64,000 nt of DNA from positions 6,961-70,960 of the forward strand of contig WSUB01000023.1 of NCBI GenBank assembly GCA_019633425.1. The letters run 5' to 3'. Origin of the DNA: Tulasnella sp. 424 (lineage: Eukaryota > Basidiomycota > Agaricomycetes > Cantharellales > Tulasnellaceae). The position numbers and the translations under genes are program-made. Below, piece by piece: positions 1 to 64,000 of the stretch; position 1 is the stretch's first letter; each line of letters begins with the position of its first letter. Below the pieces are notes generated by a model, which made no database searches, was not told where the DNA came from, and saw only the letters and a list, made by a program, of their open reading frames with translations.

Positions 1-3000
1 TCGTCAAGAACATTTCGGATACTTGGATTTCGTTGAACGTGTTGCGTCTGGTCTTACTCCCACTCGGATTGCTCGCTGTGAACACGTCCTCTCCCTATCC
101 ATCCTTCGGAGCAGCGGCCTTGTGGTTAAATCTGAATTCTCAACTTCATCAATAATAATACGTCCGCTCATTCCATTGGAGTAAGCTTTTCGACGTCGTC
201 GCTTTGCTTTGACAGTGACACCGACCTTACCCCGCTCTAGGCAGATCGGCAGAGAAGTCGTAAGGACCTTTGGATATCAACCAGAATGCTTTTAAATGCC
301 TTCCGTTTGAGCATAACGATAACCTTGCCTTGGTTACCCGCAAAGGACGTAGGGAGTACCGAGGGAGGAATCGAGTTTCACGGAGTGATTCAAAGGGGTC
401 CTGGAATTGGTACAAGGATACACAACTTCGAACCAACCACCTCGACGGCCAAGGGGGCCTGCGTCGGTCCTTTGGAGTTTTGTGATGACGTTCGAACCAT
501 GTTGGGGCCCGGATGGTGAAGAACCCCCGAGGAATGAAATTGGCATCTCGAGGGTATTTGGAGAGGAACGAGGAGTCTTATTGTTGCTAGCACAGAGGCA
601 GCCTTAGCTGATGTTCTGCGGGCGAAAGGCCACGTCATGTCCATAACTTTGAATAGTCGGACAATGTGGTGGACGACAACTTGTCTACAAGAACGTCCCT
701 GGATCCCAATTTCGACGGGTTTCCTTGTCCATCCTCCCCCAAGCTCCTTCTTAATTCCATGTCCGCCCATCGTCCGGTCAAGCATCCCAAAACGTTAGTG
801 GCCATCGAATCCGACATCGACCAACGCTGACCGCTTGGGGCTACACCCCACTTCCACAAGTGGGGCCTTACCCCTCATGAAAGGTTCACGCGAGTCGGTT
901 ACTCCGACTGCAATCGCACCGTGGTACGTGAATATATTGATATTTAATTCGTCGTGCCGATCATTCTCTAAACCTCTACCGCTGTAGTTTCCACTCTCTT
1001 GAGTCAACTACGCCAAGTGCAAACGTTCACAGGACAGTCAGGTCGGCCGCTAAGGTCCGTAGGAGGAGTTTCATTGAATCGACTCACGCTCAACTGAGAA
1101 TAACCTCATATATTGCGGTGCTATCGAAGAACCAAAGCTGGGGCCGTGGCCCCCGATGACACGTCCGCAATGCTGCTGCAGCCTCCCGCCCTAAGGGACC
1201 ACCCGCTTCGGTCGCTTTGGGACAACAGGGTAGAACTGCCCTGGTGGAAGAAGAATCTGTGGAAGCATAGGAGGATCGGAGGAGCTGGTCGTCCGCTTTG
1301 GGAGGTATTTGGTCGGCGCATCGTCAAGAACGTCGGATACATGGAGCCTTGTGGGTAGTCTTAGTCGCCTTTCCCCCATTTACGAACACATGTCGTCCAT
1401 ACACTGGCCGTGTGAATGGTGAATCCCTTTGGCATGAGTTTTCACACTTCATCGTCTCATCGAGCTACGACTTCATCACTGATAGCGACCAGGATCCATG
1501 GAGGTTTGCCGCCAATCTGATCCGTGAGCCGCCTGCACTCTGTGAATACTTCTTCTCCATATCCATAAGGACTTCACTATCTATGGATGATACCGGTGGT
1601 TTGGATTTTCCGCCTCTTTAGCTCCCTTTGTGCCATCCACAGAAGGTCCAGATGCGGTGTGCAAATCGAGAGTCTGGGTCGACGTCAATATTTCTCCGCA
1701 TATTTTGGCGCGGGGATAGGGAATCAAGGTATAACGTATATATCGAGGAACAAGTGAGGGGAACAAGCACGGCCCGTATTCGGTTCACGGTCGACTTGCA
1801 ACGTGTACACGGGCACCGCGCTTTACTACCAGTAGAAATCCTCTGAAGAGTGGCTTGTCTCTGACCCCTGGAGTTCGACTAACCCCTTTTTTAACCAGCG
1901 CAAGTAAGTTTAAACGATACTGAGGAATGAACGTTCCTGCCAAAGACATCACAGAGTGTACGGTCAACGCGGCATATATCCCTTAAAAACTCACGACGGA
2001 TCATTTGACTCGATTTGCGAGTTTGAGGCGGCTTCGGGAATGTCTTAGAATAGATACTCCTTGGGTTAATCCGTCTATCAAGACCACGGGTTGACGGATG
2101 GAGAGACTCGACCGCGAGATGCGTGTCTTGCTGCATCTTGCTGCCTCTTGGGCGAAGCACTACGACGGCTCGCTCAAGTCAATTCCGATACCGGCTTTTG
2201 GATTTCTCATTTCGATAGGCTTCATATTATGTTCTAGCTGTACAATGGAACCGCTTCCAAGATTGGTGACAGACTGCGTCTCGGCGTCCTGGGACGTTCC
2301 AAGTGCAAGCGCAAGCTCCAGATCAAACTAATCAATCACATCAATATCTCGCTGAAATTAAAGTGACTCATCTTAAAGTTTCATCTCGTCGTTACTGGTC
2401 CTTCTGCATGCTGGTTTCGAAGTAATTTGGGGGTAGCTTCTGAGAGCGATACCGAAATAGGCAAAACATCTTGACCAAATTTGACTGGTAGGGTCTCTCT
2501 TCGCGCTTGAAGTGACGGAATGACCAAAGGCCGTCGTTCAAAGAAGCTGCGGCACGATCGTGGGCGCTCCGCACTGAGATCAGTCTTCGAGTGCCGCACC
2601 TAAGGCAAAAGAAATTTCTGCCAGATCAAGGTACGGGAATCTACCTGGCTCACGCAAGTATTAGGGAGGAAGATGTACCTTTTTGGTCTTTGCAGCGAAG
2701 CTTCTGCGTTGGGTATTCGAGATTGACGCTCTCGTTCTCCTTGGAAAGAGTCGTGGAATGATGATGTGATGCCACAACCATCATTTCGGATCACGCTCTT
2801 GGTGGTCGGGAGGTCAAGCAACATTCATAATTTGGATCAAGATCGGTTTGAATGTATTAGCGACGACAGGTCTACAGAAAATGGGCTTGGTTACATGTGG
2901 CGTGGGAGAAGCAAAGCCTAACAAAGCGGTGCCGCAACCAAACATCAGATGTCTTTAGACCTCCATCCTCACTTGCACACAAACTTTAAGCAGAAACCCC

Positions 3001-3396
3001 TCGAATAGCGCTCCGAAAACGGAACACCTGGTTTTCTCTGCAGGCAACAATGTCTACTACTTTGCGAAAGTGGTTCTCTGTGCAAGGTGACCACGGTCTC
3101 AAACCTTGAGTTCGACGGCTCTGCAGAGAATGCCGGGACCTAATGTACCTACAAACGCATTAGGCACAGGTGACGATTAGGGGCTAACTCATACTATTAA
3201 TTGGATAGATGAGAGCTTCGTAAGTTACGTTGCGCTGTTGACTTTAAAAACGGACGACTGAGCTCACGTTTCGGCTTCAGACCCCATCCCAATCTGCCCC
3301 TTGCCTCTTGGTCCGTTCGCCACGAAGTCTTTACCTTGCACCCGTGAATAAAACTCTCCCCCTCAGTATCTTCAATCATATCCGATCCATTCGAGC
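1..3396. other. Gene-free spacer upstream of kinase-TPR gene 1
   Basis: I see no convincing coding exon here. Short ORFs occur on both strands, but their frames are broken by indels in the paralogous spacers, so they do not behave as conserved proteins. The spacer holds internal repeats: for example, the stretch at 1-60 is imperfectly repeated near 1320-1365. The last 150 bp before the start codon is well conserved among all four units and probably holds the promoter and 5' UTR. Confidence 0.7.
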
Positions 3397-6300
3397 ATGC
3401 TGGCCCACGAGACATCTCAAGGCACGCGGCATCAAGGCCTAGACAAGGCAGTAAGTCCTCTCCACAACATGCGGGCACGGAACTATGCGCTGAAGGATGT
3501 CATTGAAGCGGGAAATTCTCGACGGAATGTCCGAGTATCGGATCGACCCAACGAGAATCAAGACTACACAAACCGAATCGCATACAAAGGGCGGGCAAAG
3601 TACCGTTATCCTTGGAACCATGATCCCAGTGGAAGAAATCGGGACATTCCTCCCTGAGAACCTGCCAAACCAACTCCTTGGAGTACAACTGGCAATTAAG
3701 AAGTTCAAATGGAATCGCGAGGATGTCGAAGCATCGGCGAAATTCTTCAAGGTATCGTTGTCTTCGTGCGGTGCCTTCTCTCTTCTGATTGCTCCCCATC
3801 AGTCCTTCGTCAACGAGGTCAGCATAATGGTGGAGCTCATGGCGGCGGGGCACCATCACCCCTACATTGTCCACTTCTGCGGTTTTGTGGAGGACATGGA
3901 GAAGGGTGACGCTTGGATAATTTTACCTTGGGAACCGAACGGAAACGTCCGAGAGTTCTTGCAGTCAGGAGAATGGGACATCCCCGAGCGTGTCTCCTTG
4001 GTCAGCGTGTTTGATGCATGCTACGCTTGAGTTATCTGAACGAAAGATCGACCTAGGTTCAGGATGTTGCAAACGGGGTGAAGTACCTACATACGAGACA
4101 ACCTCCAATCTGCCACGGCGACCTTAAGTCGGTGAGTGCGTTCAGCCGCCGTTCGGGATACTGTGCTCTTAATCGACCCTTATCCCAGCTAAACATCCTA
4201 GTCAACTCGTCCTACCAAGCAGTGATCACGGATTTTGGATCGGCTCGAATTAAACGAAACGTGGAGCCAACCAAAGACGGCAGTGTGTCCAGGCCGCCCC
4301 CCGAAGGGGACAACGGCGACATCGTTCAGGACTTGTCCTCTCCGAAAATCGACTTCAACCCGTCTACATTGGAGCTCACTTTAACGGGACCCGCGTTCTC
4401 TCTGCGGTGGACGGCCCCGGAGGTGCTGAACAACGGCGAACAAGATTTGCCCAGCGACATGTGGGCTGTTGGTTGGATATGCTGGGAGGTAAGCCAGCTA
4501 TTTGGTGAAGGGGTTTCAATTCCTTTCTTGCTCACATATGTGACTTCCCCTCAGATCTTCACTGGTAAAATCCCGTTTGAGGAACTTAATGTCCAAAGTG
4601 TCATTATATCGCGCGTTGTAAAAGGGAGATTACCAGCGATCAGGGAGGAAGCCCAACTGTCCCTCATTCTCGCGTTATGCGGTCTGATATCTGACTGTTG
4701 GAATTCAAATCCAATGGAGAGGATAGGGGCTTCCATGTTTCAGCAAAAGGTTTCCTTACTGGTGAGTGTTTTGATGGTGGACGTTACCGAGTGTTGACCC
4801 CGTATCTCAGCCATCTACAGCACCTTCTGGTTCGGCCTCTGGCGGTGCCAAGGTGAAGTCCGTCGCACTGTTACAGCAGCTTGGTGAAATATATAATCTT
4901 CAGAGTAACACCTCGATGGCTGAGTTTCACTATCAGTCTGCCATTGATGTTGCGACTCGAACGAAAGACGACAGGGGGAAAGGAGTCGCGTTACTCTGCC
5001 TGGGAGAGGTTTACCGTGTTCAGTCGAGGTATGAAGAGGCGGAGAAGGCTTTGACGAAAGCGCACGAGATCCTCTCTCGTGTGGGCGAGGACACGGGCGC
5101 TGCAAACGCGTTGTGCGGATTGGGGAGTAACCAGCTCACTCGGTCAAGGACTCGAGAGGCGGAGCAGGCTTTCATGGAAGCGCACCAGATTTACTCTCGT
5201 ATGGGCGAGGACGAGGGCGCTGCAAACGCGTCGTTCGCATTGGGGCATCTCCATCTCACTCAGTCAAGGATTTGGGAGGCGGAGCGGGCTTTCACGGAAG
5301 CGCACAAGATCTACTCTCGCATCGGCCTCGACATGGGGGACGCAAACACGCTGGTCGGTCTTGGGGAAATGTATCGTGTTCAGTCGCGGAATCGGGAGGC
5401 GGAGAAGGCTTTCACGCAAGCGCACGAGATCCACTCCCGCATCGGTGACTACCTGGGTGCTGGACATGCGTTGCAAGGCTTGGGGAATATATATCAGGCT
5501 CAGTCGAGGAATCAGGAGGCGGAGAAGGCTTTCACGGAAGCGCGCGAGATCCACTCTCGCATCGGCCAGGACCTGGGTACTGCAAACACGTTGGTCGGCC
5601 TTGGGACAATGTATCGGGCCCAGTCGAGGTATCGGGAGGCCGAGAAGGCTTTCACGGAGGCGCACGAGACCTATGCTCGCATAGGCTACGACGAGGGCGT
5701 CGCGATCGTGTTCCGGGGCTTGGGGGACATCCATCGGGCTCAGTCGAGGAACCAGGAGGCGGAGAAGGCTTACACGGAAGCGCATGAGATCCACTCTCGC
5801 ATCGGCGACGACATGGGTGCCGCACATGCGTTGCTTGGCTTGGGGAATACATATCGCGCTCAGTTGAGGGCTAGCGAGGCTGAAAAGGTTTTCAATGACG
5901 CCCACAGCATCTTCTCTCGCATTGGAGACCATCTCGGTGTCGGGGACACCATGCGCGCCCTTGCAAAGCTTTATAGTGACCAGAGCAGATTCGCCGAGTC
6001 GGAGGCTTCCTACCGCCTAGCGGTCGCTTCTTATGACTATGGTGAGGACAGTGACACCAAAGCCAAAACGCTATTGGGTTGGGCAAGAGATTATCGTACT
6101 CAGCGCAGATACCTCGAGGCTGAGGAGGCCGTCGTTTATGCCCTTGCCATTTGGATCAGCATTGACAACGAGACATTGCAAGCGGATGCTTCGTTGCTTT
6201 TGTCTCAGATCTTCAGAGCCCAGTGCCGCTACGATGAAGCGAAAGCGGCGCTCATTCAAGCTGAAGCGGCATCCGCCCAAATCGGCGATGACGCAGTACG

Positions 6301-6733
6301 CGTCGAGGTATTGGATGAGCTTGGTCATGTCCACCTCGCGCAGGGTACCTACGACGAAGCAAAAGAGTGTTATGGTCTTGCCCACGCCATATCTCTCAGT
6401 ATGGGCGACGTTCACGGCGAAGCTACCGAGTTGCTCAGCTTGGGGAGGTTGTACGTCCACCAAGGTCAACACGATAACGCGGAGGAGTGCTTCATCGAGG
6501 CTCGGGTCAGATATGCCGGGATTGACGATGGGGAGTGTCGAGCAAAGGTGTTGGACCGATTGATGGAATTATACATTGGGACAGGCAGGCTTGACACTGC
6601 GATGGCTGCTTGTTTGGAGGCTCGCGATATGTACGGGCTACTGGGCAAGCCGATGAGTGAGATGTGTGCAAGGACCTGGGAGCTCGTCCAAAATCTGGAC
6701 CAACCAGCCGGATCGGACCTCTTCCAGTCGTAA
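3397..6733 (+). CDS. Kinase-TPR fusion protein 1 (TKL-like kinase plus 15 TPRs)
   Basis: Spliced model: 3397-3450, 3509-3751, 3803-4000, 4057-4131, 4189-4488, 4555-4761, 4811-6733, giving about 999 aa. Every junction keeps phase, and all introns are GT-AG of 49-66 nt (donor at 4001 is a weak GTCAGC). The kinase domain spans residues ~25-359. It has a Gly-rich KGGQSTV loop, Lys82 in LAIKKF, Glu104 in NEVSIM, HGDLKS (Asp187), Asn192, DFG (205-207) and APE (266-268), so it should be catalytically competent. About 58 residues separate DFG and APE, roughly twice the usual, so the activation segment carries an insertion. A Ser/Gly-rich linker (PSTAPSGSASGG) joins it to fifteen 40-residue TPRs with the G8-Y11-A20-F24-A27 signature. 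No signal peptide or membrane segment is seen, so it is presumably cytosolic. The 3' exon alone would need a GTG start at 4853, which supports the fusion. Substrate and ligand are unknown. The TKL assignment is by motif only. Confidence 0.88.
3752..3802 (+). other. Stop-free 51-nt intron inside the kinase N-lobe of gene 1
   Basis: The intron has a GTATCG donor and CAG acceptor, is a multiple of three and is open in frame. Retention would add 17 residues between FFK and SFVNEV, just before helix C. The equivalents in gene 2 (12885-12935) and gene 3 (20334-20384) are also 51 nt and open. In gene 4 (27202-27250) it is 49 nt and would shift frame. Splicing restores the expected kinase alignment, so removal is the normal state. 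Confidence 0.7.
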
Positions 6734-6755
6734 CTTCCCACTGCTATGTGGTGAG

Positions 6756-6818
6756 GTAGGTATTCAGCAGTCCGTACTCCGAAGAACTCTTCAAGTGGCT
6801 GATGATTCTCGTTTCTAG
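6756..6818 (+). other. Putative 3'-UTR intron of gene 1
   Basis: A GTAGGT donor lies 22 nt after the stop codon, with a CTGAT branch-like motif and a TTTCTAG acceptor. The length is 63 nt. The same element with exactly the same length follows the other three paralogs. The short stop-to-junction distance would be expected to avoid nonsense-mediated decay. Confidence 0.55.
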
Positions 6819-7128
6819 GCGATTCCCCTAATTCTTTCCATATCTGCAGGTTCACACACTTTCGGCTTCTTCGCGTGAATGATTATGTCCTACCCCGCCT
6901 ATTGTATTGCGAACATCTCTGTGTATACACCACTGCCCATTGTCTATAGGTCACCTCTCCTCATATTCGTTCCATCCTCTTCTGGAATCTTTCGTCCACC
7001 CTACGCAACTACTTCTTCCTCGTTCATTTGCAGATCACTATCCGGGCGAACTTTGAAGAATGGAATTCCGTTTCCGAACGTTTGTAAACACGTGATCAAC
7101 TGATTGATTGTTCAGCTGCTTGCTCGCG

Positions 7129-7136
7129 TGACGTCA
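7129..7136. promoter_or_regulatory. Palindromic TGACGTCA (CRE/ATF-type) site
   Basis: A perfect 8-bp palindrome identical to the bZIP ATF/CREB consensus lies in the 3' flank of unit 1 and is conserved at 16627-16634 in unit 2. It sits near the joint with the next unit. An 8-mer can occur by chance, and conservation may simply reflect duplication. Confidence 0.3.
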
Positions 7137-8853
7137 TCGGATATATGGTTCCTGGGTGCCAAGTTTTGGTCCAGACTGACGAAGACCCATTCATTTATAT
7201 CGTTGTACTGTACAACCAATCAACATGTCGACCCATTCGCCAATCTTTTCGGTCTTTGAGCATGGGTGGTGTGAGCCGAGTGCGGGCTTACGATTATGAC
7301 ATTTTTTCTCTGGGCCGCTTAACCCAGATCGTGTCATTATCTGTGCTGATATCCAAGTATTCGTTCCTAGCGGAGAAACAACCTGTTAGATCTGCGGGTG
7401 AGTAGCAAAGGTATGTCCCATATTGAATCGATATTAGAGCAATGTTGTGGACAAACAAAACTTGTTCGCGAGAATGTCCCTGGATCCCAATCTCGACTGG
7501 TTTCCTCATCCATCCACCAGACCACCCCTCAGCCTTCCGAGTTAGCTTCTTCCTCTTGATGTCCACTCCCTCCCATCTCCACCTGATATCAACTATACTC
7601 TCGAGTTACATCGATACGCTCTATTTCAAGCTTAGGTGAAGGAAGATCGAACACACTCAACAGCACTCGACTCACCCTCCATTCAAGCATTACTCGAAGC
7701 TGGCGCTCATCGAATTTGACATCGACCGGCGCCAAAACCTCAGGGCTCCATCTCACTAAGTGGGGCGTCCCCTCGCCACAAGGTCGTGTTTAAACTCAGA
7801 GCTCGTGGCCACATATGACACCAGGAGGGTTTGGGTTCAGGAGCTCCTCGAAGGGAATTGGGAGGAGAGGGAGGTACGGCACGCTGAAACGGCGAGGTGG
7901 AACGAAGGGCAGAGAACGGATCAAGTCGAAGACCATCTCGAGGCCGCTTCATAAATATTTTGACGGCCACATCTCCCTTCAACCTCCAGCGGACGATCGA
8001 ACTTTGCGGCCGTCCAGTATTTTCCGACAAGGATGCAGTCTCGCAGCGCAACAACAAACTTGAGGCCTGACATCAAACCTACTACCAAGCTCACATATGC
8101 AGGGACGTGTTTCTCGCTCTCGGCGATTTCCCAGCAGTCCGTGGAACCTTCAGACAGTCCCTTCTTCTCTCGCAACCTACACTACGGCCGGTACTGTTCG
8201 CGTTCGGTCCTAGGAAACGGTAAGCACTATCAATCTCCTAATTCCGCCCATCACTAACCTTCGTGTCGACACACTATCGATCCAGGTTCAGCATCCGGCC
8301 ATGTCTGAAACGATTGCTGTGCTAAATCCTTGCATCTTCTTGAACATCTCCTTAACGCTTCTACCCAACAATTCATTTCACCACAGACATGACGCCCTGT
8401 CGATTACGCTGCACAACCGCGGAGGATAACTACGTATCTGCGGCGGTTGGCAGGCGTTTCGCTTATCGTAATGGGAGACGGGGGAGCGACTCGACTCAAG
8501 GAAGGTCCTTCCTAAGTGACGCAACCGGTTAGAGGCAGCGTTGGAAGTTATAGGGGATGTGACGTTGGGAGGGAGAGATAACGTTACAGCCGACGGTTCT
8601 GCGAATTCCGTCGACCGATCTCGGAGTTTCGACTGTCAGACCTCGCCACCTTCGACGGATTCCAAACGGGGTTCGGGCCAAAGTGCGGATGAAGACAACC
8701 GCCGAGAGCATTCCTCCCGCGAAATGGATCTTATCACGACCCTCATCGTTCGTCCTTCCTGCCCTCGTCATTTCGAACTTCAAGACTCAAGATCTCTCTC
8801 TCTCTCTTTCAAGACCGAAGCGGATTTCGCGAAGCTTGTCCATTACAAATACC

Positions 8854-8965
8854 GGTCGACCAAACGCCCGTGCACCTCTTTTTTTTCGATTTGGCGGGGC
8901 AATTATCACAATCCCCGGGTCGACCAAACGCCGTGCACCTCTTTTTCGATCTGGTGGCGCAATAT
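8854..8965. repeat. 64-bp tandem duplication in the unit 2 spacer
   Basis: A block beginning GGTCGACCAAACG at 8854 recurs at 8918 with small differences, including in a T-run. Units 3 and 4 carry only a single copy or part of one (for example near 18271), so the duplication is private to this unit. It helps to explain the spurious ORF that crosses it. Confidence 0.7.
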
Positions 8966-11900
8966 TGCCACTGTTCACAAGACAGTCAAGCCTGGTCGTT
9001 TAGGTCCACAGGGTGAGTTTCTACTGCTTCGCACCACGCTCAACTGGGAAAGAACCTTACGTACTTAACCTTCCGGTCCTATCGAAGAACCAGGAAGCTG
9101 GGGCCATACCGTCTGACGCATCAACGCTGCTACTGCAAGCATCCTGCACTAAGCAGCCCGTTTCGGTCCGGTTTGGGACATGCGGTGTAGAATTGCACCT
9201 GGTCAAGGAAGAAACCGGTGGAAGCATAGCGCGAACGGTGGAGGTTGGTCGTGGCTCTTGAGTTTGGGAGATATTTTGGTCGGCGCTTCGTCAAGAACAT
9301 TTCGGATACTTGGATTTCGTTGAACGTGTTGCGTCTGGTCTTACTCCCACTCGGATTGCTCGCTGTGAACACGTCCTCTCCCTATCCATCCTTCGGAGCA
9401 GCGGCCTTCTGGCCAAATCTGAATCCTCAACTTCATCAATAATAGTACGTCCGCTCATTCCACTGTAGTAAGCTTTTCGACGGCGTCGCTTTGCTTACGC
9501 CCACCCCACGTTGCGCTAGGTGGATTGGCATCTCGAAGGTATTTGGAAGCACAAGAACGAGGAGTCTTGAGAAAATATTCTTCAAGACATGTAAATTATA
9601 TAGACATTTCGAACTCCACATGCTGGGTACGTAGGGATTTTCGAGGGTTCGCAACGTCAGGGAGGCCCTGGAGTCAGTATCAGAGGGTCCGCGATTGGTT
9701 GCTAGCACAGAGGCAACCTTAGCGGATGCTCTGCGGGTGAAAAGCGACGTCATGTCCTTAACTTTGAATAGTCGGACAATGTGGTGGACAACAACGAGAA
9801 GGTCCCTGGATCCCAATTTCGACTGGTTTCCTTGTCCATCCTCCCCCAAGCTCCTTCCTCTTGATGCCATGTCCTTCCACCGTCCACTCAAGCATCCCAA
9901 GACGTTAGTGGTCATCGAATTCGACATTGACTAATACTGACCGCTTGGGTACACCCTACTTCCACAAGTGGGGCCTTATTCCGCATGACAGGTTATATGA
10001 CGTTCGACCAGCTCCGACGCGCGAGTCGGCTATGACGACCCTTCGACTGCAATCGCACCGTGATACGTGAATATATTGACATTTAATTCGTCGTGCCGAC
10101 CATTATCTGAACCTCTACCGCTGTAGTTTCCACTCTCTTGAGTCAACTACGCCAAGTGCAACGTTCACAGGGCAGTCAGGTCGGCCGCTAAGGCCCGCAG
10201 GAGGAGTTTCATTGAATCGAACCAGGCTCAACTGAGAAATAACCTCACATACTCCGGTACTATCGAAAAACCAAAAGCTGGGGCCGTGGCTTTCGATGAC
10301 ACCCCCGCAATGCTGCTGCAGTATCCCGCCCTAAGGGACCACCCGCTTCGGTCGCTTTAGGACAGCGGGGTAGAACTGTTCTGGCGGAAGAATAATCGGT
10401 GGAAGCATAAGATGATCGGAGGAGCTGGTCGTGGCTCCGGTTGGGGAGGTATTTGGTGCGCGCATCTTCAAGAACGTCGGATACATGGAGCCTTGTGGCT
10501 AGTCTTAGTCGCCTTTCCCCCGTTTACGAACAGATGTCGTCCATACACTGGTCGTATGAATGATGAATCCCTTTGGCATGAGTTTTCACACCTCATCGTC
10601 TCATCGAGCTGCAACTTTATCACTGATAGCGACCAGGATCCATCGAGGTTTGCCGCCAATCTGATCCGTGAACCGCCTTCAGTCTGTGAATATTTCCTCT
10701 CCATATCCATAAGGACTTCACTCTCTATGAGTAATACCGGTGGCTTGGATTTTCAGCCTATTTAGCCCGCTTTGTGCCATCCACAGCAGGTCCAGATGCG
10801 GTGTGCAAATCGTGATTTTGGGTCGACGTCAAGTTTCTCCGCATATTTTTGGCGCTGAGATAGGGCGTGAAGGTATTGCCGACCGAGGAACAAGTGAGGG
10901 GAACAAGCAAGACCCGTATTCGGTTCACGGTCGACTTGCAACGTGTAAATGGGCGCCGCGTTCTACTATCAGTAGAAATTTTCTAAGGAGAGGCTTGTCT
11001 CTGACCCCCTGGAATTCGACTAACCCTTCTTGTAACTAGTGCAAGTAAGTTTAAACAATACTGAGGAATGAACGTTCATGCCAAAGACATCACAGAGCGT
11101 TCGGCTAACGCGGAAGCTACACATACATACCTCACGACAGATCACTTGACTCGATTCGCGAGTTTGAGGCGGATTCGAGAATGCCTTATAATGGATACTT
11201 CTTAGGTTAATCCGTAGGTCCAGACCACGGGTTGACGGATGGAGAGACGCGACCGCGAAATGCGTGTCTTGCTGCATTTTGCTGCATCTTAGGCGATGCA
11301 CTACGACAGCTCGCTCAAGTCAATTCCTGTATCGGCTTTTGGACTTCTCACTTCGACTGGCTTCATATTATGTTCTAGCTGTACAATCGAACCGCTTCCG
11401 AGATACGGTGACAGATTGCGTCTCAGCGCCCTGGGACGTTCCAAGTGCAAGTGCAAGCTCCAGATCAAAACTAATCAATCACATCAATATCTCGCTGAAA
11501 TTAAAATGACTCACCTTAAAGTTTCATATCGTCGTTACTGGTCCTTCTGCAGGCTAGTTTCGAAGTAATTTAGGGGTAGCTTCCGGGAGTGATAGCGAGA
11601 TAGGTAGAACATCTTGACCAAATTTGACTAGTAGGGTCTCTCCTTCCGCTTGAAGTGACGGAATGTTCCAGAGACCATCGTTCAAGGAAGCTGCGGCACG
11701 ATCGTGGGCGCCCCTCACTGAGATCAGTCTTCGGGTGCCCACCTAAGGCAAAAGAAAATCCTGTCAGGGGAATCTGTCTGGCTCATGCAATTATTATTGA
11801 GGAAGATGTACGTTTTTGGTCTTTGCTGCGAAGCTTCTGCGTTGGGTATTCGAGATTAACCCTCTCGTTCTCCTTGGAAAGATGGGTGGAATGATGGTGT

Positions 11901-12530
11901 GATGCCACAACCATCATTTCGGATCACACCCTTGGTGGTCGGGAGGTCAAGCAACATTCATAGTGTGGATCAGGATATGTTTGAATGTATTAACGACGAC
12001 AGGTCTACAGAAAATGGGTTCGCTTGCATGTGGCGTGGGAGAAGCAAAGCCTAACAAAGCAGTGCCGCAACCAAACATCAGATGTCCCGTTTAGACCTAT
12101 GTACATCCTCACTTGCACAACCTTTAAGCAGAAACCCCTCGAATAGCGCTCCGAAGACGGAACACCTGGTTTTCTCTGCAGGCAACAATGTCTACTACTT
12201 TGGGAAAGTGGTTCTCTGTACAAGGTGATCACGGTCTCAACCTTGAGTTCGATGGGTCTGCAGAGAATGCCGGGACCTAATGTTCCTACAAACGCATTAG
12301 GCAGAGGTGATGATTAACGGGTAATCCAAACCATCAATTTGATAGAGGTGAGCTTCGTAAGTTACGCTGCGCTGTTGACTTTAAAAGCGGACGACTGAGC
12401 TCACGTTTCGTCTTCAAACCCCATCCAATCGGCCCCTTGCCTCTTGGTCCATTCATCACGAAGTATTTACCTTGTTAGCGGATAAAACTCTCCCCCTCCA
12501 TATCATCAATTATATCCGATTTATTCGACC

Positions 12531-15500
12531 ATGCTGGATGACCAGAGATCTCAGGGCACGCGACATCAAAGCCTAGACAGGGCAGTAAGTCCTCTCCACA
12601 ACATGCGGGCATGGAACTATGCACCGAAGGACGGATCGAAGCGGAGAACTCTCGACGGAATGTCCAATTATCGGATCGACCCAGCGAGAATCAAGACTAC
12701 ACAAACCGAATCGCATACAAAGGGCGGGCAGGGTACCGTTATCCTTGGAACCTTGATCCCCGTGGAAGAAATCGGGACTTCCCTCCCTGAAACCCTGCCA
12801 AACCAGCTCCTTCAAATACAACTAGCAATCAAGAAGTTCAAATGGAATCGCGAGGATGTCGAAGCGTCGGCGAAGTTCTTCAAGGTATCCTTGTCTTCGT
12901 GCGGCGCCTTCTCTCTTCTGATTGCTCCCCATCAGTCTTTCGTCAACGAGGTCAGCATAATGGCGGGGCTCATGGTGGCGGGGCATCATCACCCCTACAT
13001 TGTCCACTTCTGCGGTTTTGTTGAGGACATGGAGAAGGGTGACGCTTGGATCATTATACCTTGGGAAGCGAACGGAAACGTGCGAGAGTTCTTGCAGTCA
13101 GGGGAATGGGACATCCCCGAGCGTGTCTCGTTGGTGAGCGTGTCTAATGGGTGCCACCCCTGAGTTATCTGAACGAAACATCGACCTAGGTCCAAAATGT
13201 TGCCAATGGGGTGAGGTACCTACACACAAGACAACCTCCGATCTGCCACGGCGACCTTAAGTCGGTGAGTGCATTCAGCCGCCTTTCGGGATGCTATGCT
13301 CTAATCGACCCTCATTTCAGCTAAACATCCTAGTCAACTCGTCCTACCAAGCGATCATCACGGATTTTGGATCGGCCCGGATTAAACAAGACGCGCAGTC
13401 AACCAAAGGCGACAGTGTGTCCAAGGAAGGGGACAACGGCGACATCGTTCAGGACTTGTCCTCTCCGAAAATCAACTTTAACCCGTCCACATCGGAGCTC
13501 ACATTAACAGGACCCGCGTTCTCTCTGCGGTGGACAGCCCCGGAGGTGCTAAACAACGGGGAGCAAGATTTGCCCAGCGACATGTGGGCTGTTGGTTGGA
13601 TATGCTGGGAGGTAAGCCCGCTATTTGGTGAAGGGGTTTCAGTTCCGTTTTTGCTCACATATGTGACTGCCCCTCAGATCCTCACTGGTAGAATCCCCTT
13701 TGATGAACTTAATGTCCAGAGTGTCATTATATCGCGCGTTATAAAAGGGAGATTACCAGCGATCAGGAAGGAAGCCCAACTGTCCCTCATTCTTGAGTTA
13801 TGCGGCCTGATGTCTGACTGTTGGATTTCAAACCCAATGGAGAGGGTAGGGGCTTCCATGTTTCAGCGAAAGGTTTGTTTACTGGTGAGTGTTTTGATGA
13901 TGGACGTTACCGAGTGTTAACCCCGTATCTCAGCCATCTACAGCACCTTCTGGCTCAGCATCTGGCGGTGCGAAGGTGCAGTCCGTCGCACTGTTACGGG
14001 AGCTTGGTAAAATATATCACCGTCAGAGTAACGCACCGATGGCTGAGTCTCACTTTCAGTCTGCCATCGATGTGGCGACTCGAACGAAAGACGACAGGGG
14101 GAGAGGAGTCGCGTTACTCTGGCTGGGAGAGGCTTATCGTGTCCAGTCGAGATATGAAGAGGCGGAGAAGACTTTGACGGAAGCGCACGAGATCCACTCT
14201 CGTATGGGCGACGACCTGGGCGCCGCAAACGCGTTGTGCGGTCTTGGAGATGTATATCATGCTCAGTCAAAGATTCTGGAAGCGGAGCACGCTTTCATGG
14301 AAGCGCACGAGATCAACTCTCGCATTGGCAACAAAATGGGTGCTGCAAATGCGTTACACGGCTTGGGGGAAATCCATCTCGGCCAGTCAAGGGTTTGGGA
14401 GGCGGAGCGGGCTTTCGCGGAAGCGCACGAGATCCACTCTCACGTCGACCACGACTTAGGTGCTGCAATTACCTTGGGAGGTCTTGGGGAGGTATATCGT
14501 GCTCAGTCGAGGTATCGAGAGGCGGAGAAGGCTTTCGCGCAAGCGCACGAGATCCACTCTCGCATCGGCCAGGACCTGGGTACCGCAAACACGTTGGTCG
14601 GTCGTGGAGAAATGTATTGTGCCCAGTCGAGGTATCGGGAGGCGGAGAATGCTTTCACGGAAGCGCACGAGATCCACTCTCGCATCGGCAACGGCGCGGG
14701 CACCGCAAACGCGTCGCACGGTCTTGGGGAGGTGTACCACCTTCAGTCAAGATATCGGGAGGCGGAAAAGGCTTTCACGGAAGCGTACGAGATCTACTCT
14801 AGCATCGGTGACGACCGTGGTGCCGCAAACGCGTTGGACGGCTTGGGGAGTATCTATTACGCTCAGTCGAGGGGCCGGGAAGCGGAGAAGGCTTTCACGG
14901 AAGCGCACGACATCCACTCTCGCATTGGCAACGACTCGGGCGCCGCAAACGTGTTGGTCGGTCTTGGGGATGTATATTATTCTCAGTCAAGGTTTCGGGA
15001 GGCGGAGAAAGCTTCCATGGAAGGGCAAGAGATCCACTCTCGCGTCGGCGATGACGTGGGCGCCGCAAACGCGTTGCGAAGCTTGGGGGATATCTATCTG
15101 GCTCAGTCGAGGAATCAAGAGGCGGAGAAGGCTTTCACGGAAGCCCACGAGATCTACTCTCGCTTCGACTGCGACCTGGGTGCCGGGCACGCGTTGCGAG
15201 GCTTAGGGATTATCTATCAGGCTCAGTCAGGGAATCAGGAGGCGGAGAAGGCTTTCACGCAAGCGCACGAGATACACTCTCGCATCGGCCACGACCAGGG
15301 TGCCGCAAACGCGTTGCTCGGTTTGGGGCTTCTGTACCGCACTCAGATGAGGCCTAGCGAGGCTGAAAAGGCTTTCAAGGACGCCCACAGCATCTACTCT
15401 CGCATTGGAGACCACCTCAGCACCGGGAGCGCTATGCGCGCCCGCGCAATGCTTTACAGCGACCAGAGCAGATTCACCGAGTCGGAGGCTTCCTACCGCC

Positions 15501-16216
15501 TAGCAGTTGCTTCTTACGACCACGCTGAGCACGGTTACGGCCGAGCCGAAACGCTATTCCTTCTCGCTACCGACTACCACACTCAGTGCAGATATCCCGA
15601 GGCCGAGGAGGCCGTGACCGAGGCCCTTGCCATTTGGATCAGCATTGGCAACGAGACATGGCAAGCGCGTACTTCGTTGCTTTTGTCTCAGATCCTCAGA
15701 ACCCAGTGCCGCTACGACGAAGCAAAAGAGGCGCACATTCAAGCTGAAGCTGCATCCGCCCGAATCGGCGATGACGCATTACGCGTAAAGGTATTGGATG
15801 AGCTTGGTCATCTCCACCTCGCGCAGGGAACCTACGACGAAGCAAAAGCGTTTCCCGATCTTGCCCACGCCATATCCTTTAGTTTGGGCGGCGTTCACGG
15901 CAAAGCTACCGAGCTGCTCAGTCTTGGAGGGCTGTACGTCCACCAAGGTCAACACAACGAGGCGGAGGAATGCTTCATCAAGGCACGGGTGGGATATGCC
16001 GGGATTGACGACGGGGTGTGTGAAGCAAAGGTGTTGGACCGATTGATGGAATTATACATCGGGACAGGCAAGCTTGACGCTGCGATGGCTGCTTGCTTTG
16101 AAGCTCGCGAAATGTACGAGCTAATGGGCAAGTCGATGAGTGAGATCTGTGCAAGGACCTGGGGACTCGTCCAGAGTCTGGATCAACCAGCCAGATCGGA
16201 CCTCTTCCAGTCGTAA
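12531..16216 (+). CDS. Kinase-TPR fusion protein 2 (TKL-like kinase plus 18 TPRs)
   Basis: Spliced model: 12531-12584, 12642-12884, 12936-13133, 13190-13264, 13321-13611, 13678-13884, 13934-16216, giving about 1116 aa. Intron positions and phases match gene 1. The kinase part is 356 aa, three residues shorter than gene 1 within the activation-segment insertion (97 versus 100 codons in exon 5). It keeps the VAIK-type Lys, helix C Glu, HGDLKS-LNIL, DFG and APE, so it is predicted active. The C-terminal exon encodes 18 TPRs, exactly three more (120 aa) than gene 1, all added in the central homogenised block. One departure from the helix A pattern is GRGEMY for GLGEMY in one repeat. Intron 1 (57 nt) is open in frame. 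It ends ARSDLFQS like gene 1. Confidence 0.88.
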
Positions 16217-16238
16217 TTTCCCACTGCTAAGTGGTGAG

Positions 16239-16301
16239 GTAGGTATTCAGCAGTCCGTACGTCGAAGAACTCTTCAAGTGGCTGACCACTGTCGTTTCTA
16301 G
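16239..16301 (+). other. Putative 3'-UTR intron of gene 2
   Basis: A GTAGGT donor lies 22 nt after the stop, with a CTGAC branch-like motif, a TTTCTAG acceptor and 63-nt length. It matches the element after gene 1. Confidence 0.55.
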
Positions 16302-19300
16302 GCGATTCCCCCTAATTCTTTTATGGTCTGCAGGTTCACACACTTTTGGCTTCTTCGCGTGAATGATCGATTATGTCCGACCCCGCTTATTGTATTGCGA
16401 ACACTTCTGTATATATCGCTGTCCATGGTCTGTGAATCATCTCTCCTCAAATTCCTTCCCTCCTCTTTCGGAATCTTCTCGTCCACCCTTTGCAACTACT
16501 CCTTTCCCGTTCATTTGGAGATCACCGTCTAGGGGGACTTTGAAGAATGAAATTCCGTTCCCAGATGTTTGTAAACACCTTATCGACCGTTCTCGATTCA
16601 TTGGAACGTTCAGCTTCTTGCCTGAGTGACGTCATCAGATATTTGATCCCGCGTTCATGTCAAAGTTCATTCCGCTAGGTCCCCTGCAAGTTTTGACGAA
16701 AACCCATTTCTATCATTTTACTGTAATCCCAATCAACATGTTGAGCCACTCGCCAATCTTGTCGGTTTTTCGAGCATGAGTGTGGGTCGAGTGCGTGCTG
16801 ACGATTATGCCTCTTGTTCTCTAGGCCGCCTGCCCGAGATCGAGAGCGGGCTATAGTGTCGTTATCTGAGTTCAGTCCGTTGATATCGAAGTATTGGCTC
16901 CTAACAGAGAGACAACCTCTTCTGCGGGTGAGCCCTAACGTAGGCATGTTTCAACATTGAATCGATATTTAGACAATGCTGTGGACAACAACTTGTTTGC
17001 GAGCATGTTCCTGGATCCCAATTTCGACTGGTCTCCTCCCCGAGTCGCCCCTGTCTTTCGACTTGGCTCCTTTCTCTTGATGTCACGCCCGATGTTCACT
17101 CGCCTCCCATCGCCACCTAATTCCAACTGTACTCTCGAATTCCATCGACGCCCTCCATTTCAAATTTAGAACGAAAAACACACCCGCTCAACACCCATTC
17201 ACTCAAGCAGGGCAAGAAGTTGGCGCTCATGGAGTTCGACATCGACCGACCCTCAACGCTTCGGACTACATCCCACTAAGTGCGTGCCTTCTCGCACAAG
17301 GTTATGTTCTACCTCAGAACTCGTGGCTACGTATGACACCAGCTGCACGAGGGCTTGGTTTCGAGAGCTTCTCGAACGGAATTGTGAGGAGAGGGAGGAA
17401 CGGCACGCTGGCTCAGCGGGGTGGAACGGAGTGCAGAACACGGATACAGTAGAATACCATCTTAGGCCCCTCTTAAACATTTCGACGCCCACCTCTCTCC
17501 CTTCAACTCCCGTCCCTGTGGCCGTTCGGCAGTCTCCGACAAAGATGCGGTCTAACAGCGCAACAACGCGAGACTCTGGAATCAAACGTACCACCAAGCT
17601 CACATATGCAGGCCTTGGCTGGCTATTCTCACTCTCTGCAGTTTCACAAGAGTCCAGGGAGCCTTGAGTCAAAGCCCTCTGCTCTCGCGCCCTACACTGA
17701 GGTTGGCACTATTCGCATTCGATCCTAGGAAGCGGTAAGCACTGTCGATCTCCTAGTATCAGCTATCACTTACCTTGGTGCAGACACATTATCCATCCAC
17801 GGTCAGCATTTGGCCCTATCCGGAAAATTGCTCCGCAAAAATCGTTACTTCTTCTTCCAACGTTTCCTTAACCGCTGTACCCAACGATTCATTTTAGCAT
17901 CGATGTGATGCGCCGTCTATCATACCGGACAACCGCGAAGGACAACTACGTACCAGCGGCGGCGTTGGAAGTCGTAGGAGATGAGAGGTTGGGAGAGAGA
18001 TCTCATTGCAGACGATGGTTCTCTCGAATTCTATCCACCAATCTCGGACTTCTGACAGTCGGACCTCAGCACCTTCGACAGATTCCGAGCGGAGCTCAAG
18101 GCCCGAGATGCCGATGAAGACCATGGCCAAGGAGCACTCCTCCCGCGACCTGGACTTCATCACGTTCCTCGTCGCTCGTTCATCCCGCCCTGGCGATTTC
18201 GAACTTCGACACTGAAAGTCTCTCTCTCCGACCGAAGCGGATGTTCGCGAAGCTTGTCTATCACAATCCCCGGTCAACCAAACGCCGTGCACCTCTTTTC
18301 GATTCGGTGGGGCAGCATTGCAACCGTTCGTAGGACAGTCAGGCCTGGCCGTTTAGGTCTGCAGGGTGAGTTTTCACTGCTTCGCATCATGCTTAACTGG
18401 GAAAAAACCTTATATATTGCACCTTCAGGTGTTATCGAGCCATACCGTCTGACACGTCAACGCTGCTACAGGAAAGCATCACGCACCAAGCAACCCGCTT
18501 CGACCGGTTTGGGACATACGGTGTAGTACTACACCTGGTCAAGGAAGAATCCAGTGGAAGCATAGCGTGAACGGTGGACGTTGTCGCGATTCTAAGTTTC
18601 GGAGAGATTTGTCAGTCCAATCGTCACGAACGTCGGATACACAAGGACTTCTCTGAACGCGTTGAGTCTGGTCTTGGCCCGCCTTTTCCTCCAATTCCAA
18701 GCACGCGTCGTTCAGACACTGGCCGTGTGAGTGATGAATCCCTTTTGGCATTAGTATTCACACTCATCGGCTCATCGAATTACGACTTTCTCGTTGATAG
18801 CGACCAGGATGTACCGAGGTTCGCCGTCAATCCGATCCCTTCGCAGGATTCTCGACTTCCAGCGCTCGCTGTGAACGCTTCCTCTCCCATATCAATGTGA
18901 GGCAGGCGGCTCCTGGTCGAGTCTGGACTCCCAACTTTTTCAAAATACAACATGCGCTCACGCCAGTGGTAAGCTCCTCGACCTCGTCACTTCGACGGCA
19001 ACGCCCACCCCACGTTTCTCGAGATAGATTGGCAGAAGAGTCTAAATAACCTTCGCGAACCCACCGGAACGTTTCCAAAAAGGATAGCCTCGCTTGAGCT
19101 AGTCGCAAAGGACGCGAGGATGAACGGGCAGTGTCGAGTTTCACGGAGCGAATCAAAGGGGGCCCTGGTATTGGGGGATCCACAGCTTCGAACCGGCCCT
19201 TCTTGGGAGAACCAGGAGAATAGCTCTCTCAAGTTAACTTCGGCACCGACATTTGCATCCCTCATTCCAATCGTCTTCACATTTTATTCTAGCCCTACAG

Positions 19301-19981
19301 TGGAATCGCTTGCTAGAAATGGGGTGCTATCCCGCCATACGACGTCTTAGAGACGTTTGCAGGTGCAATTGCAAGCTCCATCTGATTCATCACATCGATA
19401 CGGTCCTGATAGCAGTATGACTCACATAGATAAAGTTTCTATCTTGACGTTATTAGTCCTCTTGTGAGCCATTTCTGAATTAATATAGGATACACTTTCA
19501 AAGCAGTCCAACTTGGACTGCAAGTGAGGACCTAAAGCCAAACTTGACCTTTACGTCCTCACTTGCACAACCAGTGGCATAACCTTCAAGCAGAAACCCC
19601 TTAAGTGGCGCTCCAAAAACAAAACCCTTAGTCTTCGCTGCAGGAAGGTCTGGGAAAGTGGTTTAATGTGCAAGGCCGTGGTCATGGCATCAAGCCTCAT
19701 GTTCGATGATTCTGCATAGAATTGCGGGACCTAATGTACCTGCAAACCTATTAGGCAGTGATGTTAATCAGCGGGCTATTCGGAAGATCGATCAGATAGA
19801 TGAGAGCTTGTATGTTACGCTGTCGTCTTTAACACGTGGACGACTGAGCTCACTTTTCGTCCTCAGACCCCATCCACTCAGCTGTCCAGCTTTCGTTCCG
19901 TTCATCACGAAGTTCTTAGCCTCTACCGTCGGATAACCCTTTCCTCCTCGATATCTTCATTCGCATCCGAATTCTTTAAGC
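16302..19981. other. Gene-free spacer between kinase-TPR genes 2 and 3
   Basis: No supported gene. The unit joint is near 16650. The rest is homologous to the other spacers but lacks the internal duplication seen in units 1 and 2. A stretch near 17990-18180 is partly open and resembles 24890-25090 of unit 4, but stops and frame shifts differ between the copies. Confidence 0.65.
19503..19566. repeat. Double inverted repeat upstream of gene 3
   Basis: A 19-nt perfect palindrome around a single C (GCAGTCCAA C TTGGACTGC) overlaps the left arm of a second inverted repeat. That repeat is GCAAGTGAGGAC at 19520-19531 pairing with GTCCTCACTTGC at 19555-19566, a 12-bp stem with a 23-nt loop. It is conserved in unit 4 (26381-26444) at the same distance, about 420-480 bp before the start codon. 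Units 1 and 2 retain only the right-arm sequence. Confidence 0.75.
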
Positions 19982-22927
19982 ATGCCGGACGACCAGATAA
20001 CTCAGGACACGCGGCATCAAAGCCTAGACAAGGCCGTAAGTTCTCTACACATGCGAGCGCGGAACTATGCACAAAGGGATGACATTGAAGCGGGAAATCC
20101 TCGACGGAATGTCCGAACGCCGACTCGACCCAGCGAGAATCAAGACCACCGAAACCGAATCGCGTACAAAGGGAGGGCAAAGTACCGTTGTTCTTGGAAC
20201 CATGATTCTTCCGGAACAGATCACGACATTCCTCCCTGAACACCTGCCGAAAAAGTTCCTTGAGATACAATTTGCAATAAAAAAGCTCAAATGGAATCGC
20301 GAGGATGTCGAAGCGTCGGCGACGTTTTTCAAGGTATCGTTATCGTTACGCGGTGCCTTCGCCCTTCTGATTGCTCCCCATCAGTCCTTCGTCAACGAAG
20401 TCAGCATAATGGCACACCTGTCCCATCCCAACATTGTTGAGTTCATCGGTTTTGTTGAGGACACGGAGAAGGGTGACGCTTGGATTATTATACCTTGGGA
20501 AGCGAACGGAAACGTCCGAGAGTTCCTGGAGTCGGGCGAATGGGACATTCCCGAGCGAGTCTCTTTGGTGAGTGCGTTTGGTGCGGGTTGTAGATGAGCT
20601 ATCTGAACGAAACATCGACCTAGGTTCAAGATGTAATCAACGGGGTGGAGTACCTACACACCAGACAACCTCCGATCTGTCACGGCGACCTTAAGTCGGT
20701 AAGTCCGCTAAGCCGCCGTTCGATATACTATGCACAAACCTACCCTCATTTCAGCTAAATATCCTAGTCAACGCGTCCTACAATGCAGTGATCACGGATT
20801 TCGGATCGGCCAGAATTAAACGAAACATGGATCCCACGAAAGATGACAGGATGTCAAAGCCGCCTCGGGCTGAAGGGGACAACGGCGATATCGTTCAAGA
20901 CTTGCCCTCTCTAAAGGTCAACTTTAATCCTTCTACATTGGAGCTCACTTTAACCGGACCTGGGTTTTCCCTGCGGTGGACGGCTCCGGAGGTGCTGAAC
21001 AACGGGGTACAAGATTTTCCGAGCGACATGTGGGCTGTAGGGTGGATATGCTGGGAGGTAAACCCCCTAATTATTGCAGGGTCGTCGGCTCCATTCTTGC
21101 TCACATATGCGGCTATGCTTCAGATCTTCACCGGTAGACTTCCGTTTGATGAACTCAATGCCCAGGGGGTCATTATATCCCACGCTATAAAAGGGAAATT
21201 CCCAGCAATCAGAGAAGCCCGACTGTCCGATATTCGCATGCTGTGCGCTCTGATGTCGGACTGTTGGATTTTAAAGCCAGTCGAGAGAATAGATCCTTCC
21301 ACGTTCCAGCGAAAGGTTCGCTTATTGGTGAGTTTTTTGATGGTAGACGTTACCGGGTGTTAATCCCATATCCCAGCCGTCTACAACACCTTCTGGCCCG
21401 ACCTCTAGCGGTGCGAAGGTGCGGTCCGCAGCACTGTTACTACAGCTTGGCGAAACATATCGCCATCAGGACAACACATCAATGGCAGTGTCTCACTATG
21501 AGTCTTCCATCGAGGTTGCTACCCGAACGAAAGACGACGGGGTGAAAGGACACGCGTTACTCGGTCTGGGAGAAGTCTACCGTGTCCAGTGGAGGTATGA
21601 AGATGCGGAGAAGGCTTACACGGAAGCGCACGAGATCCACTCTCGCATTGGTCACGACCTGGGTGCCGCAAATGCGTTGAGCGGTCTTGGGGAGATGTAT
21701 CGTGCTCAGTCGAGGTATTGGGAGGCGGAGAAGGTTTTCACGGAAGCCCACGAGATCTACACTCGCATCGGCAACGACCTCGGTGCTGCAAATGTGTTGA
21801 ACGGTCTTGGGGAAATATACAGTGCTCGGTCGAGGGATTGGGAGGCAGAGAAGGCTTTCACGGAGGCCTACGAGATTTACACTCGCATCGGCAACGACCT
21901 TGGCGCTGCAAATGCGTTGAACGATCTTGGGGAAGTATACAGTACTCGGTCGAGATATCAGGAGGCGGAGAAGGCTTTCACGGAAGCGCGCGAGATCCAC
22001 TCTCGCATCGGCCACGACCTGGGTGTCGCAACCGCGTTCAACGGCTTGGGGAACACCTATCGCCATCAGTCAAGGTTTCGGGAGGCGGAGAAGGCTTTCA
22101 ACGACGCTCACAGCATCTACTCTCGTGCTGGGGAGCACCTCGGTATTGGGAACACGTTGCGCAGCCTTGCAATGCTTTCTAGCAATCAGGGCAGATACGA
22201 AGATTCGGAGGTGTTCTCCCGCCGAGCAGCCGCTTCTTACGATCTTGCTGATGACGGTGACAGCAAAGCCGGAGCTCTATACAGCCTCGCGAAAGACTAT
22301 TATACTCGCGGCCGATACCTCGAGGCAGAGGAGACTGTGACCGAGGCCCTTGCCATTTCGATCAGCGTTGGCAACGAGGAACGTCAAGCGGGTGCTTCAC
22401 ACCTTTTGTCCATGATCCTCAAATCCCAATCTCGGTACGATGAAGCAAAGGAGGCGATAGCTCAAGCTCAAGCTGTGTATGCCCGAATGGCCAATGATGG
22501 AGGACGCGCGGCAACATTGGAGTTGCTCGGCGATATCCACTTCTTACAGGGCGCGTATGACGAGGCAGAAAGATGTTACCGCCTTGCTCAAGAGATATTC
22601 TCGAGCATAGGGGATGTTCACCGTGAGGCTACCCAGTTGCTCAATCTTGGGGTGTTGTACGGTTCCCAAGGTCGACATGACGAAGCGGGGGAGTGCTTCA
22701 CCGAGGCACGGGTCGGATATGCTAGGATCGGCGACGAGAAGGGAGAGGCAAAGGCGTTGGATGGATTGGTGGGATCGTACGCTCTGACAGGCAGGTTTGT
22801 CGATGCGAAGACTGCCTGCGAGGAAGCTCGCGCAATGTACGCGCAAATCGGGCAGCCGATGAGTGAGATGTGTGCAAAGATGTGGGAACTCCTGCAGCGC
22901 CTGGACCAATCCACTGGATCGATGTAA
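19982..22927 (+). CDS. Kinase-TPR fusion protein 3 (TKL-like kinase plus 12 TPRs)
   Basis: Spliced model: 19982-20035, 20091-20333, 20385-20567, 20624-20698, 20755-21057, 21124-21327, 21377-22927, giving about 870 aa. This is the shortest paralog. Exon 3 lacks the five residues present in genes 1 and 2, giving the more usual kinase text MAHLSHPNIVEFIGF. All catalytic motifs are present (LAIKKL is shared with gene 4). One residue is missing relative to gene 4 in the C-lobe (REARLSDIR versus REEARLSDIR). The TPR part has 12 repeats: repeat 1, a central homogenised block of five, and the six diverged C-terminal repeats. It ends TGSM, because an earlier stop than in genes 1 and 2 is used. Acceptor choice in intron 3 (CCTAG before GTTCAAGATG) is set by the need to read VQDVINGVEYLH. 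Confidence 0.88.
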
Positions 22928-22969
22928 GCGGGTCCTTTTCGGTCGTAACTACCCACTGGATTTTGATGG

Positions 22970-23032
22970 GTAGGTATTCCTGGGTCTGTCCACAGAAGCG
23001 CTCCTCGGTTGCTAACGGCTCTCGACTTCTAG
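22970..23032 (+). other. Putative 3'-UTR intron of gene 3
   Basis: The donor GTAGGT lies 42 nt after the stop, with a CTAAC branch-like motif, CTTCTAG acceptor and 63-nt length. The interior differs from genes 1 and 2, but ends and length are kept. Confidence 0.55.
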
Positions 23033-23344
23033 ACGTCTCGTGAAGGTCTCTTTCGATAATACCCCATCTAGCTCATTGTATTGCGAACGCCTCTCCTGTA
23101 TATTACTGCTTATGTCTGTAGAGCATCTGAATTCACCTGCATTTGCCTCCTTCACCCAGGCCTTTCGTAAACTAACACTGCTTCCTATCGACCTTTGCCC
23201 AACGGTCAACCCTGACGGGGTCCCGCACTCTCAAATACGATAGTTCCGCCTGATCAACGAAGCCCCAAAGGTGGCGCACACTTCACATTCTCCACCATTC
23301 GGGAGACCCTATGTTGGTGACGTACAAGTGGTAGACTGTTCCAG

Positions 23345-23690
23345 CTGTGAGTCCGGCTACCGATTCTAGTGCGCGTGAGTGATCAAGGGTATGTCACAGA
23401 CCGCCCTTACTCTTTTCATTAGTACCCCGTTGATGACCGTGTACTTGGACGCCGGCAACGCCAGCTCACCCAGGATGGTGTGGGATAGTATTTGAGCAAC
23501 TCTCCCGCTTTCTCTTCGCCAAGATTCCCCGCCCCCCCTTAGTAAGTAAGAAGACTGCCTCTCAAGTTAGCGAGCCCTGGTAGCTGTATCTGGAAGAGAT
23601 GGATTTCACGTCGAACGTGCAGCAAAAGCCTTTCGAGGTCGTTTGTCGCAGTTCGGTCTTCTCTCATATAAGTAAATCAGTCTCGTTATA
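23345..23690 (+). promoter_or_regulatory. Stranded duplicate of the EF1-beta promoter
   Basis: This segment aligns with about 31680-32010, the region directly upstream of the EF1-beta gene, including the TATAAG box (23667-23672 here, 31998-32003 there) and the sequence just beyond it. Similarity stops soon after the TATA box, and no EF1-beta exon follows. It is therefore a promoter fragment without its gene and marks the breakpoint of the unit 3/4 duplication. Whether it still fires toward unit 4 cannot be told. Confidence 0.8.
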
Positions 23691-26380
23691 TAGTGGTGCC
23701 TCGGATCTGATGGTTTAAAATCATCTTGTTGAGCTACCTTGTCAATATTTGAGAGTGCGTGGTGGTCGAGTGTGTCCTTACTTTTCTGACTTCTTTTCTC
23801 TAGGGCGCCGGGAGTGGGCTCTGGTGTCATTATAATATTAATTATCGGAGCCCAGCTGCTGATCTCGAAGTATTTTATTCTAGCACACGCAACCTTACCT
23901 TATGTTCTGCGAGGGAATTGCAACGTTGTGACGATTGAATGGATATCAGGACAATGTTGTGGACAACTCTTTGTTTTGCAAGAACGTCCCTGGATCCTAA
24001 TTTCGACTGGTTTCCTCCTTCCGATCTTCCGACTTGGCTCCTTTCTCCTTGATGGCATGCCCGATGTCCACTCCCCTCCCATCGCCAACCAAGACCAAAT
24101 GTACTCTCGAATTCCATTGACACGCTCATTTCAAGTTTAGAACGAAGATCGCACTCGCTCGACAGCGGTCTCCCTCCACTCGAAGTTGGCGTATGGAGTC
24201 TGACATCGACCAACCCCAACGCTTTAGACTACATCCCCTCTTCCCACAGAAGGGTCTTGTTCGACCTTAGCGCTGTACAGCACCAGGATGGTTTGGGTTC
24301 GGGAGCTTCTCGAACGGAATTAGGAGGAGGGGGAGGAACGGCACGCCGGCTCAACAGTGCTAGTATGGACCGGAGAACAAAGCATGGATACACTCCAGAC
24401 CATCTTGGGCCGCTTACTAAGGATTCGACATCCACCTCTCTCCCTTCAACCTCTGCCCGACGATCTCACCTGTGGCCATTCGGCAGCCTCCAACAAGGAT
24501 GCGATCTAACAGCGCAACCGCGACCTACACTGCGACTGGCATGTTCGCGTTCGATCCTAGGAAACGGTAAGCACCATCGATCTCCTATTACCATCTATCA
24601 CTTACCTTTGGGCAAATTCATTATCCATCCACGGTCAGCATCTGGCCACCTCCGGAAAATTGACAAAAATCCTTCCTTCCTCTTCGGACGTTTCCTTAAC
24701 CGCTGCACCCAACGATTCTTTCCACCATTGACGCGACGCCCCGTCAATCATGCTGGACAACCGCGAAGGATAACTGCGTATTGGCGGCGGCTGGCAAGAA
24801 TTTCGCTTGTCGTAATGGAAGACGAGGGAGGGCGTCGAGAGGGCCTTTCCTCAGCAGTGACCGGTGGCATGTAGCGTTGAAAGTCGTAGGAAATGAGACG
24901 TTGGGAGGGAGATCTCGTTGCAGAAGATGGTTTTCCGAATTCGTCCATCAATCTCGGATTTCAACGGCCAGACCTCGGCACCTTCGACCGATTCCGAGCG
25001 GAGCTCGAGGCCAAAGATCCCGATGAAGACAGCGGCCAAGGAGCACTCCTCCCGCGACATGGACCGTCTCATCACACTCCTCGTCGCTCGTCCATCCCGC
25101 CGTAGCAATACCGGACTTCGAGACTGAAGGTCTCTCTCTGTGACCGAAGCGGATGTTCGTGAAGCTTGTCTATCACAATGTGCACCTCCTTTTCGATTTG
25201 ATGGCGCAATATTGCAAACGTTCACATGACAGTCAAGCCTGGTCGTTTAGGTCCGCAGGGCGAGTTTTTCACTACTTCGCACCACGCTCAACTGGGAAGG
25301 AACCTTACGCATTGCACCTTCCAGTGCTATCCAAGACTCGGAATTAGGAAGCTGGGGCCATACCGTCCGACACATCAACGCTGCTATACCAGCATCCCGC
25401 CAACTAAGCAACCCGCTGCGGGCCGGTTTGGGACATACGATGTGGAACTCCACCTAGTTAAGGAAGAATCTGGTGGACGTATAGCGCGAACGGCGGAGAA
25501 CGTCGGGATACATGGATTTCTTTGAACGCGTTGGGTCTTGTCTTGGTCTCCCCTTTTCCCCCAATTGCAAACATATGTCGCCCAGACACTGGCCGTGTGA
25601 GTGATAAATCCCTTTAGCATTAGTATTCACACTCGTTGGCTCATCGAATTACGACTTTCTCGTTTATAGCGACCACGACGCACCGAGGTTCGCCGTCAAT
25701 CCGATTCCTTCGCAGCATTCTCGACCCGCAGGGCTCGCTGCGAACACTTCCTCTCCCATATCCATGTGGGGCAGGCGGCGCTGGTGAGTCTGGACTCCCA
25801 AATTTATCAAAAGATAGCAAGCGCTCACGCCACTGGGTAAGCTCCTCGACCCGTCACTTCGACGGCAACGCCCACCCCACGTTTCTCGAGATAGATCAGC
25901 AGAAGAGTCTAAATAACCTTTGCGAACCCACCGAAACGGTTCCAAAAAGGATAGCTTCGCTTGGGCTGCCCGCAAAGGACGCGAGGATGAACGGGCAGTG
26001 TCGAGTTTCACGGAGCGAATCAAAGGGGGTCCCGCTATTGGGGGATCCACAACTTCGAACCGGCCCTTCTTGGAAGAACCAGGAGAACGGCTCTCTCAAG
26101 TCAACTTCGGCACCGACCTTCGCATCCCTCATTCCAATCGCCTTCACATTTCATTCTAGCCCTACAGTGGAATCGCTTACTGGAAATGGGGTGCTATACC
26201 GTTATACGGCGTCTTAGAGACGTTTGCCGGTGCAATTGCAATCTCCACCTGATCAATCACCTCGATACGGTTCTGATAAGCAGTATGACTCACCTAAATA
26301 AAGTTTCTATCTCGACGATATTAGTCCTCTTGTGAGCCATTTTTGAAATAATATAGGATAGACTTTCAACTGACCCCAAA

Positions 26381-26444
26381 GCAGTCCAACTTGGACTGCA
26401 AGTGAGGACCTAAAGCCAAACTTGAGCTTTATGTCCTCACTTGC
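26381..26444. repeat. Double inverted repeat upstream of gene 4
   Basis: It has the same architecture as at 19503-19566: a 19-nt palindrome at 26381-26399, then a 12-bp stem with arms 26398-26409 and 26433-26444. Both arms of the outer stem are unchanged, while neighbouring bases differ from unit 3. Confidence 0.75.
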
Positions 26445-26849
26445 ACAACCAGTGGCATAACCTTCAAGCAGAAACCCCTTAAACGGCGCTCCAATAACAA
26501 AGCCCTTAGTCTTCGCTGCAGGAAGGTCTGGGAAAGTGGTTTTCTGTGCAAGGTGGTCATGGTATCAAGCCTCATGTTCGATGATTCTGCATAGAATTGC
26601 GGGACCCTGCAACCCTATTAGGCAGTGATGTCAATCAGGGGGCGATTCGGAAGATCAATTAGATAGATGAGAGCTTGTATGTTACGCTGTCGTCCTTTAA
26701 CACACGGACGACTGAGCTCACTTTTCGTCCTCAGACCCCATCCACTCAGCTCTCCAGCTCCCGTTCCGTTTATCACGAACTCTTTAGCCTCTACCGTCGG
26801 ATAACCCCTTCCTCCTAAATATCTTCATTCGCATCCGAGTAATCTAAGC

Positions 26850-29800
26850 ATGCCGGACGACCAGATACCTCAGGACACGCGGCATCAAAGCCTAGACAAG
26901 GCCGTAAGTTCTCTACACATGCCAGCGCAGAACTATGCACTAAGGGATGACATCGAAGCGGGAAATCCTCGACGGAATGTCCGAACGCCGACTCGACCCA
27001 GCGAGAATCAAGACCACCGAAACCGAATCGCGTACAAAGGGAGGGCAAAGTACCGTTGTTCTTGGAACCATGATTCTTCCGGAACAGATCACGACATTCC
27101 TCCCTGAACACCTGCCGAAAAAGTTCCTTGAGATACAATTTGCAATAAAAAAGCTCAAATGGAATCGCGAGGATGTCGAAGCGTCGGCGACGTTCTTCAA
27201 GGTATCGTTGTCGTCACGCGGTGCCTTCGCTCTTCTGATTGCTCCATCAGTCCTTCGTCAACGAAGTCAGCGTAATGGCACAACTTTCCCATCCCAACAT
27301 TGTTGAGTTCATCGGTTTTGTTGAAGACACGGAGAAGGGTGATGCTTGGATCATTATACCTTGGGAAGCGAACGGAAACGTCCGAGAGTTCCTGGAGTCG
27401 GGCGAATGGGACATTCCCGAGCGGGTCTCCTTGGTGAGTGCGTTTGATGCGGGCTATAGATGAGCTATCTGAACGAAACATCGACCTAGGTTCAAGATGT
27501 AATCAACGGGGTGGAGTACCTACACACCAGACAACCTCCGATCTGTCACGGCGACCTTAAGTCGGTGAGTCCGTTAAGCCGCCGTTCGATATACTGTGCC
27601 CTAACCTACCCTCATTTCAGCTAAATATCCTAGTCAACGCGTCCTACAATGCAGTGATCACGGATTTCGGATCGGCCAGAATTAAACGAAACATGGATCC
27701 GACGAAAGATGACAGAATGTCAAAGCCGCCTCCGGCTGAAGGGGACAACAGCGACATCGTTCAAGACTTGCCCTCTCTAAAAGCCAACTTTAATCCTTTT
27801 ACATTGGAGCTCACTTTAACCGGACCTGGGTTTTCCCTGCGGTGGACGGCTCCAGAGGTGCTGAACAACGGGGTACAAGATTTTCCGAGCGACATGTGGG
27901 CTGTAGGGTGGATATGCTGGGAGGTAAACACCTATTTACTGCAGGGTCGTCGGTTCCATTTTTGCTCATATGTGCGGCTACGCTCAGATCTTCACCGGTA
28001 GACTTCCGTTTGATGAACTCAATGCCCAGGGGCTCATCATATCGCACGCTATAAAAGGAAAATTCCCAGCAATCAGGGAAGAAGCCCGACTGTCCGATAT
28101 TCGCGAACTGTGCGCTCTGATGTCGGACTGTTGGATTTCAAAGCCAACAGAGAGGATAGATGCTTCCATGTTTAAGCGAAAGGTTCGCTTAATGGTGAGT
28201 GCTTTGGTATTGGACATCAACGAGTATTGACAAGCCGTGTCTGCTAGCCATTTACAACACCTTCTGCCTCGGCCTCCGGTGATGCGAAGGCGCGGTCTGC
28301 GGCACTGTTACAGGCGCTTGGCACAATGTATTACAATCAGGATGACACAGCAATGGCCGAGTCCCACTATCAAGCTGCCATGGACGTTGCGACTCGAACG
28401 AGAGACGACAGGGGGAAGGGGGCTGCGTTAAGCGGTCTGGGAGCAATCTACCGTGCTCAATCGAGGTATGAAGAGGCGGAGAAGGCTTTGACGGAAGCGC
28501 ATGAGATTCACTCTCGAATCGGCAACGACTTGGGTGCGGCAAACGCGTTAGACGGCCTGGCGAATACCTACCGCCGTCAGTCAAAGAATCTGGAGGCGGC
28601 GAAGGCTTTCATGGAAGCACACGAGATCCACTCTCGCATCGGCAACTACATGGGTCTCGCAAACGCTTTGCAAGGCTTGGGGGATACCTATCGGGCCCAG
28701 TCGAGGTATGAAGAGGCGGAGAAGGCTTTCACGGAAGCGCACGAAATCCATTCTCGCATCGGCAACGACCTGGGTGTCGCAAACGCGTTGGACGGCTTGG
28801 GAAATTCCTATCGGGCTCAGTCAAGGTACCGGGAGGCGGAGAAGCCGTTGACGGAAGCGCACGAGATTCACTCTCGCATCGGCAACGACATGAGCGCCGC
28901 AAACGCATTGGACAGTCTTGGGGAAACGTATTGTGCTCAGTCGCGGTATAAAGAGGCGGAGAAGGCTTTCATAGAAGCGCATGAGATCCACTCTCGCATC
29001 GGCAACGACCTGGGTGCCGCCAACGCGTTAGACGGCCTGGGGAGTACCTACCACCGTCAGTCAAGGAATCGGGAGGCGGAGAAGGCTTTCATGGAAGCGC
29101 ACGAGATCCACTCTCGCATCAACAACTACATGGGTGTCGCAAACGCGTTGCAAGGATTGGGGATTATCTATAGGGTCCAGTCGAGGTCTGATGAGGCGGA
29201 GAAGGCTTTCACGGAATCACACAAGATCTGTTCTCGCATCGGCAACAACCTGGGCGCCGCCAACGCGTTGGACGGCCTGGGGAATACCTACCGCCGTCGG
29301 TCAAGGAATCGGGAGGCGGAGAAGGCTTTCATGGAGGCGCACGAGATCTACTCTCGCATCAGCAACCACATGGGTGTCGCAAACGCGTTGCACAGCTTAG
29401 GGAATATTTATCGGGCTCAGTCAAGGAACCGGGAGGCGGAGAGGGCTTTCACGGAAGCACACGAGATCTACTCTCGCATCGGCAACGACCTGGGTGTCGC
29501 AAACGCGTTGAATGGCCTTGGAAATATATATCGTGCTCAGTCAAGGAATCGGGAGGCGGAGAAGGCTTTCAAGGAAGCGCACGAGATCCACTCTCGCATC
29601 GGCAGTGACATGGGTGCCGCAAATGCGTTGAACGGCCTCGGGGAGATATATGATGCTCAGTCGAGGTATGAAGAGGCGGAGAAGGCTTTCACGGAAGCCC
29701 ACGAGATTCACTCTCGCATCGGCAGCGACCTGGGTGTGGCAAACGTGTTAGACCGTCTGGGGGATACCTACCGCCACCAGTCAAGGAATCGGGAGGCGGC

Positions 29801-30878
29801 GAAGGCTTTCATGGAAGCGCACGCGATCCATTCTCGCATCGGCAATGACATGGGTGTCGCAAACGCGTTGCAAGGGTTGGGGAATATCTATTGGGCCCAG
29901 TCGAACTATGAAGAGGCGGAGAAGGCTTTCACGGAAGCGCACGAGATCCATTCTCGCATCGGCAACGACCTGGGTGTCGCAGACGCGTCGGACGGCTTGG
30001 GGAACACTTACCGCCATCAGTCAAGGTGGACGGAGGCAGAGAATGCTTTCAATGACGCTCACAGCATCTACTCTCGGGCTGGGGAGCACCTCGGTATCGG
30101 GAACACGTTACGCAGCCTTGCAATGCTGTCTAGCGACCAGGGCAGATACGACGATTCGGAGGTGTTCTACCGCAGAGCAGCCGCTTCTTACGAGCTTGCT
30201 GAGGACGGTGACAGCAAAGCCGGAGCTCTATACAGCCTCGCGAAAGAGTATTTTACTCGCGGCCGATACCTCGAGGCAGAGGAGACTGTGGCCGAGGCCT
30301 TTGCCGTTTCGATCAGCGTTGGCAACGAGGAACGTCAAGCGGATGCTTCACACCTTTTGTCCATGATCTTCAAATCCCAATCTCGGTACAATGAAGCGAA
30401 GGAGGCGATAGTTCAAGCTGAAGCTGTATATGCCCGAATGGCCAATGATGCAGGGCGCGCGGCGACATTAGAGTTGCTCGGCGAAGTCCACTTCTTACAG
30501 GGCGCGTATGACGAGGCAGAAAGATGTTACCGCCTTGCTCAAGAGATATTCTCAAGCATAGGGGATGTTCACCGTGAGGCTACCCAGTTGCTCAATCTTG
30601 GGGTGTTGTACGGTTCCCAAGGTCGGCATGACGAAGCGTTGGGGTGCCTCGCCGAGGCACGAGTCGGATATGCTGGGATTGGCGATGAGAAGGGCGAAGC
30701 AAAGGCGTTGGATGGATTGACGGAATCATACGCTCTGACAGGCAAGTTTGTCGATGCAAGGGCTGCTTGTGAGAAAGCTCGAGCAACGTACGCGAAAATT
30801 GGCCAGCCGATGAGCGAGACGTGTACAAAGATGTGGGAACTCCTGCAGCGCCTGGACCAACCCACCGGATCGATGTAA
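26850..30878 (+). CDS. Kinase-TPR fusion protein 4 (TKL-like kinase plus 21 TPRs)
   Basis: Spliced model: 26850-26903, 26959-27201, 27251-27433, 27490-27564, 27621-27923, 27988-28194, 28248-30878, giving about 1231 aa. This is the largest paralog. The kinase (355 aa) is almost identical to gene 3 and has all catalytic residues. The last exon encodes 21 TPRs, nine more than gene 3 (360 aa exactly). The central block of 14 repeats shows an alternating pattern in places. Repeats with NTYR(R/H)QS and FMEAH alternate with repeats having YRAQS and FTEAH, which suggests expansion by 80-residue pairs. The kinase-TPR intron is 53 nt here versus 49 nt in the others. The apparent ATG at 28326 is internal. 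The upstream in-frame sequence encodes the first TPR and the linker PFTTPSASASGDAK. Confidence 0.88.
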
Positions 30879-30921
30879 ATGGGTCCTTTCTAGTCGTAAC
30901 TACCCCCTGGATTTTGATGGG

Positions 30922-30984
30922 GTATGTATTCCTGGTTCTGTCCGCCGAAGCGCTCCTCGGTTGCTAACGGCTCTCGTCTTCTAG
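30922..30984 (+). other. Putative 3'-UTR intron of gene 4
   Basis: The donor is GTATGT, 43 nt after the stop, with CTAAC branch-like motif, CTTCTAG acceptor and 63-nt length. The donor differs from its paralogs but is a better match to consensus. Confidence 0.55.
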
Positions 30985-31997
30985 ACGATTCCCCCCAATC
31001 TGCATACGGTCTGTTGACGTATTTCCCGATCCGTCTCGTGAAGGTCTCTTTCGATAATACCTCATGTAGCTCATTGTATTGCGAGCGCCTCTTTGTATAT
31101 TGCTGCTTATGTTTTGTAGAGTGCATTTGCCTCCTTCACCCAGGCCTTTCGCAAACTGACACTTCTCCCTATCGACCTTTGCCCAACGGTCAACCCTGCC
31201 GAGGTCCAGGACTCTCAAAATACGATAGTTCCACCTGATCGACCTAGCCACAAAGGTGGCGGACACTTCACATTTTCTACCATTTGGGCGACCCTTGGAG
31301 GGGAGCGGTTTCAGGTCGCCGCTGCATTCCATCCACCTATGTTTACTACGTACACTCCGGCTTGTACCGTTAGCATTTCATTCTCAGACGCCTATATAAC
31401 GTTGAATCTCCTATGCAACCTCTCACGTCACTCGACTTTAAGCAGTCTACAGGGTTGATCTATCGAAGAGGATTCCATCCGACAGACCTATTCTCTCGTG
31501 ACACCTTCTCCCCTACCCTACGCCAGTCCACTTTCAAAGTTCTTGGGGAGGTCACCATTCGCGGATTGTGAAGAATCGAAACCGTCACGGTTCCTTCCCG
31601 GAATGTCTCTGAGCATCATTTGGCGCCTTTGAATTGCCCCGCGTGGATGTTTGTAACCTACAAGTAATAGACTGTTCCCGCTGTTCCGGCTACCGATTCT
31701 AGTGTGCGTGAGTGATCAAAGGAATGTCACAGACCACTTCAGTGTCTCATTACTCTTTTCATCAGCATCTCCGTCAATGACCGGGTACTCGGACACCGGC
31801 AACGCCAGCTCGCCCAGGATGCTGTGGGATAGCGTTCTGAACGACTCTCCCGCATTCTCTTCGCCAAGATCCCCCCCGGACAATGCCTCTCAAGCTAGCG
31901 AGACCTGCTAGCTTTATCGGGGAGAGATGGATTTCACGTCGAACGTGAAAAGCCTAGATTTGATGTAGACCGTTTGTCGCAGTTTGGTTTTCCCCCA
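30985..31997. other. Spacer between kinase-TPR gene 4 and EF1-beta
   Basis: No gene is supported. The first 300 bp matches the 3' flank of gene 3. From about 31680 it is the EF1-beta upstream region that has been copied to 23345-23690. Confidence 0.6.
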
Positions 31998-32003
31998 TAT
32001 AAG
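31998..32003 (+). promoter_or_regulatory. TATA box of the EF1-beta gene
   Basis: TATAAG lies 84 nt before the start codon and is followed by a pyrimidine-rich leader, as expected for a highly expressed fungal gene. The same element is preserved in the stranded promoter copy. Confidence 0.6.
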
Positions 32004-32086
32004 TCAATCAGTCAAGTCTTCAATCTCGACTCATCCCAACCACTTCCTATCTCGCCCCTTTCAATCAAAAGAACGCCGAAAACATC

Positions 32087-32981
32087 ATGTTCCCGGATCT
32101 CAAGGCTCTCGAGAAGCATCTCTCCAGTCGCTCCTACGTCGACGGGTAAGCGCCGTCGTTGACTGAGAGACCATTATGTTCCAAGTCATCCTGATTCTGG
32201 ACTTTATCTCCTTGTTATACAGTTACACACCTTCGCAAGCCGATGTTGGAGTGTATACCTCTCTTGGCTCTGCCCCCGATGCTAGCCAATATCCTCACGC
32301 AGCTCGTTGGTACAAGCACATCGCCTCGTACGCTCAAGAACATGGAACTCTGCCCGGTGACAAGGAGGCTTCCTCAAAACTCTTCGGCACCGCTGCTCCA
32401 GGTGGTGCTGCTGATGAGGAGGAGGAGATTGACCTCTTCGGCTCTGATGACGAGGAGGATCCCGAAGCTGAGGCTGAGAAGCAGCGAAGGCTTGACGAAT
32501 ACAACGAAAGGAAGAAGAACAAGACTAAGCCAACTGCTAAGGTTAGTTCGATTTTACATGGCGTTTTGCGCTTATAGGAATACTAAATCCCTTTTTCTTA
32601 GTCCGTCGTGACTATGGAAGTTAAGCCATGGGAGGCCGAGACCGACATGGCGGAACTCGAGAAGACAGTTCGCTCTATCGAGATGGATGGGCTTGTATGG
32701 GGTGCATCAAAACTGGTGGCTATCGGTTATGGTGTCAGAAAACTCCAGATCACTCTGGTCGTTGGTAATTCCGTTTGTTGAAATACGCGATGAGGCGCTC
32801 GCTAATCGTTGTTCTTCAGAGGACGACAAGGTCTCGCTGGACGAGTTGCAGGAGAAGATTGCCGAGTTCGAGGACTACGTCCAGAGTACCGATATCGCTG
32901 CCATGCAGAGTAAGCGCGTTGTTTCTATGGTACTTCTGGCTCCGGCTGATGGTGTCGTTTCTCCTTGCAACAGAGTTGTAA
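32087..32981 (+). CDS. EFB1: Translation elongation factor 1-beta (eEF1B-alpha)
   Basis: Exons: 32087-32145, 32223-32541, 32602-32764, 32820-32909, 32974-32981, giving 212 aa, the usual length. It is the guanine nucleotide exchange factor that recharges eEF1A with GTP during elongation in the cytosol. The N-terminus (residues ~1-75) is the GST-C-like part, with [12 protein letters not shown]. An acidic linker follows ([15 protein letters not shown]) and then the C-terminal exchange domain ([27 protein letters not shown]). The protein ends MQKL after an 8-nt last exon. All junctions keep phase. The start is the only ATG giving the conserved N-terminus. It is a housekeeping gene that bounds the kinase-TPR array. 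Confidence 0.95.
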
Positions 32982-33339
32982 ACTGGGACTCCATTTCCTC
33001 GCGGGACGTCGACCTATTAGTAGTTTTGTTGGTTTGAAATATAAGTCCTGGACATCTGAGAATCACACTGTTTTGGTGAAGCCAAGGCGGCATGGCTTGA
33101 TTGGGGCGCTTTCAAGGTCTCCGGCTCGTGAGATCACAAGCCCCTGAGCAGTTTGCTCGTGGAATCCATCATCGTTCTCTGATTTGCTCTGATAGCCTCA
33201 GCTTCTTTCTCCTTGTCGCATTCTTAGCTTACAGTCTACCAGCGCCATCGAACGTAAAAGCGTACATCGTTCTCAAAACATCCTCTTTGTCCGGAACCGC
33301 ACTGTGAATCCGAAGAGTCATTTTAGCCCCGACTGCCGC

Positions 33340-33346
33340 TATATAT
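33340..33346 (+). promoter_or_regulatory. TATA-like element of the deaminase-like gene
   Basis: TATATAT lies about 66 nt before the start codon at 33412 and is followed by a CT-rich leader. The position fits a fungal core promoter. Confidence 0.45.
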
Positions 33347-33411
33347 CAAAACACTGCCCCCGACATCCTTCACTCTTCCACTATCAACTTTCACCATAAA
33401 CATAGCAAACG

Positions 33412-34658
33412 ATGAGCAAGTCTCAGTTCTATCTGCAGCAGTGTTCGGATGCTGCGTCGAAGTCCTCCATGTGCTTCCACCTCGGGGCCATCCTCGTGAA
33501 GGGAGGCAAGATCATTTCCACGGGATATAACCATCATAGGTAAGATGCTCCTTCCGTCGGGAACCGCCCTTAGCTGACGTCTTGGTGTTACATTAGGACG
33601 CATTATGACGGAAGCGACTCGGCTCATGGGCAGCGCAAGCCTGTATCGATGCATGCGGAGATGCATGCTATTTACAACGCCACCGGGTTAGTCTTCTTGC
33701 GGATGCTAAGCATCAACCAGCAGCTGTCTAACCCCCTATTCCCTTTCCCTAGAATGTCTCCGGCTTTTTCTCGCCAGGTTAAGGCCGAGTCTCGACGAGT
33801 TTCACCGTGGCGTCCACCACAGTACCAGTCATCACCATCACCATTAGGCCCTGCTTCCGGGTCTGGCTCTCAGTCGGATGCAGCATGGGTCGACGAAGAA
33901 GAAGACTACTGGGAACCCCAGCAGGATGTTCAACCGCCGCCTGCCACACGACAACCACAGCAACAACGACGACCCACAGCACCCACGCCTCAGAGACCAG
34001 CCAAAGGCCCGCCGATCTTTAAAGGGACGGAAGGGCGGCGCCAGGAAGAACTCCGCGCCGTCCGCACCCAGGAGCTTGCCCGCCAGCAGTCCACCAAGTT
34101 CGTCCTTGCCCAGCACCAGCAGCAGGGAGACCAAGAACCGGCGTCGACGGAACAGCAACGACAGTGGGAGTGGGAGTGGGTCGGACAATCAGAGCCATGG
34201 AAGGTTGAACCGTCAGCTCCAGTTGCAGCACCGGCCTGATGTGAAGATGTGGGAGTCGAGGAGGAGGGATCCCAGGGTTAACGGCGCAGGTATGCACGCT
34301 TTCTGTTCGAGGTTACTATTCTTCTGAGAAATGCTGACATCTTTTGATTGGCTTAGACCTGTACGTTGCGCGGTTCACCAAGAACGGGCTCGGTCCGGCC
34401 AAGCCATGCGGACGGTGTCTGGAATGGTGTCGTTGGGCTGGTGTCAAGCGAATCTTCCACTGGGACCCAGATGCAAAGCCTCACGGAAAGTGGGATGTGT
34501 TGAAGGTCAACGATCCGGAGAACGCATATTTAACTCATGCTGATGTTAAGATCAACAACGGAACGGTAAGCATAATGTTCTCGGGCTCGCGTTTTGATCC
34601 TGCGCTGAGTCGGACCTTTCTCATTCAGTTCAAGGCTTACGCTTACAGTCGGATATAA
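33412..34658 (+). CDS. CMP/dCMP deaminase-like zinc protein with long basic linker
   Basis: Preferred exons: 33412-33539, 33597-33686, 33753-33821, 33874-34289, 34357-34565, 34629-34658, giving about 313 aa. If 33687-33873 is one intron, the product is 290 aa. The N-terminal half holds GAILVKGGKIISTGYNHH and HAEMHAI (His62, catalytic Glu64). The C-terminal half holds PCGRCLEWC, the two zinc cysteines. Together they form the HAE/PCxxC zinc site of the cytidine/deoxycytidylate deaminase fold. The halves are separated by ~140 residues of Ser/Arg/Asn-rich low complexity, far longer than in standard enzymes. The frame must switch by one between HAE and PCxxC. The weakest splice call is the GTACCA donor at 33822. 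The substrate is unknown and could be a free nucleotide or an RNA/DNA base. The last intron (34566-34628) is stop-free and in frame. Confidence 0.72.
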
Positions 34659-35072
34659 CTTATCACAACTTTCTGGTTCCTGCCGTTCATTTCGCTTTAT
34701 GTTTGGATGGTTTGTACTTTCTCTATCTACACATGTCTTCGGTTTTGTACTTTGCTTTTTCCAAATTGCATTGTTTCTCGCTTCGGTTCTGAGCTTTTCA
34801 CCATACATTATATGAATACTCAGAAACTGAAAACGTCGTCCGCTCGTTCTCGGAAGACTACTTTCTGCTATCTTCCGAAAGCTGCTTGCGTCTTCGGGGG
34901 CCGGTGATCACGCTGGTTGCTCTCGCCTAGAGTCCGATGGAAATGGGTGTATTTGGGAGACAACAACAGCCGAGAGAGCACATGTAGCTTTGTTGTACAT
35001 ACATAAATGGGGGGGGGGGGGGTAGTTGTGATACATTCCTTCCAGCTTCCTTTGGATAGTCATAGCAGATCC
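34659..35072. other. Convergent intergenic region with a 14-G tract
   Basis: This region lies between the 3' ends of the deaminase-like gene (+) and the P450 gene (-). It holds both 3' UTRs and a run of 14 G at 35009-35022. No ORF here is credible. Confidence 0.6.
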
Positions 35073-36967
35073 TTAAGCCCGGGTAACGTTTACATAGAGG
35101 TCACCTTTCGGTCGGCGGAGCCCGAAGCCTCGATTGATAGTTCCAACTGTGATGGGTAATTGGCTCTTCTCAGCGTCAACACCGAACTTGAAATTCGTGA
35201 TGAGTGTGGCGACGAAGATCTTGACGTGGTAGTTGGCGAGATGGCGACCTATTTGGAAGTCGAATAGTGAGCCAAAAGGGGTCGTTGAAAGTGAGGGCTG
35301 TATATCGTCGCACCTGAACAAATACTGACGCCTCCACCAAACGGCATCCACTTGTAGTTACCCTCAGTCCCTTTGGTGCTTCCATCATCCGCCATGAACC
35401 TCGTAGGAACGAACTCGCGTGCATTCTCAAACTCGTTCTCGTCCATATGCACGGACCGCGTCGAACAAACGAGCGTTTCACCTTTCTTCACGGTATACGG
35501 ACCCAATTGAACTTCTTCAGGAACGACGGAGCGCATCGAGTACGAGTCCGTCGCGTAACGAAGGGACTCGGAAATGGTGGAGGAGAGGAGGGGTAAAGGT
35601 GGGTTGGATTGGAAGAATTCGGTGAGATGTAAAGTGTAAGGTCCGAAGAACTCTGGATGGGATGCGGACCATGCCTTCCCGGCTGCGTTGAGTTCGTCAA
35701 TGAGAGGTTGGACACCTTCTGGTCGTTGGAGTTGGTGAAGCAGAAGCCACCTGCAAAAGACGAAGGGTCTTTTAATTTCTAGGTGCAAACGTGCCGTTTC
35801 AAGTCAGCAGCTTACAGGGTACCCCATGGAACGTTGGCCATAAGAGGCCACCAGGCGCAGAGCATCATGCACCCCATGTCACGTTTATCAAAAGGAACAT
35901 CCTGGAGCGTCAGGTTAGTATAAAAACAGGGTCAAAAGAGTGCTACGACACGAACTCACCCTGATAATTTCTTCCTGGCCACGAATCAGCTCACTTGCGT
36001 CATGGGGCTTATCCAGGTACGCGATGAACTTGTTGATCATCTCCTCCCTACACCTTACGAAATTCCTCAACAAGGACGGAGGATATCCTAACGCGACTTT
36101 GTACACCATCTCATCGAATCCTTTAAACGCATCCCAAGTGCCCATAGCGTTGAAGGTAGGTCCAAAGTATGCTGCTCCAGTCGCGACGTAAGCGAGTTTG
36201 ATGACAAAGTCTTGCAACGGGACGGATTGCGAGGGAACAGCGCGGGTTTGAACCTCCTGTCGCAGGTGGTTCTCGAAGGACTTGATGAGGCCCATCATAT
36301 TCTTAGGGGCGATGCTTCGGTCCATATGTGGTGCGAGGCGATCAGGGAAGACGGTGGAACCGAATAACGCTTGGTCGGAGAGAGAGAAAACCGACTTGGC
36401 CCAGCCCATCTGCACTGGAGACAGCGTATACACCTGTGGTATGGAGCATTAGCGGTGCCAGACGCGTTGCTAGTTTGAGTGGTGATTCACCTTCGGTTGC
36501 TTGTATATTTGATTGATCAACTAGGAAAATGTTTGAAATCCGAGTTTGACGCCGATTCGGGACTGCAGAGTTCAAGGATTACACTCACGGCTGATGAGGT
36601 GACAAAATAGAATTTGTGCCCAGCTGTGTGGACGCCTATAATGCCCCCCGGATAGTCCTTTCTATGAAAAACATGCAAAGTTCAACATCATTCAACACTC
36701 ATTGGATACCGGAACCGGAACTCACTCGGCTTGTCTAAAGAACGCATCCGGATCGTTCTCAATCTGCCATGCACTTCCTACCCAAGGTATCCAGCTCGAT
36801 ACAACCGGGGGACGATCGCCGGAGTATGGTCCGGACGGGCTGATAATGATGCTAACGGCTATCGCCGTTGCCGTTGCTGCTGCTACTGGCAGAGCCCACT
36901 CCGAAGGCGTCTTGGGCCACCTTTCCGACTCTGTGATCTTGGATATAGTAGCGGAAAACGATGACAT
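35073..36967 (-). CDS. Cytochrome P450 monooxygenase (CYP7/CYP8-like)
   Basis: Exons in gene order: 36967-36726, 36661-36589, 36520-36491, 36433-35960, 35901-35816, 35750-35314, 35248-35073, giving 505 aa, a normal P450 length. The N-terminus has a hydrophobic anchor (about residues 24-42), implying the endoplasmic reticulum membrane with a cytosolic catalytic domain fed by P450 reductase. Diagnostic motifs are ESLR (ExxR, helix K), a PERF-region equivalent (FVPTRF) and the haem loop FGGGVSICSGR. In that loop the usual Arg two before the residue preceding Cys is Ser. This variation is known in the CYP7/CYP8 group of sterol and oxysterol hydroxylases, which the text resembles overall. The substrate is not known. 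No biosynthetic cluster surrounds it, so it looks like a stand-alone gene. Confidence 0.9.
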
Positions 36968-37178
36968 TTCTTGGAGAACAGCGGGGGAGCACTAGTGAGG
37001 GGGGGAAAGAGATACGGGGGGAATGAAAGGTGACGGGAAGACAAGGAACAAATGCCGAACGCATCACTGGTCGGCACGCTCGGACCCTTACGGGAAAGAC
37101 AACCCATTCATTTCAAGAAACTTCTCGACTTGATTCGACTACCAAAAACCTACTACTAACGCTTACAATGTATCAGAC

Positions 37179-39364
37179 TTACCCAGACGAGCGTTGTTTT
37201 CCTACACTGAGCGAGGCCAAATCACTCTTAAGGACATTCCATCTCCTCTCCAGAACTTGAGGCGTCTTGGTTGACGGCGATGTCTGAGAGCCCGACAATT
37301 CGGTGCGCACGAGATTCCAATCTACCTGAGCGTACTTGGCAACGGCCTGGAGTAGCTGCTTGTCCTACAAATGGCGATCGTTCGAAATGCATGCGAAAGC
37401 ACATGCAAAGGAGCATCACGCGCACCTCGGAGGCAGTCCACTTCACCACGTCGTCGCTACGGAGAGTCTAGTCGATGCAAACGACAGAGTAGACAGGCGT
37501 TAGTATTTTAATGCGAATGAATACAAAAGTTGAAGTCGGACCTTCTTCACGGCCTTGGCTTCCCCATCTTCGTCTTCGACGGCGACCCGCTTCCGCTTCG
37601 CAGTACTAGCTTCCTTCTTGACGCTCCTGACTTCAGAGGAAGCATTAAGCTCGTTTTCGAGTTTGAGCGGGCCGGTTGGATTGGTAATGTCGACATGTGG
37701 CTCCTCGCAGGACTCTCCGGTAACTTCCCTGATCCATGCCGCAACTCCACGAGTCTTCAATTTCAACCACCTGCGTGTAGAGGAGAACGGTTAGGTTCGG
37801 ATTCTTTTCGATCAATCATGTTTTACTTTGATCCGAATGCCGACGCAGATCTCGTTCCCTTGGCCTTCTCTTTGCCGAAAAGCAGTGCCCTTCCATAAGT
37901 TGGAATGTGGTCGATAACGAAAGAGAATATCTTCTCATCCTACATCAACGAATCGGTGCAAATTTGGAGAACACCAAGAAAGGTAATGTTTCAATAAAAT
38001 GGCAAAGGTCAAAGGGGATCCATGGACCGCACCTCCCCGACCGACCACATGCTCACGTCGCCCGAGTCCGGGAGCAAGCTTAAACTATTAAGATAGCTTA
38101 GCAGTGTAGCCCATCTAAATCCAAAGGAAGGGGGGTCAGCATGACTATAGAGGGATTGGACAGTCCTGACACGCACCGAGCCTTCACCTCATCGACCCTT
38201 CTACCCTTTGGCAATCGTTTCGGGAGTTTTTCGGCCTTCTTATCCCAATCAAATTCAGCAGCAGTTTCGAATATAAAACGAACGAGGTCAATTTCCTAGC
38301 CAAAAAGGGGAAGAAATCGCATGAGGGACCGCCAATAACGAAACGAAAGAACAAAAAAGGGCACCACCCACTTCTTCCAACGTCCAGTTCGAACGTCGAA
38401 CGGGCCGACCTTTCTGACTGTATGGCGTGGTGACTTCGGGAGCAACACGCTTAATTACCTCTCGTTTGACTTGGACGCTGACGCGTGCTTCAGCAACGGC
38501 GGCCGCTTGACGTTGGGGCACCAGTGGGTAATCGTAGTAGAGCAGGCCTTCTGATTCGCTGAGCTCTGTTAGTTCGCTTTCTTGGGTCGGTAAAATCGTG
38601 GGTACAGGAGCCGAAGGAATAGGGGCTCGCGCCTCAGGAGTGGGAGCGGCCAATTTAGCTGTATCGGGAGGTCCTTGGGGTTCCGAGGTTCGTGGCGGGT
38701 CAGGGTGACGCGGAATCGGAGGCGTAGGAGGCGAGACCTTGCGCGAAACAGAGAGAGAAGCTAAAAGAGGCTGGAAGTTCTCGTCAGTAAGAGGGACCCA
38801 GAGCGTATGTGTGTGTGGCTTACGATAGACTTGCGCACGCCAGTCAACTCGGTTCGTCGACCGGTAGAAAGCTGCAGAGGCGGAGAAGCAGTAAAGTCAT
38901 AATCGCAAGCTTCCCAGTCCTCTTCTCCATCAGCATCAGTGTCAGATTCATCGTTACGAGCAAGAGCGAGCAGTTCGGAGTTCGTAGGAGCAATAGAAGG
39001 CCGGGTCTACATTAAACAAACGAAAGGGTCAGTATCCAGAATATCCCCCGATACCCCAATATAACCGGAAACTTACTTGAGTAGTTGTACGCGTTTTCTG
39101 CTTCTTCACAGAAAGTTTTCCGTTATGATACTTGTATGAAGCTCTAGAAGGGAGGTGCGTGGGACGTCCGTTCGCGTCAAACAACTGCGGGCGCGTGGAG
39201 GTACTGGTGAGAAGATTATGATTGGCCTCTGAAGCGAGTACTTGACGTGACTGTTGAATAATTCGAGAGGAGGATTCAGCTATTAGGGTAGGGTCAAGGA
39301 CGGCGCGACGTTGTCGAAAAGGCGCGGCGCCATTTTCTTCGGTTGTAGCCAAAGAATGCGACAT
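37179..39364 (-). CDS. SANT/Myb-like domain nuclear protein, probable 1-nt frameshift
   Basis: Exons in gene order: 39364-39077, 39006-38824, 38770-38372, 38295-38177, 38114-38033, 37940-37827, 37770-37542, 37467-37426, 37364-37179. The total is 1642 nt, one more than a multiple of three. Without the extra base the protein is about 546 aa. The extra base is probably in the A4 run at 37920-37923: with three A the text reads GEDEKIFSFVIDHIP, with four it is out of frame. A weak alternative donor (GTCCAT) could also restore frame. The N-terminal part is disordered and acidic, and the middle is Pro-rich. The segment KRKRVAVEDEDGEAKAVKK looks like a nuclear localisation signal. The C-terminus has a Myb/SANT-like helix set (KWTASEDKQLLQAVAKYAQ, DWNLV, RRWNVL). 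A chromatin or DNA-binding role is inferred. No family name is recognised. Confidence 0.65.
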
Positions 39365-40244
39365 AATGACGTGTTGACGGTCTCGGGAGGATTCTGAGCT
39401 TCTCGTGGATAATCAGAGCGGAAATTTATCCGATTGAGCCGCGCTGCTAGCTTTCTGACGCCTGAAAAAAAGGAGAAATGCTGGTTGGTCCGGGCGACGT
39501 GGTAGTCCTCCTCCGTACAGGGAGCTGAGATTTCTTGATTTCGTCGTTTCTACAAAGAGGTCGAAGCAGCTCTGAGGAGTCTTGGTCCGATAGGGTTGCG
39601 GATATACTTGTTCGGGAAGTATTCGTCGTAAGGCTGGTTTTGAAGTGGTGGCTGGAAAAGAACGAACATCTGGGAACGATGTCTCGGTTTGGGTCGGTTT
39701 GCTCTCGGGTTCGTTCGACCAGCCACAAACTTGGTTGGACCGTCCGCGGTAGCCCCGTCCACTGGCCGCTGCCCGAGCTTTCACCATACTCCCAGATGCC
39801 AAGGATATACCTGAAGAATCCATTCCTCAGCAATTGCAAATGGGATATCGACATTGACGGGTCGGTTAAAGCCCTCCCATACCTATGGCGTGGTGGACCG
39901 ACATGATTGTGTCAGTGTCTCATTCGGTGCTTTGCTTCTGATGGGTGAGTATAGCCACCGAGCGCAGGCCTAGCTTATCATTAACGTACTCCTTGTGTGA
40001 AATAGGCCACCCATCGGATTCTACCCCTGGGACCCGCCGCTAAAAAGGCGAATTTGCGCCGCTTTCCGCTTGGAAGGAAACCCGAGCTAGCTTCGAACGG
40101 ACTTCTGACGATTCGGCGTGCCTTCCTGTCAGCAGTATAGTCGGAGCAAAGTCTGGAAAGACACTCGCTCGAAGGTCGTTCTTGGTCCACAATTCGCTCT
40201 GGGTTCGTCTTGGCACCCTATGCGGGCCCCCGACTCTCCGCCGG
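39365..40244. other. Divergent intergenic region between the SANT-like and mannanase genes
   Basis: About 900 bp between two divergently transcribed starts. Three overlapping ORFs of 120-136 codons (39413-39906, both strands) cover the same bases and share no recognisable motif, so none is called. The region probably holds both promoters. Confidence 0.5.
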
Positions 40245-40253
40245 TATATATAT
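40245..40253 (+). promoter_or_regulatory. TATA box of the GH26 mannanase gene
   Basis: TATATATAT lies about 73-80 nt upstream of the start codon at 40326, a good position for a regulated, secreted enzyme gene. Confidence 0.6.
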
Positions 40254-40325
40254 TGGATCGTTGAATGGTAAGCGTGAACGGTGCAGTTACTGCGAGCCAT
40301 CACTCACACTCTTTCTAGTTCCATT

Positions 40326-42252
40326 ATGTGGCGTGCATTCGCCTCTACAGTCCTCTGCCTTGCGGCATTGGGGTCTAAAGTCTTGGCACAAACCTACGAA
40401 GCCGAGGCAGGAGTGCTTACCGGTGTTACCGTAGACACGACGGCCACGGGATTCACCGGAGCCGGCTACGTGACAGGCTTTGACGATGCTTCCGACCAGG
40501 TAGCCATCTCCATCAACACCACGACCTACGGTGTTTACACCCTCTCAATCCGCTACCGAGCACCGAACGGCGACAAGAAAGCCGCTCTCCTTCTCGATGG
40601 TACCGGAGCAGGAGAAGTTTCCCTCACATCGTCGACCTCTTTCACATCCGTCACCGCCGGCAAGCTCCTACTCGCCGTCGGATCCCACACTTTGACGATT
40701 CAGAGTGATTGGGGATGGTACGACATCGACTCCGTTACCCTTGCCCCGGCTCCTCTTCCCCCGGCTACCGGCACCTTTGAAGCCGAGGACGGAATTCTCA
40801 CCGGCAACACCTACATCGACAGCACTTCAGCGACCGGCTTCTCTGGAACAGGCTTCGTCACCGGTTTCCAAGCCGCAAGCGACAGCGTAGCGATCTTGGT
40901 CAACGCTCCGTCCTATGCCGTGTACAGCCTCACGGTCCGCTACCGCGCACCGTACGGTGACAAGAAAACGGCTCTGGTCGTTAACGGGACGCCATCCGGA
41001 GAAGTTGACCTCGCTTCGACAAACGACTTTACCAGCGTTGCAGCCGGCAAAGTCCTCCTGAACCAAGGTTCCAACATCATCGCGTTCCAGAATGACTGGG
41101 GCTGGTACAACATTGACGCCATCAGCATCGCCGTGGCACCAGCTCCACCTCCACACAAGGCGAACAAGCTCCCAGTCGACAAGCTCGCCACGTGGGAAGC
41201 CCGCTCCCTCCTCAAGTACGTCCAGAAGAAGTACGGAAAGAAGATTCTCTCGGGACAGCAAGAGTTGGAGTACATCGACTGGCTGAAGACCAATGTTGGC
41301 AAGAAACCAGCTATCTGTGGCCTCGACCTGATCGACTACTCACCCAGTCGAGTGGCGTATAACGCAACGTCGCATGCTGTGGAGGATGCTTTCGCATGGG
41401 ATAAGCTAGGAGGCATCACGACCTTTGTCTGGCATTGGAATGCTCCGACGGACTTGATCGACGTTCCAGGACAAGAATGGTGGCGAGGTATGCTTCCGAT
41501 GGAGTTCCGTTCTCCCTACGAAACTCGCTCACTTTATCCTACGCCACCCAGGTTTTTACACCTCCGCAACGACCTTCGATGTAGCCGCAGCTTTGGCCAA
41601 CAAGAATGGCACAGACTATAAACTCATTCTGCGAGATTTGGATGCCATTGCGGTGCAACTCAAGCGACTCCAACGCAAGAACATTCCAATCCTTTGGAGA
41701 CCTCTCCACGAGTCGGTAGCTGCCGGGTGGTTCTGGTGGTCAGCCAAAGGACCCGACGCAACTATTGAGCTCTATCGGCTTATGTTCAAGCGCTTCACCC
41801 AATATCACCAAATTCATAACCTTATCTGGGTCTGGTCCTCTCCTGAGCCCGCCTTCTACCCAGGCGATGATGTACGTTCGGCCTCCTCCCATTCGTCCTA
41901 ATCAGTGCACTCACAAGGTTTCCCTGTCGGCATTGAATTTGAGTAGTACGTCGACATTATAGGTTACGACTCCTATCCGGCGCTCGGGGACCACGGCCCC
42001 GTGTCTGCCACTTACGATGCCGAAATCGCGATTGTTCAGGACAAGAAGCCGGTGACATTGTCCGAAGTAGGCAGTATTCCCGACCCCGACCTTCTGCAAG
42101 TCTATCACGCAGATTGGAGCTATTTCGTCGTCTGGGGAGGGGAGTTCATCAACGACGACTCGCACAACCCTATCTCATTCCTGAAGAAAGTGTACAACTC
42201 GACGTACGTGGTCACCTTGGGCGAAGTGGGCAACTTCAAGTATCTGCTTTGA
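40326..42252 (+). CDS. Secreted GH26 endo-beta-1,4-mannanase with two CBM35 domains
   Basis: Exons: 40326-41487, 41552-41871, 41947-42252, giving 595 aa. A signal peptide (about residues 1-21, ending KVLA-Q) indicates secretion. Two CBM35-type modules follow (about 23-140 and 148-270). Each starts with an (Y/F)EAE motif and ends DWGWY(D/N)IDS/A, and they are separated by Pro/Ala linkers. The catalytic domain begins near residue 280 (SGQQELEYIDWL) and has the GH26 landmarks WHWNAP, WRPLHE (Glu441, predicted acid/base) and LSEVG (Glu534, predicted nucleophile). It should cleave beta-1,4-mannan in plant cell walls, with the CBM35s holding the substrate. The order CBM35-CBM35-GH26 is a recognisable fungal layout, though one CBM35 is more common. 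Both intron junctions keep frame and restore family sequence (EWWRGFYTS; GDDYVDIIGYDSYP). Confidence 0.93.
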
Positions 42253-43134
42253 AGAGTCTGCCCGGTATGTTTGGCCTCTACTTGGTGGCTGTGAATATGA
42301 ATCGCCGACTAAACAACCGAATGCGTTTAAGCGAAAACGTTGATCCGAACCTCGCCGGAGGGCGCAATGCTATGCTAAACTAGAAGATCCGTTGTATAGT
42401 TCGATCGACCAATGCAAGTTGTATGAGTTAAGGTCATTTCTTCTTTTTTTTCTTAAAGTGGGTTGCTGTGTCGTTTGATGTACCGACGTCATGACTGTCA
42501 TGACTGCCGAGCATAGGTGTGGCATAACGTGTAGTGCAATCGAACCACCTCCAACCACCCGAGGTTCCTGTCAGCTCCTTTGCCTCTCTCCGAGAGCCTT
42601 AATTCACGCTTTCAACTTCTGCAAGCACCTCCATAACATCATTAGTGTCAGGTCACTGACATCTGTCGAGTGGGATATGACTAGCGCCACCCAATGAGGG
42701 ATTTCCAAATATGGTATCCACACCGCCGCTCATCCACTTTTGTACACAGAGTGGCCCTGGTGGATTATTTTCCGTTGCTCGCACCCTGAGTGCACGGAGC
42801 TTCGGTGCGAGGGATCTGTTGTGGGCCGCGACGCGCGGAGGTCGAGAGTAACGCAGTCCATCAACGTCTCCACATCACAGTCTGGCCCGAATGTATATAT
42901 CTCGGAGGACATCGGCATTCCTCCCGTTATTTTCTACGTAAAAACTCCCTCAGTGTGCAGCCTCTGCCACCAAGCAGCTATGTTGCACTCTTTGGCCACG
43001 GGGCAAATAATGGGGCAAACGAGGAACCCGACGTGGACCACGACTCATCTGACGCGTGCCACATTAAGCGGCCCAACCTGTTTTCCAACCTGGAGGAGAA
43101 CATCAAACTCCCTCATGGGTTCCTCTTGCCAAAC
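42253..43134. other. Intergenic region downstream of the mannanase gene
   Basis: It holds the 3' UTR and then about 700 bp without a supported exon. Two TATA-rich spots occur, at about 42894-42900 and 43135-43143. Long open frames start here only by non-ATG codons, and the frame of the next CDS is closed by a TGA at 42787-42789. Confidence 0.5.
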
Positions 43135-43143
43135 TATATATAT
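43135..43143 (+). promoter_or_regulatory. TATA-like element before the Ser/His-rich ORF
   Basis: TATATATAT lies about 95-100 nt before the ATG at 43237. It supports that ATG as a possible true start, since the open frame itself extends further upstream without any ATG. Confidence 0.4.
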
Positions 43144-43236
43144 CTGGAACCGGGCGTCGCTTTTCGTGTCATCCACCTGGTTGCATCTGCACCTCTTATC
43201 CACCTCATCAATCCTAGTAGACTCAATCACCCTTCA

Positions 43237-44121
43237 ATGGGTTGGACAAACGATTTGGAATGCTACCTTGTCCGCGAACCTCTTTCCCAAGTTCCATACC
43301 TCGGTGTCCCATCGGATTCCAGCCGTTCAAGCTCTCGTTCAAGTTCTCGTTCAAGTTCTCATTCACGTTCTCGTCAACTGCCCTCGCCAACGCCTGACAC
43401 AATTGAGCGTCCACATCACAGATCCGAGCGTTCAAGGCGCACTCCGCCTCCAGTCCGTGATGAAACATCGACGGCTGGTGGCGAAGAGCGCCGCGGACGC
43501 AAGGCAGCGCAACACGTCCAAACCGCTCCCTCAGTCCCGATACTTACACTCACCGATACAGGCAGCACGATGACATCCCACGGCATATATCACCCTGTCC
43601 TCGAAAATCATGACGTCTTCGAAAATGAACCGCCGCACGAAAGTCATCAGGCTGTCGTCGAAGCTACGCATGCTGTCCACTCCGTTGCGCCACCCACTTC
43701 CCAATCCAACGCATCATTACCTCTTCATCACAACTACTATGCACACTATAACAATGGTGGTGTAGGGCATCATTCCCGCCATAAGCACTCGTCTCATTCA
43801 GGGTCTAGCCGCCACCGAGAGCATCCCAGAGCCAACGATCCATCTCATCATCACCGCAAGAGTCACCGCCATCACCATCCAACCCAGCCGGCTCCTAGTC
43901 ACATCTACCAGGAAAGGGTTGCAGACTATGACGGACGGGCTGGCGGATTTAGTTACCACGTCCCAATGCCCGGACGTGTAACTCAACCAACCAACGACAT
44001 GCACCTCATATGGTCTGCCCATCATCATCACCTGCGGCTACATGCTTCCTCTTCATCACTTGCTGCGTTTGTTGGCGGGTTTGTCGCTGACGCCGCCCTG
44101 CAGAATGGTTTCGTCCTCTAA
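43237..44121 (+). CDS. Hypothetical Ser/Arg- and His-rich protein
   Basis: A single-exon frame of 294 aa from the first in-frame ATG. The frame is open from 42790, but no ATG precedes 43237, so an upstream spliced exon is possible. It has an SRSSSRSSSRSSSHSRSR stretch near residues 28-45, a Pro/Arg-rich middle and a His-rich part (HHSRHKHSSHS, HHHRKSHRHHHP) near residues 190-235. It ends in a short hydrophobic tail (LAAFVGGFVADAALQ). No domain is recognised. The composition suggests a disordered protein, perhaps metal- or RNA-binding. It could also be a chance open frame in biased sequence. Confidence 0.45.
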   Translation: MGWTNDLECYLVREPLSQVPYLGVPSDSSRSSSRSSSRSSSHSRSRQLPSPTPDTIERPHHRSERSRRTPPPVRDETSTAGGEERRGRKAAQHVQTAPSVPILTLTDTGSTMTSHGIYHPVLENHDVFENEPPHESHQAVVEATHAVHSVAPPTSQSNASLPLHHNYYAHYNNGGVGHHSRHKHSSHSGSSRHREHPRANDPSHHHRKSHRHHHPTQPAPSHIYQERVADYDGRAGGFSYHVPMPGRVTQPTNDMHLIWSAHHHHLRLHASSSSLAAFVGGFVADAALQNGFVL

Positions 44122-44331
44122 TCTTTTTTCGTTCAATTTTTCATCCATAATAACATTCCGCTTTGCTTCTAATATCCACTTCTCTTTTTGGACTTCTTCA
44201 CTTATGTTTCGTGTGTTCGTAATTATATGATTATGCTGCCTCGGTTTTCGTATTTGTTTCTTCATCATCGAGTCAGACCTTAGCACATATCCTTGTCATA
44301 GAGTCATAATAAACGTCGTCATGCTCCAGGT

Positions 44332-46019
44332 TCACATGTTCGCTGTATCGGGATATAGACTGAGCCCTCGGCCCTCAAAGTAATCGACCACGCTAGCCAG
44401 AGACTGGAGCTGGTTTACGATATACCTCTCTGACTTTGAGAACTGGCTTTCAAGCATGAACATCAGGTGTCGATGGAAGAGTCCGTATTGTAAGCCATAA
44501 TCCGTGGATAGATGAACGAAGGTCTACGATACAGAGAGCGAGTTAGGACGGTCAGACTTCGATCGACGGAGTTGAAGCAAAAGAATGCAGACCTTGACTG
44601 CTTCCAAGGGTGTTCGCTCGTGACCAGCAAACAAACCCTTATTTGAACGGGATTAAGTGTCCCAATAAGCGACTCATGCTTTCAGCTAGTTAGGGGCCAC
44701 TTACCGGATTAGCTAATAATCCCCTCGCACTCATAACGCCCTGAACTCCCGTTGTCTTGCGAATGTTTTCAATTTCCGGCATCGACCAAGCATCTCCGTT
44801 TGCAACAATGGGGACTTGACCTTTCGCTGCCTCCACTGAGAATGCTATTGAGGGAAGCGAGACGGGTGCAGTAGAGGGTTGCTGCCTTGTTCGACCGTGC
44901 ACTCCGATATGTGAGACCCCAGCTTGGATGGCTATTGAGGAGACAATGTAGGTAAAATTGCAGCGCAGAAAAGCCACAAAGCTTTACCTGTCTGTATAAG
45001 TTGTTCTGTTCGTCTGAGTGCATCAGTCAGTGGGGGTATTTGTAGGGGGGTTGGTCAAGGGTACTTGCTTCAAATCCGGGTCTACGCGAATTTTGATCGA
45101 GATAGGAAAATTGCCACCGACCCGACCCCGGGCAGTTCGAATCATGTCTCTAACACTGCCTTGATGATATCGATCTTTTAGTCTACTCGAAATTGATGTG
45201 CTGCATTATAAACGTACGTCTCGGGTTTCCGCAGCAGAAAAGAGCCTATGCGTTCCTGGTACGCCCACGTCTGGGGACACCCTGGCAGGAAGAGGACTGT
45301 GAGCTACAGTTCTGATTTCGGGAGACCATTTAACTTCAGGATGGCGTACCGCAGTTCAAATCAATCCCGTCGACATGCGGCCAGATGAGCTCCGCAGCGT
45401 CAGCGAAATGGACGGGGTCACTTGCGGCAAACTGAGCAATCAGAGCTCCACGAACAAGCCTCTCGTTTGATTTTAGGCTTGATGAAATCCCTTCAATTCC
45501 TGCATCATCGGGATTGGTGTCTGGAGAACGCCGACGTTCCCGCATCACGAAGACGCCTCGCTCATGGACATTAGTTGAAAAGTCGGATTTTCGTGCAATG
45601 GCAGATCGCGAAAATTCCTTCGCAAGGATCATAGGTCTGAGTACCATAAACAATATTAGGCTTAGCGCTTTTAGCTGATATGCAGTTCCAGAAGCACTAA
45701 CGTGGTTGTGATGTGGCAATTGTACTGTGAGACCAATTGCCGGAAAGGGACTAAACCAAATCGGAATGAAGGGGTTGAGCCACCATGGTATGACAACAGA
45801 TCGGAAATAATCACGCTTTGAGTACCGAACCACTGTAGATTCCAAGATATGCATTAGGTCTCATCCACAATGTCATGTTCGGTACAACGTACTTGGGGCG
45901 CATATATTAACCTCCTCAAACCGTGCCAGCATATCGTGGGGTGGGATTATTTCGGCTTCGGTTCCATCGGGGATAGTGCAATTGTATGCGCCAGTCGCGG
46001 TTGGGTTTCCATCAGACAT
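44332..46019 (-). CDS. DUS4: tRNA-dihydrouridine(20a/20b) synthase DUS4-like
   Basis: Exons in gene order: 46019-45893, 45833-45816, 45750-45702, 45636-45350, 45281-45218, 45155-45069, 45013-44988, 44931-44705, 44637-44593, 44523-44332, giving 373 aa, the normal Dus4 length. It is an FMN enzyme that reduces uridines in the tRNA D-loop using NADPH. The family text is restored only by splicing: ICAPMVRYSKLPFRQLV, TTPMILAKEF, LIAQFAASDPV, DGIDLNCGCPQTW (catalytic Cys), SIKIRVD, VHGRTRQ (FMN-phosphate site region), VPIVANGD and VMSARGLLANPGLFAG. Exon 2 is only 18 nt and exon 7 only 26 nt. The intron at 45014-45068 has a GC donor (GCAAGT). The insertion RRRSPDTNPDDAGIEG before LIAQFA is longer than in yeast. 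Every phase fits, so the gene looks functional. Confidence 0.92.
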
Positions 46020-49000
46020 GGTTTTTGTAGGAGAGTCAACCGAGAGGGACGGTTGGATTTGCCATCAAGACAAACAATGTCCCGCCACAAGCACCCTCCA
46101 CCTCTTTTAGCTCCATCGCGTACCCTCCATCCAAGGAAATCAAACCCACGCCGAGTCTTCATCTTCACAAAAGTGGGACCAATGGCACTCTCCGTGGCCT
46201 TCTATGGTACCAAATTTTGTGGTTGAAGGCCTGTTCAAGTCACCAAACCCCGAGCCTCCCTCCCTCCACAGGGCCCCGACTTTACTAAAATGGCTAATTA
46301 ATAATGCTTGAAAAACGTAGGTCGTGGTTTAAAATCCAGATTTCAATATCTCTGGGTACTTGACCTAACTATATCTAGTTCGATTGGCTGCTCCGAAGCT
46401 CTAACTTGGGGCCACGACCTGCCTCTTTTATCTTGGATCGTATTTCCCCCGAAAAAGATGCCTTCTCATGATACATTACATGATGTCCAAACTTCGGAAT
46501 GTTTTAATAGGGCAGCATAGCTATTGAAACGTCACACTGCTGGTTCCCTTGCTCCGGTCGCCGAACGTAACAGACCAGGCAACCCGTTGCGCTGGCTCGA
46601 CAACATATCAAGATAATCGGCACCTGGCTCCGCCGGGGGGCTTCTCGAGGGTAAATCTTTTCTATCTCGATCTTAGAGTTGAATTGGAATGGGTTTGGCT
46701 GAGCATTGACGGAAAGGTTTGCCTTCTCCGGTACCGATCAACCTTGGAAGGCTTTCCGCCTAAGTCTAAGCTAATAACTTCATCTAATTCTCTCCACTTA
46801 GTATTATTGTACGTACTTGAGACAGTATTTAAAGGGTGACTGCAATAAATACTCCCGCCCCAGGTATAAGTGGTGTGAGATACTGGGCGGGGGAGATAAA
46901 AGATAAGCCTTCAGGAAGGTACACTTCTGAAATGCAAGGATCCGCACATATTGTCCCCTCCTGTCCGGTCTCGAAGGGCTTCCGACGGAATCCTGGGCTC
47001 AATTGACTTTTTACGCAGGGTTTTAATACCCTCGGATCGAATTGGATATAACCCTGATCATCGTCGATTCAGTATGACGTCTTTCAGGTGAACAAAGCGC
47101 GTCAGAGCTTCTTTGTTGCTACCAAGTTCGCTGGTTTCCGGCACCAGCCGCTTAACTAGGCTTCAGTGATCCCCCCGGTCCTCTTTCTACTGTACCCAGG
47201 TTTATTGGTACTGTACCACTATAGTGGGTGCGAGAAGTTGATCGGGTTTTGAGTGCCGGGGTGGCTAGTGCGGAAGCCGGGAGGGCCATGGAAGCGTTGG
47301 ACTCTGGGATTCGACTTCGCTCGTTCACCTCGCCAGCATCTCCCCCGTATATAGCTGTAATTAAGCTAGAGACGAACTGCATGCTGTCTAAAGATGTGTA
47401 ATCCTTATAGAGCCGTACATAGCACACCTTGTCAGGTACTTCTGACGCGCAACTGCTTACGGTGGGGCTTGGGGCTTCCAATTGGAAGACATGCCGCTGA
47501 CTAAGGCCTAGGAATTCGGCTGACGGAGGGAAGCAGGGTCCAAGGATACCTTCACCCCAGTCACCGCTTGAGCCCGTCGCCGTTGAGAGGGGCCTCGCGA
47601 TCGCAGCCTCCAAGTCGGCTGGAGTGTCCTCGTCGTCGACGTCGACAGCGGAGACAGGGGGCGTGGACAATTTCACTTTGGTCAAACAGATTATTACTCA
47701 ACACATAAATGATGAGTTTTGGGTCATTATTCGTTGTGATTGCCTGAGGTGTACACAACTCCACTCTCCGCCGTCGATGTCGTGGACAACGATATTCTAG
47801 TTGACTCAGAGGGTTGCGGTAGGCGGGAAGGCCGTGGTTTTCTACAAGACCCTTCCCTCAACGCGACCTTGTCACTTCTACATATCCCCCATTGAAACCC
47901 ACTTTAAATACATAATATACAGTATTTCGTACTTAAATATGATCAAAGTAACCTAATTCCACGGAGTGCTGATGGTCGCTAAACCACTACCCCTCTGCCG
48001 TACCACAACGCCGCACAGATGCATCGACCCAAAGCCAGGGCGGATGAAAGGGACAACACTTGCATGGTGAAACTTATAGCTTGAGAATGTTTTTCATTGA
48101 CTCAAATACTTCTGAAACAGCCGAGTTAAGGGAACTATTCGGGAATGCCGGTTCCCTTCGTTCTAAGGTGGAAAGTGGCGTGGTCCTCTGCTCCTAGCAG
48201 GTTCTCTGTTTTAAAAAAAAACCAATATTTGTACAAAAACGGAGTATTGAGAAGATTTGGGACGAACCTATCGAGTTTGTTTTTCAAGCAGCCTAATTTC
48301 ACTTCTGCACGAATCTAAAGCACCTTCGAGACCGCGGGATATGTCGCCAACGCTAAAAATATTGTGAGTCCCAGAGTACCGCCGTCTATTAATATTTAAC
48401 CAGGAAATAAGCCACGATTAAAAGTCGACGTATGTAAACCAGCTGTGATGAGGACAGGACAAGAGTTCAAGTTCCTCGAGCTGCCGACGGGGATCGGTAC
48501 GTCCCGGAACTTCGTACCATATAAAGTTCCATCCACAACGTATAGTATGACTCTGTAAAAAACATTATAACATACATTTGTGGCCAGTTTGGATGGGGGA
48601 TATCTAGAAGTGACGAGGTCGCAGTGGAAGGTCGCGTTAGAAAACGAACTCTTCCACGGCCTTCCTGCCTACCACACAGGATGCAATTGCGAAGGTCCCT
48701 CTCAGCGACGACGAGCTCAACGGTGACGGGGATGAAGGGATCCTTGAACCTCTGCTTCCTTCTGTCACCCAAATTAATTAGGAAGCATCGCTTCCGACCG
48801 GAAGGCGTAGCTCAACACCGCGAGCAGTGACGTCAGAAATACCCGGCAAGGTGAGCTATTTATGACACTGTTAAGATTATAGATTCTTAAAGGCATAGAG
48901 TTAGCCGATCTTTAGCTTAATCAGGGCTATATACAGGGACAATGCGAGTGAGGTGAACAGGCGAAGTTGAATAGCGAAATTTATCCAACTCTTCCACGGC

Positions 49001-52000
49001 CCTCGCGGATTCTGCAGGCTAGATCTGCTTCCAACCAACGAGGATCCTAATGTAGACGGCCCAATGACCGCCCTAGTTAAAAATGCCGCACCACGATTAA
49101 AACTGCATTTCAAACCGCACAGTGCAGTGATCCGAGGTCGATAATTGCGACCTTAATCATAAGTTCAGCGCGGGGTCGGCCCGTGAGATATTCCCCAGCT
49201 TCCGCCAGAATCAGGCCTTTTAGTAATCGACACTCGCATATTGAGATAATAAATAGTGCATCGAGGTCGCACATATCTTCCTTAGTTCTGGTAAGGATTG
49301 GCGGTTGCATCAGCTCAGGAGTCAATGCCGCCCAATATAACCTCATAATCTCGATCGTACGGTCCACCCTGATCAAACATTATCGCCGGAATCAAGAAGT
49401 AATCCACGCCTGAATGATGTTCTTCACAGACGAGCCTCACCGCATGTGGACGTCTGAGAAGCACTGTCGCCACCAAGGGTTGTAATCTGCTAGAAGTTGA
49501 AGCAAATTTAGCAACTTGATCTCAACAAGAAAACCAGAAGCCAGGAAAATACGTACTAGAACAAGGCTGGGCTGTGTCTCGGTCCTTGTTGGTTCTCGGT
49601 GCAAGTTCTATGACGTCACAACTCGTGGACCGTAGGCCGACGATCGGACTCACTTCGGGCCGGGTACTCGACAATTTTTAGTGCCGGCGTTCTCTCAACG
49701 CCAGTAGCCCGCAGGCTATTCTAAATTAGGAAGATATTCGAAGAATATCAAATTCCGAGATGAGTGCTTGCAGTCAAGGGATTGCCCATGTCGACCTCGG
49801 ACACCCGCAGCTTTGGGCTATGCGAGAGCGCGAATGAACGGCCCCGCTAGATCGTTTGACGAACTTGCGGTGTCGTTGGTCGCAGGTTCGCAAGGTCAGT
49901 CCCAATCCAGAAGTAATCGCTGCGAAGACCGGGACCCTGGGCGATAGAAGACCGCACCAGGTTGGCTTAACGGCGGAGGTGAGAAGCCCGGATGGTGACT
50001 CTTTTCGGATAAGCAGCCATCTGCTCAACAGAGTTACGGCAAGGTTGACAGGTACGTAAATACCGATTTGACAGTTGCAAGCTTTCATCTTGCAATAGGT
50101 TAGGTTTTGTACGGACAACAGACGCAGCCCTCGGTGCCTATTACCATGCCTCAGAAAATATGGAATCTACTAAGTCGGGCGAAGGCATTGTAAACACGGC
50201 GGTTAAAACTCGATAGGCAATCTTACATTCCTCAAAAGTTATCCGGTCTTCAATTTGCCCCACCGAGTCAGGATGATCTGTTGCTGCATCTCCAGACCTA
50301 TATTTGAGACGAGGAATGGCCAAGTACCGGTCCGGTTGGAGGATTTTTGATTGCCCGTTAACGAGGCCGGCTTTCGCTGTTCGCCCGACCATTGCGTGCA
50401 TCCCAGAAACCTATTCGCCATCGAAGATCTCGGTTTTGTAAGCAATCTGTTCCTCAACAGCGACACCCAGAAAGGAGCGTGTTCAGTTATCTAGCCACGC
50501 GCAGGAGGAGACCCAAAGATCGCGGATGCCTTCGACTCGGCTTAGACCACCATTAGAATGAATTACGAATGAAACTAGTGGCATGCGCATCTTCTAGGAC
50601 ATTATCTACCTTCAGAACCTCAACTTGAATTTCCTTTGATGACGAAACAGACTAACCTCGGCACATTCGACCAACCTGACTGACCGCCTGGACCTTGACA
50701 AACGAATACAAAGCAGCCGAAGGCTTTCTGAAGCAAACGTACGCTTTGTTGTATTTAACCTACGTGCCTCACCGATAACCTCTAGGATGAGGATCTATGG
50801 AATATCTGCTCATGTAGGCTCCACAGGACCAAGCCGCCATTCACATCTGGCGGGTTTTCCTTGATCCCTCCTAGTACTCAATAGTCGAAGCCGAAGCCGA
50901 ATAAGAAGGAACCCGTCAAATGCACTTCAAAGGGACAGGAATATTTCTAGAAAGAGCCCCAATAATTACTGAATTTGTCGATGGTATTTATGAATACCAA
51001 TACGAAAACCGGAAGTAACGAGTAGACTATTCAATTCCCGCCATCCGATCGATGCAAGGAGCGACGAATCAACCCTGAACATTCCCGGTACTTGTCAATC
51101 AGTGAGAATCGGGGATAGACGGCGCCCTTATTCTACTAACGCGATATAGACTTGGCGAGGCTGTCGATCGGTTCACCTGTGCGGATGAGGTTAAGATCGG
51201 CTAATCTATTAATCGTGCTCTTACTTTCCGGTCCCTATCCGCAAATGTTTCCTAATATGTTGCCGCAGAAAGGTCTTCGAAGTGAAGTAATTCTTAGACT
51301 GCATTTTTACAAAATTCAACATGCTCCGATGAAGAATTCCCGCCCTGTTCATCTCAGGTATCCGGATGGATTAGCGCGGCCCCTCAAGCCGCAATCACTG
51401 TGCTTTCAGTCAAACACTGAACGTGCGGGTTTATTAGTACATCAATCCTAACGCGTGTCTTAGTTGCCCGCGATTCAGTCGCGTCCATCGAATGCTTGCG
51501 ACGCCTAGACAATAGCCTACCGGAAAGACGCCGAGCGGTTCTACTCATGGTTTGCCCGTTAGATGAGCAGCCCTGATGAAATAAACGCAATGTTTAGAGA
51601 CTCTTCCCCCCTAGTCCCTGCATTGAATGCGAGACGATCCGCCATAACAAATCACACAAGCATTCATACATTGCCAAAGAGATAGCCACAGCCTTACAAC
51701 CCAGAGCTGAAATACCAGTGTACCTGGAAGCACTTATAGTGCAGAGGTACTGTAGTGGGCAAATGCAAATTAAGGAATGATAAGATCAGCCTGAAGCAGG
51801 ATTGACGATACGGCATCAAGGACCGGGTGCGTCATTGCTCACGATCGGCACCAGGATGCCTTCACAGTGGTTCCTGGTGTTGATGATCCTTGCCTAGACA
51901 GTCACGATTGCAGTATTTAACGAGTTATCGTTGGCCAGAGCATACGATAAATGGGGAGAGGAGAACCAACTCGACGTTCTGGATAGCAGGCCATCAGCGG

Positions 52001-52586
52001 CACGTATGCCGGGAGGCGAGAGCAAAGCCAAGGGAGATCCGATACTGCTCTAAAGATTGAATCTGCTTATGCTGTAACAAGGTGAGGTATGAGTGGGTGA
52101 GTAAAATCGGCCGGCTCAGCAGCCATTCCTGCAGGAGTGATGACAAGAAATGGAGAGTTACATTGGCCCAGTTACCAGTACAAGGCAGAACAGGTTCGCC
52201 AGAGCCAGCGAGTCGAGGTGCCTCGCATAACCTATGAGGGCCGGTATGCCATCGAGCTGAGGTTTGAGACTCTTGATGAGCTCTTCCCGGGCTCCTTCTG
52301 AGGGGTCATCGCGTCGCTTGTAAAACCCCTCTTTCCTACCCAGAGCTCCTCGAGAGTAGTGGGGGGAGCTGCTAGTTCTGTGGAATGAGAGTATTCGTTT
52401 TGAAGCGGAGACGAGTACGATTTTTTGAGTGGTTCAAGTTCGAATCGCACAGGCGCCCGGCCACTTCCGAGTTCACAATAACGCCGAAGCCTTCCGCACC
52501 TTGGCCATGAAGGGCGATTTGGCTTTATCATCATTCTAGAGTCCGAAAAACAAACAACTGATGGACATGAGTCGCACGACTTTTCC
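46020..52586. other. 6.6-kb gene-poor region with scattered repeats
   Basis: No gene can be supported. The longest frame, minus 47152-47685 (177 codons), begins at a TTG directly after a stop and has no homology I recognise. Weak resemblance to a fungal transcription factor occurs on the minus strand at 49110-50118. Imperfect inverted copies of an ~80-bp sequence lie at 47816-47893 and about 48595-48690. Since the neighbouring permease gene is split into tiny exons, a hidden multi-exon gene here cannot be excluded. Confidence 0.5.
47816..48690. repeat. Imperfect inverted repeat, ~80-bp arms about 700 bp apart
   Basis: The plus strand at 47816-47893 and the minus strand at about 48690-48595 share GGTAGGC-GGAAGGCCGTGG, TTTTCTA, ACGCGACCTT, GTCACTTCTA and ATATCCCCCAT in the same order, with one ~10-nt gap. 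This may be the ends or halves of a decayed element. A shorter related direct copy (CTCTTCCACGGCC) occurs near 48648 and 48986. Confidence 0.55.
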
Positions 52587-55500
52587 CTATCCAGTGCGAG
52601 TGTCGCTGCGAATGTATTCTAGGCTAAGCAGGGACTTCGGGAACGAGCTCGTACCCAGCGACAACCGGGCTATTTCCCGAGCTGTCGCCTCGTGCAGCTT
52701 TAAATTCACCGAATAGCTGGATTGCTTCAAGGCTGGGAGTTGAAATGTTTGATATCCTCCGCCAGCTGTAGTAAAGGACTTGAGGGAGGGAATCGTTAGG
52801 TTTGTCCGATTTCCCCCTATCCAATCCCTCAAACGCTCACCGACAAAAAGGAAAAGGTTGGAATAACTACTGAGGAAGTCAGATGTTCTATAGTTTCCGG
52901 GTAGAAATACGGCAAACCCTGTATTATGCCCCATCACATTCGTCAGTCCTTCACGGTCAATTACCAAGACGCGACCCACGAACCGTTAAAAATCAACGTC
53001 AAAAGACACACGATGAACGCAAACCACCCAATTAGAGGCTGAAGAGGTGCTTGATATGGTAAATCTAAAGATATATCAGCGACGGTGTTCTTTCGCAGGG
53101 GTCGTAACGAGCTACCATTGCGAGTGAAACCCTGTGCTTTCATGCCCCATTGCATCCGCAAATACGTGAAGCAAAGAACACACCAAGCGACCAGGCCAGC
53201 TACCGCACTTAGACCAACGAGCAAAGAAAGGGCTTCTGCTGTGGTTTTGTATAAGCTCAGGTACGACAGTGCCCCGAGGCTTGAGGCAGTTAGTACGGCG
53301 ACGTAAGGTACACCGGTCCCCTCGTGAGTCCTCTTGAGAATCGCCGGTGCGTTCGATTCCTCTGCTAGGGCGACCAATGACCTACTGCTGACGAATATGG
53401 AGGTTACTCCCTGTGATAAGAATTTCATCATCATTAGGGCGCCAATTGCCGAATCACGATCACATGTAGCTCGGCGGGTGGACTTACGGAGGAGAAAGCG
53501 CTCGTCAGCACAACAGCGTTGATTATGGACCCCACGAATCCCTATTCAATACAATGCCCCGCATAAGCTTGAATTTCGCGGAGGAGGCGGTCGGTGCACG
53601 AACAATTCCGGCTTCTCTCGCTGCAATTGCAAACGGGCTCCCGCTCCCGCTTGTGGCGGAAGATCGCAGCCCGGGATGCGTTGCCGGGAGGATCAGACCG
53701 ATCGAAAATATAACCGACACGTATAGTGCAAATACACCGATAGAGGTCCGGAAAAGCGCCTTAGGAATTGCACGGCGAGGGTTGACAGTTTCAGCACCAG
53801 CAATTGCGATCAACTGTATGTGGGCAAACGCTGCAATAAGATTCAGCCGCGAGTTAGCACACTTCAGCACCGCCTTAGTAGCCTATAAGATGTATGCAGC
53901 ATCTTGAAATTGCCCGAAATATTATAAGGAACTGCGCCGGGAGAGGCTGTCCCGGGGCGATATAAATGGATAGGGGGGGACCTGATCGAGAAGAAACGGA
54001 ATTCACCGAAGGCTGCGTTGATGAGTGTGCTCAAAACCGCAAGGAAGCGGCCGAAAAGACCGTGAATAACTCCGTCTGAACCATAGGAGAGCTGTTATAA
54101 TGGCGGAAGCAAAGCATAGTTGCCGGCAAAGTTGAATCGGAGACCATTTTGGGTTGACCCGGTTTTTGTGGGGAAAACGTTATGTAATGAAAGTGATCGA
54201 TCAATTGAAGACGTCGTAAGTCCGCTGATCTCCTCTCCTGGCTAATCTTAGGAGGAAAGACGCCAACACGCACCTCGCGGAAGGGATCTTGCCGCCAGTA
54301 CCTGAAAAGGTGATATCCAGATTCAGTGACCCCGGTATGGTAGGTGCCCGACCTTATCGAGAAGCACTAACCGAAAGCCGAGTCGTTCCGTACCCGGTAA
54401 GAGACCGAGATCAAGTACCAAGGATAGAATCACTAGTCCTATCACGAGCGAGATCTGTGAGGTGTTGCCGACTGTGAGGTCAGTGGAGGTCCTGTGAGAT
54501 CTGCTTGGGTGGAGCGTGCCTTAACGAGCCCGAACCCAAACTCAATCTGGGCAAACGCGCGAGGATGTGGTCACGTAAAGAGAGATTGACTGATCAATTC
54601 ACAGCCATAAACCAAGGTGCCCAGTGGGTGGTTACTCGGTGCTCACCTCTCCAAAAACTCGCACCGGCATCATGTTGACGGCAATCATCCCAAGCCAGAA
54701 GATCGTGATCACTATGAGAAGGTCGAAAATATTTCAGCGAGTTATTGCCAAGATAGACATATGGTTAGTAATGTGTGGGACAGTGGAACGAGGCGAGGAC
54801 GCGCGAGGAACGCACAAAGCCCTTGTGGGATAGCCCTGGTCCAGAACGTGACTGAGTTTGAACGCGATAATGAGGCGCAGAAATCAATCATGATGCAAGG
54901 GGCCGAGATTTTGGGGACGAATCAGCAAATGAAGATGCATCCAAGGCCGGAGAATAATGACAGACCGAGCAATGAGGCTGCCGTGATCTCGACCGCTTGC
55001 ACGATGGCTAGAGCGTAGGCGAAGTTCCAACCAATGGCAGCACCTGCGAAAGGCTGTGATCAGCCGAGAGAAAGGTACGAGGTGCACTCACGCCTATCAA
55101 GCAAGGAACTGGGGTTGCTATGCAGGCGTGACTCTCACAGAAAGATTAAAATAAGGAAGTTTGGCCTCACCTAGAGCGGGGTCGACGAACTACGGATGCA
55201 CCCAGACGAGGCAAGTCAAGTCCAAGGCTCCACAACCGCATCCCAGACGGATTAACTCACCTTCTGTGCATGCGCAATGAATCCGCCGGTCGCGGGGCAC
55301 TGTTAATATAAACGCCATGATTCAATAATGTCCCCGTTCGCAACAGCCGAAGATAATTCGCGATACTAACGAGGGCACTCATTTCCGCTGCTGTGAGAGC
55401 GACTTTGGGAAAACAAAAGATCGACGGGAAGCCAGATCAATATCATAATTTCGGGAAATGGTCGACTCAAAAGAGGATGCACCTGCTATGGTTACGAGCC

Positions 55501-55845
55501 CCATCTAGCATCGAAGGATCAGCGAATGCAATGGTGTCTCTGCGCCAGCGACGCACTTACCACGATGTAACCCAATAGGGCACCAGCGGGCCCGGCATCA
55601 GCCAGAGCCCTGCCGGATGCCAGAAAAATCCCCGTCCCAAGCATCCCGCTGATGGCCATAACACCAATATGTCTTTCCTTCAGGCCACGCTTGGGGGCAA
55701 ACATGGGTGGTTCTTGGCTTGATCCGAGGTGTTCTTCTTCTCCGTCGTCGCGGTGTCCCTCGACGATCATTTCGTGCGGTTCAACATGCATCCGATTGCG
55801 ACCATCGTCTTGTTCAGCGAGAAACGGCACCCGTTCTGAGACCAT
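52587..55845 (-). CDS. Amino acid permease (YAT/AAP family), ~16 exons
   Basis: Model in gene order: 55845-55561, 55504-55483, 55402-55371, 55299-55261, 55189-55171, 55043-54966, 54851-54816, 54711-54647, 54546-54526 (or 54520), 54454-54372, 54301-54274, 54091-54007, 53830-53604, 53541-53488, 53410-52984, 52918-52587, giving about 610 aa with ~12 membrane segments. It is a plasma-membrane proton/amino acid symporter of the APC superfamily. Family landmarks appear in order: LKERHIGVMAISGMLGTGIF, AAEMSAL-CPATGGFIAHAQK, FVDPALG-AAIGWNFAYAL, VEITAASLL, MPVRVFGE, RLGFRYWRQDPF, AIAGAETVNPRRAIPKA, FVSSRSLVALAEE, FTYLRMQ and FAVFLPGNYRTSDFLSSY. All phases agree, which argues for a functional gene despite exons of 19-39 nt. 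Uncertain points are the exon 9 donor (GTTAAG, or GC six bases on) and the C-terminus after FLFVG, where another intron ending in frame at 52624 is possible. ATG 55845 is preferred because sequence upstream of it has no family match. Confidence 0.85.
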
Positions 55846-58800
55846 AAGAAAAGTAGTGGTGTAGATAGACTGTTTATCGCTGTCGCTCCCAGGACCTTGT
55901 TTCGTTCGACTCTTAATCGGTGTTCCTCGGCTCGGTTGGTGGGAGAGACAGAACGAGGAACGAGGCCGGGCGTGCCGTGTTCGAAGCGGAGTGTGAACAT
56001 AAAGAAGGTGGCCGAAAATCGCTTCATCCCGGACATTCGTCGATATTTTCCACCACGCGAGAAACGAAACAAACCCCCCCTCAACGCTGGTCCGGGCGGC
56101 CCGGAGAGTTCCCAGAGTAGCGGATATGAGCCTGCCTTTCTTCACTTTGCAAATGCCTGGCGCCCCAAGGGGATGCCACAATTCGGTGAAAGGGGCCAGG
56201 CCTCCTGCGAGCGGGTGGGTGGCGACGCAATTATAATCCGTTCCCCGACGTTCCCGCTGGCCCACGAGTAGCGGAAATGAGAGTCACGGTCAAAAACGCT
56301 GATAGCCTAAGCTGAGGAAGGCAAGCGTCCCGACTGGCTGGACGATAATTACCCGTGCACAGGATACCCGTAAGGACGTCATACCGGCCGTGGGCCTTTG
56401 AAAAAACTTGCACCCCCGACAGCCCCCACAAGACAACTCCGATTATTTCGAAGATCTAGCGCTAGCTTCGCAATCTCAATATCTCAGGCATGTAAAGTGA
56501 TGTAGGAAATCCGCTCCAATCATTGGTGGGCTTCTGGCCTCGACGGTGATCTCGTATTTGGTGGGAAGAGGGCCTAGTCCCAATCTAGTACGGGACGAGC
56601 GAGAGGGGAGAAGTCGAGAGTGGTCCTGAGCTGTCATTGTACGACACTCTTCTGGACTGAAGCTCCCGAGACAACCTAATGAAGCCAGACGGACAGAAGG
56701 ACAACGAAGCTGTAGGCTCGCTCAGGAAGCAAGGGACTCCTAGTCACCGACCGGCGGGTCCGGCATTTCAATGCTGACATAATATTACTCGTGACGTTAT
56801 GCATCACACCCCTGGAAATGTAACGCTATTCGGGGTACCGGGCAACCACGCACTGTAGCTCGTTTCTACAGCCCTTAAACAGCTTTCCTAACCCTAGAAC
56901 AGCCCTGCAAAGTAACTTATCAGCGGGAATCTACATCATTGACACCACGCTGCTCATTCAACCTTCTCAAATAATTTTTAATGGGCCTTTCTGTGGATGG
57001 CCACATACTGTATATACTTTACACCGCACGGATATGTCTCGTGCTCCTCTTCACGACGGCGACGTCCGGGTGACGCCAAAATTGTCCTGCCCTTCTAGTG
57101 CTTGGCGTCCGTTCGGCTTGAGATCGCGGCAGGAGAGACCGGGTTTCCTTATTTGGGCCAGCTGATTGCTGCGCGAGGTTCCCTCCCTGCGTCGAATGAA
57201 CCGTCCATATGGCTTGCGTGCAGTCTATCTTTCAAGCTTGATACAAATGAATCTCGAAAATGCCGTTTTCGTCCGTTTGGGGGTCGCGCGCCTTTGCCCC
57301 GGACTTCCTCTCCGAGAGTCAGTTCGCGAGTCACGCCCTCTCATGAATTTTAACCCAGTTTCATCTCCGAATGAAATTCATCAATCCCCTTCCTCCAAGT
57401 CTGTCTTACGGCTCTGCACCCCTTCGCCACCATTTGGGTTTGGCTGAAAGAAACTCTCTTTCCCTGTAAAGTCACCGAGAACCCGACTTTTGCGAAGCGA
57501 GTCTATCTGTTGAAATCTCTGCATCAAAGGTGCACTGTATTGGAAAAATACATTTTTTTCTGTAGTCGCCCTGCGCCTCTCGACCAGACACATGTATCGC
57601 TTCGAAGCCTTTAAACTGCCCACTTCTTCCCTCACGACGGGGACTGCCGGCCACATTGGTCACGCACATCGCGATGCGTCTTTGGGGGTCTTGTTTTCCA
57701 TGCATCGTGTGTAACGCGAACCATACCGGGTGCGACCTTGCCCCATTAACGATTATCCGGCCACACGACGTGAATAGCATGCTCTCACGAACGCACCGCG
57801 CGACGCATGGTTCACAATCGTTCGCTCGGGCTTCGCTAATGAAGGCCTTTAACTCAACGACGTCTACTTACCCCTTTTGTACTCATTCAGCCGCCCGACG
57901 ATTGTGTTTCCTTTGCCACAGCCCACACTATCCATTCTCATTCGAAGATGTAAACCTCGCACGGCAAACCTGAATATGTATATATTCATTCTATCAGCTC
58001 TTTCGGGAGTACTACCGGGGACGCGGGCTTATCTTCATGTTCAACTTTACCGCGTCACAGAACCAGGCTTTGCACGGCGTGCATGCTCGTGTCTGCTCCA
58101 CTTGAATTATCGACCAAAAGAAAAAATGCCGTCCACACCTCCCGTCCCCTCTTCCTCCGAAAAGCGAGCCAGAATCGGCCAAGGGGAAAAGTCTGAGCTC
58201 ATCTGATTCACCCAACGCCGTAAGCGCATCGGGTAATCGCATCCGGAATGGAGGTCATGCACGCTTCGACCTCGAGGCTGCCCTTCCAAGAACGTTAAAA
58301 AAGACCAATGACGCCCCCGAGTCCGAGTCGGCATTCCCAAGCTGATCTACAAAGTGTGTCTGTGGCGGGAAAGGGACTTGGGGGGAACCTTGGACCCACC
58401 CGTTTAGCGCCGCATTCCCCCGTGTCCTGAATCCATTGCACAGCCCGAAAACCCGACCCCCCGGACTCGGTAACTTTTTCACTCTGAGAATGGAGAGAGA
58501 GAAAAAGGTTGACCTAAATCGCCTAATAGCCAAGTTTGCCTTATCTTATCCGTAAACTTCGTGCTCGGTCTTACGGCAGGAGTCGGGCGCAAGTACGTAC
58601 AAATCCAACACGCGAACCTGAGAGGTGAAGAGAGGAGAGGCGAGCCGGTCATCCGAAGTGAAAGAAGTTAAAAAAGCCAGGCGCGCCGTTTAGCTTTTTT
58701 TCTGTGCAGGGACAGGGCAGAATCTTCTCATTCTAACCTTGGAGGTAGAGGGGACGGGAGAGAAATTGCTGCATGGTGAAAGTCTACTCGACTATACCGT

Positions 58801-61800
58801 CTGAGGGCGGTGTCGACCCAAGACTACCAGAGCAAAAAACGCGTGTTTCGCACACTCCTCGCAGGGCTTCACCATGGGTGTGAGAAGACAGCGCCGGGGG
58901 AAAGCCACTAAAGACCTCCACCGTCGAGCGGAGCGTGGACGAGCTCGCCCACACACACGCATACATATAATTTACTCTGCCCAATTTCTTGGGATTTTCT
59001 CCTCTTTCCCATCAACCTATTGCATCGCAGCGCTCGACCGGTGGATGGAATAGCTCCGGCCCAAACGGGGGTTCTCAGCAATTAGGTCTTTTTTTTTTTC
59101 TCTGCAAGGGTCGAGACTTACATACATGCCCAGTTAGGTCGACTCGTCTCCCCCCACTCACCCCTTCTTCGAGGGATCGGATTCGTGGGGCGCGGCGATC
59201 CCCCTTCGCCCCTTGCGTACAAGATAATTGTGGTGCTCCCAAACTTCTTAGTCGAGTAATCCACTTTCCCGAATTACCCATCGCTTCCGTACATTCGTTT
59301 CCCGAATTACCTTGTATGTGCAGCGTGTGCGCGTGCCTTGAGAAACATTGTTCTCCGCTCTCCGCCGGAGAGGCTAACGGAGCCGAAGTCGTCGGGTAGA
59401 AGAGCGAGGAGGGTAATATACGAACAAAGAGAAATGACCGGAGTAGGTGAAGGGGGAAGTTGACGGACGGTGCCTTGCGCGCGAACTCGAAGGACGGTTC
59501 TAGGCTAATACCCAAATGTGACTTGCCGAGGAAGAAAAACACAGGTCCTTGCTGCAGCTGGACATCGACACTCGTCTTTTCTGCTCAGGTGACGAAGTCA
59601 AGCATGGGCGTTAGGACGACCTCCTATGAGAAGCGAGGGAAGCGGCTTGCAGGTTAGGCACTGACCTTGGTCACGCTTAACTTTTTGCCCTTTGTTATTA
59701 GTTAGCCTTTCTTGATTTGGGCTGCGTGGTGCGCCTTGAGATGTTTTAGGCAAGTATCTGATACCTGCAATCTCCGTTGGGAAACAATGGTGCTTCCAGC
59801 TTCTGCTGCTGCGCTCGATCGAACGCGCGCGCGCGCGCGTCTCGACTCGAACGTTGAAAGTCAAACTAGTACTTCCGCCGCAAGCACCTTCGTTTTCTTA
59901 GCTTCGGTGACTACTTCTCTCTATCTCCGGAGATCCCGAATTTGTTATTTCCACGATCAACTAGCCTACTAGCGTAACAAGAGACGGCGAGGTATGAATG
60001 GCGGAGATGCGCATTACCTTTGCTGTGGTGATGGGGGGGGTGGAAAAGGAGTATACCCATGCCATGATGGCCAGTTACCGGATTGCGTAGATCCTCTGGG
60101 CTCTGTAATTCGGAGAGTAGCCAATTGGGTGGAATAAAATAAAAGAGTGAGACTTCGTAATCTTCTATCTCGCAAGCCACCGCCCACATATTCTACTATA
60201 ACCCTCCACTTCCGGCTTCGGCATGCTAGTACATAGTCGGGGAACGGTGATGTATGTGAAGCCCCCCGGCGGCAAGCTCGGAAGGGCGCTATACCCATAT
60301 AACCGGCTTTAGGCATTTCCTGTAGATCGTGAAAGCCCTCTTCGTTTCCCTACATAATATACACACACGTCCTAAACTTGTTCAAGCCGAAGTCGGGGGT
60401 AGAGCAATATGCGTTCCAAAAGCGGCCTCGAACCCGTTCTAGCCCCTGAAACGCCACCAACCTTCCGAGTGCGCTTTGTTGGCCTCGAGGCCGATCTATT
60501 GGACGTACAACAGGTGTATGTTTAATAAGTACTAGTATCGTCATTCCCCCATCTCGATGTACATGCCTTGGAATCGGGGCCGTTCATCTGGTCCTCGTTG
60601 GCCAAATGATCGTTCTAGAGTTTAACCTCGCCGTCGTCTCCCCGCTTATGCATAAGCTAATGTCGGCCGTTTTCATCGAAAAGCATTCAATCCCTATCAC
60701 ACCGCCATATGGAGGGTCCCGATAATAAAACCAAACCCCGACATGAAACGTTCGTAGCTTGTTCACCCGACGTTAGCGTCGATATCGTTTCCGTTTCGAA
60801 AGCCACCCGCGTGCTTGCCTATGCATACGTCGCCAAGTCGATCATATGCTTGTATTTTCAGGGAGGCGGGGATAAACTTACCTACGGCGACTTCTTTGGT
60901 AAATGCCCAACAACCCTCCATTATTCTGGGCTACAACAACGTTAGGGGAGTCAGGAGTCTCTCTCCTTGTGCGTGTACCCTATTATTTATTTGACTTGCA
61001 AGACAAGACACAGCCTCCTGAGGTATTGAAATTATGGTAGCTTGCGTTGTTGGGTTTACACCCCAACGGCAAGGAGGTTCCAGAGAGGGGAAAAAATAGA
61101 CAAAGAACGTCGACATGGCTTACGGAACCGAACGAGCGCCTGAATTCTTTTCGCTGACCAATCGGCAGCTGATCCTAACTCATCTGGGAAATCTCTACCC
61201 TCCCCTTCCCACAGCTTCCTTTTCGCATACCGTCCCGCCACATCGATCGACATTGGTATACCAGGGAGGTATAGGTAAACCAAGCTCGCAACGAAAAAGT
61301 CTCTCGCTTGTCGCTGCCGGGAGGGCGTGCGTAACGAAACGACGCAGTGTGTTTTAGAAACCGAAGGAGGACCCGTGGAGAGCGGACAACTATGCGCCTC
61401 GAGTAGTCACATCGCCACAAGAGACTATTGGATCCCTTCTTCCTCGCTGAAACGACATGACGGTATGGTGAAGCAAGGTGGGCAGGTAGCAATAAGAGGG
61501 GAGGGAGGGAAGTGAAAAAGCGGGGGCGTTGTAATCGCCATTTGTATGCATTGCCATTCACCCCCACGTTTTTCCAGACCAGACGAAAGGTTCGGCGAAT
61601 AGCGAAATGCCTCCGGTTGTAGGAGAGGGGGGGGGGGGGTGGAGGTGGTACTGTCTCCGACGAGCGCCGACGATGACGACGATGTCAAGGAAGTAGTGAG
61701 GGGGGGGAAGGGGAGGGGAGAGAAAGCGGACTGCGCGGGTCCCTGTTCGAAACGCAATATCGCAACTCCCGGGCCAATGTACCCAAGCCAGCGGAACGGG

Positions 61801-63661
61801 CCGGGTTTACTTATTGGACATAACTAAAGCGAAATGGCGAACCGTGAGCTAATGAGCAGAGAGCTCTCTCATCAATCCTTCCTTCTCTCTCCCTCTCTCT
61901 GTCCCCAAGTGCAATTTAGCTTGACATGCGGCGTCCCTTTTCAAGGTGGGATTGTGGCATCTTTTTCCCCAGGTGGTAATAATCGACTGAGAGATGGAGG
62001 GGATCATGGAGGCAAGAGTGCTTCTAGCGTGTACCGTTGTTTCTTGCTAAGTAGTCGACCGGCATTGATCTTTGTATTCATTACTTAGGTTGTGGGGGGG
62101 AAAGGCATTCTTTTTGGCATCTGAAAGCAGCAAGCGAGAGTGTGTGGTAAAAGCCGTGCGCGCGCGGGGAAAGAGGACTATCATACATTCAAGGCTGCAG
62201 GGTAACAGACGGGAAGAAGCGAGAGTCACCATCACGCTTTCAAAAGGCTGGAAGAACTACACACATATAGGGGGAGCGGAGGAAGGGGGAACACCTTTTA
62301 CCCCACTCATTCATCGACATACGTACATACTGAGAGGACTGGGGAGGGTAACGAGTTCCAGCTTCTGATCCCCTCCGCGCATCTCTTTTCCCGTTTCCCG
62401 TGCTTCATTGGCGAGGTGAATCCGAGTTATTCCTTTTTAGTCCGCGTCGTCCGCCCGAACGGACCAATAACGGATGAACGTTGTTTTTTTCTTCCTCTAA
62501 GACGAGTGTCGTGCTTCTTCATCAACAACCCCTCCCTCTAAACGTCGGGGATTATTCTCCCTTAGACTTTTTTTAATTCTTCCTGCGTTAGTTCCGGGTT
62601 ATATCCAGAGCAGTGGCGAGAGAGAGAGAGAGGATCCCCTGGCGCGCGCCGCGTCAATTCACCCGCCATCACAATCTCAGGATGCGCGTGCGCCGGCGCC
62701 GCTGTCTCTCTCTCCCTTCATTCAATTCCGAAAAAATTCATAAAAATTAAACGAGCCCGTGAAAAAAAGGAAACGACGCTAGGCGTGTCTCGAACGTACA
62801 ATCACGGGTGAACCTATGCCCATCTGTCAAGGCAACTTCCACGTCCGTTTCCCGTTGTCCGTTCAACCGCTGTGGGCATGTCTTGGACGTGCAGAGGTTG
62901 TCGAAGGGAGAGGGGAGGGGGTTGTTCATCATTTCGGGGCTTCGGTCTCCCGACCTCCGCGGACCCAAGTCGCACTCTCGCACAAGGCAAACCAGACCAT
63001 GATTGCACCAGATCGCATAAGGCAAGCCAGACCATGATTGCCCCAGAGACTTCAAGTGGCTTCCCAGAGGATCTTGTAAGAGTGCGCGCGCGAGTAGTGA
63101 TGAGAGGAGAGAGATAGATTGCGATTCATGACTAGAAGAGATACAGAGGCACGACACGAGAGCGAACACGGGAAAGAGGAAAACAGATAGAGAGAGAGCG
63201 GGAGACGCACGCACGGGACATCATCAGCAACCACAAAAACCAAAAAAGAAAGAGAAGAGACAGCCACAAGATGTAGAGACAAGGGGGAGCCCGAACAAAA
63301 AGCAAGACAAAAAAAATGGTTTGGAAGAGTTATAAAATAGGGTAAAGTGGATTGGTTTGTTTTCGAGACCCGATGAGGGCCAATAGAAGTCTAGTAGTGA
63401 GAGATAGAGAGAGTGATCGACGAAGGGGATAATACTTGGTCCGAATGGCCGAAACAAGAAGAACGAGAGCGCGTGCGATAGGAGGGGAAGAGAGCCCAGA
63501 CTCACCCGCCCGACTTATGACGTATGAGGGAGCGGGATAGAGAGGCGGGCGTATGGAGGACGTTGGAAATTGGGGGGAATTGGGGGGAGGGGGGTGTCGG
63601 TGAGAGAACGAAAAGGAGGTCGAGGTCGGTTGTCGCGGATCATGGATGAGGGGGAGGCAGT
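55846..63661. other. 7.8-kb gene-free region upstream of the permease
   Basis: No exon with family resemblance was found on either strand. The DNA is rich in short homopolymers and purine/pyrimidine runs: (CG)n near 59827-59839, a 13-G run at 61627-61639, and GA-rich DNA at 63080-63610. The left end should hold the permease promoter and the right end the 3' UTR of the partial gene. Unannotated non-coding RNA or a heavily split gene cannot be excluded. Confidence 0.5.
62984..63047. repeat. 29-bp direct repeat, period 35
   Basis: Two copies (62984-63012 and 63019-63047) of a sequence starting AAGGCAA and containing CCAGACCATGATTGC differ at two positions. It is a recent small tandem duplication in the gene-free region. 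Confidence 0.8.
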
Positions 63662-64000
63662 TCACAGCTTCCAGCCTTGAACCGCGAGCTCGCCCTTTTC
63701 TAATGGGAATTCTCCACCCCAAGCTTCAATGTCCTTCCTCGATTCGACCAACACGTTGCGGAGCTTGTCCAAAGTCTCCTTTGCGGCTTCACGATCTTTC
63801 ACCAAGTTGTCGCCCGAAGCGAGTTGCTCGCGGCAGCTTTGCAGCGCCTGGGCGATGTCAGCGTCGATGACGATGAGGGCGTCTTCCATGTCCGAGTCGA
63901 GTTCGAATTTGTAAGGGCGGGCGGCGTCGACGATGGAGATGAGGACGGGTAGTGATTCGAATCCGAGGCCGACACCCATGAGGGTTCGTGCGGCCGCGAC
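63662..64000 (-). CDS. 3' end of an unrecognised gene (partial, runs off window)
   Basis: The frame is open from the window edge to the stop at 63662-63664, giving at least 112 residues. An internal ATG at 63979 is probably not the start, because the frame continues upstream (VAAARTLMGVGLGF). The sequence is a well-behaved mix of helices: VLISIVDAARPYKFELDSDMEDA is followed by an amphipathic, Lys/Glu-rich stretch (REQLASGDNLVKDREAAKETLDKLRNVLVESRKDIEAWGG). It looks like the coiled-coil C-terminus of a cytosolic protein. I do not recognise the family. Confidence 0.6.
   Translation of the reverse strand, partial: VAAARTLMGVGLGFESLPVLISIVDAARPYKFELDSDMEDALIVIDADIAQALQSCREQLASGDNLVKDREAAKETLDKLRNVLVESRKDIEAWGGEFPLEKGELAVQGWKL

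Follow-up and report, generated by a model that had tools for sequence, protein, structure and literature searches.

G1 to G4, four tandem paralogs in the analysed window (a 64,000-nucleotide stretch of the Tulasnella sp. 424 genome), were each read from the sequence as one spliced gene encoding a kinase fused to TPR repeats. These genes are probably members of an extensive family of intracellular, NOD-less sensor kinases in Tulasnella, a reading to which we assign a probability of roughly 0.55. As a kinase is fused here to fast-changing repeats with a fast-evolving probable binding surface, the four proteins look like internal sensors lacking the NLR switch. The first-pass annotation of this DNA was correct as to the four fused kinase-TPR genes, but not in calling the repeats nearly identical, and the repeated type was limited to the core of each array; its interpretation, a variable sensor paired with a kinase output, was partly supported.

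Gene models and duplication of the locus

As shown in Table 1, the paralogs lie in a row as annotated, all on the same strand, and each contains five GT-AG introns of 49-66 nt, all of phase 0 and at matching positions between the genes. The spliced frames are open over 985, 1092, 856 and 1217 aa, respectively; the start codons are uncertain, and hence so are the first ~10 residues of each protein. The start of G2 possibly lies farther upstream in the same frame. The kinase dN/dS was 0.24-0.26 in all six pairs among the window genes, demonstrating purifying selection on the kinase, and this value, together with the four collinear open frames and the conserved introns, indicated that the gene models are no chance result. 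Given an identical phase-0 splice join in all four, the possibility of separate neighbouring kinase and TPR genes was rejected on sequence grounds, and that of pseudogenes was rejected from the open spliced frames and a kinase dN/dS of ~0.25.

The cluster is the product of segmental duplication, in which two pairs of segments each carry one gene with intergenic DNA. No partner gene was recognised among five intergenic open frames of the duplicated unit, which gave no Pfam match at E 0.01. In the one assembly no second haplotype was seen, a nearby gene having matched only itself.

Table 1. Positions of the kinase-TPR genes, their variable cores and the duplicated segments within the window
Feature	Position	Strand	Details
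G1 kinase-TPR fusion, 985 aa	3497..6733	+	exons 3497-3751, 3803-4000, 4057-4131, 4189-4488, 4555-4761, 4811-6733; Pfam kinase and TPR matches
G1 variable core, 8 TPR units (120 nt each)	4979..5938	+	divergent units on either side, one N-terminal and six C-terminal
G2 kinase-TPR fusion, 1092 aa	12660..16216	+	exons 12660-12884, 12936-13133, 13190-13264, 13321-13611, 13678-13884, 13934-16216; Pfam scan of TPR exon and kinase exons
G2 variable core, 11 TPR units	14102..15421	+	Tandem Repeats Finder and unit count
G3 kinase-TPR fusion, 856 aa	20079..22927	+	exons 20079-20333, 20385-20567, 20624-20698, 20755-21057, 21124-21327, 21377-22927; Pfam scan of TPR exon and kinase exons
G3 variable core, 5 TPR units	21545..22144	+	Tandem Repeats Finder and unit count
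G4 kinase-TPR fusion, 1217 aa	26947..30878	+	exons 26947-27201, 27251-27433, 27490-27564, 27621-27923, 27988-28194, 28248-30878; Pfam scan (first 366 residues, TPR exon)
G4 variable core, 14 TPR units	28416..30095	+	240-nt (two-unit) period also high-scoring
First duplicated segment pair, 583-8457 vs 9698-17975	583..17975	+	one gene and intergenic DNA each; 5.4 kb block 87%, outer block 77%
Second duplicated segment pair, 17962-23310 vs 24874-31295	17962..31295	+	one gene and intergenic DNA each; 4.2 kb block 86%, further block 85%

Kinase domain

Each protein possesses a P-loop region, the AIKK lysine, HGDLKxxN, DFG and APE, and the array of 40-residue TPR units follows in the same reading frame. 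Complete kinase motifs had been claimed, and indeed the catalytic Lys, the catalytic-loop Asp and Asn, DFG and APE were present in all four genes along with the phase-0 joins; the P-loop, however, is partly degenerate in three of them (KGGQSTV, with the third glycine replaced by Ser), while G2 has KGGQGTV. Kinase activity is a prediction from the catalytic residues. The best-matching solved kinases by sequence were 3ppz and 4yff, both TKL kinases (plant CTR1 and animal TNNI3K). The spacing from DFG to APE amounts to 61-65 residues, which exceeds the usual length. One set of kinase motifs was found per gene model, as opposed to the two kinase domains of a tandem kinase.

No membrane-spanning stretch was found in the four proteins (highest 19-residue Kyte-Doolittle mean, 1.14-1.23), nor was a hydrophobic N-terminus seen. 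For want of a membrane segment a plant-type receptor kinase was rejected, and the label "receptor-kinase-like" does not apply in the plant sense. The proposed lack of a NACHT/NB-ARC switch agreed with the Pfam scans, which covered all of G1, residues 1-366 of G4, four kinase exons from G2/G3 and the TPR exons of G2-G4, and gave matches to kinase and TPR-type families but to no NOD family. Since no NOD domain was found in these parts, membership in the NLRs (STAND receptors) was rejected.

Architecture and turnover of the TPR arrays

The 120-nt tandem arrays were detected with Tandem Repeats Finder. The C-terminal arrays of G1, G2, G3 and G4 comprise 15, 18, 12 and 21 TPR units, respectively, and are thus superstructure-forming repeats like those of NLRs. 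These totals match the 12-21 repeats annotated per gene, but only 8, 11, 5 and 14 of the units are of the repeated type; outside this core, every gene has one N-terminal and six C-terminal units that are divergent and constant in number. The mean pairwise amino-acid identity of the core was 0.56, 0.60, 0.63 and 0.70 in G1 to G4 and 0.81 in another array of the genome (L054), so that the six arrays measured span 56-81%; being mean pairwise values, these are a different measure from the published HiC criterion (>85% conserved over at least 100 aa, by T-REKS).

Repeat number does differ between copies, as had been noted: the sister genes G3 and G4, whose kinases are 95.6% identical with a dS of 0.09, have 5 and 14 core units, and the range across the family is 5-21. 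The nearest DNA neighbour of a core repeat lay within its own gene in 163 of 226 cases, against ~12.6 expected at random, revealing partial concerted evolution. That homogenisation is only partial follows from G1, where six of the eight core repeats have a closer counterpart in G2 than within G1 itself. The C-terminal units behave in the opposite manner: in 14 genes, nucleotide identity was 0.74 for the same unit across genes and 0.43 between different units of one gene.

The wider Tulasnella family

The genome of Tulasnella sp. 424 contains at least 77 related kinase loci, and the kinase-TPR family in it is large and partly clustered. In a protein search (best 120 of 454), kinase and TPR Pfam domains were both present in 118 of the 120 homologues, drawn from several separately annotated Tulasnella genomes, and the HGD catalytic loop occurred in 111 of the 120 among the matches listed; G1-G4 fit this family of HGD-type kinases fused to TPR_12-type repeats. 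As to relatives outside Tulasnella, the 107 named rows of this search were all from Tulasnella, the other 13 carrying no name, and the named non-Tulasnella rows of a second search (best 120 of 373) were all bacterial. A literature word search, mostly without full texts, found no publication describing the family.

Kinase sequence was located upstream of all 19 arrays that were read (four in the window and 15 elsewhere in the genome), with only the kinase C-lobe in the stretch read for L063 and L065, the latter judged by eye. Among the matches listed, 19 of 51 array loci had no kinase match within 5 kb, which may reflect only the kinase matches listed; four of these loci (L064-L067) had kinase sequence upstream on reading. 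Among the 15 arrays outside the window, those of L052 and L065 stop short of the six C-terminal units, and a frame change occurs in those of L055, L056 and L061, so that some members of the family may be undergoing decay.

Selection on repeat positions

Selection was assessed on 225 core repeats from the 19 arrays, divided into 11 discovery genes (126 repeats) and eight hold-out genes (99). A repeat was excluded if it agreed with the consensus at fewer than 22 of 40 positions, if it was the first or last core unit of its array, or if it included non-ACGT letters; a pair was excluded if its members were identical or were more than 40 nt apart (14 nt where stated). The two broken and three frame-changed arrays were retained. 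Positions 5, 9 and 12 were picked as a set once the discovery genes had been analysed, and the hold-out genes then served as the test.

In 104 disjoint sister pairs from the 19 genes, these three positions gave a pN/pS of 1.53 (95% interval, 1.22-1.90) under equal rates and 2.06 (1.66-2.58) once the measured transition bias was taken into account. The ratio was 1.64 (1.15-2.34) in the eight hold-out genes alone and 1.88 (1.30-2.56) in the 58 pairs separated by no more than 14 nt, as against 0.19 at the fold positions of the core repeats and 0.25 in the kinase. In structures of HOP TPRs, the concave face includes positions 5, 9, 12 and 13, which are in contact with the ligand (PMC1261162). Diversifying selection thus acts on the concave-face positions 5, 9 and 12 at the family level, in the discovery and hold-out sets alike. 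This is the outcome of the dN/dS analysis of repeat positions that the first-pass annotation had suggested, and the absence of any sign of diversifying selection, which it had named as evidence against its proposal, did not occur at this level.

Taken singly, positions 9 (p 2.3e-4), 5 (2.3e-3) and 38 (4.1e-3) exceeded the synonymous rate after x40 correction, under equal rates and a global synonymous rate; when synonymous counts were taken locally, again under equal rates, only 9, 38 and 25 among the 12 positions reported had p < 0.05, uncorrected. Broader sets gave lower values, namely 1.00 (0.79-1.24) under equal rates and 1.32 with transition bias for the variable set from the literature (2, 5, 9, 12, 13, 33, 34), and 1.13 (0.90-1.42) and 1.50, respectively, for the HOP contact set. 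Positions 36-38, outside the classic contact set, were also high (1.20, 0.98-1.42), and the C-terminal units were likewise fast at 5, 9 and 12 (0.93, or 1.23 with transition bias; seven gene pairs). The per-gene ratio was below or near 1 in five of the 19 genes, with W3, L055, L056 and L063 clearly or slightly below. In the window genes alone the signal was weak, the ratios for G1 to G4 being 1.32, 1.74, 0.89 and 1.16 from only 14 repeat pairs.

Proposed function and alternatives

The sequence shows a TKL-like kinase with its catalytic residues attached directly to a TPR solenoid built from one fixed N-terminal unit, a variable core and six fixed C-terminal units. The core, of 5-14 units in the window, gains and loses copies; in the proposed mechanism it would form a binding groove whose composition unequal exchange reshuffles and selection adjusts, for the recognition of variable proteins from the plant partner, viruses, parasites or other strains. 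Binding or release of a ligand could then alter the activity of the attached kinase, and such direct control would do the job of the NACHT/NB-ARC switch in NLRs. On a broader and more tentative reading, Tulasnella may have evolved its own large repertoire of switch-less receptors, with dozens of genes in one genome (77 or more related kinase loci). In these, a TPR groove that is re-shuffled and subject to diversifying selection would directly control a non-RD kinase, replace the NOD step and serve non-self or partner recognition.

TPR arrays commonly serve as client-binding scaffolds, and the proteins might instead be signalling scaffold kinases, in which the groove diversified so that paralogs bind different endogenous clients (subfunctionalisation) rather than foreign or variable molecules. 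The large family with its differing paralogs would suit such a role, with which diversifying selection between the repeats of one array is also compatible if the clients are many; we nevertheless regard it as rather unlikely, given that a difference of 5 versus 14 core units between sisters at a kinase dS of 0.09 would be unexpected for fixed client binding, and that fungal NLRs with the same pattern show repeat-number polymorphism among isolates, as stated in PMC4986451. Somewhat less likely again is a function as sensors of orchid or symbiosis signals in place of immune or allorecognition receptors. Tulasnella is an orchid-mycorrhizal genus, and in its strain SV6 kinase and TPR-like transcripts, not linked to the kinase-TPR family, are among those up-regulated inside or close to the orchid (PMC11503967, PMC11965168); against this, with neither a membrane segment nor a hydrophobic N-terminus seen in G1-G4, a ligand from the plant could reach these proteins only by entering the cell.

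It is quite improbable that the genes and arrays are a neutral by-product of segmental duplication and unequal crossing-over, born and decaying without a role in recognition. The intergenic DNA within the duplicated blocks, the two-unit periods of the arrays and the five of 15 arrays outside the window that are broken off or frame-changed would all fit such an origin, but a window kinase dN/dS of ~0.25 and ratios of 0.19 at fold positions and above 1 at concave positions, in both the discovery and the hold-out sets, are not neutral. If the reading of G1-G4 as NOD-less sensor kinases is true, the repeat sensor rather than the NOD switch would be the element common to fungal receptors, and orchid-mycorrhizal fungi would gain a putative set of recognition proteins whose enzymatic read-out is clear.

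Comparison with known systems

The fungal immune and allorecognition receptors in the literature covered are mostly NLRs. Their TPR, ANK and WD repeats have been reported to be alike within a gene and to follow a fast-changing regime, and PKinase is among the N-terminal domains listed for them (Dyrka et al., 2014; PMC4986451). The HiC-repeat NLRs (the Podospora NWD genes named in the first-pass annotation, and the NB-ARC/TPR and NACHT/ANK NLRs of that paper) resemble G1-G4 in combining an N-terminal effector with a C-terminal array of repeats that are similar within a gene and variable in number between copies, and share with the kinase-TPR family a rapid replacement of amino acids on the concave side of the TPRs. 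Unlike them, the kinase-TPR genes have no NACHT/NB-ARC between effector and repeats in the parts scanned, and their core identity is only 56-81% in six arrays. The same genome also encodes kinase-NACHT-WD40 NLRs (L058 with L048, L059 with L043), which likewise place a kinase with a non-RD catalytic loop N-terminal to a repeat sensor but, as read by eye, have a HADIKPEN kinase without the long DFG-APE insert, a NACHT domain, and WD40 in place of TPR.

The TKL kinases CTR1 and TNNI3K, the nearest solved kinases by sequence, differ from G1-G4 in having HRD where these have HGD, and in the 61-65 residues that separate DFG from APE in the latter. Plant tandem kinase proteins such as Lr9 and Pm57 are akin to them in being kinase-based non-NLR proteins, theirs being resistance proteins, but have two kinase domains rather than one with a TPR sensor. 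The fungal protease-repeat fusions beside gasdermin genes similarly link an enzymatic effector straight to WD40, TPR or ANK repeats, and many of them have no NOD (PMC12881547); G1-G4 carry a kinase in place of the protease, and no partner gene was recognised in the five intergenic frames. Relative to known fungal repeat receptors, what would be novel is the repeat-diversification signature in a sensor coupled straight to a kinase, with no NACHT/NB-ARC found.

Tandem Cluster and Its Origin

The assembly holding the window (Agaricomycetes, Cantharellales) comprises 448 contigs and 46.8 Mb. As summarized in the table, four kinase-TPR genes, G1 to G4, follow one another on the + strand and, once spliced, encode open proteins. 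Each gene contains five conserved GT-AG introns of 49–66 nt, all in phase 0, the last of which links kinase and TPR exon in identical phase in all four. The four-gene array proposed in the first-pass annotation was real after correction: the repeated type of TPR unit is confined to an inner core, whose unit number does differ between the copies as claimed.

Self-comparison of the window revealed two segment pairs, with 77–78% similarity from one pair to the other, and the duplicated segments included intergenic DNA besides the genes. The kinase dS values were 0.21 for G1/G2, 0.09 for G3/G4 and 0.49–0.53 across the pairs. These values are consistent with a history from one gene to two to four. 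None of five intergenic open frames tested in the window gave a Pfam match. An upstream ATG occurs in the conserved open stretch 5' of the G2 kinase, which has counterparts before G1, G3 and G4, where the frame differs; this stretch may represent a leader or a 5' exon that was not recognised. The DNA of the neighbouring carbohydrate-active enzyme matched only itself in the genome.

Features of the window and of selected loci elsewhere in the genome
Feature	Location	Strand	Remarks
Segment pair one	583–8457 vs 9698–17975		87% in longest block
Segment pair two	17962–23310 vs 24874–31295		86% in longest block
G1	3497–6733	+	985 residues; 8 core units
Conserved open stretch	12486–12660		5' of G2 kinase
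G2	12660–16216	+	1092 residues; 11 core units
G3	20079–22927	+	856 residues; 5 core units
G4	26947–30878	+	1217 residues; 14 core units
G4 core	28416–30095		240-nt period
Cytochrome P450	35252–35803	-	ordinary neighbour
Carbohydrate-active enzyme, secreted-looking	40278–41621	+	two CBM35-like modules, GH26-like mannanase part (by eye)
Dihydrouridine synthase	45339–45860	-	weak match; ordinary neighbour
Amino acid permease	52964–53545	-	ordinary neighbour
L052	C110:35900–41200		kinase-TPR array
L065	C114:34700–39300		kinase-TPR array
L058	C26:33000–36600		kinase-NACHT-WD40
L059	C268:145800–149400		kinase-NACHT-WD40

Kinase Domain

The kinase matched PF07714 and PF00069, and is TKL-like by sequence, since the nearest solved kinases were plant CTR1 and animal TNNI3K. 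Its catalytic loop, HGDLKSLN, is of the non-RD type, and an HGD loop occurred in 111 of the 120 best homologues (of 454 matches). The DFG-to-APE distance was 61–65 residues, which is longer than the usual span. The catalytic residues are kept, with the third P-loop glycine replaced by serine in three of the four genes, and the domains are predicted to be enzymatically active. In all six pairwise comparisons dN/dS was 0.24–0.26; therefore, the kinase domain is under purifying selection.

Architecture and Turnover of the TPR Arrays

Each window array consists of 40-residue units (TPR numbering): one divergent N-terminal unit, the core and six divergent C-terminal units. When these were compared with 15 further arrays from the same genome, core counts ranged from 5 to 21, with a single unit before the core in 17/19 arrays and exactly six units after it in 14/19. 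The exceptions were as follows. In G3, one weak C-terminal unit fell below the script threshold, and all six were found in a separate unit count; in L065, unit 2 matched at 21/40, one short of the cut-off; and the L061 array (C158) runs to the end of the fetched stretch, its first unit being undetected. L052 and L065 stop within the core, continue as unrelated DNA and lack the six C-terminal units; both are probably truncated members. Frame changes were present in L055 (C433), where one adjoins an ambiguous base, in L056 (C61), close to the array end, and in L061; for the latter two, the gene may be broken, or an intron or error may be responsible. On these counts, intact members follow the rule of a variable core within a fixed frame, some members being damaged.

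The nearest DNA neighbour of a core repeat lay in its own gene for 163/226 repeats (about 12.6 expected at random), whereas C-terminal units showed a nucleotide identity of 0.74 for the same unit between genes versus 0.43 for different units within a gene (14 genes). The core thus mixes within genes, and the C-terminal units retain their identity between them. Mixing was only partial in the window, as six of the eight G1 core repeats were closer to a G2 repeat than to their own array. The G4 core displays a strong two-unit period with alternating repeat types, which suggests growth by dimers.

Selection on Repeat Positions

Within each array, a greedy procedure matched repeats into pairs of smallest DNA difference, no repeat being used twice, and changes were tallied per position. 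Positions 5, 9 and 12 were picked out in a discovery set (11 genes, 126 repeats, 56 pairs) and assessed in a hold-out set (8 further genes, 99 repeats, 48 pairs). Assuming equal rates, with gene bootstrap, their pN/pS was 1.45 [1.10–1.93] in the former, 1.64 [1.15–2.34] in the latter and 1.53 [1.22–1.90] pooled; with transition bias estimated at fourfold sites, the values became 1.97, 2.19 and 2.06. The corresponding equal-rate values were 0.15, 0.25 and 0.19 at fold positions and 0.55, 0.61 and 0.57 over all positions. Tested individually against the global synonymous rate, positions 9, 5 and 38 stayed significant once 40 tests were corrected for; with local synonymous counts, single-position tests were weak.

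In TPR proteins, variability is highest at positions 2, 5, 9, 12, 13, 33 and 34, which are situated on the concave face, and ligand contacts in HOP involve positions 2, 5, 6, 9, 12 and 13 (PMC1261162). Against a concave-face signal, these full sets did not exceed 1 appreciably (1.00 and 1.13, equal rates), and positions 36–38, outside both, were also elevated (1.20 [0.98–1.42]). C-terminal units gave 0.93 at positions 5, 9 and 12 (7 gene pairs). Rapid change at concave positions was evident in the pooled arrays; the window genes alone gave 1.32, 1.74, 0.89 and 1.16 (G1–G4; 14 pairs).

Distribution in Tulasnella and Relation to NLRs

Among the best 120 of 454 kinase matches, 118 carried TPR domains, and the 107 species-labelled rows were all Tulasnella, 13 lacking a name. 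Near-consecutive T. calospora tags (e.g., M407DRAFT_26777, 26788, 26789) point to clusters there as well. A G4-repeat query was likewise topped by Tulasnella proteins; its 120 listed matches included no other fungus by name, and four Tulasnella arrays without kinase annotation (P0121–P0124). By the named rows among the matches listed, the family thus appears only in Tulasnella. The genome itself contains at least 89 kinase-exon loci on at least 41 contigs (from 150 of 275 exon matches); among the matches listed, at least 77 have an exon at ≥55% identity and 41 have another locus within 15 kb. TPR fusion was verified at 19 loci.

The genome also yielded at least 91 NACHT matches, some adjoining kinase matches, and two weak NB-ARC matches. 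At 12 NACHT/NB-ARC loci, the 1.5 kb on either side of the match contained no window-type TPR unit, the best candidate agreeing at 10/40 residues. By eye, NACHT reads on into WD40 repeats at three loci in coding orientation (L039, L043, L048), and L058 and L059 start upstream with a HADIKPEN-type kinase. In Tulasnella sp. 424, a kinase output is thus paired with a repeat sensor in some proteins that contain NACHT and in others that lack it, the kinases being different.

The recognition-family interpretation was strengthened, while falling short of proof. What the sequences demonstrate is the architecture, purifying selection on the kinase and rapid change at concave positions. On the best reading, the G1–G4 products would be intracellular sensor kinases, in which a TPR groove, remade as repeats come and go and shaped by selection, would bind a variable protein and so control the kinase. 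Non-self recognition, antiviral defence and partner recognition are all candidate roles. Dyrka et al. (2014; PMC4986451) report that TPR and ANK repeats of Podospora NLRs are polymorphic in repeat number and positively selected on their concave side, and they name PKinase as one of the NLR N-terminal domains; protease-repeat fusions without a NOD have also been described (PMC12881547). The kinase-TPR family would thus be a variant of the fungal repeat receptors, sharing their sensor logic but differing in its lack of a NOD switch and in its kinase output.
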